Of a stretch of 64,000 bases of DNA, positions 1 through 64,000 are shown piece after piece. This DNA is from Chryseobacterium sp. 52. Its GTDB lineage: Bacteria > Bacteroidota > Bacteroidia > Flavobacteriales > Weeksellaceae. A model generated the notes under the pieces. It saw only the letters and a list, made by a program, of their open reading frames with translations. It searched no databases and had not been told where the DNA came from. A program made the translations under genes and the position numbers. The stretch's first letter is position 1, and each line of letters starts with the position of its first letter. The stretch spans positions 3,638,001 through 3,702,000 of the forward strand of contig NZ_PEEX01000001.1 of the NCBI RefSeq assembly GCF_002754245.1, read 5' to 3'.

Positions 1-128
1 ATAACAAAATACGTTACAGCAATTCCATTTATGTCTATGGTTTCGCCATCTTTGATTTGCTGTGCGTTAACTGCCATTATTCCACCAGAAAAAAGCAGCA
101 TAAAAGCTATTGTTTTAATCCATCTCAT
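1..128 (-). CDS. N-terminus of a secreted protein, cut by the window edge
   Basis: Read on the minus strand from an ATG at 128, the frame stays open to base 1 and gives 42 residues. It begins MRWIKTIAFMLLFSGG, followed by a small-residue stretch ending in NAQQ. This is a typical Sec signal peptide: two basic residues, a hydrophobic core and an A-Q-type cleavage site. The mature part starts near QIKDGETIDINGIAV. The rest lies outside the window, so no family can be named. The 254 bases between it and the next gene hold no recognised feature. Confidence 0.6.
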   Translation of the reverse strand, partial: MRWIKTIAFMLLFSGGIMAVNAQQIKDGETIDINGIAVTYFV

Positions 129-382
129 ATTGAATATGTTATTTGTGTTTATGTGTTGAAAGTATGAATAATAATTCAACTATTTCAAGTTCAATTAAAA
201 CAATATGAGTAACGGGCATTAATTACTGATTATCAGCTACTTATTTTCATATTTCGAGTAAATTATTTCCTTTTTATCTTACCCACAAAGGCCTTTTTCG
301 TTGGTCAGAAATTTCTATTTTTCTGTTAGTTTACTTACATCATCTATTCTATTCATCACCAATAAAGTATTACTTAAAATAT

Positions 383-2404
383 TTATTTAAACTTCTTTTT
401 TAAATTAAATTTGATTCTATTCATCAGTCCAGGCTCTATAATATCAATTCCCAACCCAAAATTGGTGTCGGCGACCGTATTATGGTCTTCCCTGAAGTTT
501 TCAAACTGATTCTGCGGAATTTCCAGATTTACCAGAGGGTTATATTCTATATGAACTGTTGCCCCGTTCTTCGTCACCTTTTTACGGCTTTTATACTCAA
601 AATACGGATTGCTGATGGTGCATTCCTGAACGGTATATTTTTCTCCGGTGTCAATCCTTTGGTCGGTATTCAGGCAAACCTCATACCTTTCACTCTCGAA
701 ATTATGCCAGAAAGGAAGATCTTTGTGCATAAAATCCCGTGCGCTTGCTTTGATTACATTCCGGTCAAAATACATTAGAAATCGGTTTTTCTGCGGGTCT
801 GTATAATAAGGATCATCTATTGTCGCAGTATAGTGGATCTTAAACTCATTGAGTTTTTTATTATCACTTACAATATCAATGGAGGCATCTTTGAAAATAC
901 TCCTTACATCAGTCCCATTCCGGTCATTGGAATAATTAAGACCGTAAAATAAGAAACTGTTCCAGCTGTCTACAATCTCCCTTTTATGGGTGCTTTTGAA
1001 ATACCTTCTCATAGCATTGGCACGGTTGCCTTTGTAAGTGGTGGTCAGCTTCAGCACGCCTGTTGTATTTTGGGCATTTAATTCAATTTTTTCATCAATA
1101 CAGTAATATGAGAATTGATGCGGCTTTCTTTCCTGAAGTACCTGATCAGGTTTCACTTTAAGATAATGCATACAATAAATGAATCCTCTGTTTTCTATCA
1201 ATCCGAATTCATCGCGGGTTGTTGCATCAATAAAATATTCCTCTCCTTTATAATTAATCCTGACAATCACATGATTAAAACTGAGCAGTGAAGGCAGATA
1301 ATATCTGATATAATAATCAGTTTGAAAGTTGACAAGTACCACCGAAGAATCCACGCCGATATAGTCTAAAATAACTTTCAATAAAACACATTTTGCCTTG
1401 CAGTCTCCCTGCTTATTTTCATAGGTCACAGAAGGCTCCTGCGGTTGATGCCCGTTCATTTCATCTGCATTGAAAATATAATAGATATGATTCTGTACAT
1501 ATTCTATGGCAAACTGAAGCTTTTCATCCTGATCCGCCACAGCATCTAATCGATCAGCAAGATCAGGAGCAAAATCTTTAAGGGAATATCTTCTGAAAAC
1601 CTCATCATAGATAGGCGCCATATAGTTGGAGAGCTCTTTCCAGCTGTTTTCCGTTGCAAAATCTATAAAAGGGAAAATTTCACGACCTGTATCTGCCGCA
1701 TTGATATAGTTTTCTTCTTCAATAATAAAGCACTCCCCTTTCTTTAAATGATGAATCTCCGGTTCCAAAACCCTCCCTTGCTCATCTCTGAAGAATGTTT
1801 TTTTATAAGCAACATTTTGATCTCTGTCATTGATAAAAGTAAATTTAAAACTGCCGTAGGCCCAATAATTATCAGGACTCACCCAAACGTATTTTGAAAA
1901 AGCCTTTCTCAGGAAATCACGTTCTGTAAAAGTTTTACACCGGGAATCTTCCAGAATGAGTACGTCATAAAGCCTTAAATCTTTGATGATAATATTGATC
2001 TTTTTGTTACTGCTCAATATGCCGCCACTACTCTGATTCTCGCTATCAAGCACTTTTATATTGGTATCTGGAATTTTATCAATAAGAACACCGTCCCTTA
2101 AAACACTGATTCTATGAATACTGTACACTTCATTTTCTTCCACAATAATATCGGAAACGGAAGCACGTTCCAGATTTCCAGGCTCATTCAACGTGTAGGC
2201 CATGCAGACGTATTCGCTGTTTTCGGTATTGCTTGTGTAGTATTTTTTATCAAGAAAGTAACAGTAATCTCTTCCTTCATCGATCTGTTTTGTGGCAAAA
2301 TCAGAGTTTCTGATCTTAGCTATTAACTCCTGATCTTCCAGATTTCCGGCCCAGATTTCGGGTTTCTGAATTTTGTAGTTTTCAATCTGAATGGGATTAT
2401 TCAT
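383..2404 (-). CDS. DUF3857 / transglutaminase-like protein
   Basis: 673 residues with no signal peptide, so probably cytoplasmic. The second half carries a transglutaminase-like core: QGDCKAKC places the catalytic Cys at about residue 335, FNHVIV the His at about 378, and FIDATTRDEFG the Asp at about 393, a complete Cys-His-Asp triad. The N-terminal half resembles the DUF3857 beta-rich domain that usually precedes this fold in Bacteroidota. Related proteins are annotated as transglutaminases or peptidases, but substrates are generally unknown. It is a single gene, with the neighbour at 2544 divergent. The ATG is followed by MNNPIQIENYKIQ, a natural start. Family assignment is firm and function is not. 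Confidence 0.8.
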   Translation of the reverse strand: MNNPIQIENYKIQKPEIWAGNLEDQELIAKIRNSDFATKQIDEGRDYCYFLDKKYYTSNTENSEYVCMAYTLNEPGNLERASVSDIIVEENEVYSIHRISVLRDGVLIDKIPDTNIKVLDSENQSSGGILSSNKKINIIIKDLRLYDVLILEDSRCKTFTERDFLRKAFSKYVWVSPDNYWAYGSFKFTFINDRDQNVAYKKTFFRDEQGRVLEPEIHHLKKGECFIIEEENYINAADTGREIFPFIDFATENSWKELSNYMAPIYDEVFRRYSLKDFAPDLADRLDAVADQDEKLQFAIEYVQNHIYYIFNADEMNGHQPQEPSVTYENKQGDCKAKCVLLKVILDYIGVDSSVVLVNFQTDYYIRYYLPSLLSFNHVIVRINYKGEEYFIDATTRDEFGLIENRGFIYCMHYLKVKPDQVLQERKPHQFSYYCIDEKIELNAQNTTGVLKLTTTYKGNRANAMRRYFKSTHKREIVDSWNSFLFYGLNYSNDRNGTDVRSIFKDASIDIVSDNKKLNEFKIHYTATIDDPYYTDPQKNRFLMYFDRNVIKASARDFMHKDLPFWHNFESERYEVCLNTDQRIDTGEKYTVQECTISNPYFEYKSRKKVTKNGATVHIEYNPLVNLEIPQNQFENFREDHNTVADTNFGLGIDIIEPGLMNRIKFNLKKKFK

Positions 2405-2543
2405 ATTATATCAGAGTATTTGTGTTCTTCGGTTAAGTTTTTAGAAGCGTTCAAATTAAATAATTAAAAACTAAAAAACAATAGAAAAACTGCGTCAAAA
2501 AGTTCGGCACAGTAATTGCGAACTAAGCTTTAAAATAAAGTTT

Positions 2544-2891
2544 ATGAAAATGATCGCAACAATTCTAAAAGGAACTCTTCCTGCATTAGCATTATTTGCA
2601 ATGACACAATGTACGACAACGGCTAACACTGCCGGAGCTGATGAAAAAACATTCATCGTAGGACCGGAAACCGCAGACTGTACAGGAGTAGCACCTATGA
2701 AATGTCTGCAGGTAAAAGAAAAAGCTTCAGAAAGCTGGACCAATTTCTATACGAACATCGAAGGATTTACCTATGAGCCCGGATATGAATATGTTTTGAA
2801 AGTAAAAACTGAAAAAATTGCCAACCCACCGGCTGACGGATCTTCTATCAAATATACACTGATTAAAGAGGTTTCCAAAACCAAAAAATAA
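2544..2891 (+). CDS. DUF4377-type lipoprotein
   Basis: 115 residues. The N-terminus MKMIATILKGTLPALALF followed by AMTQC looks like a lipoprotein signal with a relaxed Bacteroidota lipobox and Cys at about residue 23. The mature part (VGPETADCTGVAPMKCLQV, then a segment ending YTLIKEVSK) resembles the small DUF4377 domain, which in other bacteria occurs alone or beside HslJ/META domains. Two mature Cys residues flank the APMK segment and may form a disulfide. The likely location is the periplasm or inner leaflet of the outer membrane. It is monocistronic and ends at a strong terminator. Function is unknown. Confidence 0.75.
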   Translation: MKMIATILKGTLPALALFAMTQCTTTANTAGADEKTFIVGPETADCTGVAPMKCLQVKEKASESWTNFYTNIEGFTYEPGYEYVLKVKTEKIANPPADGSSIKYTLIKEVSKTKK

Positions 2892-2895
2892 TATC

Positions 2896-2932
2896 AAAAA
2901 CTCCCGAAAATTTCGGGAGTTTTTATTTTTTT
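2896..2932 (+). terminator. Rho-independent terminator after the lipoprotein gene
   Basis: A near-perfect inverted repeat (2896-2909 with 2911-2924, GC core CTCCCGAAA/TTTCGGGAG) is followed by a T-rich run. It lies 5 bases after the stop codon. Confidence 0.85.
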
Positions 2933-3171
2933 AATATTCCATATCTGCAGGCTTCTGCCCTTCTGCATATTTCAGATCCTTTCTAAGTTTCGTCTTTCCT
3001 GAAAACTCATTTATCATTTCACTTCAGTTTTGATTCCTCAAGCCTTCTGCTGTAATTTTCTTTTTTTAATTCTATTCATCTTACTCTTTTTCAGATAGAT
3101 TAGAACTAATTACTCACAATATTCAGAATTAATCCAAGAAATAAAGTCTATCTACAATTATTTTTATAAAT

Positions 3172-3215
3172 TGCAACAATATTGCATTAGCAACAATATT
3201 GCGATTTTAAATTTA
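3172..3215 (+). promoter_or_regulatory. Two tandem Fur-type operators over the lanthipeptide operon promoter
   Basis: Two copies of a 15-base palindrome, TGCAACAATATTGCA at 3172-3186 and AGCAACAATATTGCG at 3189-3203, share the 13-mer GCAACAATATTGC and start 17 bases apart. Just downstream, TAAATTTA at 3208-3215 matches the Bacteroidota -7 element TANNTTTG at 7 of 8 positions. A TTG inside the first box (3182-3184) could serve as the -33 element. A protein bound here would block RNA polymerase. The same palindrome occurs at every other promoter of this locus. The upstream stretch 2933-3171 shows nothing recognisable. Confidence 0.7.
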
Positions 3216-3249
3216 TGCCTAACCCAAAAATCAACCGGGATGAGTCAAG

Positions 3250-5469
3250 ATGGAGAATAAAATACTAAGAAAAATCAGCCATTATTTTAAAGGAAAACAT
3301 TACCCGTTTTTCCGGCAGCTGGATACAATGGACTGCGGACCTACATGTCTTAAAATGCTTACTGATTATTATGGAAAAGAACTGTCGTTAAATCATTTAC
3401 GGGAACTCTGTGATGTACGCAGCCAGGGAACTTCAGTATCAGGAATCACCCATGCAGCAGAACAACTGGGTCTCAAAACATTAGCAGCAGAATTAAGTCA
3501 GGAAATACTGTTTCAAAAAGCACCGTTACCCTGTATACTTCATTGGGATCATAATCATTTTGTCGTTCTGTGGCAGCTTACTGAAAAGCATGCCTACATC
3601 GGAAACCCCGCATTGGGAAAGAATATGCGTTATACCATCAACGATTTTCTGGAGCACTGGAATCCATCCGGACGGGAAAATAAAGGCATTGCCATCTTTA
3701 TGGAGCGTACAGAAACCTTTGATCAGACAGACAATCATCCGGATCCATCTGTCAGCTTATTTTCCCTGCTGAAAAAAATAGATGACCGCAGGAGCATTTA
3801 TTATGTCATCGCAGCTCTTTTAGCCGCTACCCTTCTGACACTGGCCATTCCTTTATTAACACAGGCTGTGGTAGATCAGGCTATTTCAAAAAAGGATATA
3901 GGCATATTGTCTCTGATCTGTGCAGGGCAACTTGTCTTATTTACAAGCAGAATCCTTACAGATTTCTTTCGCAGCAGAATCCTTTTTAAAGTAGGCGTCA
4001 ACATCAGTATAAAACTTATTTACGAATTTGTAGACAAACTGATGCAGCTTAAACTTTCTTTTTTTGAATACAGAAGCAGTGGCGACAATCTGCAGAGAAT
4101 CTATGATAATCAGCGTATTGAGGAATTTCTTACCAAAAACTGTGTAAGTGCAGGACTTTCAGTGATCATCCTTATGGTGAATGGTGGATTATTGTGCTAT
4201 TATAACTGGAAACTATTCATTTTATTTCTGGCTGCCAGTACCGTAAGCGTACTTTGGACCCATCTTTTTGAGGAGAAAAGAAGACGCTTGGATCAGCGGA
4301 CTTTCAGCCTTCTTGCAAACGCTCAACGCCATCAGATAGAAACATTTGAAGCGATGACCGAAATAAGACTGACCGGGGCGGAAGAGGAAAAAAATAAGTT
4401 GTGGAAAACCATGCAGGAAGAAACCTACCGGGTGAAAATGGAAAATCTGAAACTGGATCAGCGGATACAGGGAGTAGCCCTTTTCATCAATGAAATAACA
4501 GGTGTATTAACAACCTTTTTAACCGCTTCCCTGGTGATCAATGGAAGCCTGACCCTTGGAGCCATGCTTGCCATTACCTATATGTATGGTTCATTAAATG
4601 GTACAGTTAACCAACTTTCAGAATTTATCCGCTCCATGCAGACCGCCAAATTCAGCTTGCAAAGGATTTCCGAAGTAGAATATGAAGAAACCGAAGACGC
4701 CTACTCTACCTTGAATTTACCCAAAGGAAATTCCGGTTCAATTGAACTGATGGATGTCAGTTTCCGGTATGGAAAATTATCATCTGACGTACTGCACAAT
4801 GTATCGCTCACTATTCCTGCAGGAAAAGTAACCGCTATTGTCGGGATGAGTGGAAGCGGAAAAACAACCCTTTTAAAACTCCTGCTAAAATTTTTCAATG
4901 CATCACAAGGAGTCATTACATTCTGCGGACAGGATCTGAAAATGATCAATGCAAAAAGTTTGCGAAAACAATGTGGAGCCGTTATGCAGGATTCTTTTCT
5001 GTTCACAGACACCATAGCCGGAAATATATGGTTGGGAAGCACCGAAAAAGACCTGAATCGGGTAAAAAAAGCCTGTAAAATGGTCAATATGCATGATTTT
5101 ATTGAATGCCTTCCCCTTTCTTACGAAACCCAGATCGGAAGTGAAGGAACCGGGCTTAGCGAGGGACAAAAACAACGCTTGTTTATTGCACGCCTGATCT
5201 ATCGCCAGCCTGATTATATATTTCTGGATGAAGCCACCAATGCTCTCGATGCCAACAATGAAAGGCTGATCGTTGAAAATCTGAATCAATTTTTCAAAGG
5301 CAGAACAGTCGTTATCGTTGCTCACAGGCTGAGTACGGTAGTCCATGCTGACAATATCATAGTTCTGGATAAAGGACAGATTGTTGAGCAGGGTACGCAT
5401 GAAACTTTAACAAAATCCAGAGGAGCTTATTACCATTTAGTTAAAAATCAACTTGAACTCGGAAAATAA
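3250..5469 (+). CDS. Peptidase-containing ABC transporter (PCAT, LanT-like)
   Basis: 739 residues in the usual PCAT order. A C39 peptidase domain (1-140) has oxyanion Gln23, catalytic Cys29 in DCGPTC and His103 in HNHFVV. A six-helix ABC transmembrane domain spans about 180-470. The nucleotide-binding domain has Walker A GMSGSGKTT near 530, signature LSEGQKQR near 637 and Walker B IFLDEATNALD near 655. PCATs remove double-glycine leaders and export the mature peptide across the inner membrane; the precursor at 11049-11243 has such a leader. An oddity is that the usual catalytic Asp (motif DP) is Asn119 in GNPALGK. It is first gene of a four-gene operon behind two operators. Partner outer-membrane and adaptor proteins are not encoded here. 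Confidence 0.92.
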   Translation: MENKILRKISHYFKGKHYPFFRQLDTMDCGPTCLKMLTDYYGKELSLNHLRELCDVRSQGTSVSGITHAAEQLGLKTLAAELSQEILFQKAPLPCILHWDHNHFVVLWQLTEKHAYIGNPALGKNMRYTINDFLEHWNPSGRENKGIAIFMERTETFDQTDNHPDPSVSLFSLLKKIDDRRSIYYVIAALLAATLLTLAIPLLTQAVVDQAISKKDIGILSLICAGQLVLFTSRILTDFFRSRILFKVGVNISIKLIYEFVDKLMQLKLSFFEYRSSGDNLQRIYDNQRIEEFLTKNCVSAGLSVIILMVNGGLLCYYNWKLFILFLAASTVSVLWTHLFEEKRRRLDQRTFSLLANAQRHQIETFEAMTEIRLTGAEEEKNKLWKTMQEETYRVKMENLKLDQRIQGVALFINEITGVLTTFLTASLVINGSLTLGAMLAITYMYGSLNGTVNQLSEFIRSMQTAKFSLQRISEVEYEETEDAYSTLNLPKGNSGSIELMDVSFRYGKLSSDVLHNVSLTIPAGKVTAIVGMSGSGKTTLLKLLLKFFNASQGVITFCGQDLKMINAKSLRKQCGAVMQDSFLFTDTIAGNIWLGSTEKDLNRVKKACKMVNMHDFIECLPLSYETQIGSEGTGLSEGQKQRLFIARLIYRQPDYIFLDEATNALDANNERLIVENLNQFFKGRTVVIVAHRLSTVVHADNIIVLDKGQIVEQGTHETLTKSRGAYYHLVKNQLELGK

Positions 5470-5478
5470 ATTTTGAAA

Positions 5479-8127
5479 ATGAGCCTGACTATTTTACCCT
5501 ACCTCTTTACAAGGTTTGCCGGATTGCCCGTAGAAAGCCTGAATGCATTGAGAATCCCTGAAATCGAAGATCAATGGCATCAATGGCAAATGTCTGTTGA
5601 GCATGATAAGAACTGTAATGATGATTTATGTACTGAGCTTTACACTCTCATCCAGCAATCTTCTGATGACCAGGAACGAAAGCTGCTGCTCAATCTGAAA
5701 CGCTCAGTGTACAACAGACGGCCAAATACAGAGACTTTGTTACAAAAAATTCCTGCAGAAACCTTTCATATCTTCAAAAAACACTGGGAAGAATGGCTTA
5801 AAGCACAGGCAAGCTATGAAGAATTCAAAGAATCCTGGGACCAGAATTTTCATCATCATTTGTCATCACACAGACAAAATATACAACAGCTAACGGAAGA
5901 ATATGCTTTCAGAAACGGGCTTCTTCTTTCCAGTAAAGATCTGTATGAACAACTGGAAAGTTTCAGCAATAAAGCAGTGACAACACTCAAAAAAGACACC
6001 GAGCGTATTGAATTCAGTGTGCTGCGCTATCTAACCCGTATGGCTTATAAAACATCTCCATTCAGCACCTTTACCTATTTAGGCCTTACGGAAATGGTTC
6101 CTGATGATCAGCCTCTTTTTCCACCGGTTCCGGAAATCACCGGCTGTAAAATAAGACTGAATAATAAACTGCTGAAAAGAATAAAGAAACTCATGGAACA
6201 GCATCCTGATCTTCAGGGTTTATTGTTTGTAAATACCAACAGCAGTATGACAAAAAGTGACAACCGCTTTAAGTTTCTGATGAATTGCTCCAATATCGAA
6301 GTCTTTCAGGAAATTCAGGCAACTCCTGTCAATCAGTATATCAAAGAATTAATTGATGGATCGGAGGAAAGTATTTCACTATCTTCATTGATTCAGTTGC
6401 TTTCCAGTTCTATTGAAGCAGACATTTCAGAATTAAAACATTATGTTTTAAAGCTTATTGACTCCGGATTTTTAGAACTGGCATTGGAATGCTCGGAAAT
6501 TAATCCGGATTGGGATATTCATCTTTTAACCTTTCTATCTCAACATAAGGACAGCAATAAGGCAGTCGGACAGCTGTATGAACTGGTTTCAAATCTTCAT
6601 CTGGCTAAAAGTGAATTTTCCACGGCAGATCTATCCAAACGGGAAGTGCTCCTGAAAGATATTTTAAAGCGGTTTGAAAGTACCATTTCAGATCTTGAAA
6701 ATCAAGCCGGTATCCTTAAACTCGCAAAAGACGAAATACAAAAAATTCTGGACCAAATTCTTGAAAGATACAGGAATGGACAAGGTTTTGAAAAACTCCC
6801 CTATCTACCGGTGGACTACCGGCAGGAAGGATTTATTTATGAGGATGCGTATACTGATCAAATCAATACCGTGAATGAAAGTACGGTTTATGAATTAGGA
6901 CAGTTGTTATCTGATCTCACCAACCGTCTGGCTGCTTTTGATATCCGGGGAAAGGAGAAAAGCAGTGTTAAAGATTTTTTTATCTCCAGATACCATAAAG
7001 ACCAATCTGTTTCTCTGGTGAGCTTTTATCATGAGTACTATCGTCACAGAAATAGATCTGAGGCAGACGCCGGGCAAAAACAACTAAATTCCTGGTCCGA
7101 TATCTTTTGGAAAGAACTCAGGCAGGAAAGTGCGTCCGACGAAATAAAAATTCAAAAGAAAAATTTGGCTCACCTTCCTTTATCCAGTAACTCCACTCCT
7201 ACCGGTTCAGCTTTCCTGCAGTTTTTTGATCAGCAGTCAAAAACAGGGACAAAAGCCGTTGTAAACGGACTGATGCAGGGAATGGGTAAAATGAGCGGCA
7301 GATTTCTTCATTTATTTGATCATGAAATTTCCGATGTACACAGAAAGTATAACGAACGTTTATTTCCGCACCATCTGCTTATTGAGCTGAATGATGATTC
7401 CAGTTTTAATGCTAATATCCACCCTCCTTTACTTGATCATGAGGTGAAAATGCCTGCCTCCAATACGCAAATGAAAAAGTCTCAGCAGATTCCTTTGGAC
7501 CGTATATCCGTTGGGTATCATTCAGATGATGACAGGCTTTGTCTGATGGACACTGTCTTACACAAAGAAATCTATGCATTCGACCTTTGCCTTGAAACTA
7601 TTACCAACAGGTCTAATCTTTATCAGCTGATGTCTCTGTTCAATCCTTGCACCTATGTGAGTTACTTTCCGATTATTCAAGCTATTGATCACAATTATTC
7701 AAAGCAGTTTAAAGACGAGGTAATTCAGATCTTCCCGCGAATTGTTTACGAAGACAGGCTTGTTCTCCGGCGCAAAGGGTGGCTGATACCTGTGAGTATT
7801 ATTCCTACACAAGACAAGGATGAAAGTAGCAGTATTTATTTTTTAAGGTTTAATCAGTGGCTTTTAAAGAATACGTTACCCTCTTCCGTATTCCTTTATC
7901 TGCAGTCTTCCTATATTCCTGAAGATCCATCATCCGAAACAACTGCCGGAACAAGAGATGATTATAAACCTCAGTTTATAGGTTTTGAGCAACCTTTACT
8001 TTTTAATCTATTCACCAAACTATTGAACAGAGCGGGATCTTATATCTACTTAGAAGAAGCTCTGCCTTCTGTGAACCATGTTCAGAATAGAGTCACTGAA
8101 CATCTGATCCAATGGTATAATTTTTAG
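5479..8127 (+). CDS. Lanthipeptide dehydratase, glutamylation part (split LanB)
   Basis: About 882 residues. The segment SVLRYLTRMAYKTSPFSTF at about residues 180-200 is the hallmark LanB N-domain motif. These enzymes use glutamyl-tRNA to glutamylate Ser/Thr of the precursor before elimination to Dha/Dhb. The C-terminal elimination (SpaB_C) domain of full-length LanB, around 1000 residues, is missing and is supplied by the next gene. The start was set to ATG 5479 (MSLTILPYLFTRF) because the alternative upstream TTG at 5473 adds only two residues and TTG starts are rare in this group. It begins 9 bases after the PCAT stop and ends 4 bases before the next gene, so it is tightly operonic. The family is clear. 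Confidence 0.88.
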   Translation: MSLTILPYLFTRFAGLPVESLNALRIPEIEDQWHQWQMSVEHDKNCNDDLCTELYTLIQQSSDDQERKLLLNLKRSVYNRRPNTETLLQKIPAETFHIFKKHWEEWLKAQASYEEFKESWDQNFHHHLSSHRQNIQQLTEEYAFRNGLLLSSKDLYEQLESFSNKAVTTLKKDTERIEFSVLRYLTRMAYKTSPFSTFTYLGLTEMVPDDQPLFPPVPEITGCKIRLNNKLLKRIKKLMEQHPDLQGLLFVNTNSSMTKSDNRFKFLMNCSNIEVFQEIQATPVNQYIKELIDGSEESISLSSLIQLLSSSIEADISELKHYVLKLIDSGFLELALECSEINPDWDIHLLTFLSQHKDSNKAVGQLYELVSNLHLAKSEFSTADLSKREVLLKDILKRFESTISDLENQAGILKLAKDEIQKILDQILERYRNGQGFEKLPYLPVDYRQEGFIYEDAYTDQINTVNESTVYELGQLLSDLTNRLAAFDIRGKEKSSVKDFFISRYHKDQSVSLVSFYHEYYRHRNRSEADAGQKQLNSWSDIFWKELRQESASDEIKIQKKNLAHLPLSSNSTPTGSAFLQFFDQQSKTGTKAVVNGLMQGMGKMSGRFLHLFDHEISDVHRKYNERLFPHHLLIELNDDSSFNANIHPPLLDHEVKMPASNTQMKKSQQIPLDRISVGYHSDDDRLCLMDTVLHKEIYAFDLCLETITNRSNLYQLMSLFNPCTYVSYFPIIQAIDHNYSKQFKDEVIQIFPRIVYEDRLVLRRKGWLIPVSIIPTQDKDESSSIYFLRFNQWLLKNTLPSSVFLYLQSSYIPEDPSSETTAGTRDDYKPQFIGFEQPLLFNLFTKLLNRAGSYIYLEEALPSVNHVQNRVTEHLIQWYNF

Positions 8128-8131
8128 AATA

Positions 8132-9004
8132 ATGGAAAAACTCTGGAATACTTATTATATATATCATCCTGACGACGCAGACCGTCTTTTGAAAGAAGTT
8201 GTAGATCCGGCTGTTCAGAATTTACAGGAAGTACTGACTGAAGAGGTGAAGTTTTTCTTTATCCGGTATTTTGAAAACGGGTATCACATCAGGTTGCGAC
8301 TGCTTTTGTCAGCTGAAAAAGCGAAGGTATTTCTTTTGATTTTAAAAGATCATATCTCAGTTTATGAACAACGCAACGGGGTCTTTCTAGAACTGAAAGA
8401 AGCTGAATATATCCCGGAAACAGAAAGATATGGAAATGAAAATACAATCGCACACGCGGAAAATCAGTTTTGTGCATCATCCCAGTTTGTTCTGCACCAT
8501 TTGACACAAAACAGTCCTTTAACCGCCTCTGAGAGATATCTGCTGGCTATGAAAACGCATTTTGCTTTTTTTAAGGGAATGAGGCTGTCTCAAGAATATA
8601 GCCGAGAGTTATGTGAAAAATTTGTTCAAAGCTGGCTTCCATTACCAATTTCTGACAATCCGGATGAGCACGAGCAAAACAGCAAGGATTTATGGTCTGT
8701 TTTTCAACGACAGTTTGAAAGTTATCAACCTTTACTATATGAAAATATCGTTATGTTCTGGAATTCATTAGATGCCACAACAGATCTTTTTACAAAACAG
8801 TTTCTGAAAGAAAACCATAAGATTTGGCAAGAATATGTTCAGTCTAAGCTGCCTTTAAAAGCTTTAGAGGAAGCTCTTTTAAGCTTTATTCATATGACCA
8901 ATAACAGATGGGGAATCATCAATGCTGAAGAATCCTATCTCCTTTTTTTAATTATGCGAACCCTCCCTCTAATAAAGGACTATGATAACAAATCAAGAAC
9001 GTAA
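8132..9004 (+). CDS. Glutamate-elimination protein (SpaB_C / thiopeptide-type)
   Basis: 290 residues. The opening WNTYYIYHPDDADRLL and the segments FFIRYFENGYHIRLRLLL and QFCASSQFVLHHLT fit the SpaB C-terminal domain family, often called thiopeptide-type bacteriocin biosynthesis protein. This domain binds the glutamylated precursor and eliminates glutamate, leaving dehydroalanine or dehydrobutyrine. In nisin-type LanB it is fused; here it is a separate protein, as in thiopeptide and some Bacteroidota lanthipeptide systems. Its stop lies 23 bases inside the next gene, indicating translational coupling. Confidence 0.85.
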   Translation: MEKLWNTYYIYHPDDADRLLKEVVDPAVQNLQEVLTEEVKFFFIRYFENGYHIRLRLLLSAEKAKVFLLILKDHISVYEQRNGVFLELKEAEYIPETERYGNENTIAHAENQFCASSQFVLHHLTQNSPLTASERYLLAMKTHFAFFKGMRLSQEYSRELCEKFVQSWLPLPISDNPDEHEQNSKDLWSVFQRQFESYQPLLYENIVMFWNSLDATTDLFTKQFLKENHKIWQEYVQSKLPLKALEEALLSFIHMTNNRWGIINAEESYLLFLIMRTLPLIKDYDNKSRT

Positions 9005-10892
9005 TGACCTGCAATCCGGACTGGATGAAATAAGTGAGTTGCTGCTCTCTAAAATTAAACAGGATAAAAACGGTTTCTATTGGGAAACCATTTCCAGAGA
9101 TCATGTGACAGGATTATTTTCTTTTACATTCAATCCTTCTTTATGGAATGGAACCGGAGGTATTGCCTGGTTTTTCCTTATATTATATGAAATTACCGGT
9201 AAAAAGAATGATCTGGAAACTGCTGAAAAAGCTTTTTCAAAAATCTATACTCATTCAATAGATTATCCATTAAACACCAGTCTTTATGATGGAATAAGTG
9301 GTGTTATTTACTTAGGCTCAGAGCTGTTCAGGGTGACTGGAAAAGATCTGCATCTTCAGCAGGTATTGAACTTGTATAAAATCTACAGGCAGAAAATATT
9401 GGCAGAACAGACAGAGGATATGCTGATTGGTATTTCCGGTATTTTAATTTCTATCTGTACGCTGTATCATTTTACAAAGAATGAAAAATTACTTGATGAT
9501 ACCGTAGTATTGGTTACGACTCTTTTAGAAAAGTCTCTGATAGCAGAATCCGGAATTAAATGGGGCAACAATCAGCTTTCAATGGATTCTTTATGTGGTT
9601 TTTCGCATGGGAATTCGGGAATAGCTTTCACTTTGCTGCAATTGGGAACATACTTTAATCATGAGGAGTTCATCTGGCTGGCGGAACAGGCATTCCTTTA
9701 TGAGGATTTCTACTATAATCCTTCTGACAATAACTGGATGGATTTAAGATGGGAAGAGTCCAAGAATCATCTTCCCGGTTTATTCGATTGGAATAAAAGT
9801 ACATTTCTTCAGGAAGATTTTAACCTTAATGCATGGGCACATGGAGCGTGTGGGATTGGAAATGCAAGACTTTCAGCATTCATGATAACGGGTAATCCGG
9901 TCTATGAAAAGGATTGTAGAAAGGTATTTGAAAGATGTAAGAATGATATTCTGACAAGGTCTAAACAGAACCATATCCTGTTCAGCGGCTATGGCGGGCT
10001 CTCTGATTTTCTGTTGCAGTATCATGAAATATTCGATTATAAAGAAGCATTGGATCTTGCCAAAGAAATTGTTCAGGAAGGTTTAAAAAAAAGCAGGACA
10101 CATGGTCATTCCGAATGGGGAATTCAAAGCAGTGAAGACCTGGGACTGATGACAGGTACTGCAGGTATCGGGCTTTCTATCCTTGCTATAATACAGGGGA
10201 AAACATTCAATTCTATTCTTCATCCTGAACTTCCTGTTAACGAAGACGGGAATAAGGCGGTTCTGAAAGATTTTAACGTTAAAAAAATATTTTTTGAACG
10301 CTATTATCCTAAAACCCTTGATATTTTAAAAAATTTCACCGTGGTTAAGGATGCCATTTATAATGCTAAAACTATAGAAGAGTTTGGAAATACTTTATCG
10401 GACCTCATCTGCAATCTACCAGAAAAAGACAGTCTTTATGTTTTGGACATTTATCAGATTGAAACTTTCCAGCTTGATATCCGGAGAAAGAATAAAGGCA
10501 CTTTATGTTTTCAAACACGGCTGATGCTATTAAAAAAGGAACTTACGGAATTCCAGGAATATGATGAAACTGAATTCAGAAAAAAACGGTTTGTCCGTAA
10601 TCCTTTTATTGAGGTGTATGAATCCCGGTGGAACTGGAAGGAAAATAATAACCAGGATTCTTTAGCCGGAAAGTATAACAATGTTTTTTACAGTACGGAT
10701 CAGGAGATTTATCATCTTTTGCAGGAGCCTTTTTCTGCAACGATACTCCAACTGCTGGAAAAACCGCTAAGTATTGAGGAATTAGCCGCGTATTTTCTTT
10801 ACCTGGTAGTAGAAAAAGAGATGATGGAAGAAAAGTTATCGGAACAAATTGTGGAGCTGTTGAAAAGCTTTTTCATAAGAATTGTGGATTAA
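8982..10892 (+). CDS. LanC-like protein lacking canonical zinc ligands, with a C-terminal extension
   Basis: 636 residues overlapping the previous gene by 23 bases. Residues about 40-410 show LanC (alpha/alpha toroid) repeats: GTGGIAWFFL, GISGVIYLGS, LCGFSHGNSGIAF, WAHGACGIGNARL, GYGGLSDFLL and LMTGTAGIGLS. In NisC zinc is held by one Cys of a WCYG motif and a Cys-His pair in CHG. Here these positions read Ala286 and Met390-Thr391; only the active-site His (His209) remains. Cys205 and Cys290 lie nearby and could form another site. About 220 residues follow the barrel; the last 70 or so (EIYHLLQEPFSATILQLLEK onward) look like a small helical, possibly winged-helix, module. A role in cyclisation is inferred from context. 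Confidence 0.8.
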   Translation: MITNQERNDLQSGLDEISELLLSKIKQDKNGFYWETISRDHVTGLFSFTFNPSLWNGTGGIAWFFLILYEITGKKNDLETAEKAFSKIYTHSIDYPLNTSLYDGISGVIYLGSELFRVTGKDLHLQQVLNLYKIYRQKILAEQTEDMLIGISGILISICTLYHFTKNEKLLDDTVVLVTTLLEKSLIAESGIKWGNNQLSMDSLCGFSHGNSGIAFTLLQLGTYFNHEEFIWLAEQAFLYEDFYYNPSDNNWMDLRWEESKNHLPGLFDWNKSTFLQEDFNLNAWAHGACGIGNARLSAFMITGNPVYEKDCRKVFERCKNDILTRSKQNHILFSGYGGLSDFLLQYHEIFDYKEALDLAKEIVQEGLKKSRTHGHSEWGIQSSEDLGLMTGTAGIGLSILAIIQGKTFNSILHPELPVNEDGNKAVLKDFNVKKIFFERYYPKTLDILKNFTVVKDAIYNAKTIEEFGNTLSDLICNLPEKDSLYVLDIYQIETFQLDIRRKNKGTLCFQTRLMLLKKELTEFQEYDETEFRKKRFVRNPFIEVYESRWNWKENNNQDSLAGKYNNVFYSTDQEIYHLLQEPFSATILQLLEKPLSIEELAAYFLYLVVEKEMMEEKLSEQIVELLKSFFIRIVD

Positions 10893-10972
10893 TTTAAACA
10901 CGAATATTTTACACGAATGACACGGATATCTCTGTTGTGATAGTGATATTTGTGAACGTATTTGTGTTTAAA
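10893..10972. repeat. Dispersed intergenic repeat R1, copy 1
   Basis: An 80-base element bounded by inverted repeats TTTAAACAC (10893-10901) and GTGTTTAAA (10964-10972). Inside is CACGAATGACACGGATAT, then GATAGTGATATTTGTG. Two related copies lie at 17911-18005 and 18197-18286. It has no coding capacity. The structure suggests a small mobile or palindromic intergenic element. Confidence 0.65.
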
Positions 10973-10995
10973 AAATTCATGTTTGTCGTGCAGAA

Positions 10996-11028
10996 TAAAA
11001 AAGGGCTGCTTTACGGATAAAGCAGCCC
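10996..11028 (-). terminator. Rho-independent terminator of the lanthipeptide precursor gene
   Basis: Stem GGGCTGCTTTA (11003-11013) with TAAAGCAGCCC (11018-11028) and a four-base loop. On the minus strand it is followed by a run of six T (10997-11002). It lies 20 bases after the precursor stop codon. Confidence 0.88.
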
Positions 11029-11048
11029 CCTAAGCTCTCGTTCTTTAA

Positions 11049-11243
11049 TTAACACTGAACAGTTCCACAAACGTGAAGTCTGTCCTGAGTTTTTATAGTA
11101 TGAGTCGGGTGATCATGATCTCCTGCTGGAGAAAGTCCTAAACCACCTTGTAATTTTTTGGACAGATCTTTGTCCAAAGCTGTTACGAAACTTTCGATCT
11201 TAAGATCGTCGATGTTAAGTTTCATTTTTTTGTTGTTTTCCAT
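11049..11243 (-). CDS. Class I lanthipeptide precursor (LanA) with double-glycine leader
   Basis: 64 residues. The leader is MENNKKMKLNIDDLKIESF plus a helical part ending KKLQGG (residues 29-34); LKIESFVTAL followed by GG is typical of Bacteroidota class I precursors and suits C39 cleavage. The 30-residue core runs from LGLSPAGDHDHPTHTIK to a C-terminal CGTVQC. Core Cys25 and Cys30 can pair with dehydrated Ser4, Thr13, Thr15, Thr18 or Thr27; Thr27-x-x-Cys30 makes an obvious C-terminal ring. Four His (9, 11, 14, 23) and three Asp (8, 10, 20) make the core look metal-binding. It has its own operator and terminator. Product activity is unknown. Confidence 0.9.
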   Translation of the reverse strand: MENNKKMKLNIDDLKIESFVTALDKDLSKKLQGGLGLSPAGDHDHPTHTIKTQDRLHVCGTVQC

Positions 11244-11318
11244 AATAAAACATTTTTTTAATTTGGCCTACTCTTTAAGGGTTTCGGCTTTCCCTTGTTG
11301 TAAAGATACTTATTTTAT

Positions 11319-11333
11319 TGCAACAAAGTTGCA
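11319..11333 (-). promoter_or_regulatory. Perfect Fur-type operator upstream of the precursor gene
   Basis: TGCAACAAAGTTGCA is a perfect 6-3-6 palindrome and defines the consensus for the seven boxes of the locus. On the minus strand TATCTTTA (11301-11308) is a candidate -7 element just downstream, so the box covers the -33 region. The untranslated leader would be about 50 bases. The box starts only 9 bases beyond the end of the TonB receptor gene, so read-through from that gene is also possible. Confidence 0.72.
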
Positions 11334-11341
11334 TTTAAATG

Positions 11342-13531
11342 TTAAAATTTAATCCCAAACTGCAATTTAAAATTGAAGGGGTTGCTTTCTTTATACATCC
11401 ATGCTTCTCCTACTACCGCAGTCCAGTCTGCATTGTATCTCGCCTGAACATTTCCGTCGGTGATATATCGTTTATTCAGCAGATTGTCAAATATTCCCCG
11501 AACGAACCATTTTTTATACTGATACATAATACTGGCATCCAGTTTTATAAAATCAGGAATACGGACTCCGGGTACATCGGTTTCCCGCACCAAAGCAGCA
11601 GTCTCGCCCAAAGCCAGCGAAAGCCCGCTTAGTTTTCCTTTTTGGAATTTATACATCACCCAGGTATTGATCTGATGTCTGGGAACACTTGAAAATCTCT
11701 TTCCCACAAGCTCCGATACGTAAGGATCTTTTGAATACACAGAATTAATATATGAATAGTTGGCCGTCAGAGTAATGCTGGGGTAAATAGAACCAATCAC
11801 ATCGATCTCGATTCCTTTATTTCTCACCTGATTAAGCTGAGTCGTTACTCCTGTAGCAGGGTTTTGAGAGAAGGAATTATTCCTGATAATTCTGTACGCG
11901 CTTACTGAAGTGGACAGCAGGCCATCAAACCAATCTTTCTTTACACCGAATTCTGTATTGTAGCTTTCCAAAGGTTTCCACTCTTTTCCCTGGGGATCGG
12001 TTCCGGGCATAGGATCGAAGCTCTGATCATATGAAAAGAAAGCCGCAAAATTCTTTTGAATCATATAAGTCACCCCAACCCTTGGATTGAATGCATGGTG
12101 TCTGTAGGTTTTATTATCTCCGTCTGGAGTATAAGGGCCTTTAAGATATCGCTCCCTTCTGTTTTTGCTGTACCGGAATCCGGCATCTACAAATAAACGG
12201 TTCCAGAATTTAAAATTATTATACACGTAACCTCCTACTGTTTGGTCTTTCGACATGGTATAGTCAATCTGATCATCTGTCTCAGGCTGTGTCAGCAGGT
12301 TCCGGTCAATCCCATAGTTCAGTAAATTCCGGTTAAAAACAAATTCATTCATCCCCTGAATATGTTCCGTATTGCTTTTACTGCTGTTAAAATCAAATCC
12401 GACAAGTAGTGTATGAACAATATTTGAAGTGATGTTATAACTTCCGTTTATAAATAATTGGGTGTTATAGGTAAGATATTTCTGTTTATTTCTAAAACTG
12501 GAACGAAGTGCATTTCCTTCATCATCAAACATAGGCGGATTGTAGCTGGCCGTACCTCCCAGAATACTCCACTGATCCAACGGTGTACTTTTAATAGAGG
12601 ATTGGGAAACAATTTTCCATTGATCATTAAACTTATGATGGAATACCAGTCTTCCGTAATGCTCATCAAGTTTGGAGGTCGGCAGGTTCGGATCACCCTG
12701 ATAATTTGCTTTCCACGGGTGTTTTTGAACCATCGTCTCCGTTTCATACTGGATAAAATTACTGGACTCCAGTGCCCTCCCCTGAATCATATTCCATTCG
12801 GCAAGAAAGAAGGTATTTTTACTGATATTATACTGAATGACCGGTGCCAGAACAAATTTCCTACGTTTTGCATAATCAGCGTAATATCCCTGAGATTCAT
12901 AGGCCGCATTGAACCGAAAAGAAAAACCTTTTTCTTTCAAAGCACTTCCCATATCCACGGCAGCCCGGTAGAACCCGAAACTTCCAGCAGCTACATTAAC
13001 CTCAGCAATCCTGTTCGCACGCGGAGCCTTCGTATTGATATTTAAAGAGCCTCCTCCTGTTCCCATTGAATTGATGAAACCTGCAGGTCCTTTGATTACA
13101 TCCACCTGTTCTATTAAGGCAACATCTTCCTGCGAAAGTCCCCCGGCAAAAGACGGCAATCCGTTTCTGAAAGTACTTACAGGACTGAAACCCCGTATTT
13201 GTGCATTATAGGTTCCCGCAAAAACATTTCCGGCTCCGGTAGCATCACCAATATAGATCCCGCTTACATTTCTAAGGGCATCCTGCACATCAAAAGCGCC
13301 CTGAAGATTAAGCAGGTTGCTTTTGATACTCACAATATTCTGAGGAATTTCCAACAGCTTATCATTTCGCTTCAGATTTCCGGAAAGACTGTCTGTTTTG
13401 ATCAGCCTCATTGCCGTTAATACAACTTCATCAATATTTTTTTCAGATAAGGAATCTTTCTTTTCCTGTGCACATACTAAAGAAAACGTCCCCAAAAGGG
13501 CAGCTGTCAACAGGACGTAATTTTTCTTCAT
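11342..13531 (-). CDS. TonB-dependent outer-membrane receptor (siderophore-receptor type)
   Basis: 729 residues. A signal peptide (MKKNYVLLTAALLG, cleaved after VCAQ) is followed by a TonB-box-like IDEVVLTA, a plug domain of about 130 residues (LRNVSGIYIGDAT, IRGFSPVSTFRNG, IEQVDVIKGPAGF) and a 22-strand-type barrel ending in an aromatic residue (FGIKF). The plug motifs are those of siderophore receptors of the FhuA/FpvA type. There is no carboxypeptidase-like N-terminal domain, so it is not a SusC transporter. It is last gene of a permease-permease-receptor operon, 11 bases after the preceding stop. Given the context it may import the lanthipeptide, alone or with a bound metal; other metallophores are possible. 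Confidence 0.88.
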   Translation of the reverse strand: MKKNYVLLTAALLGTFSLVCAQEKKDSLSEKNIDEVVLTAMRLIKTDSLSGNLKRNDKLLEIPQNIVSIKSNLLNLQGAFDVQDALRNVSGIYIGDATGAGNVFAGTYNAQIRGFSPVSTFRNGLPSFAGGLSQEDVALIEQVDVIKGPAGFINSMGTGGGSLNINTKAPRANRIAEVNVAAGSFGFYRAAVDMGSALKEKGFSFRFNAAYESQGYYADYAKRRKFVLAPVIQYNISKNTFFLAEWNMIQGRALESSNFIQYETETMVQKHPWKANYQGDPNLPTSKLDEHYGRLVFHHKFNDQWKIVSQSSIKSTPLDQWSILGGTASYNPPMFDDEGNALRSSFRNKQKYLTYNTQLFINGSYNITSNIVHTLLVGFDFNSSKSNTEHIQGMNEFVFNRNLLNYGIDRNLLTQPETDDQIDYTMSKDQTVGGYVYNNFKFWNRLFVDAGFRYSKNRRERYLKGPYTPDGDNKTYRHHAFNPRVGVTYMIQKNFAAFFSYDQSFDPMPGTDPQGKEWKPLESYNTEFGVKKDWFDGLLSTSVSAYRIIRNNSFSQNPATGVTTQLNQVRNKGIEIDVIGSIYPSITLTANYSYINSVYSKDPYVSELVGKRFSSVPRHQINTWVMYKFQKGKLSGLSLALGETAALVRETDVPGVRIPDFIKLDASIMYQYKKWFVRGIFDNLLNKRYITDGNVQARYNADWTAVVGEAWMYKESNPFNFKLQFGIKF

Positions 13532-13542
13532 TTCGTCTATAT

Positions 13543-14991
13543 TTATTGTTTAAATTTTCTGATCAGTACTAATCCTGCCGTGAAACAACCCCAACTTATC
13601 ACCCATAGAATCAATGTTCCATAGAAGAACTCTGATATTCTTACTTCATGGTGCTTAATTTTAAAGACGGGCAGTGTGGTAAGCTCTTCTGGTGATAATC
13701 CGGACACTATTCTTTTCCCATTTTTCATAGAAAAAACCCTGCTGTAGAAAAAGGTCTGCCATACATAGCGGAAATCCTGAACATCCTGTTTATAGCCCTG
13801 ATAATCTGTGCGGCTTGTTCTGGCTAAAAGAGTAAAAAGATGTTCTGTACTCTGAACAGGATTATATCTGATTAATCTATACGCCATTTGATTGGCTTTG
13901 TTATCTCCCTCCCATAGAGAATCAATAACTGCCTTCATACGGTTTTGTTTGATATAATAGTAACCAGCAAAGAAAGCATCATTCTGATTATCAATCGTAT
14001 CCGAAGGAGTATAGGCTGAAGTATATTTCGGAAAGTTTCTGTAAAAACTGTCTACAACTATTTTAGGCTTCATCGCCCAGACTTCATCACTGATCTGTCT
14101 GTCTTTTTCTTCGAGATCAAGAAGCTTAAGATCAGAAGGATATTTCAGCTGAGCCGTCTTATTAATAACCAGAGGCAGCAAAAACATCAGGAAAATCCAG
14201 CATGCTATGCAGGAGAATACGTTGAATACACTGTTTCTATCCAGGGAAATAATAACAAAACACAAGGATATCCAGAATACGCAATAGGAGAACAGTAAAA
14301 AAATCCATAGAAAAGCATCTTTAACGGAAGGAAAGCCTGATGGAGAAAGCTGCATGCCCAAAGCATTCACCGCTAAAGCTGCACCAAAAACCAATATAAA
14401 ACGGATCAGAATTTTTCCAAACAGTACATGCCTTAAAGTTCCCCCCTGAACAATCAGGAGATTACTGATTCCTGTTTCTTTTTCTGAGGAAATCACATTA
14501 TAAACCAAAACAATAATCAGGAGCGGAATTAAATAAAGATTGACATATAAAAGATCCAAACGTCCTTCAAAAAGAATGGAAGGATTGATCATTTCCCGGT
14601 CTACAGCCGCATAATCTGTATAATAATTTACCTTTTCTGTAACCGGAGTTATATCTTTTATCCCGGAAGCAAGACCCGTGAGCGGATATGGATAATCATA
14701 AGCCACACGTGGATATCTGTAATCTATTACATAAGGGTTTCCGGCATTTTCCGCCTGTTGTTTTTTATCAGCCCCAGCTGTATCTGTAAAAGCCTTCAAT
14801 GCATAATGGTAATCTTTGACAGATTCTTTCTTTGCTTCTTTAATGGCTTCCAATTTCTTGTGGGTCAATACATTCCCTGAATAAATGGCGTAACCTCCGA
14901 TCACGAAGAAAAAAAAGAAGAGAATCCATACAGCAGACTGCCGGGAAATGTGTTTCCATTCGTATAACAGCAACATCATCTTATCCTTCAT
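13543..14991 (-). CDS. ABC-2 type permease, DUF3526 family (second subunit)
   Basis: 482 residues. The N-terminal helix WILFFFFFVIGGYAIYSG is followed by a periplasmic domain of about 130 residues. Then come several membrane helices (LYLIPLLIIVLVYNVISSEKE, FSYCVFWISLCFVIISL, ACWIFLMFLLPLVI), a second long periplasmic segment and a last helix near the C-terminus. The SSEKETG motif after the second helix is the usual ABC-2 coupling region. It overlaps the upstream permease by 11 bases, so the two probably form a heterodimer driven by the ATPase at 16660-17361. It could move peptide or metal complex either way across the inner membrane, or give self-protection as LanEG do. Confidence 0.8.
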   Translation of the reverse strand: MKDKMMLLLYEWKHISRQSAVWILFFFFFVIGGYAIYSGNVLTHKKLEAIKEAKKESVKDYHYALKAFTDTAGADKKQQAENAGNPYVIDYRYPRVAYDYPYPLTGLASGIKDITPVTEKVNYYTDYAAVDREMINPSILFEGRLDLLYVNLYLIPLLIIVLVYNVISSEKETGISNLLIVQGGTLRHVLFGKILIRFILVFGAALAVNALGMQLSPSGFPSVKDAFLWIFLLFSYCVFWISLCFVIISLDRNSVFNVFSCIACWIFLMFLLPLVINKTAQLKYPSDLKLLDLEEKDRQISDEVWAMKPKIVVDSFYRNFPKYTSAYTPSDTIDNQNDAFFAGYYYIKQNRMKAVIDSLWEGDNKANQMAYRLIRYNPVQSTEHLFTLLARTSRTDYQGYKQDVQDFRYVWQTFFYSRVFSMKNGKRIVSGLSPEELTTLPVFKIKHHEVRISEFFYGTLILWVISWGCFTAGLVLIRKFKQ

Positions 14992-16414
14992 AGTTCACAA
15001 AATAATTTAGTTTAATAATCAATCCGAAGGATACAATCAATAGTATGATCCAAAAAAACAAGGACCAAACCGCCGTCATATGATACCTGATCACAGACCC
15101 GACAGAAGGATATTCATATTGAAAATCCGGAAGACTGCTGTAAAAATTCCTGTTGCTTATTTGATTTTTCTCAGAAATGGAAAGCTGTAATTCTCTTCTG
15201 TTCAGCCTGTCCATCATATCATTTCTGTAGCGTTCAGCTTTGTTGAAAAAATCAATGTGATGGTAGACATCCGTTCCGGAAAGCCCCATGGATAATTGAC
15301 GTACTGCAATAAACGGATTGATCATTCCCATGTTATCCATAAATTGTTGTTGCTGTTCAAATTTCTTTTCCACCTGTCCGGAATACAATGAGTTGACTTT
15401 ATTCTCATATGCCTCCGCCTGTATCAGGTCAAGAGCAAAACGGATTTTCTCCGGCAACTGGCTGATATCATTTACTTTAAATTCTCTTAGATGTTGTTTT
15501 AAATAGCTTTCAGATCGTACAGTATAAGATCCGTCATTATCAAGTCCTTTATCAAAGACTGTTTTGATGTTATGTTCAAATTCATGGTAAGAAGGAAGCG
15601 GATATTTACCGTCTGCTACTGAGCTGCTGAATTTTGGAATAAGCAGAATACAAAAAATCCATAGTGTAATATTCGTCATGAGCGAAGACCAGGACGAACG
15701 GCTGAGTGTAGAAATCAACAGCACCACTCCGGAAATAAGAAAGAAATAAACCGCATATGCGCCGAACCAACAAACCGCTCTTATCAAATGATTAACGGGT
15801 TCATTTTCAAAAATAAGACCAGCCATGATGACGGCAAACGGAGGAACCGTAAATAACAGAACTGCCAGATAAAGAGCCATGAATTTTCCGGAAACCAAAT
15901 GTCCAAATGCAGCACCCTGAACGGACAGAAGTTTTAAAAATCCTTTCTCTCGTTCGGATGAGATGCACGAAAATCCCAAACCAATAATAAATAATGGCAT
16001 CAGCCATTGAAAAAAAAATTCAGTATTAAGCTCCGGCCTCCTCATAAAGGCTTCTAAATCCGGCAGTCTGTTAGAATGAATTTGTGGACGCTTATGCGCC
16101 TCAACTCTATAATAGTTTTCTGAATAAATACTTGTCCCCGATTCCAGAAGTGAAAGATAATTTACCGGTTTAAAAAGGAAAGTTCCCCAGTGTGCAGCAC
16201 TGTGATTGCTCCGGTCCTGATCTTTCCATTCTCTGTCTATACCTTCTTTAGCTTCCTTATTTTTAATAGAAGTTGTATTGAGCTGTGCGTAATTGCTTCC
16301 CCAAACGCCCAGTAAAATCAGAATATAAAACGTTACAAATATTTTCAGTCCGTTTTCCTGAAATCCTCTAAACTGATGTTTAGCTACTAAAAATGTTATT
16401 TTAAAATCAGTCAT
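14981..16414 (-). CDS. ABC-2 type permease, DUF3526 family (first subunit)
   Basis: 477 residues with the same layout as its downstream partner: one N-terminal helix (FVTFYILILLGVWGSNYA), a periplasmic domain, a membrane block starting FFFQWLMPLFIIGLGFSCIS with the coupling motif SSEREKG, and a C-terminal helix pair (WSLFFWIILLIVSFGLII). The partners are homologous but clearly divergent, consistent with an obligate heterodimer. It is first gene of the operon running into the TonB receptor. Two operators lie upstream at 16519-16571, so this operon is controlled separately from the ATPase gene by the same signal. Confidence 0.8.
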   Translation of the reverse strand: MTDFKITFLVAKHQFRGFQENGLKIFVTFYILILLGVWGSNYAQLNTTSIKNKEAKEGIDREWKDQDRSNHSAAHWGTFLFKPVNYLSLLESGTSIYSENYYRVEAHKRPQIHSNRLPDLEAFMRRPELNTEFFFQWLMPLFIIGLGFSCISSEREKGFLKLLSVQGAAFGHLVSGKFMALYLAVLLFTVPPFAVIMAGLIFENEPVNHLIRAVCWFGAYAVYFFLISGVVLLISTLSRSSWSSLMTNITLWIFCILLIPKFSSSVADGKYPLPSYHEFEHNIKTVFDKGLDNDGSYTVRSESYLKQHLREFKVNDISQLPEKIRFALDLIQAEAYENKVNSLYSGQVEKKFEQQQQFMDNMGMINPFIAVRQLSMGLSGTDVYHHIDFFNKAERYRNDMMDRLNRRELQLSISEKNQISNRNFYSSLPDFQYEYPSVGSVIRYHMTAVWSLFFWIILLIVSFGLIIKLNYFVNYEG

Positions 16415-16518
16415 TAATTCATATTTGCCCGTTGAATAATCATCTTATATAAACTTCTGAAACAATTTCCTACGCCATACAAAATGAGGATCGATTAGTT
16501 TTCTTAAGAAACTGCTAT

Positions 16519-16571
16519 TGCAACACTGTAGCAAAAGTAATAATTAATTTCAATAACGCACTATTGTTGCA
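16519..16571 (-). promoter_or_regulatory. Operator pair and promoter of the permease-receptor operon
   Basis: TGCAACACTGTAGCA at 16519-16533 matches the locus palindrome with one arm mismatch. A weaker copy, CGCACTATTGTTGCA, lies at 16557-16571 with an intact GTTGCA half. On the minus strand TACTTTTG (16532-16539) is an exact TANNTTTG -7 element overlapping the first box, which therefore covers the transcription start. The leader would be about 110 bases long. The rest of the gap between the ATPase gene and the permease gene shows nothing else. Confidence 0.68.
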
Positions 16572-16659
16572 ATAAATTATTGATAAAATTTTTTTTCTGA
16601 TTTTTAGGAATAATACTGTCGTGAATCCATAAGAATGATTTCTTTACAATAAGTATGAA

Positions 16660-17361
16660 TCAGGTCTGCATATAATCCAGATATATTTTTTCCAGCTCAC
16701 TGGCAGATACCAGGGATGTATTCATTTCTTTCACCAATACTCCGTTTTTAAGAATTCCAATACGGCTGCAGGTTTCTCTGACTCTGAAAATATCATGAGA
16801 AGCCATTAGTATTGCAGCTCCTTCTTCAGCCAGCTTTTTAAGCAAAGCAGAAAGTTCATTACTGGCTAAAGGATCCAGACCACTTGCCGGTTCATCCAGT
16901 AAATACACTTTGGCTTTTTTTGCATAAGCAATAGCAATACCTACTTTCTGCCTCATTCCTTTAGAATAAGCTTTGGTTTTCTTATTATGCGAATCCCTTT
17001 GGAGTCCACATTCATACAGAAGATCAGAAAGTTCTTCTGTCGTGTAATTTTTGCCCGCCAGTTTACAGAAATAATAAAGGTTTTCCACCCCGGTTAAATA
17101 GGGATAGAGATTGACATTCTCAGGGATATACCCAATTATTTCTCTAGCTTCTTTTGCATCTGTACTGGTATTGATATTATTGAGGAGAGTAAGCCCGGAA
17201 TCTGGTTTTAAGAAACCCAGCAGTATATTCAGAGTGGTGGATTTTCCGGCTCCATTCGGTCCAAGTAAACCATAGATTTCGCCTTGTGCAATGGATAAGG
17301 AAAGTCCCTTCACCGCCTCTTTTCCATTATATGATTTGCTTGTGTTTTCAATCTTGATCAT
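16660..17361 (-). CDS. ABC transporter ATPase (CcmA/LanF-like)
   Basis: 233 residues, single nucleotide-binding domain: Walker A GPNGAGKST near residue 36, signature YSKGMRQK near 133 and Walker B VYLLDEPASGLD near 155, with a switch His in ASHD. This size and signature are typical of ATPases serving ABC-2 permeases such as NosF, drug exporters and LanF of lantibiotic immunity. The two permeases it most likely energises start 246 bases downstream on the same strand. It is transcribed divergently from the Fur-family gene, with two operators in the shared region. Confidence 0.85.
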   Translation of the reverse strand: MIKIENTSKSYNGKEAVKGLSLSIAQGEIYGLLGPNGAGKSTTLNILLGFLKPDSGLTLLNNINTSTDAKEAREIIGYIPENVNLYPYLTGVENLYYFCKLAGKNYTTEELSDLLYECGLQRDSHNKKTKAYSKGMRQKVGIAIAYAKKAKVYLLDEPASGLDPLASNELSALLKKLAEEGAAILMASHDIFRVRETCSRIGILKNGVLVKEMNTSLVSASELEKIYLDYMQT

Positions 17362-17406
17362 AAGCTTATTGAGTTTGATTTAAGTGTATTATCATTTTGA
17401 TGTTAA

Positions 17407-17459
17407 TGCAATAATGTTTCAAAAATAAAGATTATATTTGTTACTGCAACAATATGGCA
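17407..17459. promoter_or_regulatory. Divergent promoter region with two Fur-type operators
   Basis: Boxes TGCAATAATGTTTCA (17407-17421) and TGCAACAATATGGCA (17445-17459) match the locus palindrome. Rightwards, TATATTTG at 17433-17440 is an exact -7 element for the regulator gene, so the second box lies on its start site. Leftwards, the minus-strand TATTTTTG (17420-17427) is an exact -7 element for the ATPase gene, with a TTG inside the second box exactly 19 bases upstream as -33. Both boxes thus overlap both promoters, implying autoregulation and co-regulation. Confidence 0.72.
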
Positions 17460-17488
17460 TTAATTATATTGAAATTTTTCCAGAAATC

Positions 17489-17869
17489 ATGAAACAGTCT
17501 AGAAATACAATAGCAAGAAAAGAAATAACAAGGCTTATCCACGACTCCGGAGTCGCTTTGTCCCATGCGGAATTGCAGGTTCTATTGGATGGACTCTGCG
17601 ACCGGGTAACGACATACAGAGTACTTGAAAGATTAATGGATGAAGGCATCATCCATAAAGTAGTTGATATTGATGGTACTATAAAGTATGCAGAATGTCA
17701 TACCTGTACAACGGAAATCCATCATCACGACCATCTGCATTTCAGCTGCGAACAGTGTAAGACGGTCACTTGTGTAGAAGATGTTGAGCCAAAGATTAAA
17801 TTACCAGTTAGCTATAAGGTTCATAAAATCAATCTGACTGTATCCGGGATCTGCCCGAACTGTCAGTAA
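17489..17869 (+). CDS. Fur-family metal-responsive repressor (Zur-like)
   Basis: 126 residues from ATG 17489. A longer reading from TTG 17438 would begin inside the promoter and operator, so it is rejected. The N-terminal winged helix includes RVTTYRVLERLMDEGIIHKV. The C-terminal domain has the Fur-family metal motif HHHDHLHFSCEQC and a closing CPNC, giving the CxxC pairs of the structural zinc site. It is shorter than most Fur proteins (about 140-150). Whether it senses zinc, iron or another metal cannot be told from sequence; Zur-like proteins are often this compact and Cys-rich. Divergent from the ATPase gene and preceded by two operators, it is the obvious candidate regulator of the whole lanthipeptide locus. 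Confidence 0.85.
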   Translation: MKQSRNTIARKEITRLIHDSGVALSHAELQVLLDGLCDRVTTYRVLERLMDEGIIHKVVDIDGTIKYAECHTCTTEIHHHDHLHFSCEQCKTVTCVEDVEPKIKLPVSYKVHKINLTVSGICPNCQ

Positions 17870-17910
17870 TGATCTGTATTCTTCCTTATTTTAGTTGAAA
17901 TTCTTTTGTG

Positions 17911-18005
17911 TTTATTAAAAACACGAATTGCACAAATATCTTGTACGAATGACACCAATATCTTTGGCGTAATAGTAATATTTGTGAAACATTTGTGGTT
18001 AAAAA
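17911..18005. repeat. Dispersed intergenic repeat R1, copy 2
   Basis: About 95 bases beginning TTTATTAAAAACACGAATTG and ending in TTTGTGGTTAAAAATTT. It shares CACGAAT, GAATGACAC and the ATATCTTTGGCGTAATAGT-ATATTTGTG core with copy 3, and more loosely with copy 1 at 10893. It carries about 12 extra bases (ATATCTTGTACG) relative to copy 3. Confidence 0.65.
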
Positions 18006-18196
18006 TTTTAAATCATCAGATGGATTATTTCACGCAAAGCTTTATCTGAAATGCTTTTAACTTCAAGGTGAGCAAAGGATAATGGCTTCGCCATTGACTA
18101 AGCAAGTGCATAAAACGACCGCTTCATCGAATCAATTATTGATTGATTTTTCTCTCTGGATTACTTAAATTATCCAATGTTATGATAAAACTTTGC
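18006..18196. other. Intergenic stretch between two R1 repeats
   Basis: No gene is visible. It holds a short hairpin AATGGC-TTC-GCCATT (18081-18095) and an AT-rich inverted repeat around ATCAATTATTGATTGAT near 18136. Neither is followed by a T run, so neither looks like a terminator. Confidence 0.4.
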
Positions 18197-18286
18197 GTTT
18201 ATTAAAACACGAATTGCACAAATGACACCAATATCTTTGGCGTAATAGTGATATTTGTGAAAATATTTGTGCAATTAGTCGTTAAA
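18197..18286. repeat. Dispersed intergenic repeat R1, copy 3
   Basis: About 90 bases from GTTTATTAAAACACGAATTG to the run of A before the dgt stop. It shares the ATATCTTTGGCGTAATAGTG core with copy 2 and GTGATATTTGTGAA with copy 1. Inverted halves (CACAAAT and ATTTGTG) could fold into a long imperfect hairpin. Confidence 0.65.
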
Positions 18287-18299
18287 AAAACACTTAGAA

Positions 18300-19658
18300 T
18301 TACACCGTCATTCCGATATCAATTCCTTTGATTTTTCTGTAAAGATCGGTGGCAAAATTATCTGTCATTCCTGAGACAAAATCAATCACACCCAGGACTT
18401 TCTGATAGTCTGTACCTTCTTCATAGACGAATTGTTTCGGAAGGAGTTTCAATGCTTTTATATCGTAAGATTTCCTCTCATCCCCTGGCTTAAGAATCGA
18501 AGGAATAAAATGATCAAGGAGCTCATACATTACATTATACCCGGCATTTTCAATTTCTACCACCGCTTTATGGTTATAGATTTTTTCAATAGAGAATGCT
18601 TCAATGTCCTGCAATGCACGGTTCTCAGATTTATACAGATCAAGAAGCCCGTTATCCAGATTTCCCTGAAGAATATTTTCAAAATTATGCTTGTAGATCT
18701 CAAGTGATTTATTGATTAAAGCATTGATTGCTTTTGCTCTCAGATAAGAAATTTTCTCATTTTCGTTGGAAATGGAAGCCAGCTTATTTTTCACCCTGTC
18801 CATATCTGTACTTTCAGATTTGATCAGTTCAAAAAACAGGTTTTCACAGTCTGAAGTGGATACGATCCCCAATCTGTGGGCATCTTCCATATCAATAATA
18901 TTATAACAGATATCGTCTGCTGCTTCAACAAGCCATACGAAAGGATGTCTTTTGAATATATAAGGTTCTTCGTTTTCGAGAATAAGATTCGTGCTTTTTG
19001 CAATTTCCAGAAAAATATCTTTTTCGTTTTGGAAAAACCCGAATTTCTTTCTGTGGATAATTCCTTTTTTCTTGGCAACGGCTTCACACGGATATTTGGC
19101 AATACTTGCGAGTGTAGAAAAGGTAAGCTGGATACCTCCTTCATCTTTTCCCTGCTGACGCTGTGCCAGAACTCTTATCGCATTGGCATTTCCTTCAAAA
19201 TTGACCAGATCTGCCCATTCCTTTTCATTAAATTTCGTTTTCAGATCTTTCTCATTCCTTTCAAAATAGCTTGCAATGGCATCTTCACCCGAATGTCCGA
19301 ACGCCGGATTTCCTACATCATGACATAAACAGGCCGCAGCAATTACATTTCCTAAATTATGAAGATAAAAATTTTTGGAGTCTTCCGTAAGGTCATTTTT
19401 ATAGGCATCAAAGATAAATTCTCCGATAATACTTCCCAAACTTCGGCCTACTGACGAAACTTCCAGCGAGTGTGTCAGCCTGTTGTGTACAAAAACACTT
19501 CCGGGAAGAGGAAAAACCTGCGTTTTATTCTGCAGTCTTCTGAACGCAGAAGAGAAGATAATTCTGTCGAAATCTCTCTGAAAATCAGTTCTTGAAGCTT
19601 TAGTATGTGGATTGTTTCCTGTACGCTGATTGGTGAAAATCTGGTTTAAGTTCATCAT
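18300..19658 (-). CDS. dgt: Deoxyguanosinetriphosphate triphosphohydrolase family protein
   Basis: 452 residues. dGTPases cut dNTPs to the nucleoside and triphosphate and help balance the cytoplasmic dNTP pool. The N-terminus shows the family pattern: RTDFQRDFDRIIFSSAFRRL, NKTQVFP, then NRLTHSLEVSSVGRSLG with an HD-domain His, and CHDVGNPAFGHSGED with the His-Asp metal pair near residue 113. A further Asp of the metal site lies in EAADDICYNIIDMEDA. Length is right for the family. Start is either of two adjacent ATG codons (MM). Transcribed alone. Confidence 0.9.
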   Translation of the reverse strand: MMNLNQIFTNQRTGNNPHTKASRTDFQRDFDRIIFSSAFRRLQNKTQVFPLPGSVFVHNRLTHSLEVSSVGRSLGSIIGEFIFDAYKNDLTEDSKNFYLHNLGNVIAAACLCHDVGNPAFGHSGEDAIASYFERNEKDLKTKFNEKEWADLVNFEGNANAIRVLAQRQQGKDEGGIQLTFSTLASIAKYPCEAVAKKKGIIHRKKFGFFQNEKDIFLEIAKSTNLILENEEPYIFKRHPFVWLVEAADDICYNIIDMEDAHRLGIVSTSDCENLFFELIKSESTDMDRVKNKLASISNENEKISYLRAKAINALINKSLEIYKHNFENILQGNLDNGLLDLYKSENRALQDIEAFSIEKIYNHKAVVEIENAGYNVMYELLDHFIPSILKPGDERKSYDIKALKLLPKQFVYEEGTDYQKVLGVIDFVSGMTDNFATDLYRKIKGIDIGMTV

Positions 19659-19899
19659 TTTTCAAAATTACTCCAAATTTTATTTTTACGGAATAGTATT
19701 TGAATTTTTATTAAAAGCATGACCATTCTGAATGTTAATCCCTTTTAAAAATCTCATTTACAGCATCTATTTTGACCAGTGCTTTTTCCATTCATAGAAA
19801 CGGCTGAAAACGTCCTATATTTGGGGAACTCAATACAATTTTGATTCATCAGTTACAGATGGACACTAATACCTGAAATAATACTTAAATTCTTACACA

Positions 19900-20526
19900 A
19901 TGACCGACAACACATGGCTAGAAAGATGGAACGACAGATACAGCAGCGAAGAGTTTGCTTATGGAACAGAGCCCAATAATTATTTAAAGGAACAGTTAAA
20001 AAAGCTGGAAGCCGGATCTATTCTGTTTCCTGCCGAAGGCGAAGGACGGAATGCTGTTTTTGCCGCTACAAAAGGATGGAACGTCTCCGCCTTTGATATC
20101 AGCAGTGAGGGTAAGAGCAAAGCTTTACAGCTGGCAGAAAACTATAATGTAACTATTGATTATCAAGTTGGCGAACTTCAGGCTTTGAATTTCCAGGTGG
20201 AACAGTTTGATGCCGTTGCGCTTATTTATGCCCATTTTCCGGCAGAAATCAAGTCGTCTATTCATAAAATGCTGGATCTGTATCTTCGTAAAGGAGGTAT
20301 TATGATATTCGAAGCATTCAGCAAAAATCATCTGGAGTATGTTTTGAAAAACGAGAAAGTAGGCGGACCGAAAGATATAGGTTCTTTATTTTCTATTGAT
20401 GAGATCAAAGCTGATTTCCCTGATTATGATATCATAGAACTGGAAGAAAAAGAAATAGAGCTCAGCGAAGGTTTATTTCATAACGGAACAGGTTCTGTTA
20501 TCAGATTTGTAGGAAAAAAAAGATAA
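19900..20526 (+). CDS. Class I SAM-dependent methyltransferase (TehB/TPMT-like)
   Basis: 208 residues, cytoplasmic. The opening [20 protein letters not shown] is typical of the thiopurine/tellurite methyltransferase-like group. SAM-binding motif I is degenerate but recognisable ([16 protein letters not shown]), followed by the acidic loop [12 protein letters not shown] and motif [14 protein letters not shown]. The late segment [20 protein letters not shown] fits TehB-like proteins. The substrate cannot be assigned. It is followed after 27 bases by a SnoaL-like gene, probably in the same transcript. Confidence 0.82.
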
Positions 20527-20553
20527 ATACATTCAAAAACTAATAAAAAAAAC

Positions 20554-20952
20554 ATGTCAGAAAACTTTGACAGAACCCATCCGGCGGAAGCTGTGCGTTA
20601 TTTTAGACATTGTATCTTAACCGGAAATCTGGAAGGTGCTTTACATTGCTTCGATAAAGAAGCGGTCTATATTGAACGGGACGGTCAGGAAATAAAAGGA
20701 TTGGAAAATATCAGAATACCTCTGGAACATTTGTGCAACTGGAAGCCTGACATACAAGGCAACAAACAGAAACTGACCATAGTCGGAGATCTTGCCATAT
20801 GGGTGGATCAATGGGTTTTAAAAGCATCTGCACCAGATGGAAGCCTCATCGAAATGGATGGAGCAACCACCTGCATGATGAAAAAAAATGAAGATGGAAT
20901 CTGGCTATGGCTGGTTGACAATCCATTTGCCGGACAGGTATTTGAGAAGTAA
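20554..20952 (+). CDS. SnoaL-like / NTF2-fold protein
   Basis: 132 residues. The pattern (THPAEAVRYFRHCILTGNLE, then ALHCFDKEAVYIERDGQ, then a repeated beta-sheet with GDLAIWVDQWVL and DGIWLWLVDNPF) is that of the NTF2-like cone fold, as in SnoaL or DUF4440 proteins. Such proteins are small-molecule isomerases, hydrolases or ligand binders; no catalytic residues can be named here. It lies 27 bases after the methyltransferase gene. Confidence 0.75.
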   Translation: MSENFDRTHPAEAVRYFRHCILTGNLEGALHCFDKEAVYIERDGQEIKGLENIRIPLEHLCNWKPDIQGNKQKLTIVGDLAIWVDQWVLKASAPDGSLIEMDGATTCMMKKNEDGIWLWLVDNPFAGQVFEK

Positions 20953-20989
20953 ACCCCAGACCTGCAAAGCTGTTTTTCAATTCAATTTT

Positions 20990-21715
20990 CTATGTTTCAG
21001 GATTTAATGATCCTCCAGTGTATTTGACAAAAAAAGCAGCTTTGTACACCTCTCCCAAAGGAATCTCCGAGTCACCAATATAAATACTATGATTATCAAA
21101 TGACTCTATATAATCGATGTTGACAACATATGATTTGCTCACCCGTATAAAAGATCCGGAAGAAATTTTTTGATGAATGGTTTTGAGATTCATTGCGGTG
21201 ATGAGCTTTTGATGCCGGGTATGAATGACGACATAATCTTTGAGGCCTTCGATAAATTTAATATCTGTAAAATTGATTTTATAAAACCTCCGGTCTGCTT
21301 TTATAAACAAAAAATCATCCGTATTGGATTCAACGGTGTTCTTTACGGTGTCCTGTGACAAAAGCTGCTGATACAAAACAGCTTTATTAATGGCCTTTTC
21401 AAGACGGTTTTTGTCAATAGGTTTTAATAAATAATCAATTGCATCAAATTCATAGCTCTTTAAGGCATACTGGGAATAGGCTGTCGTGAAAATAATCAGA
21501 GCCTTTTTCGGCATCATTTCGGCAAATTCCAGTCCTGTTACCATAGGCATTTCAATATCAAGAAAAATAAGATCCACGTCATTGGTTTTGAGAAAATCCA
21601 GTGCGGAAGGTGCGTTGGAAAATTCTCCAAGGATCTCGATCTTCGAAGTTTCAGTGATCAGTGAGCGCATTTCTGCTCTTGCCAACGGCTCGTCATCTAC
21701 TATAATACAGTTCAT
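20990..21715 (-). CDS. LytTR-family response regulator
   Basis: 241 residues. The receiver domain (1-120) has the acidic pocket DDE at 7-9, phospho-acceptor Asp53 in FLDIEMP, Thr in FTTAYS and Lys in LLKPI. A C-terminal LytTR DNA-binding domain (about 140-235) contains FIEGLKDYVVIHT and FIRVSKSYVVN. Its ATG overlaps the stop of the kinase gene by four bases, so both are made from one transcript. Targets are not evident; the divergent genes at 22985-24394 are candidates. Confidence 0.9.
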   Translation of the reverse strand: MNCIIVDDEPLARAEMRSLITETSKIEILGEFSNAPSALDFLKTNDVDLIFLDIEMPMVTGLEFAEMMPKKALIIFTTAYSQYALKSYEFDAIDYLLKPIDKNRLEKAINKAVLYQQLLSQDTVKNTVESNTDDFLFIKADRRFYKINFTDIKFIEGLKDYVVIHTRHQKLITAMNLKTIHQKISSGSFIRVSKSYVVNIDYIESFDNHSIYIGDSEIPLGEVYKAAFFVKYTGGSLNPET

Positions 21716-22893
21716 ACAGGAATTTTTAAATTAACAGTATATTCTTTTTCTCCGGAAGAGGTCTCAAGCTCAAAGGTATTGCCATACAGGAGCTCAAGTC
21801 TTCTTTTGATATTGGCAAGTCCCAGTCCGCTGTATTTAACATTGGATACAGCCAGATTTGGATTCATGGAATTGGTACAGGTAAAGTGAAGAATCTTATT
21901 TTCAACACGAATGTCTATTTTAACATAAGATCCGTCGCTGCTGATATCCACACTGTGCTTCACCGCGTTCTCAACAAAGGTGGTAAATAAATTGGGCGGA
22001 ATAAAAGTACTCTTTATCATTCTGCTTTCCGTCTCTGCATTGATATCAAAGGAAAAATGATCACGTCTTATCTTTTCAAGGTTGAGAAAATTAGACAGAA
22101 AATCTATTTCGGAAACCAGCAGGGTTTTCTCTTCACCATTTTCATATAACTGATACCTAAGAAATTCTGACAGCTTGACAATAACGGTGGATGCCTTTTC
22201 AGGATCTGTTCTGATGAGTGCTTTCACATTATTCAGCATATTAAAGAGAAAATGCGGATTGATCTGATTGCGGAGTTCATTCAGCTCCATTTGTAAAGTA
22301 ACATTACTGAGTTCTGTGATCCTTTTGGTATCATTAATCCATTTCTGAAGCAGCTTCACTGTAGTTGTGGTCATAATAAGGGGAACACACATCAGTACAC
22401 CCTCATAAAGACTGCCTTTCTCACCTTCTCCTCTGTAAGGTTTCAATTTGAAATCTTCGAAGAAATATTTAAAGCCCATCCCTATCATATTCAGTCCGAA
22501 AATCCCCATCAGCAGAAGTAAAATAAGATAAGTGACATATTTTTTTCTAAAGAAAAACTTAGGAACCAGGACATATACATTAATATACAACATCGCAACG
22601 AGTACTATATATACAATGAATAAAGCGTAGTACTGATACATTCCTGAGTACCACCGCCAGAACCTTGTGCTGTACAGCAGGAAAAAAAAGAAAATAATGA
22701 ACGACAAATGCCTGCGGAGACGAAATCTGTCTTCCACCAGAAAATCCATGGCAAGCATTTCATTAAATCTTTTTGTATCGTTTTTCATAGCGTTCCAATT
22801 AGCTTTTAATAAGAAACAAAAATAGAGAATAACGCAAATAATGAGTATAATATTATACGAAACCTGCATTTTTTTATACAATTTCCGAAGCAT
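21712..22893 (-). CDS. LytS-type sensor histidine kinase
   Basis: About 393 residues from the ATG at 22893. A longer reading to 22974 would leave only 10 bases to the divergent gene and is unlikely; ATGs at 22869 and 22788 are alternatives. Hydrophobic helices include IILIICVILYFCFLL, LSFIIFFFFLLYST, YALFIVYIVLVAMLYINVYV and LILLLLMGIFGLNMI. The His-kinase domain has phospho-acceptor His in NQINPHFLFNMLNN, followed by the ATP-binding N-box FVENAVKHS and GLGLANIKRRL. It is the partner of the LytTR regulator downstream. The input signal is unknown. Confidence 0.85.
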   Translation of the reverse strand: MLRKLYKKMQVSYNIILIICVILYFCFLLKANWNAMKNDTKRFNEMLAMDFLVEDRFRLRRHLSFIIFFFFLLYSTRFWRWYSGMYQYYALFIVYIVLVAMLYINVYVLVPKFFFRKKYVTYLILLLLMGIFGLNMIGMGFKYFFEDFKLKPYRGEGEKGSLYEGVLMCVPLIMTTTTVKLLQKWINDTKRITELSNVTLQMELNELRNQINPHFLFNMLNNVKALIRTDPEKASTVIVKLSEFLRYQLYENGEEKTLLVSEIDFLSNFLNLEKIRRDHFSFDINAETESRMIKSTFIPPNLFTTFVENAVKHSVDISSDGSYVKIDIRVENKILHFTCTNSMNPNLAVSNVKYSGLGLANIKRRLELLYGNTFELETSSGEKEYTVNLKIPV

Positions 22894-22984
22894 ACAGATT
22901 TTGTATAAAATAGAAGGGGTTTGGTATAAATACAAATTCCTGCAGGTATATTCTTTCTTCCTTTGTCCTGTCAATTTTACACTT

Positions 22985-23413
22985 ATGGAACTAGCTGTTT
23001 TTCAAAAACTCACAGAAGAAATAACCTTAGAATGCTTTTATATGACTGAATCCCAGCAAGAAGAGAAAATAATACAGCTGATCGATCTGCATCACTTTTT
23101 GGAATGCTATCATTCATACATCAAAATCCTCAGCTATATCCATCATCCTATTAATATTGTGGATGAAGACGGGATCAGGAAAGGGATTTTATTTTATGAC
23201 CTGAAACACTCTACATTATTTGACCCGAATACTTTTAAGGAGTTTAAGAGGTGTAACGGCCTTAAAGAAATCTGGTTTGTTTTCGTGGAAGAAGATCCTA
23301 TTAATGATACTTTCCGCCACAATGATTTTATTATCAAAAATGATGTAGAAGCATTTTCCGATAAGATCTTCCTATTCAATTTTTTCCAATCTGTTATTCA
23401 TCAATTAAAATAA
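22985..23413 (+). CDS. Hypothetical cytoplasmic protein
   Basis: 142 residues from ATG 22985. A longer frame from 22841 overlaps the kinase gene promoter region and is not credible. No signal peptide or membrane helix. The sequence is rich in aromatic and acidic residues (FLECYHSYIKILSYIHH, GILFYDLKHSTLFD) with no motif I recognise. It ends 9 bases before the beta-barrel gene, suggesting a two-gene operon divergent from the LytTR/LytS pair. Confidence 0.6.
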   Translation: MELAVFQKLTEEITLECFYMTESQQEEKIIQLIDLHHFLECYHSYIKILSYIHHPINIVDEDGIRKGILFYDLKHSTLFDPNTFKEFKRCNGLKEIWFVFVEEDPINDTFRHNDFIIKNDVEAFSDKIFLFNFFQSVIHQLK

Positions 23414-23422
23414 ATTAAAATA

Positions 23423-24394
23423 ATGAAAATATTAAAAAAAGCCCTGGTTCCGTTTGCGATCCTTCCTTTAAAAAACATCTCATATGCCCAAAAAAGAGAT
23501 AGTATTCCGATTAAAGTAAGGGCATTTATTGCAGATAAATTTCCGCAGACCCGAGATCTTTATGCTGATTTTACCCAAGTTACACCTCATCATTTTTCCT
23601 CAAAACTTATGGGTACAGATCTCCCGGAAAACAAAATGAAAAGCTTTCAACAGCTAAAAGCCGGGGCCAATATTTATTTTTTCAAAAAGAAAACCTGGAT
23701 GCTGAGTACTTCTCTGAATTACCGGTATATGGCATTCAATACCGAAACACCTGTTTTACAGGAAGCGAACACTAAGAATGATTTTCATTATCATACTGAA
23801 GCCATTAATTTCAATTATTTCTCAACACTATTCAAAAAGACGGCCATCTATACTGCTTCTGCTTCTGTGGATGGAAGTGATCAGCATTTTGAAAGAGTCA
23901 GAGGTATGGTTACTGCTTCTATCGTGTTAAAGGCAACTCCAAAGACTAAAATGCTCGTAGGTATTGCCGGTATGATTGATCCCAGTTCCCAGGTTCCGAT
24001 CCTTCCTATCTTTACGTATGAACACAAATTCAATAACGGTTTAGTGCTTGATGTTTTACTTCCTAAAAAGGTTTTGATAAGAAAGGATGTTTTCGCCAAT
24101 GGGAGATTGTCTTTAGGAACAGAAATGGACAATACTTCCTTTTATATATACAGGAATCGCAAAACGTATGAATTTCGTCAGATTGAGATCAATTCCGGGG
24201 TCACGTATGAGCATAATCTTGGTGGCAATTTCATAGGAACTTTTAAAACCGGTATCAGAAATGTACCCCAGGCAAGAGTCTTTGACAAAGAAGAATCTAT
24301 TAAAGATTATATTTTCGAAGCTGATTATCAATCTTCATTTTATGTGAATGTCGGAATATCTTATAATCCTTTTGGAAAACCCCGAGCAAAATAA
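23423..24394 (+). CDS. Outer-membrane beta-barrel protein, possibly DUF6268-like
   Basis: 323 residues. A signal peptide (MKILKKALVPFAILPL, cleaved after SYAQ) is followed by alternating aromatic/polar strands typical of a barrel: AGANIYFFKKKTWMLSTSLN, TAIYTASASVDG, KMLVGIAGMID, GLVLDVLLPKK, RLSLGTEMD and FYVNVGISYNPFG at the end. This layout resembles DUF6268-type outer-membrane proteins of Bacteroidota, but that is a tentative match. Located with the preceding hypothetical gene opposite a two-component system that might control it. Confidence 0.65.
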   Translation: MKILKKALVPFAILPLKNISYAQKRDSIPIKVRAFIADKFPQTRDLYADFTQVTPHHFSSKLMGTDLPENKMKSFQQLKAGANIYFFKKKTWMLSTSLNYRYMAFNTETPVLQEANTKNDFHYHTEAINFNYFSTLFKKTAIYTASASVDGSDQHFERVRGMVTASIVLKATPKTKMLVGIAGMIDPSSQVPILPIFTYEHKFNNGLVLDVLLPKKVLIRKDVFANGRLSLGTEMDNTSFYIYRNRKTYEFRQIEINSGVTYEHNLGGNFIGTFKTGIRNVPQARVFDKEESIKDYIFEADYQSSFYVNVGISYNPFGKPRAK

Positions 24395-24486
24395 TTTCAG
24401 TTTTTATAATATGATCAGAGAATTCCGGAAAAACAGATCCAGAGTCTTTAAACATTTTTCAGCTTGAATTACCCGGAAGATCATAC

Positions 24487-24552
24487 TGACGCTAAAACGA
24501 TGTTTAAGACTTTATTTTCTCTGCAAGTGGGCTAAAGCCTACTTCTATTGAA
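24487..24552. repeat. Dispersed intergenic repeat R2, copy 1
   Basis: Contains GACGCTAAAACGATGTTTAA, a T-rich spacer, then AGTGGGCTAAAGCCTACTTC and TATTGAA. It aligns along its length with copy 2 at 25938-26003. The GGCTAAAGCC palindrome and the TTC-TATTGAA tail are the conserved parts. Confidence 0.6.
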
Positions 24553-24580
24553 TTTTATTGGCCTCTTTTAATTAAATAAT

Positions 24581-24916
24581 TTAATGTGTTCCCATTTTTG
24601 AGAACACATTAATTACAATTACTCCAATAACGATTAATGCAATTCCAATGATGGCCGGCAGATCCGGTACCTGCTTAAATGCAATAATGCCAATCAGTGT
24701 TATAAATACAATCCCGACTCCGGACCATATAGCATATGTAATTCCTACAGGAATTTGACGGAGAGTAAGACTCAGGAAATAAAATGCTGCCGCATATCCT
24801 ACCACCATAATCACAGAAGGCCAAAGCTTTGAAAATTCTTCAGATTTTTTCAAAAACGTTGTAGCGATGATCTCAAATACAATCGCTAAGGCAAGAAAGA
24901 TATAACTGCGTCCCAT
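24581..24916 (-). CDS. Small multidrug resistance (SMR) transporter
   Basis: 111 residues from ATG 24916 (MGRSYIFLALAIVFEIIATT); an upstream ATG at 24937 adds seven polar residues and is less likely. Four transmembrane helices and the essential membrane Glu of EmrE/QacE proteins (AIVFEIIATTFLKKS, residue 14 by EmrE count) are present, as is the GxTYAIWSGVG segment. SMR dimers exchange protons for cationic compounds such as quaternary ammonium ions or guanidinium at the inner membrane. Sug-type and Emr-type members cannot be separated by eye. Monocistronic. Confidence 0.88.
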   Translation of the reverse strand: MGRSYIFLALAIVFEIIATTFLKKSEEFSKLWPSVIMVVGYAAAFYFLSLTLRQIPVGITYAIWSGVGIVFITLIGIIAFKQVPDLPAIIGIALIVIGVIVINVFSKMGTH

Positions 24917-24937
24917 ACTATGACTTATTTCCTGCAA

Positions 24938-25572
24938 AAATAATGAAAAACGGCTTCTTTTTACAGAAAATAAAGAGGTAAAATCTGGAGTAAAATTTAT
25001 TTCTCCATTGAAGTAATTCTTTATTTTTCCTCATTAAACAAATCCCTATACAAAGATTTAAATACTAAATTTTGCCTGACCTCTATGAGGAGTATCCTAC
25101 CCTTCTAAGCCCGGATCATCCAAGGCATTAATTATAAGACATTTACATTTAAGCAAAATAATTATCTATTAAAAAGTCTGACAGCAATAGTTTCAAACCT
25201 GTCAGTATTTCATAGATATGTGACAAAAGTTTCAAATTGATGACATAAAATCTGGCCGCATTTAGAATTTTATTCATGAAATTACATTGCGAAAAATAAG
25301 TTTTCTTAACATAATAATTCGTTCACCTCCCAAAATCTGACGTTCAAAAACAACCTTATAAATGAATACTATGCACCGCATTTCTTATTTTTTGTTTTAT
25401 CAAGTCCAATATAGAAGTGTTCAAACAGTTATCAAATTTTTAATTTTTTGCAGATAAGACAATAAAGATATTAATAATTTCCTAAAAACATATTAATTTT
25501 TTGTAAACAAAATAAGGTCAAAAATTAAGCTTTAAAACATATAACACACTGACATACATCATAATTATTTAC
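24938..25572. other. Long AT-rich non-coding stretch
   Basis: No open frame with coding character on either strand. An inverted repeat CTGACAG (25178-25184) / CTGTCAG (25199-25205) with a 14-base loop is present, without a T run. The remainder is AT-rich and unassigned. The length suggests regulation of the microprotein gene downstream or decay of a former gene. Confidence 0.4.
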
Positions 25573-25603
25573 TTTGGCACGTGATTTGAAAACAGTAATA
25601 TTG
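25573..25603 (+). promoter_or_regulatory. Bacteroidota-type promoter of the microprotein gene
   Basis: TTTG at 25573-25576, a 19-base spacer, and TAATATTG at 25596-25603 (7 of 8 to TANNTTTG) give the -33/-7 arrangement with standard spacing. Transcription would start near 25610, about 40 bases before the ATG at 25652. Confidence 0.65.
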
Positions 25604-25651
25604 CAATTAGAAAATTGATAAAATAATCACAAATAACTAAATAAAACAAAA

Positions 25652-25735
25652 ATGGTAACTTACATCGGTATCGCAACATGTGTAGTAGTATTCGCTTCTT
25701 ATTTCGCAACAGTAAAAAGAGAAGAAAGAAACTAG
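25652..25735 (+). CDS. 27-residue single-pass membrane microprotein
   Basis: The peptide starts MVTYIGIATCVVVFASYF and ends ATVKREERN. It has one hydrophobic helix of about 17 residues followed by a charged tail (KREER), as in membrane microproteins that sit in respiratory or transport complexes. Support comes from a well-formed promoter 50 bases upstream, an A-rich leader (AATAAAACAAAA) before the ATG, and isolation in more than 1 kb of otherwise non-coding sequence. I do not recognise the family; CcoQ/KdpF-like roles are possible by size only. Confidence 0.6.
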   Translation: MVTYIGIATCVVVFASYFATVKREERN

Positions 25736-25813
25736 TTCTATTTTAGGAAACTAACCTATAGGACATCTATATTAATTGTATTGTTTATGTTTTTAATCTG
25801 AACATTCAGATGA

Positions 25814-25929
25814 TGCTCTTTTACTCATTGGAGTAAAAGGGCCCAAAAACATAACTTCAACATTGAATTTCATAGCAAATTTTATATATCCCAATAGTCA
25901 AGCCGAGCAATAGCCCGGCTTTTCTTGTT
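25814..25929 (+). terminator. Hairpin and terminator downstream of the microprotein gene
   Basis: A first hairpin pairs CTTTTACTC with GAGTAAAAG (within 25814-25842) but has no T run. A second, AAGCCG-A-GC / GC-C-CGGCTT (25900-25922), is followed by TTTTCTTGTT and reads as the terminator. The transcript would carry a 3-prime untranslated region of about 160 bases, long for a 27-codon gene. Confidence 0.6.
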
Positions 25930-25937
25930 ATATAGAG

Positions 25938-26003
25938 TTTAGGCTAAAGCCTGATGAATGATGTTTATTTTTTGTAAACGGGCTAAAGCCCGTTCCTATT
26001 GAA
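25938..26003. repeat. Dispersed intergenic repeat R2, copy 2
   Basis: Two palindromes, AGGCTAAAGCCT (25941-25952) and CGGGCTAAAGCCCG (25979-25992), flank a 26-base T-rich spacer, followed by TTCCTATTGAA. It aligns with the copy at 24487-24552. The paired GGCTAAAGCC palindromes could fold into two hairpins. Confidence 0.65.
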
Positions 26004-26114
26004 TATTAGATTTGTCCCCTGCCCTGGCCTACCTGCTTATTCTATTTCAGGCCCCGGTAATCATTTGATAAAACTTTATCTTTGTGTTGATAAGAATCAT
26101 TTTTAAATTTCAGC

Positions 26115-26834
26115 ATGAATCTGTACAATCTCATCATTCAGGACAAAGAGGAAGTAACCCTCAACGATGTATTTCTCGGCAACGATAACAGAGAGCAACT
26201 GGCTCAGCTCATCAAAGAACATACTTATGTGAAAGAACTTCAGGAATACGGGCTTCCGGTAAATAATAAGATCCTTTTGCAGGGAAATTCGGGTTGCGGA
26301 AAAACCATGACCGCTAAAGCTGTTGCCAATGCTTTAGGCAAAAATATCCTGATCTTAAATCTCAGCAATATTGTTTCTTCGCGTATCGGGGAAACTTCAC
26401 AGAATATTAAAATGATATTTGACAAAGCCGCCAGGGAAAGATCTGTTTTGTTTCTGGATGAGCTGGATCAGATTGGAAAAGCAAGAGGAAGTGACGACAA
26501 AGATGTAGGAGAAATGAGAAGGCTGGTGAACACACTGATCCAATTGATTGATTATTATCCCGAAAATGCTCTACTGCTTTGCGCCACCAATCACGCAGAG
26601 ATCATTGATACGGCTTTATTGAGACGTTTTCAGCTTAAGATCAATTATGAAATGCCTTCGGCTGAGTTTCTGGACACCTACTACAACAACCTTCTATCCA
26701 AGTTTCCGGAAGATCTGAGAAACATCGGGAGAAAGTACAAGATTTCTTTTGCCGAAGCGAAAGATCATGCTTTTACAGCCGTAAAATCGGCGCTCATCAA
26801 AAAACTGGAATCCCAACAAATTACACCGTCATGA
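26115..26834 (+). CDS. AAA+ ATPase
   Basis: 239 residues, a single AAA module. Walker A is GNSGCGKT near residue 59, Walker B VLFLDELDQIGKA near 112, sensor 1 LLCATNHAE and an arginine-finger-like LLRRFQLKI. The N-terminal 50 residues (NLYNLIIQDKEEVTLNDVFL) have no known domain, and there is no protease or membrane part, so it is not FtsH although the ATPase core is FtsH/ClpX-adaptor-like. It overlaps the next gene by four bases (ATGA), so it is translationally coupled to the PLP-binding protein gene. The client is unknown. Confidence 0.82.
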   Translation: MNLYNLIIQDKEEVTLNDVFLGNDNREQLAQLIKEHTYVKELQEYGLPVNNKILLQGNSGCGKTMTAKAVANALGKNILILNLSNIVSSRIGETSQNIKMIFDKAARERSVLFLDELDQIGKARGSDDKDVGEMRRLVNTLIQLIDYYPENALLLCATNHAEIIDTALLRRFQLKINYEMPSAEFLDTYYNNLLSKFPEDLRNIGRKYKISFAEAKDHAFTAVKSALIKKLESQQITPS

Positions 26835-27562
26835 AAGAAGATACCCTGCACAATCTTGAAATCATTAATAACAGAATACAAAAAGCCTGTGAAAAAGCAG
26901 GCAGAAACCTTGATGAAGTAAAGCTTTTACTGGCTACCAAAACAGTTTCTGCAGAACGCATTAAAATCGCTTTGGAAAACGGCCAGTTCTTAATCGCCGA
27001 AAACAAGGTTCAGGAACTGAAAGAAAAATATGAGGAGCTGAAAAACACACCACATGAAAATCATTTTATCGGGCATCTGCAGACAAACAAGGTCAAGGAT
27101 ATTTTAAAATATGATGTGACCTGTGTTCAGTCTATGGACCGTCTGAATTTGGCTGAAAAACTTCATCAAAGGCTTTTATCTGAAGGGAAAACTCTTGATA
27201 TTCTGATTCAGGTAAATACTTCGGAGGAGGAAAGCAAATTCGGGGTACATCCGGACGAAGCTGTTGAGCTGATCAGGAAAGTTTCTGAGTTCAGTACATT
27301 AAAAATCAAAGGATTGATGACCATCGGACTTTTCAGCGCGGAAACAGAAAAGGTAAGATCCTGTTTTAAAATCCTGAAAAATCTACAACAGGAAATCATT
27401 AGCCAAAACATTCCTAACGTTGAAATGAAGGAACTTTCCATGGGAATGAGTGGTGATCTGGAAACTGCAATTGAGGAAGGTTCCACCATTGTCCGTGTGG
27501 GAACTGCGATTTTCGGAGCGAGAATGTATCCGGATTCTTATTATTGGAATGAAGGGCAATAA
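26831..27562 (+). CDS. YggS/PLPBP-family pyridoxal-phosphate-binding protein
   Basis: 243 residues with the alanine-racemase N-terminal TIM barrel. The PLP-binding Lys is residue 37 in [12 protein letters not shown]. Other family segments are [39 protein letters not shown] (here [13 protein letters not shown]), [12 protein letters not shown] and the C-terminal [21 protein letters not shown]-type loop. These proteins have no known catalytic activity and keep vitamin B6 and amino-acid pools in balance. The ATG lies inside the stop codon of the AAA+ gene, an unusual partner for this family. Confidence 0.9.
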
Positions 27563-27762
27563 TAAAACCAAAATAAATTGCATTAATCATATAGAATCTG
27601 TTTCCAATGAAATAGATTTTTTGATTTTAAAACCTTTATTTCCTCAAGTCTCGGATTAAAAATTGCTTTTAACTGGATATTTATTTATTTTTAACAAAAA
27701 ATACAGTCCTGGTTTACACGCTTTGCTAAGCCAAACATTATCCCCAGTTACACTACAAAAGA

Positions 27763-28329
27763 ATGTTACTTGAAAATAAAGGAATAAAGACAGATACTTT
27801 TTACATACCGCCATTCGACTTAAACGTTGGAGAAATTGTCGTTTTAAATTTATTCCAGGGTGCCCATTTCTATGAGACAGAAATGCTTATCCGAGAAATT
27901 CTTTGTGGCAGAATACCTAATGAAAATGTAATCATCCATCAAAATCTGACGTTCGCAGAGCATTTTTTTGAATCAAAAATCAGAAGTTTTTTTTATCCGG
28001 TGACGGTTGGAGAATATCTAAAAAAGAATGCTAATCCAGACAGTCCCTATGCAACAAAAATTTATGAGACTGAATGGATCAATAAAAAGACAAAAGTCAA
28101 TACACTTGCTGGAAATCCCAGAAAATCACTCTCTTTATACGCCACGCTTTCAAAGACGGAAAACATCGTGTTTGACCTACGTGGACAAGACCCACAAGGA
28201 GCTAAAGAAACTTACACAATAGTGAAAGCAGTAGTAAAAAACGGAGGTTCAGCGATCTTACTTGACGGCTTTAATGAGATGAAAAACGACTGTACAAAAT
28301 ATATTGAAATACAATGGAAAAAAAATTAA
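27763..28329 (+). CDS. ABC-ATPase-like protein without a P-loop
   Basis: 188 residues, no signal peptide. The order of elements resembles a degenerate ABC nucleotide-binding domain. LNVGEIVVLNLFQGAHF sits where Walker A would be, but GxxGxGK is absent. LAGNPRKSLSLYATLS lies at the signature position, IVFDLRGQDPQG at Walker B without the catalytic Glu, and GGSAILLDGF at the switch region. It probably cannot hydrolyse ATP and may be a regulatory or relic subunit. No transporter gene is next to it. I know no named family. Confidence 0.6.
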   Translation: MLLENKGIKTDTFYIPPFDLNVGEIVVLNLFQGAHFYETEMLIREILCGRIPNENVIIHQNLTFAEHFFESKIRSFFYPVTVGEYLKKNANPDSPYATKIYETEWINKKTKVNTLAGNPRKSLSLYATLSKTENIVFDLRGQDPQGAKETYTIVKAVVKNGGSAILLDGFNEMKNDCTKYIEIQWKKN

Positions 28330-28557
28330 CTGAAACCACCAAGATATTGGCATTAATACCATTTAGCATTCAAATATTGATATCATCATGTGTTAAATTA
28401 AAAATTGCTTTTCAGCAGATACCTGTTCATTTTTAGCACCATTTAATCCGGATGGGCTTATTACATGAATGCAAATGCTCATTGTATCGCGTAAAAAAGC
28501 AACTGAAAATGTAATATTTCAAGCCTTCCAAATGTCCTTATCGTATACATTAAGACC

Positions 28558-30018
28558 ATGAAAAATTTAAAAACCATATTAATTTCATCTTTATTCACAT
28601 TTACAACCACATCAGCCTATGCCCAGAATTGCGACTGCACAAAAAATTTCGAATGGGTAAAACAAACTTTTGAAGGAAACGATGCCGGTTTTGAATATGC
28701 ATTAAAACAAAAAGGCAAACAGGCTTACGAAGCTCATAATAAAACCATAGCCGAAAAAGTAAAATCAATTAAAACACTCAGTGAATGTACTCCTGTTTTA
28801 TCTGAATGGCTTAGTTTTTTCCGTTCCGGCCATGTGGCGATCAGACCTCTTAAGCAAGAATCTCCAAAACAGAATACGCCCGAAAAACCAAATAATCAAT
28901 TTGCCAACTGGGAAACCCTGCCGGTGGAAACACAGGATTTTAAGAAGTATCTGGACCAAAAGAAAACAGCCGATTATGAAGGGATATGGTATACCGAACC
29001 TTATACCATTGGAATAAAAAAGAAGGGAGACCAATATGTAGGATTCATCATAGAATCCGGGGCAGAGACCTGGACAAAAGGACAGGTAAAACTGAAAATC
29101 AATTCTTCAGACGGCAAAATGAGCTCTGTCTATTATATGCGTGATCATTCGGGAGTAGAATCTAAAGAGATCACCTTAACCGGGAAAAACCATTTACAAA
29201 TCGGAGATTTCAGCCTTTCAAGAGTGTATCCAAAGATTGAAGACGATCCAAAATACACACAGTATTTTAAGTCTATAGGCGCAAGTCAACCTTATGTTGA
29301 AAAATTAAACGGAACCACTATTTATTTAAGAATCCCATCTTTTCAGGCTTCCCAGAAACAAAAAATTGACAGTGTGATTGCTGCTAATAAAGATAAAATT
29401 CTCTCGACTGAAAATCTTATCATTGACATCAGAAACGGAACCGGGGGGAGTGATGCCAGCTACAACAATATCCTTCCTCTAATTTACACCAACCCAATCA
29501 GAACCGTAGGAGTAGAATATTTATCTACAAAACTGAATAATCAGAGAATGCTGGATTTCATCAGCAAACCAGAATACGGATTTAATGAGGAAAATAAAAA
29601 ATGGGCTAAAACTTCATTTGACAGACTGGAAAAAGAACAGGGAAAATTTGTTAACCTCAATGAGAATGTAGTGAGCATCACAAAATATGATACCATTCAT
29701 CCTTATCCAAAAAATGTAGGAATTATCATCAATCAGCGAAACGGAAGTACAGACGAACAGTTTTTACTGGCAGCCAAGCAAAGTAAGAAGGTGAAATTAT
29801 TCGGGACCACGACTTTTGGGGTTTTAGATGTGTCTAATATGTATTATGTTCCTTCGCCTTGCAAGGAATTTGAATTAGGCTATTCGCTTTCAAGAAGTAT
29901 GCGTATTCCGGATTTTACGATCGATGCAAAGGGATTACAGCCTGATTTTTATTTAGACCAAAGTATTCCGGTGTATGAGTGGACAGATTATGTGAATACG
30001 GTGCTGAACGGGAAGTAA
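28558..30018 (+). CDS. S41-family peptidase, exported
   Basis: 486 residues. A signal peptide (MKNLKTILISSLFTFTTTSA, cleaved near AYAQ) is followed by a helical N-domain and a middle beta domain. The S41 core contains NLIIDIRNGTGGSDASY (about 295-310), a nucleophile-type loop RNGSTDEQFLLAAKQS near 400 and FGTTTFGVLD with the following strand. The C-terminal processing peptidase family uses a Ser-Lys dyad or a Ser-His-Glu triad; Ser in NGSTDEQ is the likely nucleophile. No PDZ domain is obvious. Probably periplasmic; substrate unknown. Confidence 0.82.
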   Translation: MKNLKTILISSLFTFTTTSAYAQNCDCTKNFEWVKQTFEGNDAGFEYALKQKGKQAYEAHNKTIAEKVKSIKTLSECTPVLSEWLSFFRSGHVAIRPLKQESPKQNTPEKPNNQFANWETLPVETQDFKKYLDQKKTADYEGIWYTEPYTIGIKKKGDQYVGFIIESGAETWTKGQVKLKINSSDGKMSSVYYMRDHSGVESKEITLTGKNHLQIGDFSLSRVYPKIEDDPKYTQYFKSIGASQPYVEKLNGTTIYLRIPSFQASQKQKIDSVIAANKDKILSTENLIIDIRNGTGGSDASYNNILPLIYTNPIRTVGVEYLSTKLNNQRMLDFISKPEYGFNEENKKWAKTSFDRLEKEQGKFVNLNENVVSITKYDTIHPYPKNVGIIINQRNGSTDEQFLLAAKQSKKVKLFGTTTFGVLDVSNMYYVPSPCKEFELGYSLSRSMRIPDFTIDAKGLQPDFYLDQSIPVYEWTDYVNTVLNGK

Positions 30019-30043
30019 AATTGATATTCTTGCTTGAAATAAT

Positions 30044-30073
30044 AAACCCTTTTCTTTTTGAGAAGGGTTTTTT
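30044..30073 (+). terminator. Terminator after the S41 peptidase gene
   Basis: AAACCCTTTTCT pairs with AGAAGGGTTT and is followed by TTTT. It starts 25 bases after the stop codon. Confidence 0.8.
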
Positions 30074-30263
30074 ATGTATTGATTATGGTTTTCCGTAAGG
30101 GATTTAAATGTTTTATTGTCATGTTTGTAGATAGATTTTAGATAGATTTTTTTATTCATACTACCATCGGCAAATTTTAAAATCCATATCACACATGATA
30201 ACACATCTAAAATAAAAAGTGACAGCAAAATGTTAAGAATATGAATTTGAAAAATAATTATAT

Positions 30264-30827
30264 ATGAAAGAATCGATTACTCGCGAAAATTTAGCAAATT
30301 ACTTATCTGTATTTTTAAAAAACAGCGAAATTCCAATCAAAAATGCAGCAAAAGCAATTGGATGTCCAATTGGGACGATAGAAAGAATTATTTCACAAGA
30401 AACATTTCCATCAGACGAAATGTTAAAGCAATCTGCAATCTTAATTTCGATTGGTTATAACAAATATAAAAAGTTAAGCAATGCTGATAAAGAAAAAATT
30501 TCGGAAAGCATTGGTGCAGTTGGTGGTGGAGTTTTAGGTTTTGGCGGAATTTCTGCAGCAATAAGTGCTTCAGGAGCTGTGGTTGGCTTATCTGCAGCAG
30601 GAATAACAAGTGGATTAGGTGCCATTGGAACAATTGTAGGTGGGGGAATGGTTGCAGGAGCTACTGTAATTGCTGTAATACCAATTGCAGTTGGTGTAGC
30701 TGGTTATGGAGCTATTAAAGGCATAAAAGCACTTATTACTCATTATAAAATTAATGACAAAAACATCAATAAGTATTGGGAAATTAATAAAGATGAATTA
30801 AATAATTCAACAAGCCCAAGTAGCTAG
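30264..30827 (+). CDS. HTH domain fused to a glycine-zipper membrane region
   Basis: 187 residues. Residues 1-75 are helical and contain a helix-turn-helix-like segment (IPIKNAAKAIGCPIGTIERI). Residues about 86-150 are a long, Gly/Ala-rich hydrophobic stretch (GAVGGGVLGFGGISAAISAS, ITSGLGAIGTIVGGGMVAGA), the glycine-zipper pattern of membrane-inserting or oligomerising proteins. A polar tail ends NNSTSPSS. DNA-binding head plus membrane-active tail is odd for a regulator and occurs in some toxin or defence proteins. It is a single gene between two terminators in an AT-rich part of the window. Function unknown. Confidence 0.65.
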   Translation: MKESITRENLANYLSVFLKNSEIPIKNAAKAIGCPIGTIERIISQETFPSDEMLKQSAILISIGYNKYKKLSNADKEKISESIGAVGGGVLGFGGISAAISASGAVVGLSAAGITSGLGAIGTIVGGGMVAGATVIAVIPIAVGVAGYGAIKGIKALITHYKINDKNINKYWEINKDELNNSTSPSS

Positions 30828-30887
30828 AGCCTTTCAATCACTATGGCACAAAGTCAGATACTTTACTTCACCAAAAATAAAAAAACC

Positions 30888-30920
30888 AACCGTAAAGTAT
30901 CGTATTTTACGGTTTTCTAT
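30888..30920 (+). terminator. Terminator downstream of the HTH/glycine-zipper gene
   Basis: AACCGTAAA (30888-30896) pairs with TTTACGGTT (30906-30914), followed by TTCTATT; a run of A on the other side gives some terminator character in both directions. The same stem sequence recurs in the terminator at 31518. Confidence 0.7.
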
Positions 30921-31050
30921 TAAGCACATTTGATAAATCAAACATAAGAAGGAAATGTCATCAGAAATCTGGAAAGATCTCATTTCTTTCCACCATATTT
31001 TTCTATCTTTACTATTCAAAATTTTCAATTAAAGCTTTCAAAAACAACAA

Positions 31051-31458
31051 ATGGAACAAAAAATACATCAGGGAAGAAACGTAAAGAGATTCAGAGAAAT
31101 GTTAGGGATTAAGCAGGAAGCTTTAGCTTTTGACTTGGGTGAGGACTGGAACCAGAAGAAAATTTCGTTGCTCGAACAAAAAGAAACTATTGAAGATCCT
31201 TTGCTTCAAAAAATATCTGAAGTTTTAAAGATCCCTGTAGAAGCGTTCCAGAATTTTGATGAAGAACAGGCTATCAATATTATTGCCAATACTTTTCAGG
31301 ATGAGGCAGTTGCTTATGCCGAACAATACAAATGTACTGTTAATCCGATAGACAAAATCATCCAATTGCACGAAGACAAAATTGCTCTTTACGAAAGAAT
31401 GCTGAAAGAAAAAGATGATATGATGTCCAGACTTGAAACAGTGCTTAACAAGAAATAA
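31051..31458 (+). CDS. XRE-family transcriptional regulator with C-terminal coiled coil
   Basis: 135 residues. The HTH_3 domain occupies residues 8-70 (GRNVKRFREMLGIKQEALAF, then EDWNQKKISLLEQKETI, then LQKISEVLKIPVEAF). After a linker the C-terminal 35 residues (IIQLHEDKIALYERMLKEK, MMSRLETVLNKK) look like a short coiled coil for dimerisation. This type is common in Bacteroidota and its targets are not known. Monocistronic between two terminators. Confidence 0.82.
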   Translation: MEQKIHQGRNVKRFREMLGIKQEALAFDLGEDWNQKKISLLEQKETIEDPLLQKISEVLKIPVEAFQNFDEEQAINIIANTFQDEAVAYAEQYKCTVNPIDKIIQLHEDKIALYERMLKEKDDMMSRLETVLNKK

Positions 31459-31517
31459 GAACTAATTGACTATACTCTCCCTGTAAAGCCTAACAACTTT
31501 ACGTTATCAAAAAAATA

Positions 31518-31549
31518 AAACCGTAAAATATAATATTTTACGGTTTTTT
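31518..31549 (+). terminator. Terminator downstream of the XRE gene
   Basis: AAACCGTAAAATA (31518-31530) pairs perfectly with TATTTTACGGTTT (31534-31546), running into six T. Because A precedes the left arm it may work for both strands. The following 31550-31790 shows no gene or further structure. Confidence 0.82.
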
Positions 31550-31790
31550 ATTAATTAGCTTTAATAAAAAACCAAACATGAAATAATATATTATCGGAGA
31601 TCACGTAGGATTTGTAATTTATAAAACATTTAAGTTTTTAACTTCTTCTCTAACAATCTTTAGAAAAAATATCTTTAATATCAATCTTTCCTTCGCATGT
31701 TTGTAGGTTTACAATTATGCAATTCAACCTTTTCCAAAACATCAGACACCAAAATTTTTGACAACTAAAAATAAAAAAAGATAAAAATCA

Positions 31791-31832
31791 TTTGCATATT
31801 GTTGTCGCGTATATTATATTTGCAGCAACAAT
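31791..31832 (+). promoter_or_regulatory. Promoter with flanking inverted repeat, possible MarR operator
   Basis: TTTG at 31791-31794, a 20-base spacer and the exact -7 element TATATTTG at 31815-31822 precede the VOC-EVE-MarR operon. An inverted repeat ATTGTTG (31798-31804) / CAACAAT (31826-31832) brackets the -7 element. The MarR protein encoded in the operon is the natural candidate to bind it. The repeat is not the locus palindrome of the lanthipeptide genes. Confidence 0.6.
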
Positions 31833-31846
31833 TAAATATTCACAAA

Positions 31847-32206
31847 ATGAGAGAACTAACATTTGCATCACTACAGGTAAAAAATCTGGAAGCATCAAAA
31901 GACTTTTATACCCAAAAACTAGGATTTGAAATCGGGGATACTAATCCACAAGCCTGTGTTTTTAAATACAATCAAGGGCAAGCAAGCTTTGCTATCCGTA
32001 CTCCTCTTGAACCCATTGAAGGAAAAGAACTGGGAATTGGTGTAGCGCTTTGGTTTGCAGTTAATGAAAATGTAGACGAACTGAAAGAAACATTCATTGC
32101 GAATGGAGTAACCACTGCAGGAGCAGTTATGGAAACACCTTTTGGCAGGGCATTTCACGTAAAAGATCTTGACGGTTATAAACTTACTTTTTTAGAAACC
32201 AAATAA
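31847..32206 (+). CDS. VOC-family protein (glyoxalase/bleomycin-resistance fold)
   Basis: 119 residues from ATG 31847. A longer frame from TTG 31799 lies in the promoter and is rejected. It is a paired beta-alpha-beta-beta-beta VOC fold: ASLQVKNLEASKDFYTQKLGFEI then GRAFHVKDLDGYKLTFLE. The usual metal-ligand positions are only partly kept (Glu in the last strand), so it may bind or detoxify a compound without classical glyoxalase activity. First gene of an operon with EVE and MarR genes, 10 bases from the next. Confidence 0.78.
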   Translation: MRELTFASLQVKNLEASKDFYTQKLGFEIGDTNPQACVFKYNQGQASFAIRTPLEPIEGKELGIGVALWFAVNENVDELKETFIANGVTTAGAVMETPFGRAFHVKDLDGYKLTFLETK

Positions 32207-32216
32207 CCAGAAAATC

Positions 32217-32654
32217 ATGGAAAGAGAAAGAAAATATTGGATCATTGTCGCGTCTAAAGATCATGTAAAAGCTGGAATTGCTGAAGGGATTGCCCAAGCC
32301 TGTCACGGCAAAGTCGCACCACTGAAAAGAATGAAAAAAGGAGACTGTATCATTTATTATTCAGGAAAGCAAACTTTGGGAAATCCCGACAAATGCCAGG
32401 AATTTACAGCAGTAGGAAAGGTATTGGATGATGAAATATATCAATTTCAAGTTTCAGGGGACTTTTGCCCTTCAAGACGAAACATTGAGTTTTTACCATG
32501 TAAAGATATTTCTATTCTTCCTTTAATTGATGATTTAGATTGTATTCAGAATAAAAAAAGTTGGGGATATCCATTCCGTTTTGGTTTCTTTGAAATCAAC
32601 AAACATGATTTTGAGTTAATTTCATCACAAATGCTTCAATATGACTATGCCTAA
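32217..32654 (+). CDS. EVE-domain protein
   Basis: 145 residues covering one EVE (PUA-like) domain: YWIIVASKDHVKAGIAEGIA, the GK-AP-KRMKKGD turn, IIYYSGKQTLG, FTAVGKVLDDEIYQF, PSRRNIEFLP, WGYPFRFGFFEI. EVE domains form a pocket for modified bases in nucleic acids and occur both in RNA metabolism and beside restriction systems. Here the neighbours are a VOC protein and a MarR regulator, which is a common small-operon setting. Overlaps the MarR gene by 14 bases. Confidence 0.85.
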   Translation: MERERKYWIIVASKDHVKAGIAEGIAQACHGKVAPLKRMKKGDCIIYYSGKQTLGNPDKCQEFTAVGKVLDDEIYQFQVSGDFCPSRRNIEFLPCKDISILPLIDDLDCIQNKKSWGYPFRFGFFEINKHDFELISSQMLQYDYA

Positions 32655-33105
32655 AGACATTGAATTCCACTTTAAAAGTCCAAAAGACAGTCCAGGTTAT
32701 CTGCTGGGACAAGTAACCATGTTATGGCAGCGTAAACAAAAAAGAGTGCTGGATCCGTTAGATTTGACACAGACTCAATTTGTATTGCTGGCGGCATTGG
32801 GCTGGCTTTCAAAAAAGAGCAACGCTGTTACACAGGTTGACATTGCCAATCAAAGTAATTACGACAGAATGATGGTCTCAAAAGTATTACGGACATTGGA
32901 AGAAAAAGGATTTCTTACACGACAGGAGCATGAAACAGACACAAGAGCAAAGATTATCCGACTGACAAAAAACGGTGAGCTTGTTTTGCAGAAAGCAATC
33001 ATTGAAGTGGAAAATGCTGACTTAGATTTTTTCGCAACTTTAGATCCTGAACTTGCTTCTTTCAATAGTAATATGCTGCAGCTTATTGCCAGGAACAGCG
33101 GGTAA
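32641..33105 (+). CDS. MarR-family transcriptional regulator
   Basis: 154 residues, winged-helix MarR fold: LGQVTMLWQRKQKRVLDPLD (dimer helix), LTQTQFVLLAALGWL, VTQVDIANQSNYDRMMVSKV (recognition helix) and the wing LEEKGFLTRQEHETDTRAKI. ATG 32641 or ATG 32647 may be used; both overlap the EVE gene. It probably represses its own operon by the inverted repeat at 31798-31832 and responds to a small molecule handled by the VOC protein. Confidence 0.88.
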   Translation: MTMPKDIEFHFKSPKDSPGYLLGQVTMLWQRKQKRVLDPLDLTQTQFVLLAALGWLSKKSNAVTQVDIANQSNYDRMMVSKVLRTLEEKGFLTRQEHETDTRAKIIRLTKNGELVLQKAIIEVENADLDFFATLDPELASFNSNMLQLIARNSG

Positions 33106-33271
33106 TTCTAAATTTTAATTAACCATTAAAAAAGAGATGGCTTCGTTTCACTCTCCATGACATTCAGGTGTATGAATCTTCAATTGATCTTAAAAAAATA
33201 AGTGCTTTAAAAGACTTTATTTTGCTTTTCCTTTTTAAGTTTTAATTTGTTAATTTTAGCGAAACTAATCC

Positions 33272-33808
33272 ATGAAAAAAAATTTAATCTTAGCTTTTAT
33301 TGTACTCATTACAATTGGTTTGGTGTATATTCTGGTTCGTTATATTAAAATGGATCAATTTTCATTCGCATTTGCTCTGAACTTCATGTTGATGGCATGT
33401 ACACTTGCTTTTACTGAAACACTGAAAAGTCCACTCCATTCTCCTTACTTTAATGAAAAGACATGGGAAGGGAGAGGAAAAATATACGAGTCTCTTGGCA
33501 TTAATTTTTTCAGAAAGTTATTAGTTGGAATTGGTTGAGGAAAATTAAACAAAAAGTCTAAACCGGTAGAAAAGAATACAGAAGCTTTATTGAACTTACA
33601 TTACCGGACAAAGCAAGATGAATTAGGACATCTAATTATTATGTTTATCGTCCTTGGATTTACTGTTTTTGTAGCCATTAAGTTTGGGATTATCAAATCA
33701 TTGCCATTACTGATCTTGAATATTTTACTGAATATATACCCTATTTTTCTTCAACGATACAACCGGCCACGAATAGAAAGGGTTATAAATATAGGCCAAC
33801 GCAGATAA
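33272..33808 (+). pseudogene. Membrane protein gene broken by an in-frame TGA (CrtO-acyltransferase-like)
   Basis: The frame from ATG 33272 gives 88 residues and stops at TGA 33536-33538. The same frame continues without shift to 33808 and carries on the protein: upstream ends NFFRKLLVGIG, downstream reads GKLNKKSKPVEKNTEALLNL, DELGHLIIMFIVLGFTVFVA and two more membrane helices. The TGA stands where related proteins have Trp (IGW), so one G-to-A change explains it. Intact, it would have 178 residues and about four helices; the GRG-ES-GIN-FR pattern resembles CrtO-type glycosyl-diaponeurosporenoate acyltransferases, a tentative match. A sequencing error is the alternative. Confidence 0.7.
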
Positions 33809-33887
33809 AACTGCTCAAATCACAAGCTTTAAAACGAATGAAGTACAGTGACAAATACAAAAAGTAACACCAAATTCTATATTTTCC

Positions 33888-34310
33888 ATGAACGTAGAAG
33901 AACAAATTAAAGAGTATATCACGAGCCAACCTGAACCCAAACAGACGGATATGCAAACGCTGCACGGCATCATTATGCAGATCATTCCGGATGGTCAATT
34001 ATGGTTCCTGGATGGTAAAAACAGTGAAAACAAGACGGTTTCTAATCCGAATATTGGTTATGGATTTCAGACTATCCATTATGCTGACGGTAAAACCAGA
34101 GAGTTCTACCAAATTGGAATGAGTGCCAATACAACCGGGATTTCCATTTACATCCTCGGTATTGAAGACAAAAAACACCTGGCAGAGGCCTATGGGAAAA
34201 AAATCGGCAAAGCAAGCGTAAGTGGATATTGTATCAAGTTCAAAGCACTGAAAGATATACATCTTGAAACACTTGAAGAGGCTATACAGTATGGAATTGA
34301 GCAGGAATAA
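33888..34310 (+). CDS. DUF1801-family protein
   Basis: 140 residues. The pattern (VEEQIKEYITSQPEPKQTDM, LHGIIMQIIPDGQLWFLDGK, YGFQTIHYADGKTREFYQIG, then a helical end with ALKDIHLETLEEAIQYGIEQ) fits the DUF1801/YdhG-like fold, seen in frataxin-like folds and often linked to iron-cluster or stress proteins without proven function. Cytoplasmic and monocistronic. Confidence 0.75.
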   Translation: MNVEEQIKEYITSQPEPKQTDMQTLHGIIMQIIPDGQLWFLDGKNSENKTVSNPNIGYGFQTIHYADGKTREFYQIGMSANTTGISIYILGIEDKKHLAEAYGKKIGKASVSGYCIKFKALKDIHLETLEEAIQYGIEQE

Positions 34311-34506
34311 AAGTGCCATTATGCCTATTTTTTAAAATGCGACAATATAAATTCGACAAGTACAAAAGAAATGGATCATTAAGAGAAATAAATTTCTATT
34401 CTATTTTCATGCATAGAAAAGATACTTTAATTCTGAAATTTTAACCAAGTAGAAGATTTTGTTTTTATATTTGGCTACTTTAAAATTAAATTTAAAGCTT
34501 AACCTT

Positions 34507-35223
34507 ATGAAAACTAAAGGCCTTTTTGTTGCTTTATCATTACTTACATTCAGCTCACTTTATTCTCAGAAAATTTTCACAGCCATTGAAAATCAGGATT
34601 TCGAAAAAGTAAATAAGTTATTGGAGAAAGGAGAAGATATTAATCAAATATCAAAAGAATATGCTATTACCCCTTTATATTCAGCAGTAGGAAAAGGAAA
34701 TATAAAAATTATTGAGTTACTTATCAATAAAGGCGCTGACGTGAATATGTCATTAAAAACTACAGCAACACCTTTGAATTTAGCAGCTCAGGAAGGAGAT
34801 TTTAAAATTGTTGAGTTACTTCTAAAAAACAAGGCAAATCCAAATTTTCAGGACATAAACGGCTGGTCTGCTTTACGATTCGCTGCAAGAAACAACAAGA
34901 TAGAAGTAGTGAAGCTTTTGATAGAACATAAAGCAGTAGTAGATACCCGCGCAACTGATCTTGCAACACCTTTGGCAAGTGCAATAGGTAAAGGTTATCT
35001 GGATATTGCAGAATATCTGATTAAAAATGGTGCAAACATTAATAATATTGATAAGGACAATGAAACTCCAATTATGTATTGCGCTCAGAAAGGAAATTTG
35101 GAAACCGTAAAATTTCTCCTAAAATATAAACCGGACCTTGCAATCAAAAATAAAGATGGTAAAACAGCTTTAGACTTAGCAAAAGAAAAGAACAATACGG
35201 AAATAGTAAAAATTTTACAATAG
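34507..35223 (+). CDS. Exported ankyrin-repeat protein
   Basis: 238 residues from ATG 34507 (MKTKGLFVALSLLTFSSLYS, signal peptide cleaved near YSQ); an upstream frame from TTG 34459 is rejected because it would put a polar tail before the signal. Six ankyrin repeats follow, with TPL-SAVGKGNIKIIELLINK, TPLNLAAQEGDFKIVELLLK, ALRFAARNNKIEVVKLLIEH and similar. Ankyrin repeats bind proteins; in the periplasm the partner may be the next protein, whose gene starts 9 bases downstream. Confidence 0.82.
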   Translation: MKTKGLFVALSLLTFSSLYSQKIFTAIENQDFEKVNKLLEKGEDINQISKEYAITPLYSAVGKGNIKIIELLINKGADVNMSLKTTATPLNLAAQEGDFKIVELLLKNKANPNFQDINGWSALRFAARNNKIEVVKLLIEHKAVVDTRATDLATPLASAIGKGYLDIAEYLIKNGANINNIDKDNETPIMYCAQKGNLETVKFLLKYKPDLAIKNKDGKTALDLAKEKNNTEIVKILQ

Positions 35224-35232
35224 TCTCAATCT

Positions 35233-36015
35233 ATGAAAAGCTTTATTATTTTAGTCTCAGTTTTCCTATCAATAATTACTTTAGGGCAAGAGAATACTGA
35301 AAGAAAATTTGACTTAGAAATATTTGAATATTTAAATCAAACTACTGATAAAGAATCTACATCATTAGAAACTTATCTTATTAACTCCAAACCTTTTTCA
35401 AAATGGGACATGCGCCCATTAGTAGCAAAAGAAGTAAAAGCATTGGATTCTGTTTATACTTCCAGCCAGATTCCAAATTTCATTTGGGGTGCCTTTTCAA
35501 GAAAATATAAAATATCTAAGGAGGAAAGTATGGATAAAGCCAATCATTTTTTGAGTGAAGGCATTCAAAATCAGAAAAAATTACATGATTATTTTAACCT
35601 TAATAATACAAGCTTTCATACTTTATCTGATTTAATTTTAAAATCTTCCGGCAAAATTTTCCTCAATCAAAAAACGATTCAAAGAGTTGATCATCTATTT
35701 AAGGAAAATAATCTTTATTGGAGTTACCTCATTCCTAAAGACTCACCTTATCCTATATCATCAGAAACTAAGATCGAAAATAATTTTAAATTTTCAAAGC
35801 AGCAAAACCAAATTTTAACACTATTAAATGAGCTAAATATATACTGTGCAGTTAAGACTTCAAAGGGAATCTTTTATTTAGCAGATGGGTTTACAGATAA
35901 TTCTTATGGCTTTTATTTTAACCCAAAAAATCAAATGGAGGAAGATCATCTGTTATTTAACATTATGAAATCTGCTAAAATTGCAGATCATTATTTCTAT
36001 TATGTTGCCAATTAA
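35233..36015 (+). CDS. Hypothetical exported protein next to the ankyrin gene
   Basis: 260 residues with a signal peptide (MKSFIILVSVFLSIITLG then QENTE). The mature part is helical and aromatic (YLNQTTDKESTSLETYLINS, IPNFIWGAFSRKYKISKEES, NLYWSYLIPKDSPYPISS) with no motif I can place. The spacing of 9 bases from the ankyrin gene and the shared terminator suggest that both act together outside the cytoplasm. Confidence 0.65.
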   Translation: MKSFIILVSVFLSIITLGQENTERKFDLEIFEYLNQTTDKESTSLETYLINSKPFSKWDMRPLVAKEVKALDSVYTSSQIPNFIWGAFSRKYKISKEESMDKANHFLSEGIQNQKKLHDYFNLNNTSFHTLSDLILKSSGKIFLNQKTIQRVDHLFKENNLYWSYLIPKDSPYPISSETKIENNFKFSKQQNQILTLLNELNIYCAVKTSKGIFYLADGFTDNSYGFYFNPKNQMEEDHLLFNIMKSAKIADHYFYYVAN

Positions 36016-36036
36016 CTTGTAAATAAAATAAAGAAT

Positions 36037-36070
36037 AAACCCTTCTCAATTCTGAGAAGGGTTTATTTTT
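36037..36070 (+). terminator. Bidirectional terminator between convergent genes
   Basis: AAACCCTTCTCA (36037-36048) and TGAGAAGGGTTT (36053-36064) form a perfect 12-base stem with T-rich sequence after it and A-rich sequence before it. It serves the gene ending at 36015 and gcvP, which ends at 36089 on the other strand. Confidence 0.88.
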
Positions 36071-36088
36071 ATATAGAAAAAATTCTAA

Positions 36089-38947
36089 TTACATATAAGC
36101 TTCAATCGGCTCACAAGTACAAACCAGATTTCTGTCTCCGTAAGCTTCATCAACTCTTGAAACAGAAGCAAAGAATTTGTGGTCTCTTACCCAGTCTAGA
36201 GGATAAGCTGCCTTTTCTCTGCTGTATGGTTTATCCCAAGAATCTGAGATCACCAGCTGCTCGGTGTGAGGAGCGTTTTTAAGGACGTTATTCGCCTGAT
36301 CTGCTTCTCCATTAGCAATCTCATCAATTTCTTTTTTGATTGAAATTAACGCTTCTGCAAAACGGTCAATTTCAGACTTGCTTTCAGATTCTGTAGGCTC
36401 AATCATCAATGTTCCGGCTACAGGGAAAGAAACAGTTGGCGCATGGAATCCATAATCCATTAGTCTCTTCGCTACATCAGCCACTTCAATTCCTAATGTT
36501 TTGAACTGACGGAAATCTACGATACATTCGTGTGCTACTCTACCTTCAGTATTTGAATATAAAATAGGGAAATGTTCTGCTAAAATTTCTTTTAGATAAT
36601 TCGCATTCAGGATCGCATGTCCTGTTGCCTTTTTCAATCCATCTGTTCCTAACATCTTAATGTAAGAATAAGAAATATTAAGAATCAAACCTGAACCGTA
36701 AGGGGCTGCAGAAATACCGTCGATAGCTTCTTTAGCTCCGATTCTGATATTGGCATTGGAAGGAAGGAATGGAACCAGGTGCTTAGCCACACAGATTGGA
36801 CCAACTCCAGGACCTCCACCTCCGTGAGGAATTGCAAAAGTTTTGTGCAGGTTCAGGTGACATACGTCTGCTCCGATGTTTCCAGGACTTGTGAATCCTA
36901 CCTGAGCGTTCATGTTTGCACCATCCATATACACCTGTCCGCCATGTTGGTGGATTAAGCTTGTAATTTCTTTAATGTTGGCATCGAAGAATCCGTAAGT
37001 AGACGGATATGTAATCATTACGCAAGACAGGTTCTCAGAATTCTGCTCTGTTTTAGCCTTTAAATCTTCAAAATCAATTTCTCCGCTTTCCAGATTTTTA
37101 ACGACAACAATTTTCATTCCTGCCATTGCTGCAGAAGCCGGATTGGTTCCGTGTGCAGACTGAGGGATCAATACTACATTTCTGTGGCCTTCACCTCTTG
37201 AAATGTGATATTCTCTGATCACCATTAATCCTGCATATTCACCCTGAGCTCCAGAGTTTGGCTGAAGAGAAGTTCCTGCGAAACCAGTGATTTCAGCTAA
37301 ATCTTTCTCCAGTTCTCTGATCATTTCCTGATAACCTGCAGCTTGATCCACAGGTACAAATGGATGAACAGCCCCCCAGTTATCCCAAGAAAGTGGCAAC
37401 ATTTGAGTGGCAGCGTTCAGCTTCATCGTACAAGATCCAAGAGAAATCATTGAATGCGTTAATGATAGATCTTTTCTTTCCAAACGTTTGATGTAACGCA
37501 TCAATTCTGTTTCAGTATGGTATTTGTTGAATACACTTTCTGTAAGAATTTCGTCTTTTCTTAAATTCTCCTCAGGAATGCTGTACCCTTCTTTTATTTC
37601 TAATTTGAAAGTCTGCTTATCTTTAAACTGAGCGAAAGAAGCCATTAGAACATTTAATTTGTCCAATGTAGTACTTTCGTTGATGGCAATACTTACCACT
37701 CCTTCTGTGAAATAGTTCAGATTAAGTCTGTGATCAAGCATCATTCTCATCAATCTTCCTTTCTCATCCTCACTCATCGTGATTTTAACAGTATCGAAGA
37801 TAGGCTCTTCTACGGTCTGATATCCTAATGCTTTAAGACCATTTTTCAAAGCGTTGGCTTTAAAGTGGATCTGATCAGCGATATAGCTTAATCCTTTTGG
37901 ACCGTGATAAACAGCATACATTCCTGCCATTACTGCAAGAAGTACCTGTGCAGTACAGATATTGGAAGTTGCTCTTTCTCTTTTGATGTGCTGCTCTCTG
38001 GTCTGCAATGCCATTCTCAGGGCACGCTTTCCGTACATATCCTGAGAAACTCCGATGATTCTTCCCGGGATATCTCTTTTGTAATCTTCTTTACAAGAGA
38101 AAAATGCAGCGTGAGGACCTCCGTATCCTAATGGAATACCAAATCTCTGTGAAGTTCCAACGGCACAGTCAGCACCCATTGAAGCAGGAGATTTTAATTT
38201 AACCAAAGCCATAGGATCACAAGCTACAACAACCTGTAAATCCAGTTTCTTGTACTCTATGATATCTTCAGTATAGTCTAAAACGATACCGTTTTTACCA
38301 GGATACTGTAATAAAACACCATAATAGCTCTCGTCAAACTGGTGAGTTTTGTGATCACCTTCCACGATTTCGATTTCTAAACCTTCTGCTTTAGTTTTTA
38401 AAACAGAAACGGTTTGAGGTAACACAAGATCAGAAACGAAGAATTTATTTGCACTTGCTTTCTTCTGATTCTTTGTTCTGTTGTTAAAGAACATGTGCAT
38501 AGCTTCGGCAGCAGCTGTAGACTCATCTAAAAGAGAAGCATTAGCCAGTCCAAAGCCTGTAAGGTCACATACTACTGTCTGGAAGTTAAGAAGAGCTTCC
38601 AGCCTTCCCTGAGCAATTTCAGCCTGATAAGGGGTATATGCCGTATACCAGCTAGGATTTTCAAAGATATTTCTCTGAATAGCTGATGGTAAAAGTGTGT
38701 TATGGTATCCGAAACCAATATAGCTCGTATAATCAGTATTCTTCGATGCCAATTCTTTTGAATGGTTCAGCATTTCGTATTCTGAAAGCGGAGCAGAGAT
38801 CTCAAGGTCCTTTTCTAAACGGATAGACGAAGGAATGGTTTGAGAAATTAGTTCTTCAATACTTGAAACGCCCAATCTTTCCAACATCGCCTGTTTATCG
38901 GCTTCATTAAGGGAAATGTGACGGCTCACAAACTGTTCTGTATTCAT
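36089..38947 (-). CDS. gcvP: Glycine dehydrogenase (decarboxylating), P-protein
   Basis: 952 residues, the fused single-chain P-protein of the glycine cleavage system. It decarboxylates glycine with PLP and passes the aminomethyl group to lipoyl-H-protein. The two homologous halves are visible: the N-terminal half with YHNTLLPSAIQRNIFENPSW and YTPYQAEIAQGRLEALLNFQ, the C-terminal half with SLGSCTMKLNAATQM, SGAQGEYAGL and the PLP-lysine segment CHLNLHKTFAIPHGGGGPG near residue 700. Full length, no defects seen. The gcvT/gcvH genes are not adjacent. I looked for a glycine riboswitch in the upstream 490 bases and found no convincing one. Confidence 0.97.
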   Translation of the reverse strand: MNTEQFVSRHISLNEADKQAMLERLGVSSIEELISQTIPSSIRLEKDLEISAPLSEYEMLNHSKELASKNTDYTSYIGFGYHNTLLPSAIQRNIFENPSWYTAYTPYQAEIAQGRLEALLNFQTVVCDLTGFGLANASLLDESTAAAEAMHMFFNNRTKNQKKASANKFFVSDLVLPQTVSVLKTKAEGLEIEIVEGDHKTHQFDESYYGVLLQYPGKNGIVLDYTEDIIEYKKLDLQVVVACDPMALVKLKSPASMGADCAVGTSQRFGIPLGYGGPHAAFFSCKEDYKRDIPGRIIGVSQDMYGKRALRMALQTREQHIKRERATSNICTAQVLLAVMAGMYAVYHGPKGLSYIADQIHFKANALKNGLKALGYQTVEEPIFDTVKITMSEDEKGRLMRMMLDHRLNLNYFTEGVVSIAINESTTLDKLNVLMASFAQFKDKQTFKLEIKEGYSIPEENLRKDEILTESVFNKYHTETELMRYIKRLERKDLSLTHSMISLGSCTMKLNAATQMLPLSWDNWGAVHPFVPVDQAAGYQEMIRELEKDLAEITGFAGTSLQPNSGAQGEYAGLMVIREYHISRGEGHRNVVLIPQSAHGTNPASAAMAGMKIVVVKNLESGEIDFEDLKAKTEQNSENLSCVMITYPSTYGFFDANIKEITSLIHQHGGQVYMDGANMNAQVGFTSPGNIGADVCHLNLHKTFAIPHGGGGPGVGPICVAKHLVPFLPSNANIRIGAKEAIDGISAAPYGSGLILNISYSYIKMLGTDGLKKATGHAILNANYLKEILAEHFPILYSNTEGRVAHECIVDFRQFKTLGIEVADVAKRLMDYGFHAPTVSFPVAGTLMIEPTESESKSEIDRFAEALISIKKEIDEIANGEADQANNVLKNAPHTEQLVISDSWDKPYSREKAAYPLDWVRDHKFFASVSRVDEAYGDRNLVCTCEPIEAYM

Positions 38948-39430
38948 TTTTATTTATTAGATTTTGTTTGTAAAAAAGATTCGTAAAATTACAATTTTTT
39001 AAACGACTGTACAATAGTATAAAATTGTCTAAACGATAATGGAAAATTCATATTGATTAGAAAAAAATTGCTATAGGATCTGTTTATTAATTAATACTCA
39101 AGAGCTCTATTTTCCGGGACCCTCCTCTATTATGTTATTAAATCGGCAATAGTATTTGAATTTTGTCTTAAAACTCTATCCGATTTATGAGCATATGTTT
39201 AATCATTCAGCAGCAACATTTTCAAACTTTTCCTTAAGAATTTAAAAGAGGACTAATATGCTTTAAAATTTGAACTCATTTTAATGCAGAACCACATCTT
39301 TTGGGAGGTAATGAAGCTTTAAAATTTATATTTTTACCGAAATCGCCCTATTTGATGAACAGCAAACACACTGATAAACAGGTAAAGTAAGATTTATGAT
39401 TTTTTATTAATTATATTTATTCTAAATTAA
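38948..39430. other. AT-rich stretch upstream of gcvP
   Basis: About 480 bases without a gene. It must contain the gcvP promoter; minus-strand TAATTTTA at about 38989-38996 is a possible -7 element, but no clear -33 partner is seen. No hairpin, repeat or riboswitch-like structure was recognised. Confidence 0.4.
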
Positions 39431-39442
39431 TATATTTGCAAC

Positions 39443-39595
39443 ATGAATATGATTGTCCCTTTTAAAGTACCGCCTTTGTCTCCTGCATTTGCATTTAATA
39501 ATGAAGATATGTATTGCGAAAAGAAATCCTGCTGCAAGAAATTCAAGACAGGAAAAAGATGCAAGAAGTGTCCGGGAAGAAAAAAGATGGCTTAA
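39443..39595 (+). CDS. 50-residue Cys/Lys-rich small protein
   Basis: The peptide starts MNMIVPFKVPPLSPAFAFNN and continues with MYCEKKSCCKKFKTGKRC and KKCPGRKKMA. Five Cys in the C-terminal half (C, CC, CxxC) with many Lys suggest a small metal- or nucleic-acid-binding knot; similar small proteins occur widely in Flavobacteria with no known function. An exact -7 element TATATTTG lies at 39431-39438, so transcription would begin at or next to the ATG and the mRNA may be leaderless. The stop is one base from the end of the convergent J-domain gene. Confidence 0.7.
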   Translation: MNMIVPFKVPPLSPAFAFNNEDMYCEKKSCCKKFKTGKRCKKCPGRKKMA

Positions 39596-39596
39596 A

Positions 39597-40244
39597 CTAG
39601 CCGAAATTTCTCACTAAAAAATATACCGCCACCACCAGGATAATAATTCCCCAGATCAACATCATGATTTTTGGCTGGCCGGATTTATTCATTCGTGTTA
39701 CAGGCTGAGGCTTAAACATTTCCTCTACACTGTTTTTAAATTGACTGGCGTCATTATCAAAGACTTCAGTAATGGTAATTCCCTGCACTACCGTTTTATG
39801 AAGCAGAGAATTTGTTACATGAAGTAAAAGCTGAAATTTTCCGTTCTTAAATTCAGTGATTTTAAAGACCCTTTCTCCAAAAGGTTTTTCCAGACCGAAA
39901 GGCAATACTTTCACAACATCGGCATTACTCGTCTGCCAGTTGATGATAATCTCCTCCCCTTTTTTTGCATGAATTTTATTGGCCGTAAAAGTTTTAATGG
40001 CAGGTGGAACATTGTATCTGAAACTTTTCTGATGGGTTTCTAAATTCTGATCATAGCTGCGTCTACTTCCGGCATCACTTAATATTTCATAAGCTTCTTT
40101 AATTTCACGAAAACGCCCGGCAAAGAAATCATCGTTGTCGTTCTTATCGGGATGATATTTTAAAGATAATTTTCTATAAGCTTTTTTGATGTCTTCTTCT
40201 GAAGCATCCGGAGAAATCCCTAGAAAATAGTAGTAATCTTTCAT
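39597..40244 (-). CDS. Membrane-anchored J-domain (DnaJ-like) protein
   Basis: 215 residues from ATG 40244 ([20 protein letters not shown]); an upstream frame to 40283 is not needed. The J domain fills residues 1-65 with the HPD motif in [11 protein letters not shown] middle beta-rich region ([20 protein letters not shown] to [11 protein letters not shown]) looks like an immunoglobulin-type domain. The C-terminus has one membrane helix ([19 protein letters not shown]) and a short tail. It likely recruits DnaK to the inner membrane. Tail-anchored topology would place the J domain in the cytoplasm. Partner unknown. Confidence 0.82.
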
Positions 40245-40526
40245 TGAACTATGCAAAAATAAGGATTTTGTCAGTGTGAGCAAAGCGAAGTAATCTCTTT
40301 TTTAACGCAAAGGCTACAAAGATTTTTTGACAGGCTTTGTGTTTTTAAGTTCGCAAAGGCATTACATTCAGCAAAGGCTGGGTGCCGATATTGGTGGCTT
40401 CCGGAGCTTCAGTCCCCAATGGGTTACAATTATTTTAATAGCAGGCTGATAAAGTGCTGGAAAACGGGTGCCGAGACTCTCGAAGCGACTCGTTTTCTTA
40501 AAGAACATTTATTATTAAAGGCAAAT
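40245..40526. other. Intergenic stretch with compositional shift
   Basis: No credible gene. From about 40370 the sequence becomes richer in G and C than its surroundings (GGGTGCCGATATTGGTGGC, CGGGTGCCGAGACTCTCGAA), leading into the structured repeat at 40527. It may be part of the same element. Confidence 0.4.
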
Positions 40527-40620
40527 ACCATAGCCCCGATAGTAGCGGTTACCCCACAGCAAGGATTGGGAAAGATTTGGCGCGAGGAGTATGAGTGGAT
40601 AGCGGGAAGTGGCTTCTGAA
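40527..40620 (+). repeat. Structured flavobacterial intergenic element (possible RNA)
   Basis: The element begins TAGCCCCGATAGTAGCGG and ends GTGGATAGCGGGAAGTGGCT. The outer parts AGCC...GGCT and CCCG...CGGG can pair around a variable middle. This CCCGAT-AGCGG ... GGATAGCGGGA framework recurs many times in Flavobacteria genomes from memory, and may correspond to a conserved structured RNA such as the Flavo-1 motif. The match is from recollection only and needs a covariance search. Confidence 0.45.
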
Positions 40621-40675
40621 AACAGGTTGTAAAATAGGTCTAAAAAATGTTCTGAATTTATTGGGGATGATGGTA

Positions 40676-40722
40676 ATGAAAAAATTCCGGCGCGGGAAGC
40701 AGAGCTTCCCGCGCCGGAATTA
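40676..40722 (-). terminator. Strong GC-rich terminator of the sigma-factor operon
   Basis: AATTCCGGCGCGGGAAGC (40684-40701) pairs perfectly over 18 bases with 40705-40722 around a 3-base loop. On the minus strand it runs into TTTTTTC (the A run at 40680-40685). It is unusually stable for this AT-rich genome and ends the operon whose last gene stops at 40747. Confidence 0.88.
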
Positions 40723-40746
40723 ACAATTTCAATTTAGTTTTACAGC

Positions 40747-41004
40747 TTATGCTTCTACTGTATTATCCTTTCTGCAACATCTTGAAGCGAATTCTTTTTT
40801 GAATTTCCCTTTCAGTTCCTGATACTGCTCATCGTCCATTTCTCTGATCTTGTCTGCAAGACCGAAAGGAGATCTTTCTTTGATTCCGTATTCGTTAAAA
40901 ATACCTTTTACAAATCTTTTTCTCTGTATGATTTTTTTGGCAGCCAATGCGATACCCACAACAGCTAATGCTCCAAGAGCTCCTTTTAATGCTGAATTTT
41001 TCAT
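40747..41004 (-). CDS. Small membrane protein, last gene of the ECF sigma operon
   Basis: 85 residues. One N-terminal hydrophobic helix (ALGALAVVGIALAAKKII) is followed by a basic, then acidic helical tail (FGLADKIREMDDEQYQELKG) ending with a Cys pair (RCCRKD). The LAD-IR-MDDEQYQ-LK pattern resembles the short Bacteroidota DUFs placed behind sigma factors. Possibly an accessory membrane sensor or stress protein. It lies 91 bases after the preceding gene. Confidence 0.6.
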   Translation of the reverse strand: MKNSALKGALGALAVVGIALAAKKIIQRKRFVKGIFNEYGIKERSPFGLADKIREMDDEQYQELKGKFKKEFASRCCRKDNTVEA

Positions 41005-41095
41005 TTTTTCAAAATTTTAAATTTTACTACTTCTTGTTTTTTATATAGACGAATATCTTTTAATTTTACTTTACTACTTCTTTAAAATTTTCAAA

Positions 41096-41440
41096 TTATT
41101 CGTTTGTTCTGTTGTTTCTGTTGAAGAATCCGCCTGAGCATCTGTCTTTCCAGATTTCTTTGAATTTTTCTCTTTCTTCAGGCGACAATCCTTCCATTTT
41201 CTCTCTCATTTTTCTTTCTTTGAAATCTTTCATTCCCTTTCCGAAATGGAAGCCTCCAAACAGGATTTTACTTAAAATTAATATTCCCATCGCCTGCCAA
41301 TATGTGATTGATTTCACTCCTAAAATATCAGGGAGCAGACAATTCCAAAGGGACATGACAATCCATGTAACTCCCAGTAAAATTAACGGTGGACATAAGA
41401 ATAAAAGAATCCAGCCTTTTTTGTGTTTATTATGATTCAT
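41096..41440 (-). CDS. Small two-helix membrane protein after the sigma factor
   Basis: 114 residues. Two helices (WILLFLCPPLILLGVTWIV, then TYWQAMGILILSKILFGGFH) are followed by a cytoplasmic charged segment (KDFKERKMREKMEGLSPEER, then FKEIWKDRC). The EGLSPEEREKFKEIWKDRC part resembles the Spy/CpxP- or anti-sigma-like helices of small stress membrane proteins. It begins 13 bases after the sigma gene, so an anti-sigma role is possible although no classical zinc-finger anti-sigma (HxxxCxxC) is present. Confidence 0.65.
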   Translation of the reverse strand: MNHNKHKKGWILLFLCPPLILLGVTWIVMSLWNCLLPDILGVKSITYWQAMGILILSKILFGGFHFGKGMKDFKERKMREKMEGLSPEEREKFKEIWKDRCSGGFFNRNNRTNE

Positions 41441-41453
41441 AACTTTCTTTTTA

Positions 41454-42032
41454 CTAACTATTTAAATCTTCGTATAATCTTCTCAGTCTGTTTCTCAAAT
41501 GCTTCACAGCATAGTTTTTTCTACTGATAATCGTTTTAATATTTTCGCCCTGTTCATCGGCAATTTCCTGAAGGGTCTTGTCGTTTAATTCATTTTCAAC
41601 ATACACAAGCCTTTGTTTTTCGGGAAGTTCGTCTAATGCCTCAAATAATTTTTTCCAAATCTCATCCTGAAACATTTTCACTTCCGGCCCCGCACTTTCA
41701 TCCAGCAAAAGAATATCTTTTATAGAAAAGCTTCCGTCTTCGTCTTCATATACAAAATCTTCAAGATTTTCAGTTTTCTTCTTACGGTACTTGTCTGTGA
41801 TTTTATTTGCCGTTACTCTATATAACCATCCGCCAACGTTTACAATCTCAGAAAGATTGGTAATACTGCTGAACTGATACCAGACCTCCTGCAGAATATC
41901 TTCCGCATCTTCGGTGTTTTTCACTTTCGGACGAATATAAGACATCAGTTTTCCTCCGTACTTTGAAACGGTTTGTGAGATGATACTTGCTTTCTCCTCC
42001 TGTGGCATTGCTATTTCTTCGACAACCTCCAT
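41454..42032 (-). CDS. ECF-type RNA polymerase sigma factor
   Basis: 192 residues (or 184 from the second ATG at 42008). Region 2 includes the YIRPKVKNTEDAEDILQEVW core-binding helix and GGWLYRVTANKITDKYRKKK. Region 4 includes LDELPEKQRLVYVENELN then TLQEIADEQGENIKTIISRK for -35 recognition. No C-terminal extension. It is first gene of a three-gene operon with two small membrane proteins. The signal and promoter set are unknown; no obvious auto-promoter motif was found upstream. Confidence 0.88.
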   Translation of the reverse strand: MEVVEEIAMPQEEKASIISQTVSKYGGKLMSYIRPKVKNTEDAEDILQEVWYQFSSITNLSEIVNVGGWLYRVTANKITDKYRKKKTENLEDFVYEDEDGSFSIKDILLLDESAGPEVKMFQDEIWKKLFEALDELPEKQRLVYVENELNDKTLQEIADEQGENIKTIISRKNYAVKHLRNRLRRLYEDLNS

Positions 42033-42267
42033 ATTGCTATGACGAACTGTCTTTTGGTTTTACTTTAATAAATTTAAAAAAAAATTAGGTCCCGTTGAAA
42101 TTTTGTTTCCGGATGCAGGTTTCTGGATACAGGATAAAAATTGAGATTGATGAAAATCTTAAGATTCAGTATTTCTCTAACCCTCAAATTCAGGGTACCC
42201 ATCATATGATTATAACCTCTGAAGCTTTACTTGGTAAGCTGATATTCGATTCAAGCATCCAGCCCAT

Positions 42268-42303
42268 CAAAAAAAAAAGAAACGGAAAGCATTACACTTT
42301 CCG
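42268..42303 (-). terminator. Terminator of the S9 peptidase gene
   Basis: CGGAAAG (42283-42289) pairs with CTTTCCG (42297-42303); on the minus strand the stem is followed by a long T-rich run (the A run at 42269-42282). Placed 27 bases after the S9 stop codon. Confidence 0.78.
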
Positions 42304-42329
42304 CTTCTATAATTATAAAAATTGTTTTT

Positions 42330-44336
42330 TTATTTTTTGTTGAAGTTTTCGGCAAAGAAACCTAACATATATTTATACAGTTCTATTCTGCTTGGTTCTT
42401 TTCTGAATCCGTGCCCTTCATCATATTTTACCATATACGGAACATCAACTCCTTTTGCACGCATCGCTTTTACAATCTGATCTGATTCATTGATATTCAC
42501 CCTTGGATCATTAGCTCCCTGAACTACAAACAAAGGTTTCTTGATTTTGTCAATATGGAACACAGGAGAAACTTCTTTGGCTATTTTTGCTTCTTCAGGG
42601 TTATCAAGATCATACCAGATCTGTTTTACCATTTCTTTGTAAGGCTTCCAGTATTCAGGGAAAGAATCAAAGAATGTAAAAATGTTGGAAACCCCTACAT
42701 AATCCACTCCACAGGTATAAAGTTCCGGAGTTTTGATCAGTCCCATCAATGTGGCATAACCACCATGACTTCCTCCGTAGATTGCAACTTTGTCTTTATC
42801 TACCCAACCTTGCTCGATCACGTATTTTACACCATCTTCCACATCATCCATCGCTTTACGTCCTATCTGCTTGTATCCGGCCTGTTGAAATTCTTTTCCA
42901 TAACCCCCTGAAATTCTGAAATTCACGTGCAGTGTCGCATATCCTCTGCTTGCAAACAACTGATCTTCAGGATTGAATCCCCAGTTGTCTCTAACTCCTT
43001 GAGGACCTCCGTGAGGATTGACAACCAAAGGAACTTTCTTGCCATCCATAGCCGCTTTAGGCATCGTAATATACCCCCTGATGGTAAGACCGTCTCTGCT
43101 TTTGAATTCAATAGGCTTCATTTCGGCCATATCTTCTTCTTTCAGCTGAGGCATCAGGTTATAAAGAAGTTTTATCTTTTTTGATTTTGTATCAAATTCG
43201 TAATAAGTTCCATACAGTCTGTCACTTCCTACAACCACTAAAAGCTTCTCTTCATTGTCATCTGAAGAAACAACTGAAAATTCTTTGTCTTTGAATTCAG
43301 ATTTTAACTGATTATACACTTCTTTATAAAATGTACTGACAGGGATTATTTCATTTTTAATACCGTTATAGCTGATGTAATCCAACTCATAATTTCTGTT
43401 TTTTCGTGCAGTACTTATGGAGCTCACATCATAAACAGGATTGGAATATACTTCTTTAATAATGCTGTTTTTCTTAAGATCATACAGAACAATTCTTGTC
43501 TTGTCACTGTCTAAATCTGTTACAACATAGGCTTCGTCTTTATTTTTGGAATTATCATTTAATCCTATAATACTGAAGGTATTTTTCCAGTCTGTGGATT
43601 TAAGAAGGTTAAATTTCCCGGTTTCTAAATCTTTATAATATGTTTTTGTAGTCAATCCGTTTTCCAGAACAGTATATCCTCTCATATTTCCGGCTTTATC
43701 AAAAATATAGCCATCAATAGGACTGTTAACATCTTTATTCTCATAAAGCTGAGTCATCTCTCCTGTATTGAAATTGATTTTATAAGGTTCAAAAATCTGC
43801 TTATTATTCTTATTCAGAGCAACGATTACAAATTCTGTGTCTTTTACGATATCCGTATAGTTAAGAGTCACCCCATCAAAAGGAGTAAGATCTTTAAGAT
43901 TTTTGCCGTCAATATCCACTGCATACATATGGGTATTTTCATTTCCACCCTTATCCTGCGTATAGAAAAGTCTTTTTTTATCCAGCCAGCCATAACCTCC
44001 GATAAGCTCATCTTTTTCTACAATAGCCTTTGTAATTTTCCCGGTTTTTAGGTCTTTTACATAGACATGATTTTTTTTGTCTTTGTCTTTTTCTTTATAG
44101 GAAAGATACTGTCCGTCAGGTGAAATTTTGAATTGTGAAGCATTCGGTCTTGCAAAATAATCTTCTACCTTATACTTAAAGTTTCCTTTATCATAGGAAA
44201 TAAGTTTTTCAAGATTGGCTTTAGAAGATGGAAGCGTAGGATCGCCCGGCAGTTTCGCCGTTGAAGTCTGTGCATTAATCATAATAACTGAAAGTACGAT
44301 CTGAGCCGCACCAAAAATTTTATAATTCAGATTCAT
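42330..44336 (-). CDS. S9-family (prolyl oligopeptidase / acylaminoacyl peptidase) serine peptidase
   Basis: 668 residues. A signal peptide (MNLNYKIFGAAQIVLSVIMI, cleaved after NAQ) is followed by a WD40-like seven-bladed beta-propeller (about 60-390, e.g. FKISPDGQYLSYKEKD, YGWLDKKRLFYTQD). An alpha/beta-hydrolase domain (about 400-668) carries nucleophile Ser523 in GGSHGGYA, Asp610 in GANDPRVN and His642 in DEGHGF. These periplasmic peptidases degrade short peptides. Complete catalytic triad, normal length. Monocistronic. Confidence 0.9.
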   Translation of the reverse strand: MNLNYKIFGAAQIVLSVIMINAQTSTAKLPGDPTLPSSKANLEKLISYDKGNFKYKVEDYFARPNASQFKISPDGQYLSYKEKDKDKKNHVYVKDLKTGKITKAIVEKDELIGGYGWLDKKRLFYTQDKGGNENTHMYAVDIDGKNLKDLTPFDGVTLNYTDIVKDTEFVIVALNKNNKQIFEPYKINFNTGEMTQLYENKDVNSPIDGYIFDKAGNMRGYTVLENGLTTKTYYKDLETGKFNLLKSTDWKNTFSIIGLNDNSKNKDEAYVVTDLDSDKTRIVLYDLKKNSIIKEVYSNPVYDVSSISTARKNRNYELDYISYNGIKNEIIPVSTFYKEVYNQLKSEFKDKEFSVVSSDDNEEKLLVVVGSDRLYGTYYEFDTKSKKIKLLYNLMPQLKEEDMAEMKPIEFKSRDGLTIRGYITMPKAAMDGKKVPLVVNPHGGPQGVRDNWGFNPEDQLFASRGYATLHVNFRISGGYGKEFQQAGYKQIGRKAMDDVEDGVKYVIEQGWVDKDKVAIYGGSHGGYATLMGLIKTPELYTCGVDYVGVSNIFTFFDSFPEYWKPYKEMVKQIWYDLDNPEEAKIAKEVSPVFHIDKIKKPLFVVQGANDPRVNINESDQIVKAMRAKGVDVPYMVKYDEGHGFRKEPSRIELYKYMLGFFAENFNKK

Positions 44337-44500
44337 AACTCATGTTTTTAAGGTTTAAAACTGTTTACTTAGATCATTACAATAATAAATCTCTTTTATA
44401 ATAAGACAGTCTTATCCCCAAAATGTTACATGAATTCTAAAAATATTCACTAAAAAATGAATCAATTAGAAAACAAACCAACGATTTTCTTCAACAAATT

Positions 44501-44959
44501 TTAATTTAAATACATTCCAAAATACCAGGTCCATGCAATAAGAATCAGCTGCATAGGAATTCTTTCAGCATAAAGATATCTCATGCCCGGGCCGGTATAA
44601 TCTGCTTTGAAAATATTGATTTTTTTTCTGGAAGAATTGATGTTGGCTATAAAAACCAAAACATAGAAAATAATCAACAGTATAGCGGTTATTTCACGCA
44701 ATGAAGGGATCATCAACCCTATTCCGGCTGCAATTTCAAGAACGCCTGTACAATAGACCCAAAACATTTTTCCGGGAACAAATTCAGGAATCATCATTGC
44801 CATTCCTTTCTGAAATTTGAAATGGGAAAAACCTGTAAATATGATAAAAACAGCCATTCCCAGATTTCCTGAGAATAAAAAATTCCAGTCTCCCTGAAAT
44901 AATTTTGTTCCCAGCAAAGCCAAAATGAATGTGACGAAAAGAATGGTGAGTAATTTCAT
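44501..44959 (-). CDS. DoxX-like membrane protein
   Basis: 152 residues with four membrane helices (LLTILFVTFILALLGTKLF, MAVFIIFTGFSHF, GVLEIAAGIGLMIPS, ITAILLIIFYVLVFIANIN) and the FTGFSHFKF then PEFVPGKMFWVYCTGVLEIA segments typical of DoxX/DoxD-related proteins in Bacteroidota. Function unknown; some members act in redox or quinone chemistry. Start at MKLLTIL; the reading at 44984 in another frame is a shadow. Confidence 0.78.
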   Translation of the reverse strand: MKLLTILFVTFILALLGTKLFQGDWNFLFSGNLGMAVFIIFTGFSHFKFQKGMAMMIPEFVPGKMFWVYCTGVLEIAAGIGLMIPSLREITAILLIIFYVLVFIANINSSRKKINIFKADYTGPGMRYLYAERIPMQLILIAWTWYFGMYLN

Positions 44960-45079
44960 ATATTTTGTTATGTCCTGCAGACAATACAGGTTTTGAAGAT
45001 GATTATATTTTTAGGAAATGAAAAATTAAAGTTAATTAAAAAAATCCGTGAAAACAGATGAACTACTGAGTGATACATA

Positions 45080-45526
45080 CTAATCTTCTCTTTCAGCCAG
45101 TCCTTTAACGATTTCCAATCCTTTTATAAATCCGTTATTAATATGTTCTTCCCAGTCCTTTTCAACCTGAACTTCGGTATGAAGTTTTGTTTTGCCATCC
45201 AGGTTAATAAGGATGTATTTTTCGAAACAACCGCTCCACTCCATTATTTCTTTGCTGTGAAGATCTTCATGACCTTCTTTATCTACCATTCCCAGATGTT
45301 TGAAAATAATCTGATTAGGTTCATCAATACTGTCAATCGTTGATACCATCCCTTCACCTTCCGGATTCAGGAAATATGTTTTTCCTCCTACTTTCCAGTC
45401 GGATTTCATTTCAGATCCGGAACCGAAAAACTGGGTCCATTCTGTATAGGTTTCAGAGTTCCAAAGAATGTCCCAGACCTTCTGTTGCGGGGCATTGATT
45501 ACAATTTCGTAAGATAAGGTTTCCAT
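45080..45526 (-). CDS. SRPBCC-family protein (AHSA1-like) A
   Basis: 148 residues. Pattern SYEIVINAPQQKVWDILWNS, TEWTQFFGSGSEMKSDWKVG, then KTYFLNPEGEGMVSTIDSID and a C-terminal helix EEHINNGFIKGLEIVKGLAE is the START/Bet v1 fold that holds a hydrophobic ligand in a cavity. The exact ligand cannot be read from sequence. It is 27 bases after the next SRPBCC gene on the same strand (ends 45554) and clearly a paralogue of it. Confidence 0.82.
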   Translation of the reverse strand: METLSYEIVINAPQQKVWDILWNSETYTEWTQFFGSGSEMKSDWKVGGKTYFLNPEGEGMVSTIDSIDEPNQIIFKHLGMVDKEGHEDLHSKEIMEWSGCFEKYILINLDGKTKLHTEVQVEKDWEEHINNGFIKGLEIVKGLAERED

Positions 45527-45553
45527 ATTTTAAAATTTTTGTGGTTATGTTTA

Positions 45554-45982
45554 TTACAGTTGATTTTCAGAAAGATTTTTTATAATTCCCAACGCTGTCG
45601 GAAATTTTTCTTCAAAAAAGTTTTTAAACTCTTCAGGGGTGTTAATTTCACATTTCAATAGAGTACCAATCTCTGTTTCTTGTAAAATATAAGCTTCTGT
45701 AGCTTCTCCCCAATTCTGTTCTGTTTCTACGCCATCATAAATTTCTCCGAGGTGCAGGAATTTCATTTCCTGATGGGGTACATTTTTTTCAACACGGCTG
45801 TACATACCATTATTATTAGGATCAAAAAACTTCATGATACTTCCTTCTTCAAAAGTCCCCAGATAAAACGAACCTTCTGTGAATGCCGTTGTCCACTGCC
45901 TGTAGGTAATATCACTCCAAAGTACATCCCATACTTTTTCACGGGGAGCATCGATCTGGATTTCAAAAAATAATGTTTGCAT
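45554..45982 (-). CDS. SRPBCC-family protein (AHSA1-like) B
   Basis: 142 residues. FEIQIDAPREKVWDVLWSDI, YRQWTTAFTEGSFYLGTFEE and ALGIIKNLSENQL at the end define the same Bet v1-type fold as its neighbour A, with which it shares the DAP-KVWD-LW opening and the C-terminal helix. Tandem arrangement and spacing suggest gene duplication. Confidence 0.82.
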   Translation of the reverse strand: MQTLFFEIQIDAPREKVWDVLWSDITYRQWTTAFTEGSFYLGTFEEGSIMKFFDPNNNGMYSRVEKNVPHQEMKFLHLGEIYDGVETEQNWGEATEAYILQETEIGTLLKCEINTPEEFKNFFEEKFPTALGIIKNLSENQL

Positions 45983-46199
45983 TGTTTTTATGTTTAGAGT
46001 TTAGTAATTAATGATGAGAAGCAAAAGGTGGAAGTTATGCGTTCAACTTTACCCTCTGAGATTCAATACGTGTTAGTACAAATGATCTCCGGAAAGAATT
46101 TTTTACACACTTTTGCATTGTCTTGTGACTTGTTCCGTGTTTTCATAAGTAAATCATTGAGTCTAAACCTCATCAAACAGCAAGCCGAAATAAGAACAG

Positions 46200-46229
46200 A
46201 AAGGGGCAAAATTTTCTTTTTGCCCCTTT
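46200..46229 (-). terminator. Bidirectional terminator
   Basis: AAAGGGGCAAAA (46200-46211) pairs with TTTTGCCCCTTT (46218-46229), with T-rich sequence on both sides. It ends the VOC gene stopping at 46240 on the minus strand. Confidence 0.75.
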
Positions 46230-46239
46230 CCTTTTATTT

Positions 46240-47106
46240 TCATGAATGATAAGCTTCTTCAAGATCTTCAATCACTATTTTCTGCATTTTCATCATGGCC
46301 TGTACTACTTTTTGAGCTTTTAACGGGTCTGAATCATTCATCAGCTGGATCAGCCTTTTGGGTACGATCTGCCAACTCACGCCATATCTGTCTTTCAGCC
46401 AGCCACACATACTTTCTCTTCCGCCTTCTGAAATAAGGGTATTCCACAGATGATCGGTCTTTTCCTGATCATCCGTCATGATGACGATAGAAATTCCTTC
46501 ATTAAAATCAAACTGATGATCGTAAGAATTATCCATACAATAGAAACTGTACCCATCAATTGTGAAATGGGCATGCTGTATATTTTCACCAGGTTCGGAT
46601 ATAGGATGACCTTCTCCGCCGTCACCATATCTCAGGATATTTCCAATGCCTGAGTTCGGAAATGTTTTGGTATAAAATTCCATCGCTTCCATTGCTTTTC
46701 CGTTATTCTGATGGATAAACATCATGGTAGGAATAATTTTCTGAGATTCCGGTTTATCTCCTAAAAACAACTGCCAGGTAGCTCCATACTGATCCTGAAC
46801 CCAACCGTATTTCCTGCTCCAGGAATAAGAATCCAGAGCCATAAGGGCAATTCCGCCTTCTATCAGTTTGTCCCAGTATTTCTGCACCTCATCTTCCGTC
46901 TCACAGATGACCATAAAGGAAATAGAAGCATTCTTTTTAAAATGAGGACCTCCGTTCAGTAACATCAGTTTCTGACCAAACAGATCAATATTCATGACAA
47001 CAGGAGTATCTGCAGTAATCTTTCCGTCAAAAACCTGACAATAGAATTCTGCGGCCTCTTTTGATTCTGCGTCGAACCAGAGACAAGGGAAAATATCGTT
47101 ATTCAT
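46240..47106 (-). CDS. Two-domain VOC protein (PhnB / 3-demethylubiquinone methyltransferase-like fold)
   Basis: 288 residues with two PhnB-like VOC units: IFPCLWFDAESKEAAEFYCQ with FGQKLMLLNGGP and GWVQDQYGATWQLFLGD; then IIPTMMFIHQNNGKAMEAME with SFYCMDNSYDHQFDF and GWLKDRYGVSWQIVP. Such tandem proteins occur singly in many bacteria and are annotated as 3-demethylubiquinone-9 3-methyltransferases, although most lack shown activity. Function is open. Part of the SRPBCC/VOC/DinB-rich region. Confidence 0.82.
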   Translation of the reverse strand: MNNDIFPCLWFDAESKEAAEFYCQVFDGKITADTPVVMNIDLFGQKLMLLNGGPHFKKNASISFMVICETEDEVQKYWDKLIEGGIALMALDSYSWSRKYGWVQDQYGATWQLFLGDKPESQKIIPTMMFIHQNNGKAMEAMEFYTKTFPNSGIGNILRYGDGGEGHPISEPGENIQHAHFTIDGYSFYCMDNSYDHQFDFNEGISIVIMTDDQEKTDHLWNTLISEGGRESMCGWLKDRYGVSWQIVPKRLIQLMNDSDPLKAQKVVQAMMKMQKIVIEDLEEAYHS

Positions 47107-47196
47107 AAGATTAAATTTTAGGGTTTAGCTGTATAGATTTATCGATCACTACACGGAAGTTAAACCTGCAATGATCCGTTGATCCGGTGAGTGTGA

Positions 47197-47439
47197 TTAG
47201 CAATTTTTGAAAGAAACCTGATGTTCTTTCATATGGTTTTTCAGTTTTTCCATGGCGTATTTTCCAAAACCATGAAGTTGCATGATCTCTTCTTCAGAAT
47301 AGTCCGAAAGTTTTTCAAGGGAGTCTATTCTCTCCCTTTCCAAAGACTTTCTGGCAGGCACTGCTATGACGCCGTACAGAAAATTATTATTTTTAACAAC
47401 ATGATTAACAGCACAAATGGAGCTTAAGCATTTTGCCAT
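47197..47439 (-). CDS. Helix-hairpin-helix protein (RNAP alpha C-terminal-like)
   Basis: 80 residues from ATG 47439 (MAKCLSSICAVNH); ATG 47457 adds MINLLI. The middle IAVPARKSLERERIDSLEKL then YSEEEIMQLHGFGKYAMEKL is an HhH motif like that in the alpha subunit C-terminal domain of RNA polymerase, with the GFG hairpin. Such small proteins bind DNA or protein. Set between SRPBCC and VOC genes. Confidence 0.68.
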   Translation of the reverse strand: MAKCLSSICAVNHVVKNNNFLYGVIAVPARKSLERERIDSLEKLSDYSEEEIMQLHGFGKYAMEKLKNHMKEHQVSFKNC

Positions 47440-47474
47440 TATTAACAGATTTATCATGACTGCATATAAGTGTT

Positions 47475-47888
47475 TTAGTGATTTTCAACGTACTTGTGAA
47501 AATTATTGAGAATGGCATACCAGCCTTCACGCTGCATTTCCACAGAATTTTGTTTTTCAGGATCGAAAATTTCGGTAACCTTTGTTGTGTTTTCGTCTAT
47601 CGTGTCAAAAATGACTTCCACCTTTCTGCCGTCTTCCAGATGGTATCTGATATTGGCATTCGGGATAACGTCATCATAGATTCCTTCAAAATCAAAACCG
47701 AAACTTTTATCTTTCGCTTCCATTCTGGTTTTGAATTTCCCTCCTACTCTCAAATCATTTTCTGCCGAAGGACACTGCCAGCTTTCGTGGGCAAAATTCC
47801 ATTTTGTGATATGTTTAGGTTCATTAAAATAATTCCAAACCTTTTCTACAGGAGCTAAAATCGTGATATCTATCTTAATTGGATCCAT
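47475..47888 (-). CDS. SRPBCC-family protein C
   Basis: 137 residues. KIDITILAPVEKVWNYFNEP, ITKWNFAHESWQCPSAENDL, GGKFKTRMEAKDKSFGFDFE and the C-terminal GWYAILNNFHKYVENH are classic AHSA1-type features. It is closest in type to YndB-like proteins. It shares little with neighbours A and B beyond the fold. Confidence 0.82.
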   Translation of the reverse strand: MDPIKIDITILAPVEKVWNYFNEPKHITKWNFAHESWQCPSAENDLRVGGKFKTRMEAKDKSFGFDFEGIYDDVIPNANIRYHLEDGRKVEVIFDTIDENTTKVTEIFDPEKQNSVEMQREGWYAILNNFHKYVENH

Positions 47889-47962
47889 AGTTCTACTTTT
47901 TAATGTTGAAATAAATAGGCAGTCCGGGTTGAACTGCCCAATAAATTTAGTTAAATATAAGA

Positions 47963-48394
47963 TTATTTTGCATATTCTTCGTTATAGTTCACCATCCAAT
48001 GAACTCCATACTTATCCTGAAAGCTTCCAAAATAATCTCCCCAAAACTGGTCTTCAATAGGCATTTCTATGTTTCCTCCTTCTGAAAGTCCTTTGAAAAG
48101 CCTGTCTGCTTCATCTTTTGACTCAGGGAAAATGGATACATAATTATTATTTCCTACGTTAAGAGTTTGCCCGAAACTTGGGACAATATCTGAAGCCATC
48201 AGAAGATCACCTCCAATTGGAAGCGCAATATGCATTACCCTGTTTTTTTCATCGTCTGATAAATTTTCAGTTCCCGGAGCGTTGCCCATTTTGTGAATTT
48301 CACCAAGGAATTCTCCCCCGAAAACAGATTTGTAAAAAGTGAAAGCTTCTTCTGCTTTCCCGTCAAAGTTTAGATACGGATTTAATTTAGCCAT
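47963..48394 (-). CDS. VOC protein (PhnB-like)
   Basis: 143 residues: KLNPYLNFDGKAEEAFTFYK, GGEFLGEIHKMGN, HIALPIGGDLLMASD, NYVSIFPESKDEADRLFKGL and YFGSFQDKYGVHWMVNYNEE. This is the single-domain PhnB-type VOC family. No activity known. Confidence 0.85.
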   Translation of the reverse strand: MAKLNPYLNFDGKAEEAFTFYKSVFGGEFLGEIHKMGNAPGTENLSDDEKNRVMHIALPIGGDLLMASDIVPSFGQTLNVGNNNYVSIFPESKDEADRLFKGLSEGGNIEMPIEDQFWGDYFGSFQDKYGVHWMVNYNEEYAK

Positions 48395-48573
48395 GATTTC
48401 TGATTTTTTTTAAATGTTATTGTTAATTGTGTATTGTTTCTTTACTCTGATTGTTTTTTTAAGTTCGAAAGAGTGTTTCACGTAGCAGAGATGATAAGTT
48501 TCTCTAAACCCTTTACTGTAAACTTAAAAGTCAATACGAATGATCTTGATAAGGCTTAAATTTTGGTGCAGCC

Positions 48574-49350
48574 TTATTGGTTTAAAAATTTAGTCACCTC
48601 ATGTACAGTCATATCTATTAAAGAATGATCTGTATTGCCTTCGAAATCTGCCATCATATAGGAGCCGTGGCCCGCTGGCAAAATCATTAATTGAGAACCC
48701 GGAATAAGGCGCCACATTTCTACCACATGTTCCGGTTTCATCACATCTTTGTCTCCGCTGATGAATAAGGCAGGAACTTCTATGGATTTGAGAATCCCAT
48801 CCTCCCAGTCTTCAAAAGTCTGCATTCTTTTACTGTCTTTTTCGAAGAGGTTTTCAAGCTTTGAAAAGTCAGGATTCAGATTTAGAAAATTGATTTTGAG
48901 TGATTCCGGCATGGATTCCAGAGTGGCTTCTGCCATGCTTTCGAAAAAACCGTCCATCATTCCGTTTCTTTTGTAGAATGAAGATGCAATGATCAGTTTT
49001 TCGGTTAACTTAGGATAAAGATGGGCAATCTGCATCACTGTATTTCCACCGTTGCTGAATCCCCAGAATGAAGCTTTTTCAATATGAAGTTCTTTTAAAA
49101 GAGCAGCTACGTCATGGGCATCCTGTTCAAAGGTTTCAGGAATATCGCGGTGATCGGTCATCCCGTGGTTCTGCAGATCAATTCCTATTAACTGAAACTG
49201 ACCTTCAAGCCGGGAGATGATTTCTTTAAAATCAAACAGGATGGAGGAACCGCCCCCATGAACCAGCACCAGAGGTTTCCCGGAACCGTAGATTTCATAA
49301 TACATTTGAATCCCATTGACGTGTTTGTAGCCTTTTTCTTTGGGTTCCAT
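48574..49350 (-). CDS. Alpha/beta-hydrolase
   Basis: 258 residues. Oxyanion region VLVHGGGSSILFDF, nucleophile elbow FWGFSNGGNTVMQIA (Ser in GFSNGG), acid ALFISGDKDVM and catalytic His in LPAGHGSYMM. The fold is complete with a helical cap (about 130-190). Cytoplasmic. The substrate is unknown; many relatives are lactonases or esterases. Its stop is 179 bases from the VOC gene and its ATG is followed upstream by the DinB gene, 2 bases away, so likely operonic. Confidence 0.87.
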   Translation of the reverse strand: MEPKEKGYKHVNGIQMYYEIYGSGKPLVLVHGGGSSILFDFKEIISRLEGQFQLIGIDLQNHGMTDHRDIPETFEQDAHDVAALLKELHIEKASFWGFSNGGNTVMQIAHLYPKLTEKLIIASSFYKRNGMMDGFFESMAEATLESMPESLKINFLNLNPDFSKLENLFEKDSKRMQTFEDWEDGILKSIEVPALFISGDKDVMKPEHVVEMWRLIPGSQLMILPAGHGSYMMADFEGNTDHSLIDMTVHEVTKFLNQ

Positions 49351-49352
49351 TA

Positions 49353-49877
49353 TTAATATTTTATGGTTTCGTCCATATCATATTTCATTCCCGGATAGTC
49401 CAGAATCCTTCTCATAAGGCCTATCTGACCACATAAATAGTCTTCGCGGCCAATGCACATTCCTGCAAAATTGAGTTTGGTTTCCTTTACAAAAGGAATG
49501 TTCATTCCAATTTCAAACATTTCGTCCAGTTCTTCATCAGTCACTTCTCCCAGCTTCTGAAATACTTTTGGAGAAATGTCATGAAAATTTTTCTCCAGTT
49601 CATCTAAACTCGGATAAGTGTAGCTTTCATTCAATGCTTTTCCCTGAAAGAACAGGTCACTGTAAGGATCTTCATCTCTTAATCCCAGCACCCACCCTAA
49701 GCTGTAGCGCATATTAACAAAGTTTCCTGCCATCCAGACAATATGGTTGGTTTTGCCTTCAATTCTTTTTAACGCGTCTTCTTCCGAAATACCGTCCAAA
49801 ACATTGAGAAAGCTTTGGGTATGCATTCTGTAAGCCGGAATAACGAGTTCCATTTTTTTTGATTTTGGTGTGTCCAT
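49353..49877 (-). CDS. DinB-family protein A
   Basis: 174 residues from ATG 49877 (MDTPKSKKMELVIPAYRMHT); the longer frame to 49928 would overlap the upstream gene and is rejected. Four-helix DinB/YfiT fold with VWMAGNFVNMRYSLGWVLGL, then DEELDEMFEIGMNIPF, and FAGMCIGREDYLCGQIGLMR at the end. The three metal-binding His of DinB thiol transferases are not clearly kept (one is replaced by N/Y in HIVWMAGNFVN). Coupled to the alpha/beta-hydrolase gene by 2 bases. Confidence 0.78.
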   Translation of the reverse strand: MDTPKSKKMELVIPAYRMHTQSFLNVLDGISEEDALKRIEGKTNHIVWMAGNFVNMRYSLGWVLGLRDEDPYSDLFFQGKALNESYTYPSLDELEKNFHDISPKVFQKLGEVTDEELDEMFEIGMNIPFVKETKLNFAGMCIGREDYLCGQIGLMRRILDYPGMKYDMDETIKY

Positions 49878-49896
49878 TTTGTGATTTTTAGTTGTT

Positions 49897-50337
49897 TTAA
49901 AAATGATATCTTTCTGAATAAGGAACATGAAGCCCTTCTTCTACAAACTGTCTCAGAATTCTTAAGTACATTGCCCAACAGAATGACGTTTTCCGGAAAT
50001 GGTCATTCGTATCTTTCCAATCTGTATGATAAAAACTGATTCCTGTTCCGTTTTCTGTTTCTTTTAGAATAAATCCTACTTTCGTCCCAGTCCAATCTGC
50101 ATCTGCTTCGGTCATTAAAAATTCAATTTCATACGGAGCATTCAGTTTCGAAACTTTTCCTTTCCAGATGAAGTCTTTAGAAAATTCGAAAGTATATTCT
50201 GAATCGGATTCCGGTATTCCCTGACAGTAATGCGCCCACCATTCATTGAGAAATTCAGGAACAGAAACCATTTGAAAAACGTTTTCCAATGTGGCATCGA
50301 CTTCCAGGTCGTGAAGGATTGAAAAAGAATGATCCAT
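49897..50337 (-). CDS. SRPBCC-family protein D
   Basis: 146 residues. FSILHDLEVDATLENVFQMV, FLNEWWAHYCQGIPESDSEY, GWKGKVSKLNAPYEIEFLM-type strand (here WKGKVSKLNAPYEIEFLMTE) and a C-terminal helix SFCWAMYLRILRQFVEEG give the Bet v1 fold. Operonic with DinB A (19 bases). Confidence 0.82.
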   Translation of the reverse strand: MDHSFSILHDLEVDATLENVFQMVSVPEFLNEWWAHYCQGIPESDSEYTFEFSKDFIWKGKVSKLNAPYEIEFLMTEADADWTGTKVGFILKETENGTGISFYHTDWKDTNDHFRKTSFCWAMYLRILRQFVEEGLHVPYSERYHF

Positions 50338-50400
50338 AGGAATGAGTTTTAGATTAATTAGTTTGTGTTGATCACACGGGTTGAATGACCTTTTTTAACG

Positions 50401-50862
50401 TTATTTTATCGCTCCGGGCTTTCCTAAGATCCTTCTGAGGTATCCTAATTGTCCACTGTGGTAAATCTCGTGGAGACAAAAGATCGCAATATCATTAATT
50501 GTTTCCGGAGCAAATTTTTCAATACTGATGATTTTGGCTTCCAACTTGTCCTGAGATTGTTGCAGGTAAGATTTCAATTCTTCGAAAGAGACCAATTCAT
50601 CTTTTCTTTCAAGTGGAATTTCACCTCTGTTATAGCAGGAAAATTTCTCACCGTCCCAGACTGATTCTTCGCCCAGGATATTCAGGAAAGCATTTCTTAT
50701 ATAAATTAAATGTCCCAGAATCCAGTTCATACAGTTGGCTTCACCATTTGGAAAGACCATAGATTCTTCATGGGTAATCCCTTCTATATTTAGTGAAATG
50801 ACCTTATGGCTGCTGAATACCTGAACTTTTACTATTTCAATATCGTTTGATTTTGTTTCCAT
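50401..50862 (-). CDS. DinB-family protein B
   Basis: 153 residues from ATG 50862 (METKSNDIEIVKVQ); the ATG at 50883 adds seven residues. DinB pattern: CMNWILGHLIYIRNAFLNIL with a metal-type His, ISIEKFAPETINDIAIFCLH then EIYHSGQLGYLRRILGK with two further His. Three His at the usual spacing suggest a bound metal and a thiol transferase-like role. Paralogue of DinB A. Confidence 0.85.
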   Translation of the reverse strand: METKSNDIEIVKVQVFSSHKVISLNIEGITHEESMVFPNGEANCMNWILGHLIYIRNAFLNILGEESVWDGEKFSCYNRGEIPLERKDELVSFEELKSYLQQSQDKLEAKIISIEKFAPETINDIAIFCLHEIYHSGQLGYLRRILGKPGAIK

Positions 50863-50942
50863 AACTTTTCTTTTAAAGCCCAAAGATTCTGCAGATTTTT
50901 AACCTATATGATCTGCCTCATCTTTGGGGATTGGTTATAAGA

Positions 50943-51353
50943 TTATTCAGTAGGAAATTGAGAAAGATCGGCAAATATTACATTCCATCCATGTCCGTCC
51001 GGATCCCAGAAAGAATTTTGATACATCCATCCTTCATCCTGTGGCTCTTCGTGTTGTGAGGCTCCATTTTCAAGGGCAGTATTCACCACCTGATCTACTT
51101 CTTCACGACTGTTCAGGGCAATGGCAACAAGAACCTGCGTTGTATCTCCTTTTGGAACAGGTCGCTCAGAAAAAGTCTGAAAATGTTCTTCTGTCAGAAA
51201 CATAACGTAAATACTGTCATCTTTCATTATGACACAGGTTGCTCTTTCATCTGAGATCTGTTCATTGATGGAAAAACCAAGTTTGGTCCAGAACTCTTTT
51301 GTTTTCTGTACGTCTTTTACCGGAAGGTTGACATAGATTTGATTGATTTTCAT
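50943..51353 (-). CDS. VOC-family protein (glyoxalase-like)
   Basis: 136 residues from ATG 51353 (MKINQIYVNLPVKDVQ); a longer frame to 51395 adds a non-family leader. VNLPVKDVQKTKEFWTKLGF and FWDPDGHGWNVIFADLSQF match the common Bacteroidota VOC extradiol/lactoylglutathione-lyase-like group. Follows the Crp/Fnr gene on the same strand. Confidence 0.83.
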   Translation of the reverse strand: MKINQIYVNLPVKDVQKTKEFWTKLGFSINEQISDERATCVIMKDDSIYVMFLTEEHFQTFSERPVPKGDTTQVLVAIALNSREEVDQVVNTALENGASQHEEPQDEGWMYQNSFWDPDGHGWNVIFADLSQFPTE

Positions 51354-51430
51354 TTTGTAATTTTTTAATGTTAAACTTTTAACCAAAATTACCAAGCTGT
51401 TGTGAAAATCAACTTGCCATAAGACAAGAT

Positions 51431-52021
51431 TTAAATTTTCTTTGGATGTGAGACGATTTCTTTGCGGATTCGGCTTAAAGAAGTATCTGTAACGCCCAGG
51501 TAGGAAGCAATCTGCTTAAGAGGAGCAAATTGTACCACTTTAGGTTTCTGCTCTAAAAGATTAAGGTAACGTTTGGTTGCAGAAAGGGTAAACATTTCAA
51601 CAGACCGTTGTTTGTAGGCAAAAAGCTCTTTTGACATCCAGGACCTTCCCCATTCTCTGAGATTGGGTATTTTGTGGAATAGCTCCTGAAAGGTTTCATA
51701 ATCAAATCTCCAGCATTCACAGTCTGTAATGCATACGATATTTTCCTGGGAAGGAATTCTCTGGAAAAGGGATAATACTTCAATAATGATCTCGTTATCT
51801 GCAAAAAAGTGCGTGGTTACTTCGTTTCCGTTAAAATCGTTAACGTATGAGCGGGCCAGCCCTTTCTCTAAAATATAGTATTCATTGGCTGTTTTTCCCT
51901 CTTCAAGAATAAGGTCTCCTTTTTGGAAGGAAACTTTTTCGTGAGCCTGAAATATTTCATCAAGCTCTTCCTGCATAAAAAATGGGAAATCATAGCAGAT
52001 TTCGAGGGCTTTACTGATCAT
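51431..52021 (-). CDS. Crp/Fnr-family transcriptional regulator
   Basis: 196 residues. An N-terminal cyclic-nucleotide-binding-type beta roll (FQKGDLILEEGKTANEYYIL, FFADNEIIIEVLSLFQR) and a C-terminal wHTH (FAPLKQIASYLGVTDTSLSR) give the CRP layout. The canonical cAMP-contact Arg-Ser pair of the roll is not visible, so the ligand is unclear; no Fnr cysteine cluster. Same strand as, and 78 bases upstream of, the VOC gene. Confidence 0.87.
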   Translation of the reverse strand: MISKALEICYDFPFFMQEELDEIFQAHEKVSFQKGDLILEEGKTANEYYILEKGLARSYVNDFNGNEVTTHFFADNEIIIEVLSLFQRIPSQENIVCITDCECWRFDYETFQELFHKIPNLREWGRSWMSKELFAYKQRSVEMFTLSATKRYLNLLEQKPKVVQFAPLKQIASYLGVTDTSLSRIRKEIVSHPKKI

Positions 52022-52256
52022 TGATTAGGTGTTTTTTTAAGGCTCTAAAAATATAATTTTTAATTGAATCAAAGACAAAAAAAATTAAACAAATTAATGA
52101 TAAGTCTTAAAAAAGTAGTATTTAACCACATTATTAGCAACTATTTTTACCCTTTCTAAATAATTAAACATCATTTATTTCCAATCATCCATAAAGTTTG
52201 TGATTGGCTATCCGTTGAAAGTAAAAAATGCTGATTGATAAAAATATTTATGGCTT

Positions 52257-53477
52257 TTAAAATAAAGAAAGCTGGATCGGTTTAGGATTTTTAGGCGGCT
52301 CTGCATCTCCAAAAACAGTTTTCCCTCCAAAGCGCCATGAATTCTGTCTTTCTTCTTCTATCACCTGTTGGATATCGAAATCAGGGACAAAATCTTTTTC
52401 GGTTGCTGCTACGATCTGATGGAGTTTATTTAAAGTATTCAGCTTGTCAGAATTTCCAAGCTTTGATTTTTCAATTCCTTTTCTGAGAATATTGATGCTT
52501 TCATCATAGGTATTAATAGGAACCGGGAAAGGATGTCCGTCTTTTCCACCATGGGCAAAGGAAAATCGTGCCGGGTCTGCAAACCGCGACGGCGCTCCAT
52601 GAATGACTTCGCTTACAAGGGCTAGCGACTGCATGGTTCTTGGGCCTACTCCTTCGAGCATTAATAAATCTTCAAAATTCTGAGGCTGCTTTTCACGGGT
52701 TACATATAACAGTGCTCCGAGACGTTTCAGATCAACATCTGAAGCCTGAACATCATGATGGGCAGGGAGAATCAATCTTGAAAAATCTCTCATCACATCA
52801 ATAGAATCGGTATGGGAAATATCTAAAATCCCTTTTCTGTTTTCTGAAGCCTCAGCATCCGTGAGATTGAGAATCTTACCTCTTGAAACCCCGTTAATGC
52901 CCGTGTGGGGTTCTTCTATAAATGATTTGATATTTCCTGAATGCCAATGATACCGTCTTGCTGTACCATCTGATTCATGCATTCCCTGCTGAACAACGCT
53001 CCAGTTTCCATTATCCGCTAAAATAAAATTATGCAGATACAGCTGATAGCCATCCTGAATGGCTGTATTGTCTACCTTTGCGGAAAGTTTACTGGCTCTT
53101 ACCAGTTCATGACCGTTCAGACCTGTTTTATCGGCAATCTGGATGAGTTCTGATGGTGTTTCTCTTGAAAACTTCCCTTTTCCGCCACAGATATAAATCC
53201 CCAATGACTGTGAATGGGGATTGATGGAACGTTTCAAAGCGCCCATCACAGAAGTTGTGATGCCTGAAGAATGCCAGTCCATGCCCATTACTGCGCCAAA
53301 ACTCTGAAACCAGAAGGGATCTGCCAGTCTTCTGAGAACTTCGTCTTTTCCGTAATCCATTAAGATGACTTCAATAATGGAAAGTCCAAGCGCAGACATA
53401 CGTTCATACAGCCAGGGCGGTACTTTTCCGTAATGTAAAGGCAAATCTGCAGTTCCTGAACGTTTCATTTCTGTCAA
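52257..53477 (-). CDS. DUF763-family protein
   Basis: 406 residues. KRSGTADLPLHYGKVPPWLYE, WHSSGITTSVMGALKRSINP, GIYICGGKGKFSRETPSELI and RRYHWHSGNIKSFIEEPHTG are the hallmark DUF763 segments; a helix-hairpin-helix-like EDLLMLEGVGPRTMQSLALV lies near residue 280, which suggests DNA contact. Function of the family is not established. Start is ATG 53477 or MKRSGT at 53468. An isolated gene, found across archaea and bacteria with patchy distribution, so horizontal spread is plausible. Confidence 0.85.
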   Translation of the reverse strand: MTEMKRSGTADLPLHYGKVPPWLYERMSALGLSIIEVILMDYGKDEVLRRLADPFWFQSFGAVMGMDWHSSGITTSVMGALKRSINPHSQSLGIYICGGKGKFSRETPSELIQIADKTGLNGHELVRASKLSAKVDNTAIQDGYQLYLHNFILADNGNWSVVQQGMHESDGTARRYHWHSGNIKSFIEEPHTGINGVSRGKILNLTDAEASENRKGILDISHTDSIDVMRDFSRLILPAHHDVQASDVDLKRLGALLYVTREKQPQNFEDLLMLEGVGPRTMQSLALVSEVIHGAPSRFADPARFSFAHGGKDGHPFPVPINTYDESINILRKGIEKSKLGNSDKLNTLNKLHQIVAATEKDFVPDFDIQQVIEEERQNSWRFGGKTVFGDAEPPKNPKPIQLSLF

Positions 53478-53528
53478 TTAATATTTTGTAAAGTTAGTTT
53501 TATTATAAGTACGTTTTGATGATTGAGA

Positions 53529-53933
53529 TCAGTGGATTGAATAGAACTTCAAATCTTTATGTTTCTCTTCATTAAATTCTTCGTTGAATATGATTTTATT
53601 TCCGAAAGGATCATCTACCGTAAAAGATACTGCTCCATAAAAGGTTTTCTCGAGCCCGGGGCGGTTATATTTGTATTTTTTGTCTATGAGTTCTTTATGG
53701 TACGCAGGAATACCGTCTCCCCAGATCATCACTCTGCTCCCGGGAGTTCCGTCACCGTGATGCTCGCTTAAATGGAGAATAATATTTTCTTTTTTCACCT
53801 CCATATAAACAGGCGTATTTTCTTCAAAATGATGCTCCCAGGCGATTTCGAATCCCAGCCAGTTTATATAAAATTCAATGGTTTTCTGATAGTCAAAAAT
53901 CCTGAGAACAGGAATGATCTTTTCTGCTTTCAT
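53529..53933 (-). CDS. VOC / glyoxalase-superfamily protein (bleomycin-resistance type)
   Basis: 134 residues. IIPVLRIFDYQKTIEFYINW, FEIAWEHHFEENTPVYMEV, ILHLSEHHGDGTPGSRVMIW and FTVDDPFGNKIIFNEEFNEE form the single-unit, domain-swapped-dimer bleomycin-resistance fold. The SEHHGDG loop is the typical family mark. The native ligand is unknown. Confidence 0.86.
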   Translation of the reverse strand: MKAEKIIPVLRIFDYQKTIEFYINWLGFEIAWEHHFEENTPVYMEVKKENIILHLSEHHGDGTPGSRVMIWGDGIPAYHKELIDKKYKYNRPGLEKTFYGAVSFTVDDPFGNKIIFNEEFNEEKHKDLKFYSIH

Positions 53934-53974
53934 CGTAAAAGTATGTGTATGTTAAAGCTATTCTAATGAATTAA

Positions 53975-54322
53975 TTACTCATGGGAAAGTATATTAATTA
54001 GGTTTCCAAACGGATCTTTTACGAAAAACCGGCGCACTCCCCAGTCTTCATCAGTTATTCCGTAGGTGATTTCAAATCCTGCCTGCTGTATCTTTTTATA
54101 TAGCTCATCTATATGATCCACCTCAATAGAAAGAGCCGGAACTTCGGTGTTATTTCCACCCTGAACCGCAAAACTTATCTGAACCTTCGCATCTTCATTA
54201 TTTCCGAAAGTTTTTATCCAACCGTGATCCATCAGCATTTCAAGTCCTAAAATATCCTTATAAAAACAGTCTGCTTTTGAAAGGTCTTCCGTCTGTATAT
54301 TGGCAACAATCCTTTTAACCAT
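53975..54322 (-). CDS. VOC-family protein
   Basis: 115 residues from ATG 54322 (MVKRIVANIQTEDLSKADCF). A longer frame to 54382 would run through the tpx terminator and is rejected. FYKDILGLEMLMDHGWIKTF, LSIEVDHIDELYKKIQQAGF and RRFFVKDPFGNLINILSHE define the VOC fold. Small-molecule handling protein of unknown substrate. Confidence 0.82.
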   Translation of the reverse strand: MVKRIVANIQTEDLSKADCFYKDILGLEMLMDHGWIKTFGNNEDAKVQISFAVQGGNNTEVPALSIEVDHIDELYKKIQQAGFEITYGITDEDWGVRRFFVKDPFGNLINILSHE

Positions 54323-54349
54323 GGTGAATGTTTTAGAAATTAACAGGAA

Positions 54350-54389
54350 TAAAAAAGCCCTGCAAAAACATGGTATCTGCAAGGCTTTT
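54350..54389 (-). terminator. Terminator of tpx
   Basis: AAAAGCC-C-TGCA (54353-54364) pairs with TGCA-A-GGCTTTT (54378-54389). On the minus strand the stem is followed by six T. Sits 20 bases after the tpx stop codon. Confidence 0.82.
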
Positions 54390-54408
54390 CACAAAAATTA
54401 TTGTATAC

Positions 54409-54909
54409 TTATTTGTTTAAGGCAACAATTGCAGCACTGTAATCAGGTTCATCAGCAATTTCTGATACCTGCTCTGTGTATATCACTTTGTTGTTTTCGT
54501 CTGTAACAATCACTGCACGGCTTAGAAGTCCTTTCAAAGGAGAATCTGTAATGGTCACTTCATAGTCATCCCCAAAGCTGCTTCTGAAATCTGAAAGCGT
54601 TTCTACATTATTCAAACCTTCAGCGGCACAAAATCTTGTCAATGCAAAAGGAAGATCTTTAGAAACATTGATAACAACAGTATTATCTAAGCTTGAAGCT
54701 TCTTCATTGAATTTTCTTGCAGAAGACGCACAAGTAGGAGTATCAATACTTGGAAAAATATTGAACACTTTTTTCTTTCCTTCAAAACTTTCCAATGTTT
54801 TCACGCTTAAACCAGAGTCTACCAGAGCAAAATCTTTAACTGTAGTTCCTACTGATGGTAATGTTCCTATTGTGTTTACTGCGTTTCCTTTTAATGTAAT
54901 TGCTGACAT
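54409..54909 (-). CDS. tpx: Thiol peroxidase (Tpx), 2-Cys peroxiredoxin
   Basis: 166 residues from ATG 54909 (MSAITLKGNAVNTIGTLPSV); the upstream ATG 54942 adds 11 charged residues not typical of Tpx. Peroxidatic Cys60 lies in DTPTCASSARKF and resolving Cys94 in LPFALTRFCAAEGL, the spacing seen in E. coli Tpx. It reduces peroxides with thioredoxin. Standard length, no defect. Confidence 0.93.
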   Translation of the reverse strand: MSAITLKGNAVNTIGTLPSVGTTVKDFALVDSGLSVKTLESFEGKKKVFNIFPSIDTPTCASSARKFNEEASSLDNTVVINVSKDLPFALTRFCAAEGLNNVETLSDFRSSFGDDYEVTITDSPLKGLLSRAVIVTDENNKVIYTEQVSEIADEPDYSAAIVALNK

Positions 54910-55069
54910 AAATTTATTTTTTAGTTTTTCAAATTTACTCAAAATAGAAAATTTCTGAGGTAAATAAAGGTTAAATAATTCTTAAAGTGAAAATAAACGT
55001 CCTTATCTCATGAATAAATTTTTTGAAACTGAATTTTAATTATATTCGCATTCCAAAAAAAGAATAACT

Positions 55070-55522
55070 ATGCGAAAAAAAATTACTTTCCTCCTCCTTG
55101 GGTTGCCGGTTTTTGGTTTTGCTCAGTCTGTAATCGGAAACATCAATTCCGGGGCAATTTCTGACACCAATTTCACGCATTCTGTAGGGGAAATTTATGT
55201 AATTCCTGCGGATCCTGACCAGGCCAGCTCAGGAACGATGGGAATGTTGTACCAATCTGTCTTACAGGTTTTAGGGGTCAAAGAACTTGAAAAAGACCAG
55301 ATTAAGATCTACCCCAACCCTACCACTGACTTTGTTCACATTACTTTAAACTCAAAATCAAAAATTGATGAGGCTGAAGTTTATGATACTGCGGGAAGAC
55401 TTGTTTTAAAAACAAGATTAGACAGCGGAAAGCTTGATCTGCGCAGCCTTAATTCCGGAATTTACATGATCTCTTTTAAAAATCCGGATCTTAAACCTAT
55501 TAAAATCATTAAAAAACCTTAA
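55070..55522 (+). CDS. Type IX secretion cargo with C-terminal sorting domain
   Basis: 150 residues. A signal peptide (MRKKITFLLLGLPVFGFAQS) is followed by a short domain with no known motif (VIGNINSGAISDTNFTHSVG). A type A T9SS sorting domain lies at the end (IKIYPNPTTDFVHITLNS, VYDTAGRLVLKTRLDSG, LNSGIYMISF, KPIKIIKKP). The domain directs export across the outer membrane by the T9SS and often surface attachment. The mature cargo part is under 60 residues, unusually short. The next gene follows 12 bases later. Confidence 0.85.
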   Translation: MRKKITFLLLGLPVFGFAQSVIGNINSGAISDTNFTHSVGEIYVIPADPDQASSGTMGMLYQSVLQVLGVKELEKDQIKIYPNPTTDFVHITLNSKSKIDEAEVYDTAGRLVLKTRLDSGKLDLRSLNSGIYMISFKNPDLKPIKIIKKP

Positions 55523-55534
55523 AAACTATCAAAC

Positions 55535-56650
55535 ATGAAAAAACTTTACGCTACTATAGGATTATATATTGCCACATTTTTAAGTGCACAGGTTCCGCAG
55601 GCTTTCAGCTACCAGACCATTGCTTTTAACAATTCGGGAGCACCTATTGCGAACGGAAACGTATCTTTAAAAGTAAGTATTTTAGAAAACTCTGCTACAG
55701 GAAACGTTCTGTATACTGAAACACATAACAAAACGACTAACGCTAAAGGTCTGGTTAATTTAAATATTGGACAGGGAACTGCATCTACAGGGAGTTTCGG
55801 AGGAATTAACTGGGGAGACAATACCAAATTCGTCAAAGTGGAAATGGATCCGCAGGGTGGTTCCAATTACACCAATGTCGGGGTAAACCAACTGATGAGT
55901 GTTCCATATGCACAGGTAAGTAAAACCATCGTTACTGGTCCTGGCCAGGGCATTACTCTGGTATCTCCAAACGGAACCAATTATACGTTAAACGTAAGCG
56001 ACTCCGGTATATTAAGCTTGCCTACGAATACGAGTTCATCCGGTAATACTTTACCTTCCAACTTATATACGTATGGATCATATAACTCCTTTACTCCTTC
56101 CTCCGCTGAATTACTGCGGGGAAACGGCACTACGAAAGTGGGTTATAAATACCTTCAGGCCAATACCCAGATTAAATTCATAGCTTCACCGGGTAATGGT
56201 GCACAGGTTTACGGTTCAGACTCCAACGGATTCGTTACTGCTAACGGAAGTAATTATAATGTTGCGTCCAACGGATACTACCAGATCCTGATCGCTTCTA
56301 ACGGTCCGCAAATGAGGGCAGGTTTCTTCAACTTTGTTCCTAAAATCAAGTTTACTGCTATTTCAGGTACCACGCCTGTAACTTCTGTCACCTATAATAA
56401 TGCTACAGGAAAATTTACAGCCATCATCAATGGAGTTACCACCAGTACTGGAGGTTCATTTTATATCCAGCTTGCCTCAGATAGTATTGAGGTTGAAGAT
56501 TTAGGAGATAACCTGAATGACGGATCTTTTGATATAGAAGGTGCAGCGATTACCTTTCCCAATCTTTCTTCTACCACACCCAAAAACTATAAGGTTGAAT
56601 TCAGCCTCAATTTTGATGGTACCGGAACTTATACAATTACGCAAATATAA
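55535..56650 (+). CDS. Hypothetical exported protein, paired with the T9SS cargo
   Basis: 371 residues. A signal peptide (MKKLYATIGLYIATFLSAQV) is followed by PQAFSYQTIAFNNSGAPIAN, a domain opening shared by many Bacteroidota tail- or adhesin-like proteins. Low-complexity Ser/Thr/Asn/Gly beta segments then follow and end GTGTYTITQI. No T9SS sorting domain of its own. Spacing of 12 bases suggests joint secretion or assembly on the surface. Domain function not known. Confidence 0.75.
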   Translation: MKKLYATIGLYIATFLSAQVPQAFSYQTIAFNNSGAPIANGNVSLKVSILENSATGNVLYTETHNKTTNAKGLVNLNIGQGTASTGSFGGINWGDNTKFVKVEMDPQGGSNYTNVGVNQLMSVPYAQVSKTIVTGPGQGITLVSPNGTNYTLNVSDSGILSLPTNTSSSGNTLPSNLYTYGSYNSFTPSSAELLRGNGTTKVGYKYLQANTQIKFIASPGNGAQVYGSDSNGFVTANGSNYNVASNGYYQILIASNGPQMRAGFFNFVPKIKFTAISGTTPVTSVTYNNATGKFTAIINGVTTSTGGSFYIQLASDSIEVEDLGDNLNDGSFDIEGAAITFPNLSSTTPKNYKVEFSLNFDGTGTYTITQI

Positions 56651-56654
56651 ATTT

Positions 56655-56678
56655 AAAGAGGCTAAGGCCTCTTTTTTT
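56655..56678 (+). terminator. Terminator after the T9SS cargo operon
   Basis: AAAGAGGC (56655-56662) pairs with GCCTCTTT (56667-56674) and is followed by TTTT, starting 5 bases after the stop codon. Confidence 0.82.
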
Positions 56679-56712
56679 ATGCAAAACACCCTCATAAAAC
56701 AATCATATTTAG

Positions 56713-56720
56713 TAAATTTG
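56713..56720 (+). promoter_or_regulatory. -7 promoter element of icd
   Basis: TAAATTTG is an exact TANNTTTG. No TTTG -33 element is visible at the expected distance. Start of transcription near 56727 leaves a leader of about 30 bases. Confidence 0.5.
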
Positions 56721-56723
56721 TAA

Positions 56724-58976
<2,253 letters not shown>

Positions 58977-58998
58977 TTCCCGATTTTAATGATACATG

Positions 58999-59028
58999 AA
59001 AAGCTCCTTTTTTAAGGGGCTTTTTTTT
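58999..59028 (+). terminator. Terminator of icd
   Basis: AAAAGC-T-CCTT pairs with AAGG-G-GCTTTT (58999-59024) and is followed by four more T. Starts 23 bases after the stop codon. Confidence 0.8.
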
Positions 59029-59204
59029 GATTTAAACACCATTTCATGATGTATTTTGACCACAAAAAGTCGATATGAAATAGAAAGCCTACTTCTAATT
59101 ACTTTGATTGGGGTTATAAACAAATCCTCCCGGAAATGGAAGGATTTATTATTGAAACTATGTCGTAGAAAATTTAAGCCTCATTTATTGTTAAATCATT
59201 GTAA

Positions 59205-60203
59205 TTAATTCATAAAACTCTCCGGAATCCATTCATATGCAATGTCTTTCTTTTTTGTAAAACCCAGTCCCGGCCAGGGAAGGTGATAAGCAAAAGCTTT
59301 TGTTTTTGTTTGCGCTAACTGGCTAAGCAGTTTTTTGCGGGATTCTGTCGCAATATCCAGATCCGTATCTCCTGAAAATCCCCATTCCGGATGTGGAAAA
59401 AGGATCACATCAGAATGGATGAGATCTGCCATATATATAAGTTTTTCGTTGCCTGAAGAAATGGTTGTAACGGTTAAACCCGGTGTATGTCCGGGAGCCA
59501 GCTGAAAACTGAAATGGTCATACAAAGGTTTATCAAAGTCATAGAACTTCAGTTTCGGGCGGATTGTTTTCAGAATATTCTGAATAGGCGGAATGATCTG
59601 ATTAAGGAATTCCGGCTGGTTCTTTAGAAAACTGTTTTTAAAGTCTTTAATGGTGGCCTGTAGCCAGAAATCATACTCTATTTTCGAAATATAAAGATCT
59701 GCATTGGGAAAAACCAGATTATTCTGCTTGTCCAATACCCCACCAATATGATCCGGATGGGCATGGGAAATAAAAACATCTGTGATATCTTTTGGAGAAA
59801 ATCCTGCCTTTTGGAGACTTTTCAAAAGAAACCCTGTTCTTTCATCTGCAAAAATCCCCATCCCTGAATCTAATAAAATCAATCTGTTCTTTGTCTTGAC
59901 AAGCATCAGATTCATTGCCATATCTATATAATCATCGGAACGGAAATGATCCCTGAGAATCGTTTTTAACCGGGACACATCTGCTCTTGGAGAAAATGTA
60001 TCGATATTTTTTTCGTGAATATATCCGTCTGTGAGAATAAAGAGTTCCAGTTCTCCAAGTTTTATCTTTTTAAAGGCTGAAAGATCTTCTTCTGAAGGTG
60101 GCAAAACTATTTTTGTCCCTGCAAAAACATCTGTAAAAGGAATGAAGCTTAACGCTCCTGCCATCAGGCCATTTTTTAAAAGGTCTCTTCTGTTCATCAT
60201 CAA
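59205..60203 (-). CDS. Tat-exported metallo-beta-lactamase-fold hydrolase
   Basis: 332 residues. The N-terminus MMMNRRDLLKNGLMAGALS is a twin-arginine signal (NRRDLLK). The metallo-beta-lactamase fold shows FISHAHPDHIGG (HxHxDH zinc motif), a later His in LAPGHTPGLTV and Asp in YMADLIHSD, then HLPWPGLG. The HxHxDH and later His/Asp are complete, so two zinc ions are expected. Many Tat members are lactonases or phosphodiesterases; the substrate cannot be fixed. Stop lies 228 bases from icd; that gap holds only the icd terminator. Confidence 0.87.
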   Translation of the reverse strand: MMMNRRDLLKNGLMAGALSFIPFTDVFAGTKIVLPPSEEDLSAFKKIKLGELELFILTDGYIHEKNIDTFSPRADVSRLKTILRDHFRSDDYIDMAMNLMLVKTKNRLILLDSGMGIFADERTGFLLKSLQKAGFSPKDITDVFISHAHPDHIGGVLDKQNNLVFPNADLYISKIEYDFWLQATIKDFKNSFLKNQPEFLNQIIPPIQNILKTIRPKLKFYDFDKPLYDHFSFQLAPGHTPGLTVTTISSGNEKLIYMADLIHSDVILFPHPEWGFSGDTDLDIATESRKKLLSQLAQTKTKAFAYHLPWPGLGFTKKKDIAYEWIPESFMN

Positions 60204-60267
60204 ATAGGTGCTTTATCACACTCCGGATTCCTGTTTGTTATTTCAGAAATCCGGAGGTATAATAGTT

Positions 60268-61269
60268 TTAGTTATTGACTAATTTCATAGAACCTTCTGT
60301 GTATCTTTCTCCTACATTAGGATATTTTTTCAGAAGAGCATCAATTGTTTCAAGATCTGATGGTGAAAGATCGATGTTTACAGCTTCGATATTCTCTTCC
60401 AGATATTTAATGCGTTTGGTTCCCGGGATCGGAATAATGTCGTCTCCCTGATTCAGGACCCATGCTAAAGCGAGTTGCGTTCCTTTCACTCCTTTAGATG
60501 CTGCAAATTCATTGATTTCTCTGGCCAGGTTTCTGTTGTTTTCCAAATACTCTTCCTGATAGCGTGGTAATGTCTTTCTGAAATCTTCAGCTCCAAAATT
60601 CTCTACTTCATTGATATTGGCGAAAAGCCCTCTGGCCAATGGAGAATATGGAACCAGCGTAATGCCGAGTTCTCTGATGGTTGGAAGTATTTCTTTTTCC
60701 ACATCTTTAGTCAGGATAGAATATTCTGACTGAAGTGCTGTGATAGGATGAATTTTATTGGCTTTTCTGATGGATTCGGGAGAAGCTTCTGATAATCCAA
60801 GATATTTTACTTTTCCTTCTTTTACCAATTCGGCCATAGCTCCTACCGTTTCTTCCACCGGGATATTCGGGTCAACCCTGTGGGCATAATATAAGTCAAT
60901 AGTATCGATTTTCAACCTCTGAAGACTTAAATCAACAGCCTGTCTGATCCATTCAGGGGAACCGTCAAAATAAGTGCCCGGAGCTCCGCTGTGACTTGGT
61001 TTTCCGTCTTTAAATCTGAATCCGAATTTGGTCGCAATAAAAATCTTGTCACGGTTGGGAACCAAAACCTTTGAAATCAGTTTTTCATTTTCTCCCGCGG
61101 CATACATATCTGCTGTATCCCAAAAGTTCACTCCCAGATCCAGTGCTTTATGCAGTGTACTGATGCTTTCCTGTTCATCAGCCGGACCATAAGCAAAGCT
61201 CATTCCCATACATCCTAATCCTACTGCTGATAACTGCTCTCCTGTGTTTCCTAATTTTCTGAATTTCAT
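60268..61269 (-). CDS. Aldo/keto reductase
   Basis: 333 residues. TIM barrel with catalytic tetrad Asp and Tyr in FWDTADMYAAGENEKLI, Lys in FIATKFGFRF and His in DLYYAHRVDP. NADPH site segments IIPIPGTKRIKYLEENI at the C-terminal end. This is the AKR13/YajO-like type acting on aldehydes and ketones. It lies 89 bases downstream of the AraC gene on the same strand, a common pairing. Confidence 0.92.
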   Translation of the reverse strand: MKFRKLGNTGEQLSAVGLGCMGMSFAYGPADEQESISTLHKALDLGVNFWDTADMYAAGENEKLISKVLVPNRDKIFIATKFGFRFKDGKPSHSGAPGTYFDGSPEWIRQAVDLSLQRLKIDTIDLYYAHRVDPNIPVEETVGAMAELVKEGKVKYLGLSEASPESIRKANKIHPITALQSEYSILTKDVEKEILPTIRELGITLVPYSPLARGLFANINEVENFGAEDFRKTLPRYQEEYLENNRNLAREINEFAASKGVKGTQLALAWVLNQGDDIIPIPGTKRIKYLEENIEAVNIDLSPSDLETIDALLKKYPNVGERYTEGSMKLVNN

Positions 61270-61357
61270 AATTGTATGTGATTTTAAATTGATAAGACAA
61301 AATTAGAACAAGAATACCACGGACACTCTATAGAATTCAAACTAAGAATTATAAAAT

Positions 61358-62263
61358 TCAAACAACTGAAGCTCTTACGGCATTAGGAGCCAATCCTGTC
61401 TGCTTTTTAAAAAAATTGGTGAAATAAGCGGGTTCTTCAAATCCCAATCCATAAGCAATCTCTGAAATATTCCAGTCTGTATGTTTCAGCAACGCGTTGG
61501 CTTCCTGGATAATCCTTGAAGCAATCTGCCGGCTTGTCGTTTTTCCTGTCATTTCTTTCACAGAACGGTTTAAAGAATTCACATGAATAGAAAGACTCTT
61601 TGCATAATCATTGGGTGTTTTTAACTTTAAAAATGCTTCAGGACTGTCAATAGGAAACTGTCTTTCCAGCAATTCCATAAACAGCGATGCTACCCTCTGT
61701 GAGGCATTCTGATAGGGCTCAAAGTTTTCTGCAGGCTGCATTTTCATTGTTTCATGAATCAGGAGATGAAGGTATGCGCGAAGCATATCGTATTTGTGCA
61801 GGTACTCTGACTGAATCTCAGACATCATCCTGATAAAAAGATCCGAGATCGTTTTCTGCTGTTCTTCATCCACAAAGAAAATAGGGGTTCCACCAATTTT
61901 AAAAAGCTGTGAATCCTGAACATTTCCCAGGCGGGTGCCATTCTGCAGAAACTGGTCGGCAAAGAGGCAAAACCACCCTGTCTGATCTTCGTCATCTGCT
62001 TCCCACGCATAAGGAACCACCGGATTTGAAAATAACAATGCCGGACGGTCAACATACATCCATTTGTCTGCATAATGAAGCTTTCCTTTTCCTATAATCA
62101 GTGAAATTTTATAATAGTCTCTTCTGCTGTAAGGTGTTATCAACGAACAGCTTTCCCGCGAAAACACGTTAAAATGGCCTACTCCGGGAGTTGTTATACT
62201 CTCGAGTCTTTCCATAGATGCATTTCTGATATAAAATCCTTGTATTGTTTCTTTAGATTCCAT
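61358..62263 (-). CDS. AraC-family transcriptional regulator
   Basis: 301 residues. An N-terminal cupin-like sensor domain (YYKISLIIGKGKLHYADKWM, FSNPVVPYAWEADDEDQTGW) and a C-terminal double HTH (LKTPNDYAKSLSIHVNSLNR, then WNISEIAYGLGFEEPAYFTN, FFKKQTGLAPNAVR). Likely controls the aldo/keto reductase gene that follows. Inducer unknown. Confidence 0.9.
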   Translation of the reverse strand: MESKETIQGFYIRNASMERLESITTPGVGHFNVFSRESCSLITPYSRRDYYKISLIIGKGKLHYADKWMYVDRPALLFSNPVVPYAWEADDEDQTGWFCLFADQFLQNGTRLGNVQDSQLFKIGGTPIFFVDEEQQKTISDLFIRMMSEIQSEYLHKYDMLRAYLHLLIHETMKMQPAENFEPYQNASQRVASLFMELLERQFPIDSPEAFLKLKTPNDYAKSLSIHVNSLNRSVKEMTGKTTSRQIASRIIQEANALLKHTDWNISEIAYGLGFEEPAYFTNFFKKQTGLAPNAVRASVV

Positions 62264-62324
62264 CCTGCTAAATTATAAAATTCAAACAAATAAAAACATT
62301 TTCGATATTGGTCATTGATAAAAT

Positions 62325-62347
62325 AAAAAAGGCCGGCAAAACCGACC
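62325..62347 (-). terminator. Terminator of the small exported protein gene
   Basis: GGCCGG and CCGACC (62331-62347) pair with one mismatch; on the minus strand the stem runs into a T run (A at 62325-62330). It lies 37 bases past the stop at 62384, between that gene and the start of the AraC gene. Confidence 0.7.
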
Positions 62348-62383
62348 CTCATAAGATTGAATATATAATAATTGATGGAATAC

Positions 62384-62803
62384 CTAATGATGATGTCCGT
62401 TTTTCTTCTCCATTTTATACACTTTTGATTTCCGGACCTTTGTTTTTTTGTAATTATTTTTGTTTCGGTTATAGACGGCTACAGGATTCTGACCTTTGTA
62501 ATAATTCTTTTTGAATTTGGTATATTTCTCTCTTCCCAGGATCTTCTCTATTTCATCATATCTGTCTTCTCTCCATCTGTCCGGATGACCTACATATACC
62601 CTGTTCCACGAATCATAATCATGGTATCTGTCATTCAAAGCATTTAACTGGTTGGTCTGTACCACAGAAAGCAGAAGCTCTGCAGCTACTGACTGCCAGT
62701 TAACATCTGAAATACTTCTTCTGTAGTCATTATAATAATCTGACTGTGCATAGCTGAGGCTGAATGTACCTGCAAGCATTACTGCTATCATTATTTTTTT
62801 CAT
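62384..62803 (-). CDS. Small exported protein
   Basis: 139 residues. A signal peptide (MKKIMIAVMLAGTFSLSYAQ) is followed by a Tyr/Arg/Lys/Asn-rich mature part (SDYYNDYRRSISDVNWQSVA, RYHDYDSWNRVYVGHPDRWR) and a very basic tail (KNKNNYKKT-type, ending MEKKNGHHH). Highly basic surface proteins of this kind are widespread in Chryseobacterium, without known role. Terminal His residues could bind metal. Confidence 0.72.
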   Translation of the reverse strand: MKKIMIAVMLAGTFSLSYAQSDYYNDYRRSISDVNWQSVAAELLLSVVQTNQLNALNDRYHDYDSWNRVYVGHPDRWREDRYDEIEKILGREKYTKFKKNYYKGQNPVAVYNRNKNNYKKTKVRKSKVYKMEKKNGHHH

Positions 62804-63217
62804 TTTCCCTTCTTTTAAACTTAGATTGTTTTAGCATAGTCAATTAAAATGCCAAGCCTACAAAACACGTTCCCAATCTTTGTTAAAAAACAAATAAACC
62901 CATCATAGCCTTACAAGAATATCATCATTCCCCAATATATCATGTGAAAATATCACTTTACAGAAAGAAATGGAATGATTTTACATATATGAACATTTTT
63001 AAAGGATAGATGCGCTTGTTCACGTTATACTTTGTCCTTAAAAGAACTTAAAATTTCGTTAAGTTTCCTGAAAACTCATCTTTCGTATTATTTTAATTTG
63101 TAATTTTAAGAATGAGAAGTATCAATCCCGAAAAGATTGTGATGTTGCCGTATCATTCAATTATTTTATGAATGGAAGCAAGTAAGTTATTTTTAATTCA
63201 ACTAAATCTTAATTATT
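62804..63217. other. Non-coding stretch
   Basis: About 410 AT-rich bases between divergent genes. No repeat or hairpin recognised. Probably holds both promoters, but I could not fix them with confidence. Confidence 0.4.
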
Positions 63218-63505
63218 ATGGAAAATATAAAGTTTGAGATATCGCCCTATCAGGATGAACTGCAGTTATTAATTGAGGGAGAAAAAGCGGGATATATGTC
63301 TATAAAAATTGACGGAAGGCTGCTAATTGTTTATTACACTAAAATTATTGAAGAACGTGAAGGACATGGCTACGCCAAAATGCTTCTGGACGAACTGGTC
63401 CGTTATTCTGAGGAAAAAGACCTCCTGGTAGATCCTGAATGTGATTTTGTACGCCAGCAGTTTGAGAATCATCCTGCAAGATATAAAGATATCTGGCATG
63501 CCTGA
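63218..63505 (+). CDS. GNAT-like N-acetyltransferase (YjdJ type)
   Basis: 95 residues. AGYMSIKIDGRLLIVYYTKI, EEREGHGYAKMLLDELVRYS (with the acetyl-CoA P-loop pattern RxGHGYA-type, here EGHGYA) and the short end DPECDFVRQQFENHPARYKD match the small YjdJ-type GNAT group. Substrate unknown. Its stop is one base from the end of the convergent hydrolase gene. Confidence 0.82.
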   Translation: MENIKFEISPYQDELQLLIEGEKAGYMSIKIDGRLLIVYYTKIIEEREGHGYAKMLLDELVRYSEEKDLLVDPECDFVRQQFENHPARYKDIWHA

Positions 63506-63506
63506 A

Positions 63507-64000
63507 TCAGTCTTCCCACCAGGCATTGAACTGATGGTCTGAAAGATTCATATCCAGCACTTCCCCAATCATCGGGGTCAGGATACTGAGTCCTTTTTCT
63601 TTCCCTAAACCTGTCACTTTCTGAAGCGGCTCATTCCACGCATGAAGAGCCAATGCAAATTTCGAAGAATGGACGGGAATAATATTTTCAGCTTTAAGAT
63701 CAACGGCTGCCTGAATCACGTCTTCAGGCAGTGCGTGGATATAACGCCAGGCTTCATCATACTGTCCGTTCTCAAGAACTGCATAATCAAAAGGTCCGAA
63801 TTTTTCGCCAATCATTTTAAAATGAGAGTCATAACCACTGTCTCCACCCAGAAATATCTTTTTTGTAGGAGTTTCCAGAACATAAGAGGTCCAAAGGGTG
63901 TTGTTCTGTTTTATTTTTCTTCCGGAAAAGTGTCTTGCCGGCGTAAAGGTGATTTTTATGTTATTTTTCAAAAGGACTTCTGCTCCCCACTCTTCTTCAA
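63507..64000 (-). CDS. Metallo-beta-lactamase-fold hydrolase (UlaG/RomA-like), C-terminal part
   Basis: The frame is open through the window end, so the N-terminus with the main HxHxDH zinc motif is missing. What is visible (ITFTPARHFSGRKIKQNNTL, KKIFLGGDSGYDSHFKMIGE, FDYAVLENGQYDEAWRYIHA, IIPVHSSKFALALHAWNEPL) is the C-terminal half of the UlaG/NAPE-PLD-like group with the Asp in GGDSGY and His in PVHSSKF. An apparent start at 63971 is a TTG (Leu) codon inside the gene. Confidence 0.85.
   Translation of the reverse strand, partial: EEEWGAEVLLKNNIKITFTPARHFSGRKIKQNNTLWTSYVLETPTKKIFLGGDSGYDSHFKMIGEKFGPFDYAVLENGQYDEAWRYIHALPEDVIQAAVDLKAENIIPVHSSKFALALHAWNEPLQKVTGLGKEKGLSILTPMIGEVLDMNLSDHQFNAWWED

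Follow-up and report, generated by a model that had tools for sequence, protein, structure and literature searches.

A ten-gene locus of Chryseobacterium sp. 52 probably forms a Zur-controlled lanthipeptide zincophore unit, in which the peptide would be made with a zinc-independent cyclase, exported by a PCAT and recaptured by a receptor encoded beside it. A fuller reading, towards which the balance just tips, is that the product is a ribosomal, thioether-ringed zincophore with Zur control, a zinc-free class I cyclase and recovery through its own TonB receptor and ABC module, and that the unit is ancient, having been kept by two or more orders of Bacteroidia.

The ten genes adjoin one another in the window, the whole 64,000-nucleotide stretch analysed, and open reading frames together with Pfam and NCBIfam profile searches recovered every gene named in the preliminary description. 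On the forward strand the PCAT, a C39 peptidase joined to an ABC exporter (3250..5469; PF03412, 111.2 bits; PF00664; PF00005), is predicted to cleave after GG and to export the peptide. It is followed by a split LanB dehydratase, with its glutamylation (N) part (5473..8127; PF04738, 125.5 bits) and its elimination (C) part (8132..9004; PF14028, 128.9 bits; TIGR03891), and by a LanC-like cyclase (8982..10892; PF05147, 147.5 bits). The reverse strand carries the lanthipeptide precursor (11049..11243), a siderophore-type TonB-dependent receptor (11342..13531; TIGR01783, 228.6 bits against a cut-off of 223.5; PF00593/PF07715), two ABC-2/DUF3526 permeases and an ABC-2 type ATPase (16660..17361; PF00005, 108.9 bits). 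Permease 1 (14981..16414) matches PF12040 at 71.5 bits (cut-off 25); permease 2 (13543..14991) matches PF12679 at 48.1 bits and scored 24.2 bits against PF12040 in one search, just below the cut-off, and 28.3 in another. A Fur-family regulator of 126 residues, proposed to be a Zur, lies on the forward strand (17489..17869); its better start is the ATG at 17489, with the stop at 17869. The class I lanthipeptide gene set is complete, comprising both LanB parts, a LanC-type cyclase and a precursor with Ser, Thr and Cys. Decay of the cluster in the window was rejected, the reading frames being open.

That all five promoters carry the same palindrome, as first noticed in the preliminary description, was borne out. 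Seven copies of the TGCAAC-N3-GTTGCA type, which we propose as Zur boxes, begin at 3171, 3188, 11318, 16518, 16556, 17406 and 17444, weaker ones (score 12) included. Two adjoining palindromes, TTGCAACAATATTGCAT and TAGCAACAATATTGCGA (3171..3204), lie 79 and 62 bp upstream of the PCAT start, and TTGCAACAAAGTTGCAT (11318..11334) lies 91 bp upstream of the precursor start. Two more precede the permease-receptor operon (16518..16572), the first overlapping a TAnnTTTG (-7-like) element, and two are placed between the ATPase and the regulator (17406..17460). The sites at 17406 and 17444 are common to two of the five promoters, those of the ATPase and the regulator.

Because the consensus TTGCAACANTGTTGCAA was read off the same locus, the counts within this genome are partly circular: five places in the 64-kb window score at least 13/16, all intergenic within the locus, against a mean of 0.23 and a maximum of 1 in dinucleotide shuffles of the window (n=30), and the places with 0–2 mismatches in the 5.3-Mb genome are three sites, all of the lanthipeptide locus. 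The independent tests are provided by orthologous loci and by a ZigA-like operon. The best score before the precursor reached at least 13 at 13/13 and 18/18 promoters, and palindromes also stand upstream of the PCAT in orthologous loci; in the 74 stretches upstream of genes for LanB-N, LanC and the TonB receptor, the best score was always below 13. These promoter counts are not independent of one another, because the regulator and ATPase sites occupy one intergenic stretch, as do those of the PCAT and permease 1 in the second family described below. A chance palindrome was rejected on the shuffles and the ortholog promoters. Two other core boxes with no mismatch in the genome (2917819 and 5169887) were set aside, both being inside coding sequence; a few of the 1-mismatch core boxes were examined genome-wide, from among the places listed. 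A reversed-pattern control (31 versus 8 places) was given no weight, as the reversed pattern contains CpG, and base counts at the sites are descriptive only, the sites having been picked by consensus. At the level of sequence, co-regulation of the genes and the unity of the locus have good support.

Metal regulation, proposed at the outset, stood up well as regards a Fur-family gene and shared promoter palindromes, and the metal can be narrowed, on sequence grounds, to zinc as the likeliest candidate. The palindrome pair recurs elsewhere in the genome, upstream of an operon encoding MerC and a ZigA-like GTPase (NF038288, 547 bits across all 390 positions, under the cut-off of 600). Thirty ZigA-like loci, the own genome included, were fetched from the 76 genomes with a match, and 29 of the 30 upstream stretches score at least 13/16, compared with 0.6% of shuffles. 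No ZigA-like match was obtained in 8 of the 14 genomes bearing the lanthipeptide locus, so the zinc link is visible in six of them. Two genomes (G113 and G122) have the locus without the regulator and keep the palindromes; a related regulator (52–53%) lies beside their ZigA operon.

The best NCBIfam match of the regulator itself is Zur (NF008646) at 36.4 bits, far under the cut-off of 167; Fur and PerR are also matched below threshold, and the protein barely exceeds the Pfam FUR cut-off (PF01475, 24.5 against 23.1 bits). The best-scoring solved structure is that of a Fur (9ire, 31.4 bits), ahead of Zur 4mtd (27.9 bits), and for a 51% relative of the regulator (L084) the best NCBIfam match is a Fur, with Zur third. 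In the alignment with 4mtd, H56 of the regulator is matched by a His and C70 by a Cys, the remaining ligands being aligned less surely; in E. coli Zur the regulatory-site His and Cys are H77 and C88. The metal sensed would be zinc, making the protein a Zur. In the portion of text available from a paper on zinc in Riemerella, no Zur box was found (PMC11960050).

The precursor matches the NF038180 pinensin leader at 44.3 bits (cut-off 24), and its leader ends in LQGG, behind which a 30-residue core, LGLSPAGDHDHPTHTIKTQDRLHVCGTVQC, is predicted. This core holds 4 His, 3 Asp and 2 Cys as potential ligands, together with 5 Ser/Thr, and has a predicted unmodified mass of 3235.56 Da, to be lowered by 18.01 with each dehydration, to 3199.54 Da after two and 3163.52 Da after four (monoisotopic). 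His makes up 4 of its 30 residues, compared with 12/844 in a comparison set parsed from 15 of 30 loci, or 9/816 after dropping L183, which is a locus of the present kind. The precursor is conserved in 14 genomes of the genus and the core is nearly invariant, with a pN/pS of 0.095 against 0.24–0.31 for LanB and LanC; the cores of the second family, from another order, keep PTHT and mostly the CxTVxC end. Being rich in His, Asp and Cys, the core may bind zinc. A pinensin-family peptide of C. herbae was detected by proteomics in culture supernatant, according to the part of the report consulted (PMC10459008), and this is probably the precursor product of the present locus type; if that culture was zinc-replete, strict repression becomes doubtful.

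In an alignment with LicM2 (6st5), the LanC of the window has A, F and S in place of the zinc ligands C, C and H. The same three residues occur in 13/13 LanC orthologs read from the genus; in the second family all three ligands are gone in 11/17 proteins and one Cys is kept in the other six. Taken over LanCs from such loci, at least two of the three ligands are missing in 31/31, whereas ordinary LanCs keep all three (5/5). All zinc-less LanCs fall in one clade, so their association with the palindrome may represent a single event. The AF2 model is mostly helical, as expected (mean pLDDT 64.4), and a C-terminal extension of about 220 residues was matched by no Pfam or NCBIfam model. By analogy with class III cyclases, this LanC may form its rings without metal; with the ligands lost, synthesis of the peptide would not itself need the scarce zinc.

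The TonB receptor, the ABC-2 ATPase and the two ABC-2 permeases are found together under one operator type. The nearest solved relatives of the receptor are receptors of iron siderophores; solved chains named as a pseudopaline receptor group with FoxA and were not counted as evidence for zinc. Nothing was inferred from the structure model of the receptor, built from 10 close sequences with a mean pLDDT of 25.8. The ATPase scores 165.9 bits against the lantibiotic-protection family TIGR03740, below the cut-off of 309.75, which leaves it outside LanFEG by this measure. Most ABC-2 permeases act in export, which makes an uptake role uncertain, and a LanFEG-like immunity pump could show the same architecture.

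The preliminary description had held that a receptor/ABC block found mostly without lanthipeptide genes would speak against a joint system. The locus withstood this check: of 173 genus genomes, the same 14 have orthologs of permease 1 (at least 71%), precursor and LanB-N (at least 65%), and close permease orthologs were found only alongside the precursor. Carriers of the locus include Chryseobacterium oleae DSM 25575 (L056), C. vrystaatense LMG 22846 (L051) and C. sp. JM1 (L048). The wider kind of module does occur alone. Distant permease relatives only (about 25–32%) are found in 68 further genus genomes, with a TonB receptor beside 15 of the 16 places fetched, and the module stands alone in the two plasmid records inspected of 12 matched. 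The combination of receptor, ABC-2 ATPase and DUF3526 permeases is therefore not specific to lanthipeptides. That these distant paralog sets belong to the same regulon was rejected, as L032–L047 have no box scoring at least 13 in 4.4-kb stretches.

Within the genus, the two halves of the locus have been kept or lost together. In G033 the biosynthetic operon was relocated and inverted with both halves kept, and two palindromes lie upstream of the relocated PCAT (L264); in G032 both halves are lost, leaving joined remnants of the PCAT and permease 1. The ortholog set includes a truncated LanC (428 residues, G122), a LanC in two pieces (G1106) and one in-frame stop each in permease 1 of G171 and G122. 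A search with NF038180 through 395 genomes of the order, a sample covering part of the genus, returned two only, both Chryseobacterium. In a second family (f55), of the same class and another order, 20 genomes were leader-positive and 19 neighbourhoods were fetched (all except G1214); palindrome, permease 1 and a related precursor are combined in 18 of them, and the nineteenth (G1046) has an ordinary pinensin-type precursor with neither palindrome nor permease. One of the 18 (G935) is a relic that retains the leader and lacks the core, LanB, LanC and receptor. The receptor is seen in 3/18 of these loci, 14 stretches ending before its place and the relic having none, and a close regulator (62–66%) is present in two loci only. 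Another 18 stretches with a pinensin leader gave no permease, receptor or regulator match.

When zinc is sufficient, the Zur-like protein would occupy the palindromes and repress all five transcription units; when zinc is short, the precursor, the split LanB, the LanC and the PCAT would be expressed. From the protein families it is predicted that core Thr are dehydrated, that thioether rings form on at most two Cys, and that the PCAT cuts behind LQGG and exports the 30-residue core. A conjectural ring pattern would link T27 with C30 and T18 with C25. The His/Asp/Cys-rich core would capture extracellular zinc, and the TonB receptor would carry the zinc-peptide complex across the outer membrane. 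By analogy with ZnuK/ZnuGHI of Caulobacter, the ATPase and the two DUF3526 permeases could drive a later step, either import or the release and return of the peptide.

On the sequence evidence we favour this metallophore over a weapon. The main rival, an antimicrobial or antifungal lanthipeptide made under zinc starvation, with the ATPase and permeases as LanFEG-like self-protection and the receptor in some other role, seems unlikely to us. It draws on a leader family named after the antifungal pinensins (PMC7268733), on the sub-threshold TIGR03740 match of the ATPase, and on the inhibition of a fungus by C. herbae, which was weak and, in the text available, not linked to the peptide (PMC10459008). 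A core nearly invariant in the genus, with PTHT and mostly CxTVxC kept in another order, is unlike typical arms-race peptides, and the permeases are of the TonB-receptor-linked kind, which also occurs without lanthipeptides. It is rather improbable that the peptide is Zur-controlled and stays uncaptured, as a sequestrant, surface zinc buffer or starvation signal, with the receptor/ABC module importing another zinc complex. The metal-ligand-rich core and the occurrence of this receptor/ABC kind alone elsewhere would fit such a role, but close permease orthologs were not found apart from precursor and LanB (14/14/14), and the permease-precursor pairing persists in the second family.

The same circuit may serve copper, manganese or iron through a Fur-family protein that is not a Zur, as the Fur and PerR scores, a Fur as best solved relative and the siderophore-receptor relatives of the receptor would allow; we judge this quite improbable in view of the palindrome shared with the zinc GTPase operon, the zinc ligands lost from the cyclase and the Caulobacter precedent (PMC4176598). 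Hardly credible is a chance meeting, in one ancestor, of two independent zinc-regulon modules that were then inherited together: the 14 genomes may indeed descend from one ancestor and the zinc-less LanCs have a single origin, but both halves were lost jointly in G032, both survived the relocation and inversion in G033, and the pairing persists in another order.

If the Zur-controlled zincophore is real, a cluster called pinensin-like by antiSMASH (PMC10459008) needs re-reading as zinc nutrition. Lanthipeptides would then also serve nutrition, through metal acquisition, and the zincophores would include a ribosomal peptide; TGCAAC-N3-GTTGCA is put forward as a Zur box for Bacteroidia.

Opine-type zincophores are small molecules made by enzymes, with no ribosomal precursor. 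Like the proposed peptide they are secreted zinc metallophores recovered via dedicated membrane transporters, as described for pseudopaline (PMC5719457). ZepA of Anabaena is likewise a secreted, Zur-controlled polypeptide for zinc uptake, but it is a folded protein and not a small modified peptide (PMC10957091). The closest parallel to the transport half is znuK-znuGHI of Caulobacter crescentus, a Zur-repressed TonB receptor adjoining an ABC-2 ATPase and two ABC-2 permeases; compared by description only, it differs in that the available account mentions no peptide biosynthesis genes (PMC4176598). Of 14 control genomes, the only one with DUF3526 was that of Caulobacter vibrioides, where the proteins with this domain would be ZnuH/ZnuI. 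ChmA of Chryseobacterium OV715 is a class I lanthipeptide of the same genus, with seven dehydrations and three rings; this is beyond the present core and marks it as a different peptide (PMC9993889). The biosynthetic half resembles the pinensin-family class I lanthipeptides of Bacteroidota (NF038180) in leader, split LanB, LanM-cyclase-related LanC and PCAT (PMC7268733, PMC10459008), to which the present locus adds the palindromes, the TonB receptor/ABC module, the His-rich PTHT core and a cyclase free of zinc ligands. Class III LanKC enzymes such as ThurKC also have a cyclase domain without zinc ligands, with Ser, Phe and Asp where the LanC of the window has Ala, Phe and Ser; the same paper, in the part consulted, describes strict conservation of the ligands in every cyclase domain outside class III (PMC10604976). 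The cyclase described here is a stand-alone class I LanC, a natural contradiction of that statement, and makes metal-free thioether formation directly testable.

Gene calls and family profile searches placed every gene named in the preliminary description within 3170-17870 of the window, in a 5.3-Mb genome (G000) whose nearest named loci all belong to Chryseobacterium (9/9). The locus encodes a PCAT (C39 peptidase and ABC exporter), a LanB in two pieces, a LanC-like protein, a precursor of 64 residues whose pinensin-family leader ends in LQGG, a siderophore-type TonB receptor, two ABC-2/DUF3526 permeases, an ABC ATPase and a short Fur-family regulator. Spacing and strand divide these genes into five transcription units: PCAT-LanB-LanB-LanC, precursor, permease 1-permease 2-receptor, ATPase, and regulator. 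DUF3526 occurred among 14 control genomes only in Caulobacter vibrioides. About 220 residues at the C-terminus of the LanC-like protein (window 10218-10892) matched no Pfam or NCBIfam family, and confidence is low across much of this part of the structure model; as a guess, the extension is a candidate leader binder. G000 has another class I lanthipeptide-like locus (G000:C1:2649899-2656446), with a GG-type ORF of 74 residues, a LanC that keeps its zinc ligands (L002) and, judged by eye, a LanB-like protein of 1036 residues.

The same palindrome had been described at all five promoters, and seven TGCAAC-N3-GTTGCA sites are indeed distributed across these regions. Five score at least 13/16, shuffled windows averaging 0.23 such sites, and the three best matches genome-wide all fall in the locus. 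Since the consensus was derived from the locus itself, the palindrome was tested in other loci, taking the best upstream score per gene. Among 13 fetched genus orthologs, scores of at least 13 were found at 13/13 precursor, 13/13 permease-operon, 11/11 regulator, 12/13 ATPase and 9/12 PCAT promoters, the remaining three PCAT promoters scoring 12. In a family of another order of the class, this threshold was reached upstream of 18/18 precursors, 12/18 permease 1 genes, 6/17 PCATs, two of three regulator hits and two of four ATPase hits. None of 74 stretches upstream of the operon-internal LanB-N, LanC and receptor genes scores 13. In one genome (G033) the biosynthetic operon is inverted and relocated past the regulator and its neighbour dgt, and the relocated PCAT retains two score-13 palindromes immediately upstream.

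Two further palindromes in G000 precede an operon in which a MerC-like gene accompanies one for a COG0523 GTPase, a protein that aligns full-length with the NCBIfam zinc metallochaperone ZigA (547 bits, cut-off 600). A ZigA-like GTPase was matched in 76/173 genus genomes; the upstream palindrome scores at least 13 at 29 of 30 such loci fetched (our own included) and 12 at the other, while 0.6% of shuffled controls attain 13. The boxed stretch in G000 (G000:C1:3208967-3212004) carries the MerC-like, ZigA-like GTPase and alkaline-phosphatase-like genes, and its divergent gene encodes a 164-residue unknown, not the regulator. A divergent regulator 51-52% identical to that of the locus adjoins the ZigA operon in G115 and G122. 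The lanthipeptide loci of G113 and G122 have palindromes and lack the regulator, which in these genomes adjoins the ZigA operon. As the regulator is found either in the lanthipeptide locus or beside the ZigA operon, one regulator type fits both promoter sets. Against the zinc link, only 6 of the 14 locus-bearing genomes gave a ZigA-like GTPase match. The regulator's top NCBIfam match is Zur, at a score far under the cut-off; among solved structures a Fur (9ire) is its closest relative and Zur 4mtd the next, and one His and one Cys align with 4mtd residues that we take to belong to the regulatory site. On these sequence comparisons we read the regulator as a putative Zur and the metal as zinc, and the protein would be a zinc-responsive repressor.

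Perfect core boxes also occur elsewhere in G000. One (GCAATACTATTGC) lies immediately ahead of an apparent P-type metal ATPase gene at G000:C1:296809-300149, where this ATPase and an apparent CDF-type transporter flank a second Fur-family protein, 34% identical. Another (GCAACAATATTGC, G000:C1:4522999) stands ~62 bp ahead of a gene named by eye as NAD/FAD-oxidoreductase-like (4522032-4522937), with an ArsR-like gene nearby and a metallo-beta-lactamase-like gene adjoining, both also named by eye.

An uptake block occurring mostly without lanthipeptide genes in related genomes had been named as an outcome that would refute the proposal. This is not the case for close orthologs: permease 1 (71-86%), the LanB N part (at least 65%) and this precursor type were found in the same 14/173 genus genomes. 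It does apply to distant permease relatives (about 25-32% identity), which occur in 68 additional genus genomes; at 16 such places fetched, a TonB receptor adjoins in 15 and the palindrome reaches 13 in none. Permease relatives were also found in twelve plasmid records, and in the two inspected a receptor, an ATPase and a pair of DUF3526 permeases occur with no lanthipeptide genes. Receptor-ABC modules are therefore of a general kind, within which the lanthipeptide-bearing branch is special. G000 has a second such set without lanthipeptide genes (TonB receptor, two DUF3526 permeases and ATPase; G000:C1:3550875-3556872), and no core box was found in the 12 kb read there, allowing up to one mismatch. 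G032 retains a relic of the locus (L176), in which the first half of PCAT runs directly into residues 1-31 of permease 1, the intervening genes are lost, and ATPase and regulator are retained. In G017 and G096 the stretches read have the regulator alone between the same flanking genes. The fifteenth pinensin-leader genome, G007, carries an unrelated cluster with no uptake genes matched within 20 kb; this cluster (L179, G007:C49:30000-49900) combines a LanC of the ordinary zinc type with four precursors that are acidic and rich in Cys.

Pinensin leaders were found in 7/395 genomes of a class-wide draw, G000 and six others, one of the latter below the cut-off. One of these from another order, G857, has permeases, PCAT, LanB, LanC and precursor in a locus-like arrangement with the same palindromes, the TonB receptor lying farther along, and the leader occurs in 20/341 genomes of its family. 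Palindrome, permease 1 and precursor lie together in 18/19 neighbourhoods fetched from this family; in the remaining one (G1046) the precursor differs and neither palindrome nor permease was matched. The receptor was observed in three (G857, G1073 and G1055), 14 stretches stopping within or near the permeases and the relic G935 having none; in this relic (L261) the precursor is reduced to its leader, and LanB and LanC are absent. Gene order in G1055 is identical to that of the locus described here (regulator-ATPase-permease-permease-receptor-precursor-LanC-LanB-LanB-PCAT), and the regulator, 62-66% identical, was observed only there and in G935. The remaining 17 stretches with pinensin leaders from the class-wide draw (L206-L220, L222, L223) gave no match to permease, receptor or regulator. 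The window core, LGLSPAGDHDHPTHTIKTQDRLHVCGTVQC, shares PTHT with all 17 readable second-family cores (typically LGNVSEPTHTEQTDDHHTPPVRCTTVIC), the following T[DQ]D with 15 and C-x-T-V-x-C with 16, the end of the G1055 core being different.

The cyclases of these loci have lost at least two of their three zinc ligands. In an alignment with LicM2 (6st5), Ala replaces the first Cys of the window LanC and Phe-Ser replaces Cys-His, a pattern read in 14/14 genus LanCs (counting the window protein, that of G033 and the truncated G122 protein). All 17 second-family LanCs have Ala for the first Cys and Ser or Thr for His, the second Cys being retained in six. The three ligands are intact in five LanCs from loci without uptake genes (L179, L210, L220, L245 and G000's own second LanC, L002; the incomplete L216 LanC was left out). 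The zinc-less LanCs form a single clade with full support (30 of 31 in the tree), so ligand loss was one evolutionary change, not many. Zur regulons commonly include a zinc-independent version of an enzyme. An account of a metal-independent class III synthetase (PMC10604976) states that zinc ligands are otherwise strictly conserved in all cyclase domains, and gives Ser, Phe and Asp at these positions in ThurKC.

The sequences show the genes, the conserved palindromes, their link with the ZigA operon, the co-occurrence and the loss of zinc ligands. From these we infer that the product would bind zinc, that the receptor would import it and that the ABC pair may act at a later step, either in import or in releasing the peptide and sending it back out. 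The alternative, a weapon released under metal limitation, can be weighed against selection, since diversification would be expected of a weapon or of the gene for immunity to it. Pooled over the orthologs within the genus, with 12 to 14 sequences for each gene, pN/pS was lowest for the regulator (0.033), followed by the precursor (0.079; leader 0.066, core 0.095), receptor (0.094), PCAT (0.110), ATPase (0.125), permeases (0.18-0.19) and LanB and LanC (0.24-0.31); the precursor value is rough because the gene is short and has fewer synonymous differences (pS 0.30 vs about 0.5-0.6). After the regulator, the peptide and its presumed receptor are the best-kept parts. The C. herbae locus (L050/L167) corresponds to region 7.1, which antiSMASH typed as class I lanthipeptide with 17% similarity to pinensins; the same study reports a pinensin-family lanthipeptide detected in supernatant by shotgun proteomics and only a weak effect of the strain on a fungus (PMC10459008). 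The detected peptide is probably the product of this locus, because the genome (G049) has a single pinensin leader.

All parts of the proposed zinc-uptake system come from known families. Among the matches listed, no open-licence PubMed Central title or abstract start ties a lanthipeptide to Zur, to zinc uptake or to a TonB receptor for its product, and to judge from these matches neither the combination nor the zinc-free class I cyclase nor the proposed role seems to have been described. A precedent is ZepA of Anabaena, a secreted, Zur-controlled polypeptide for zinc uptake (PMC10957091).
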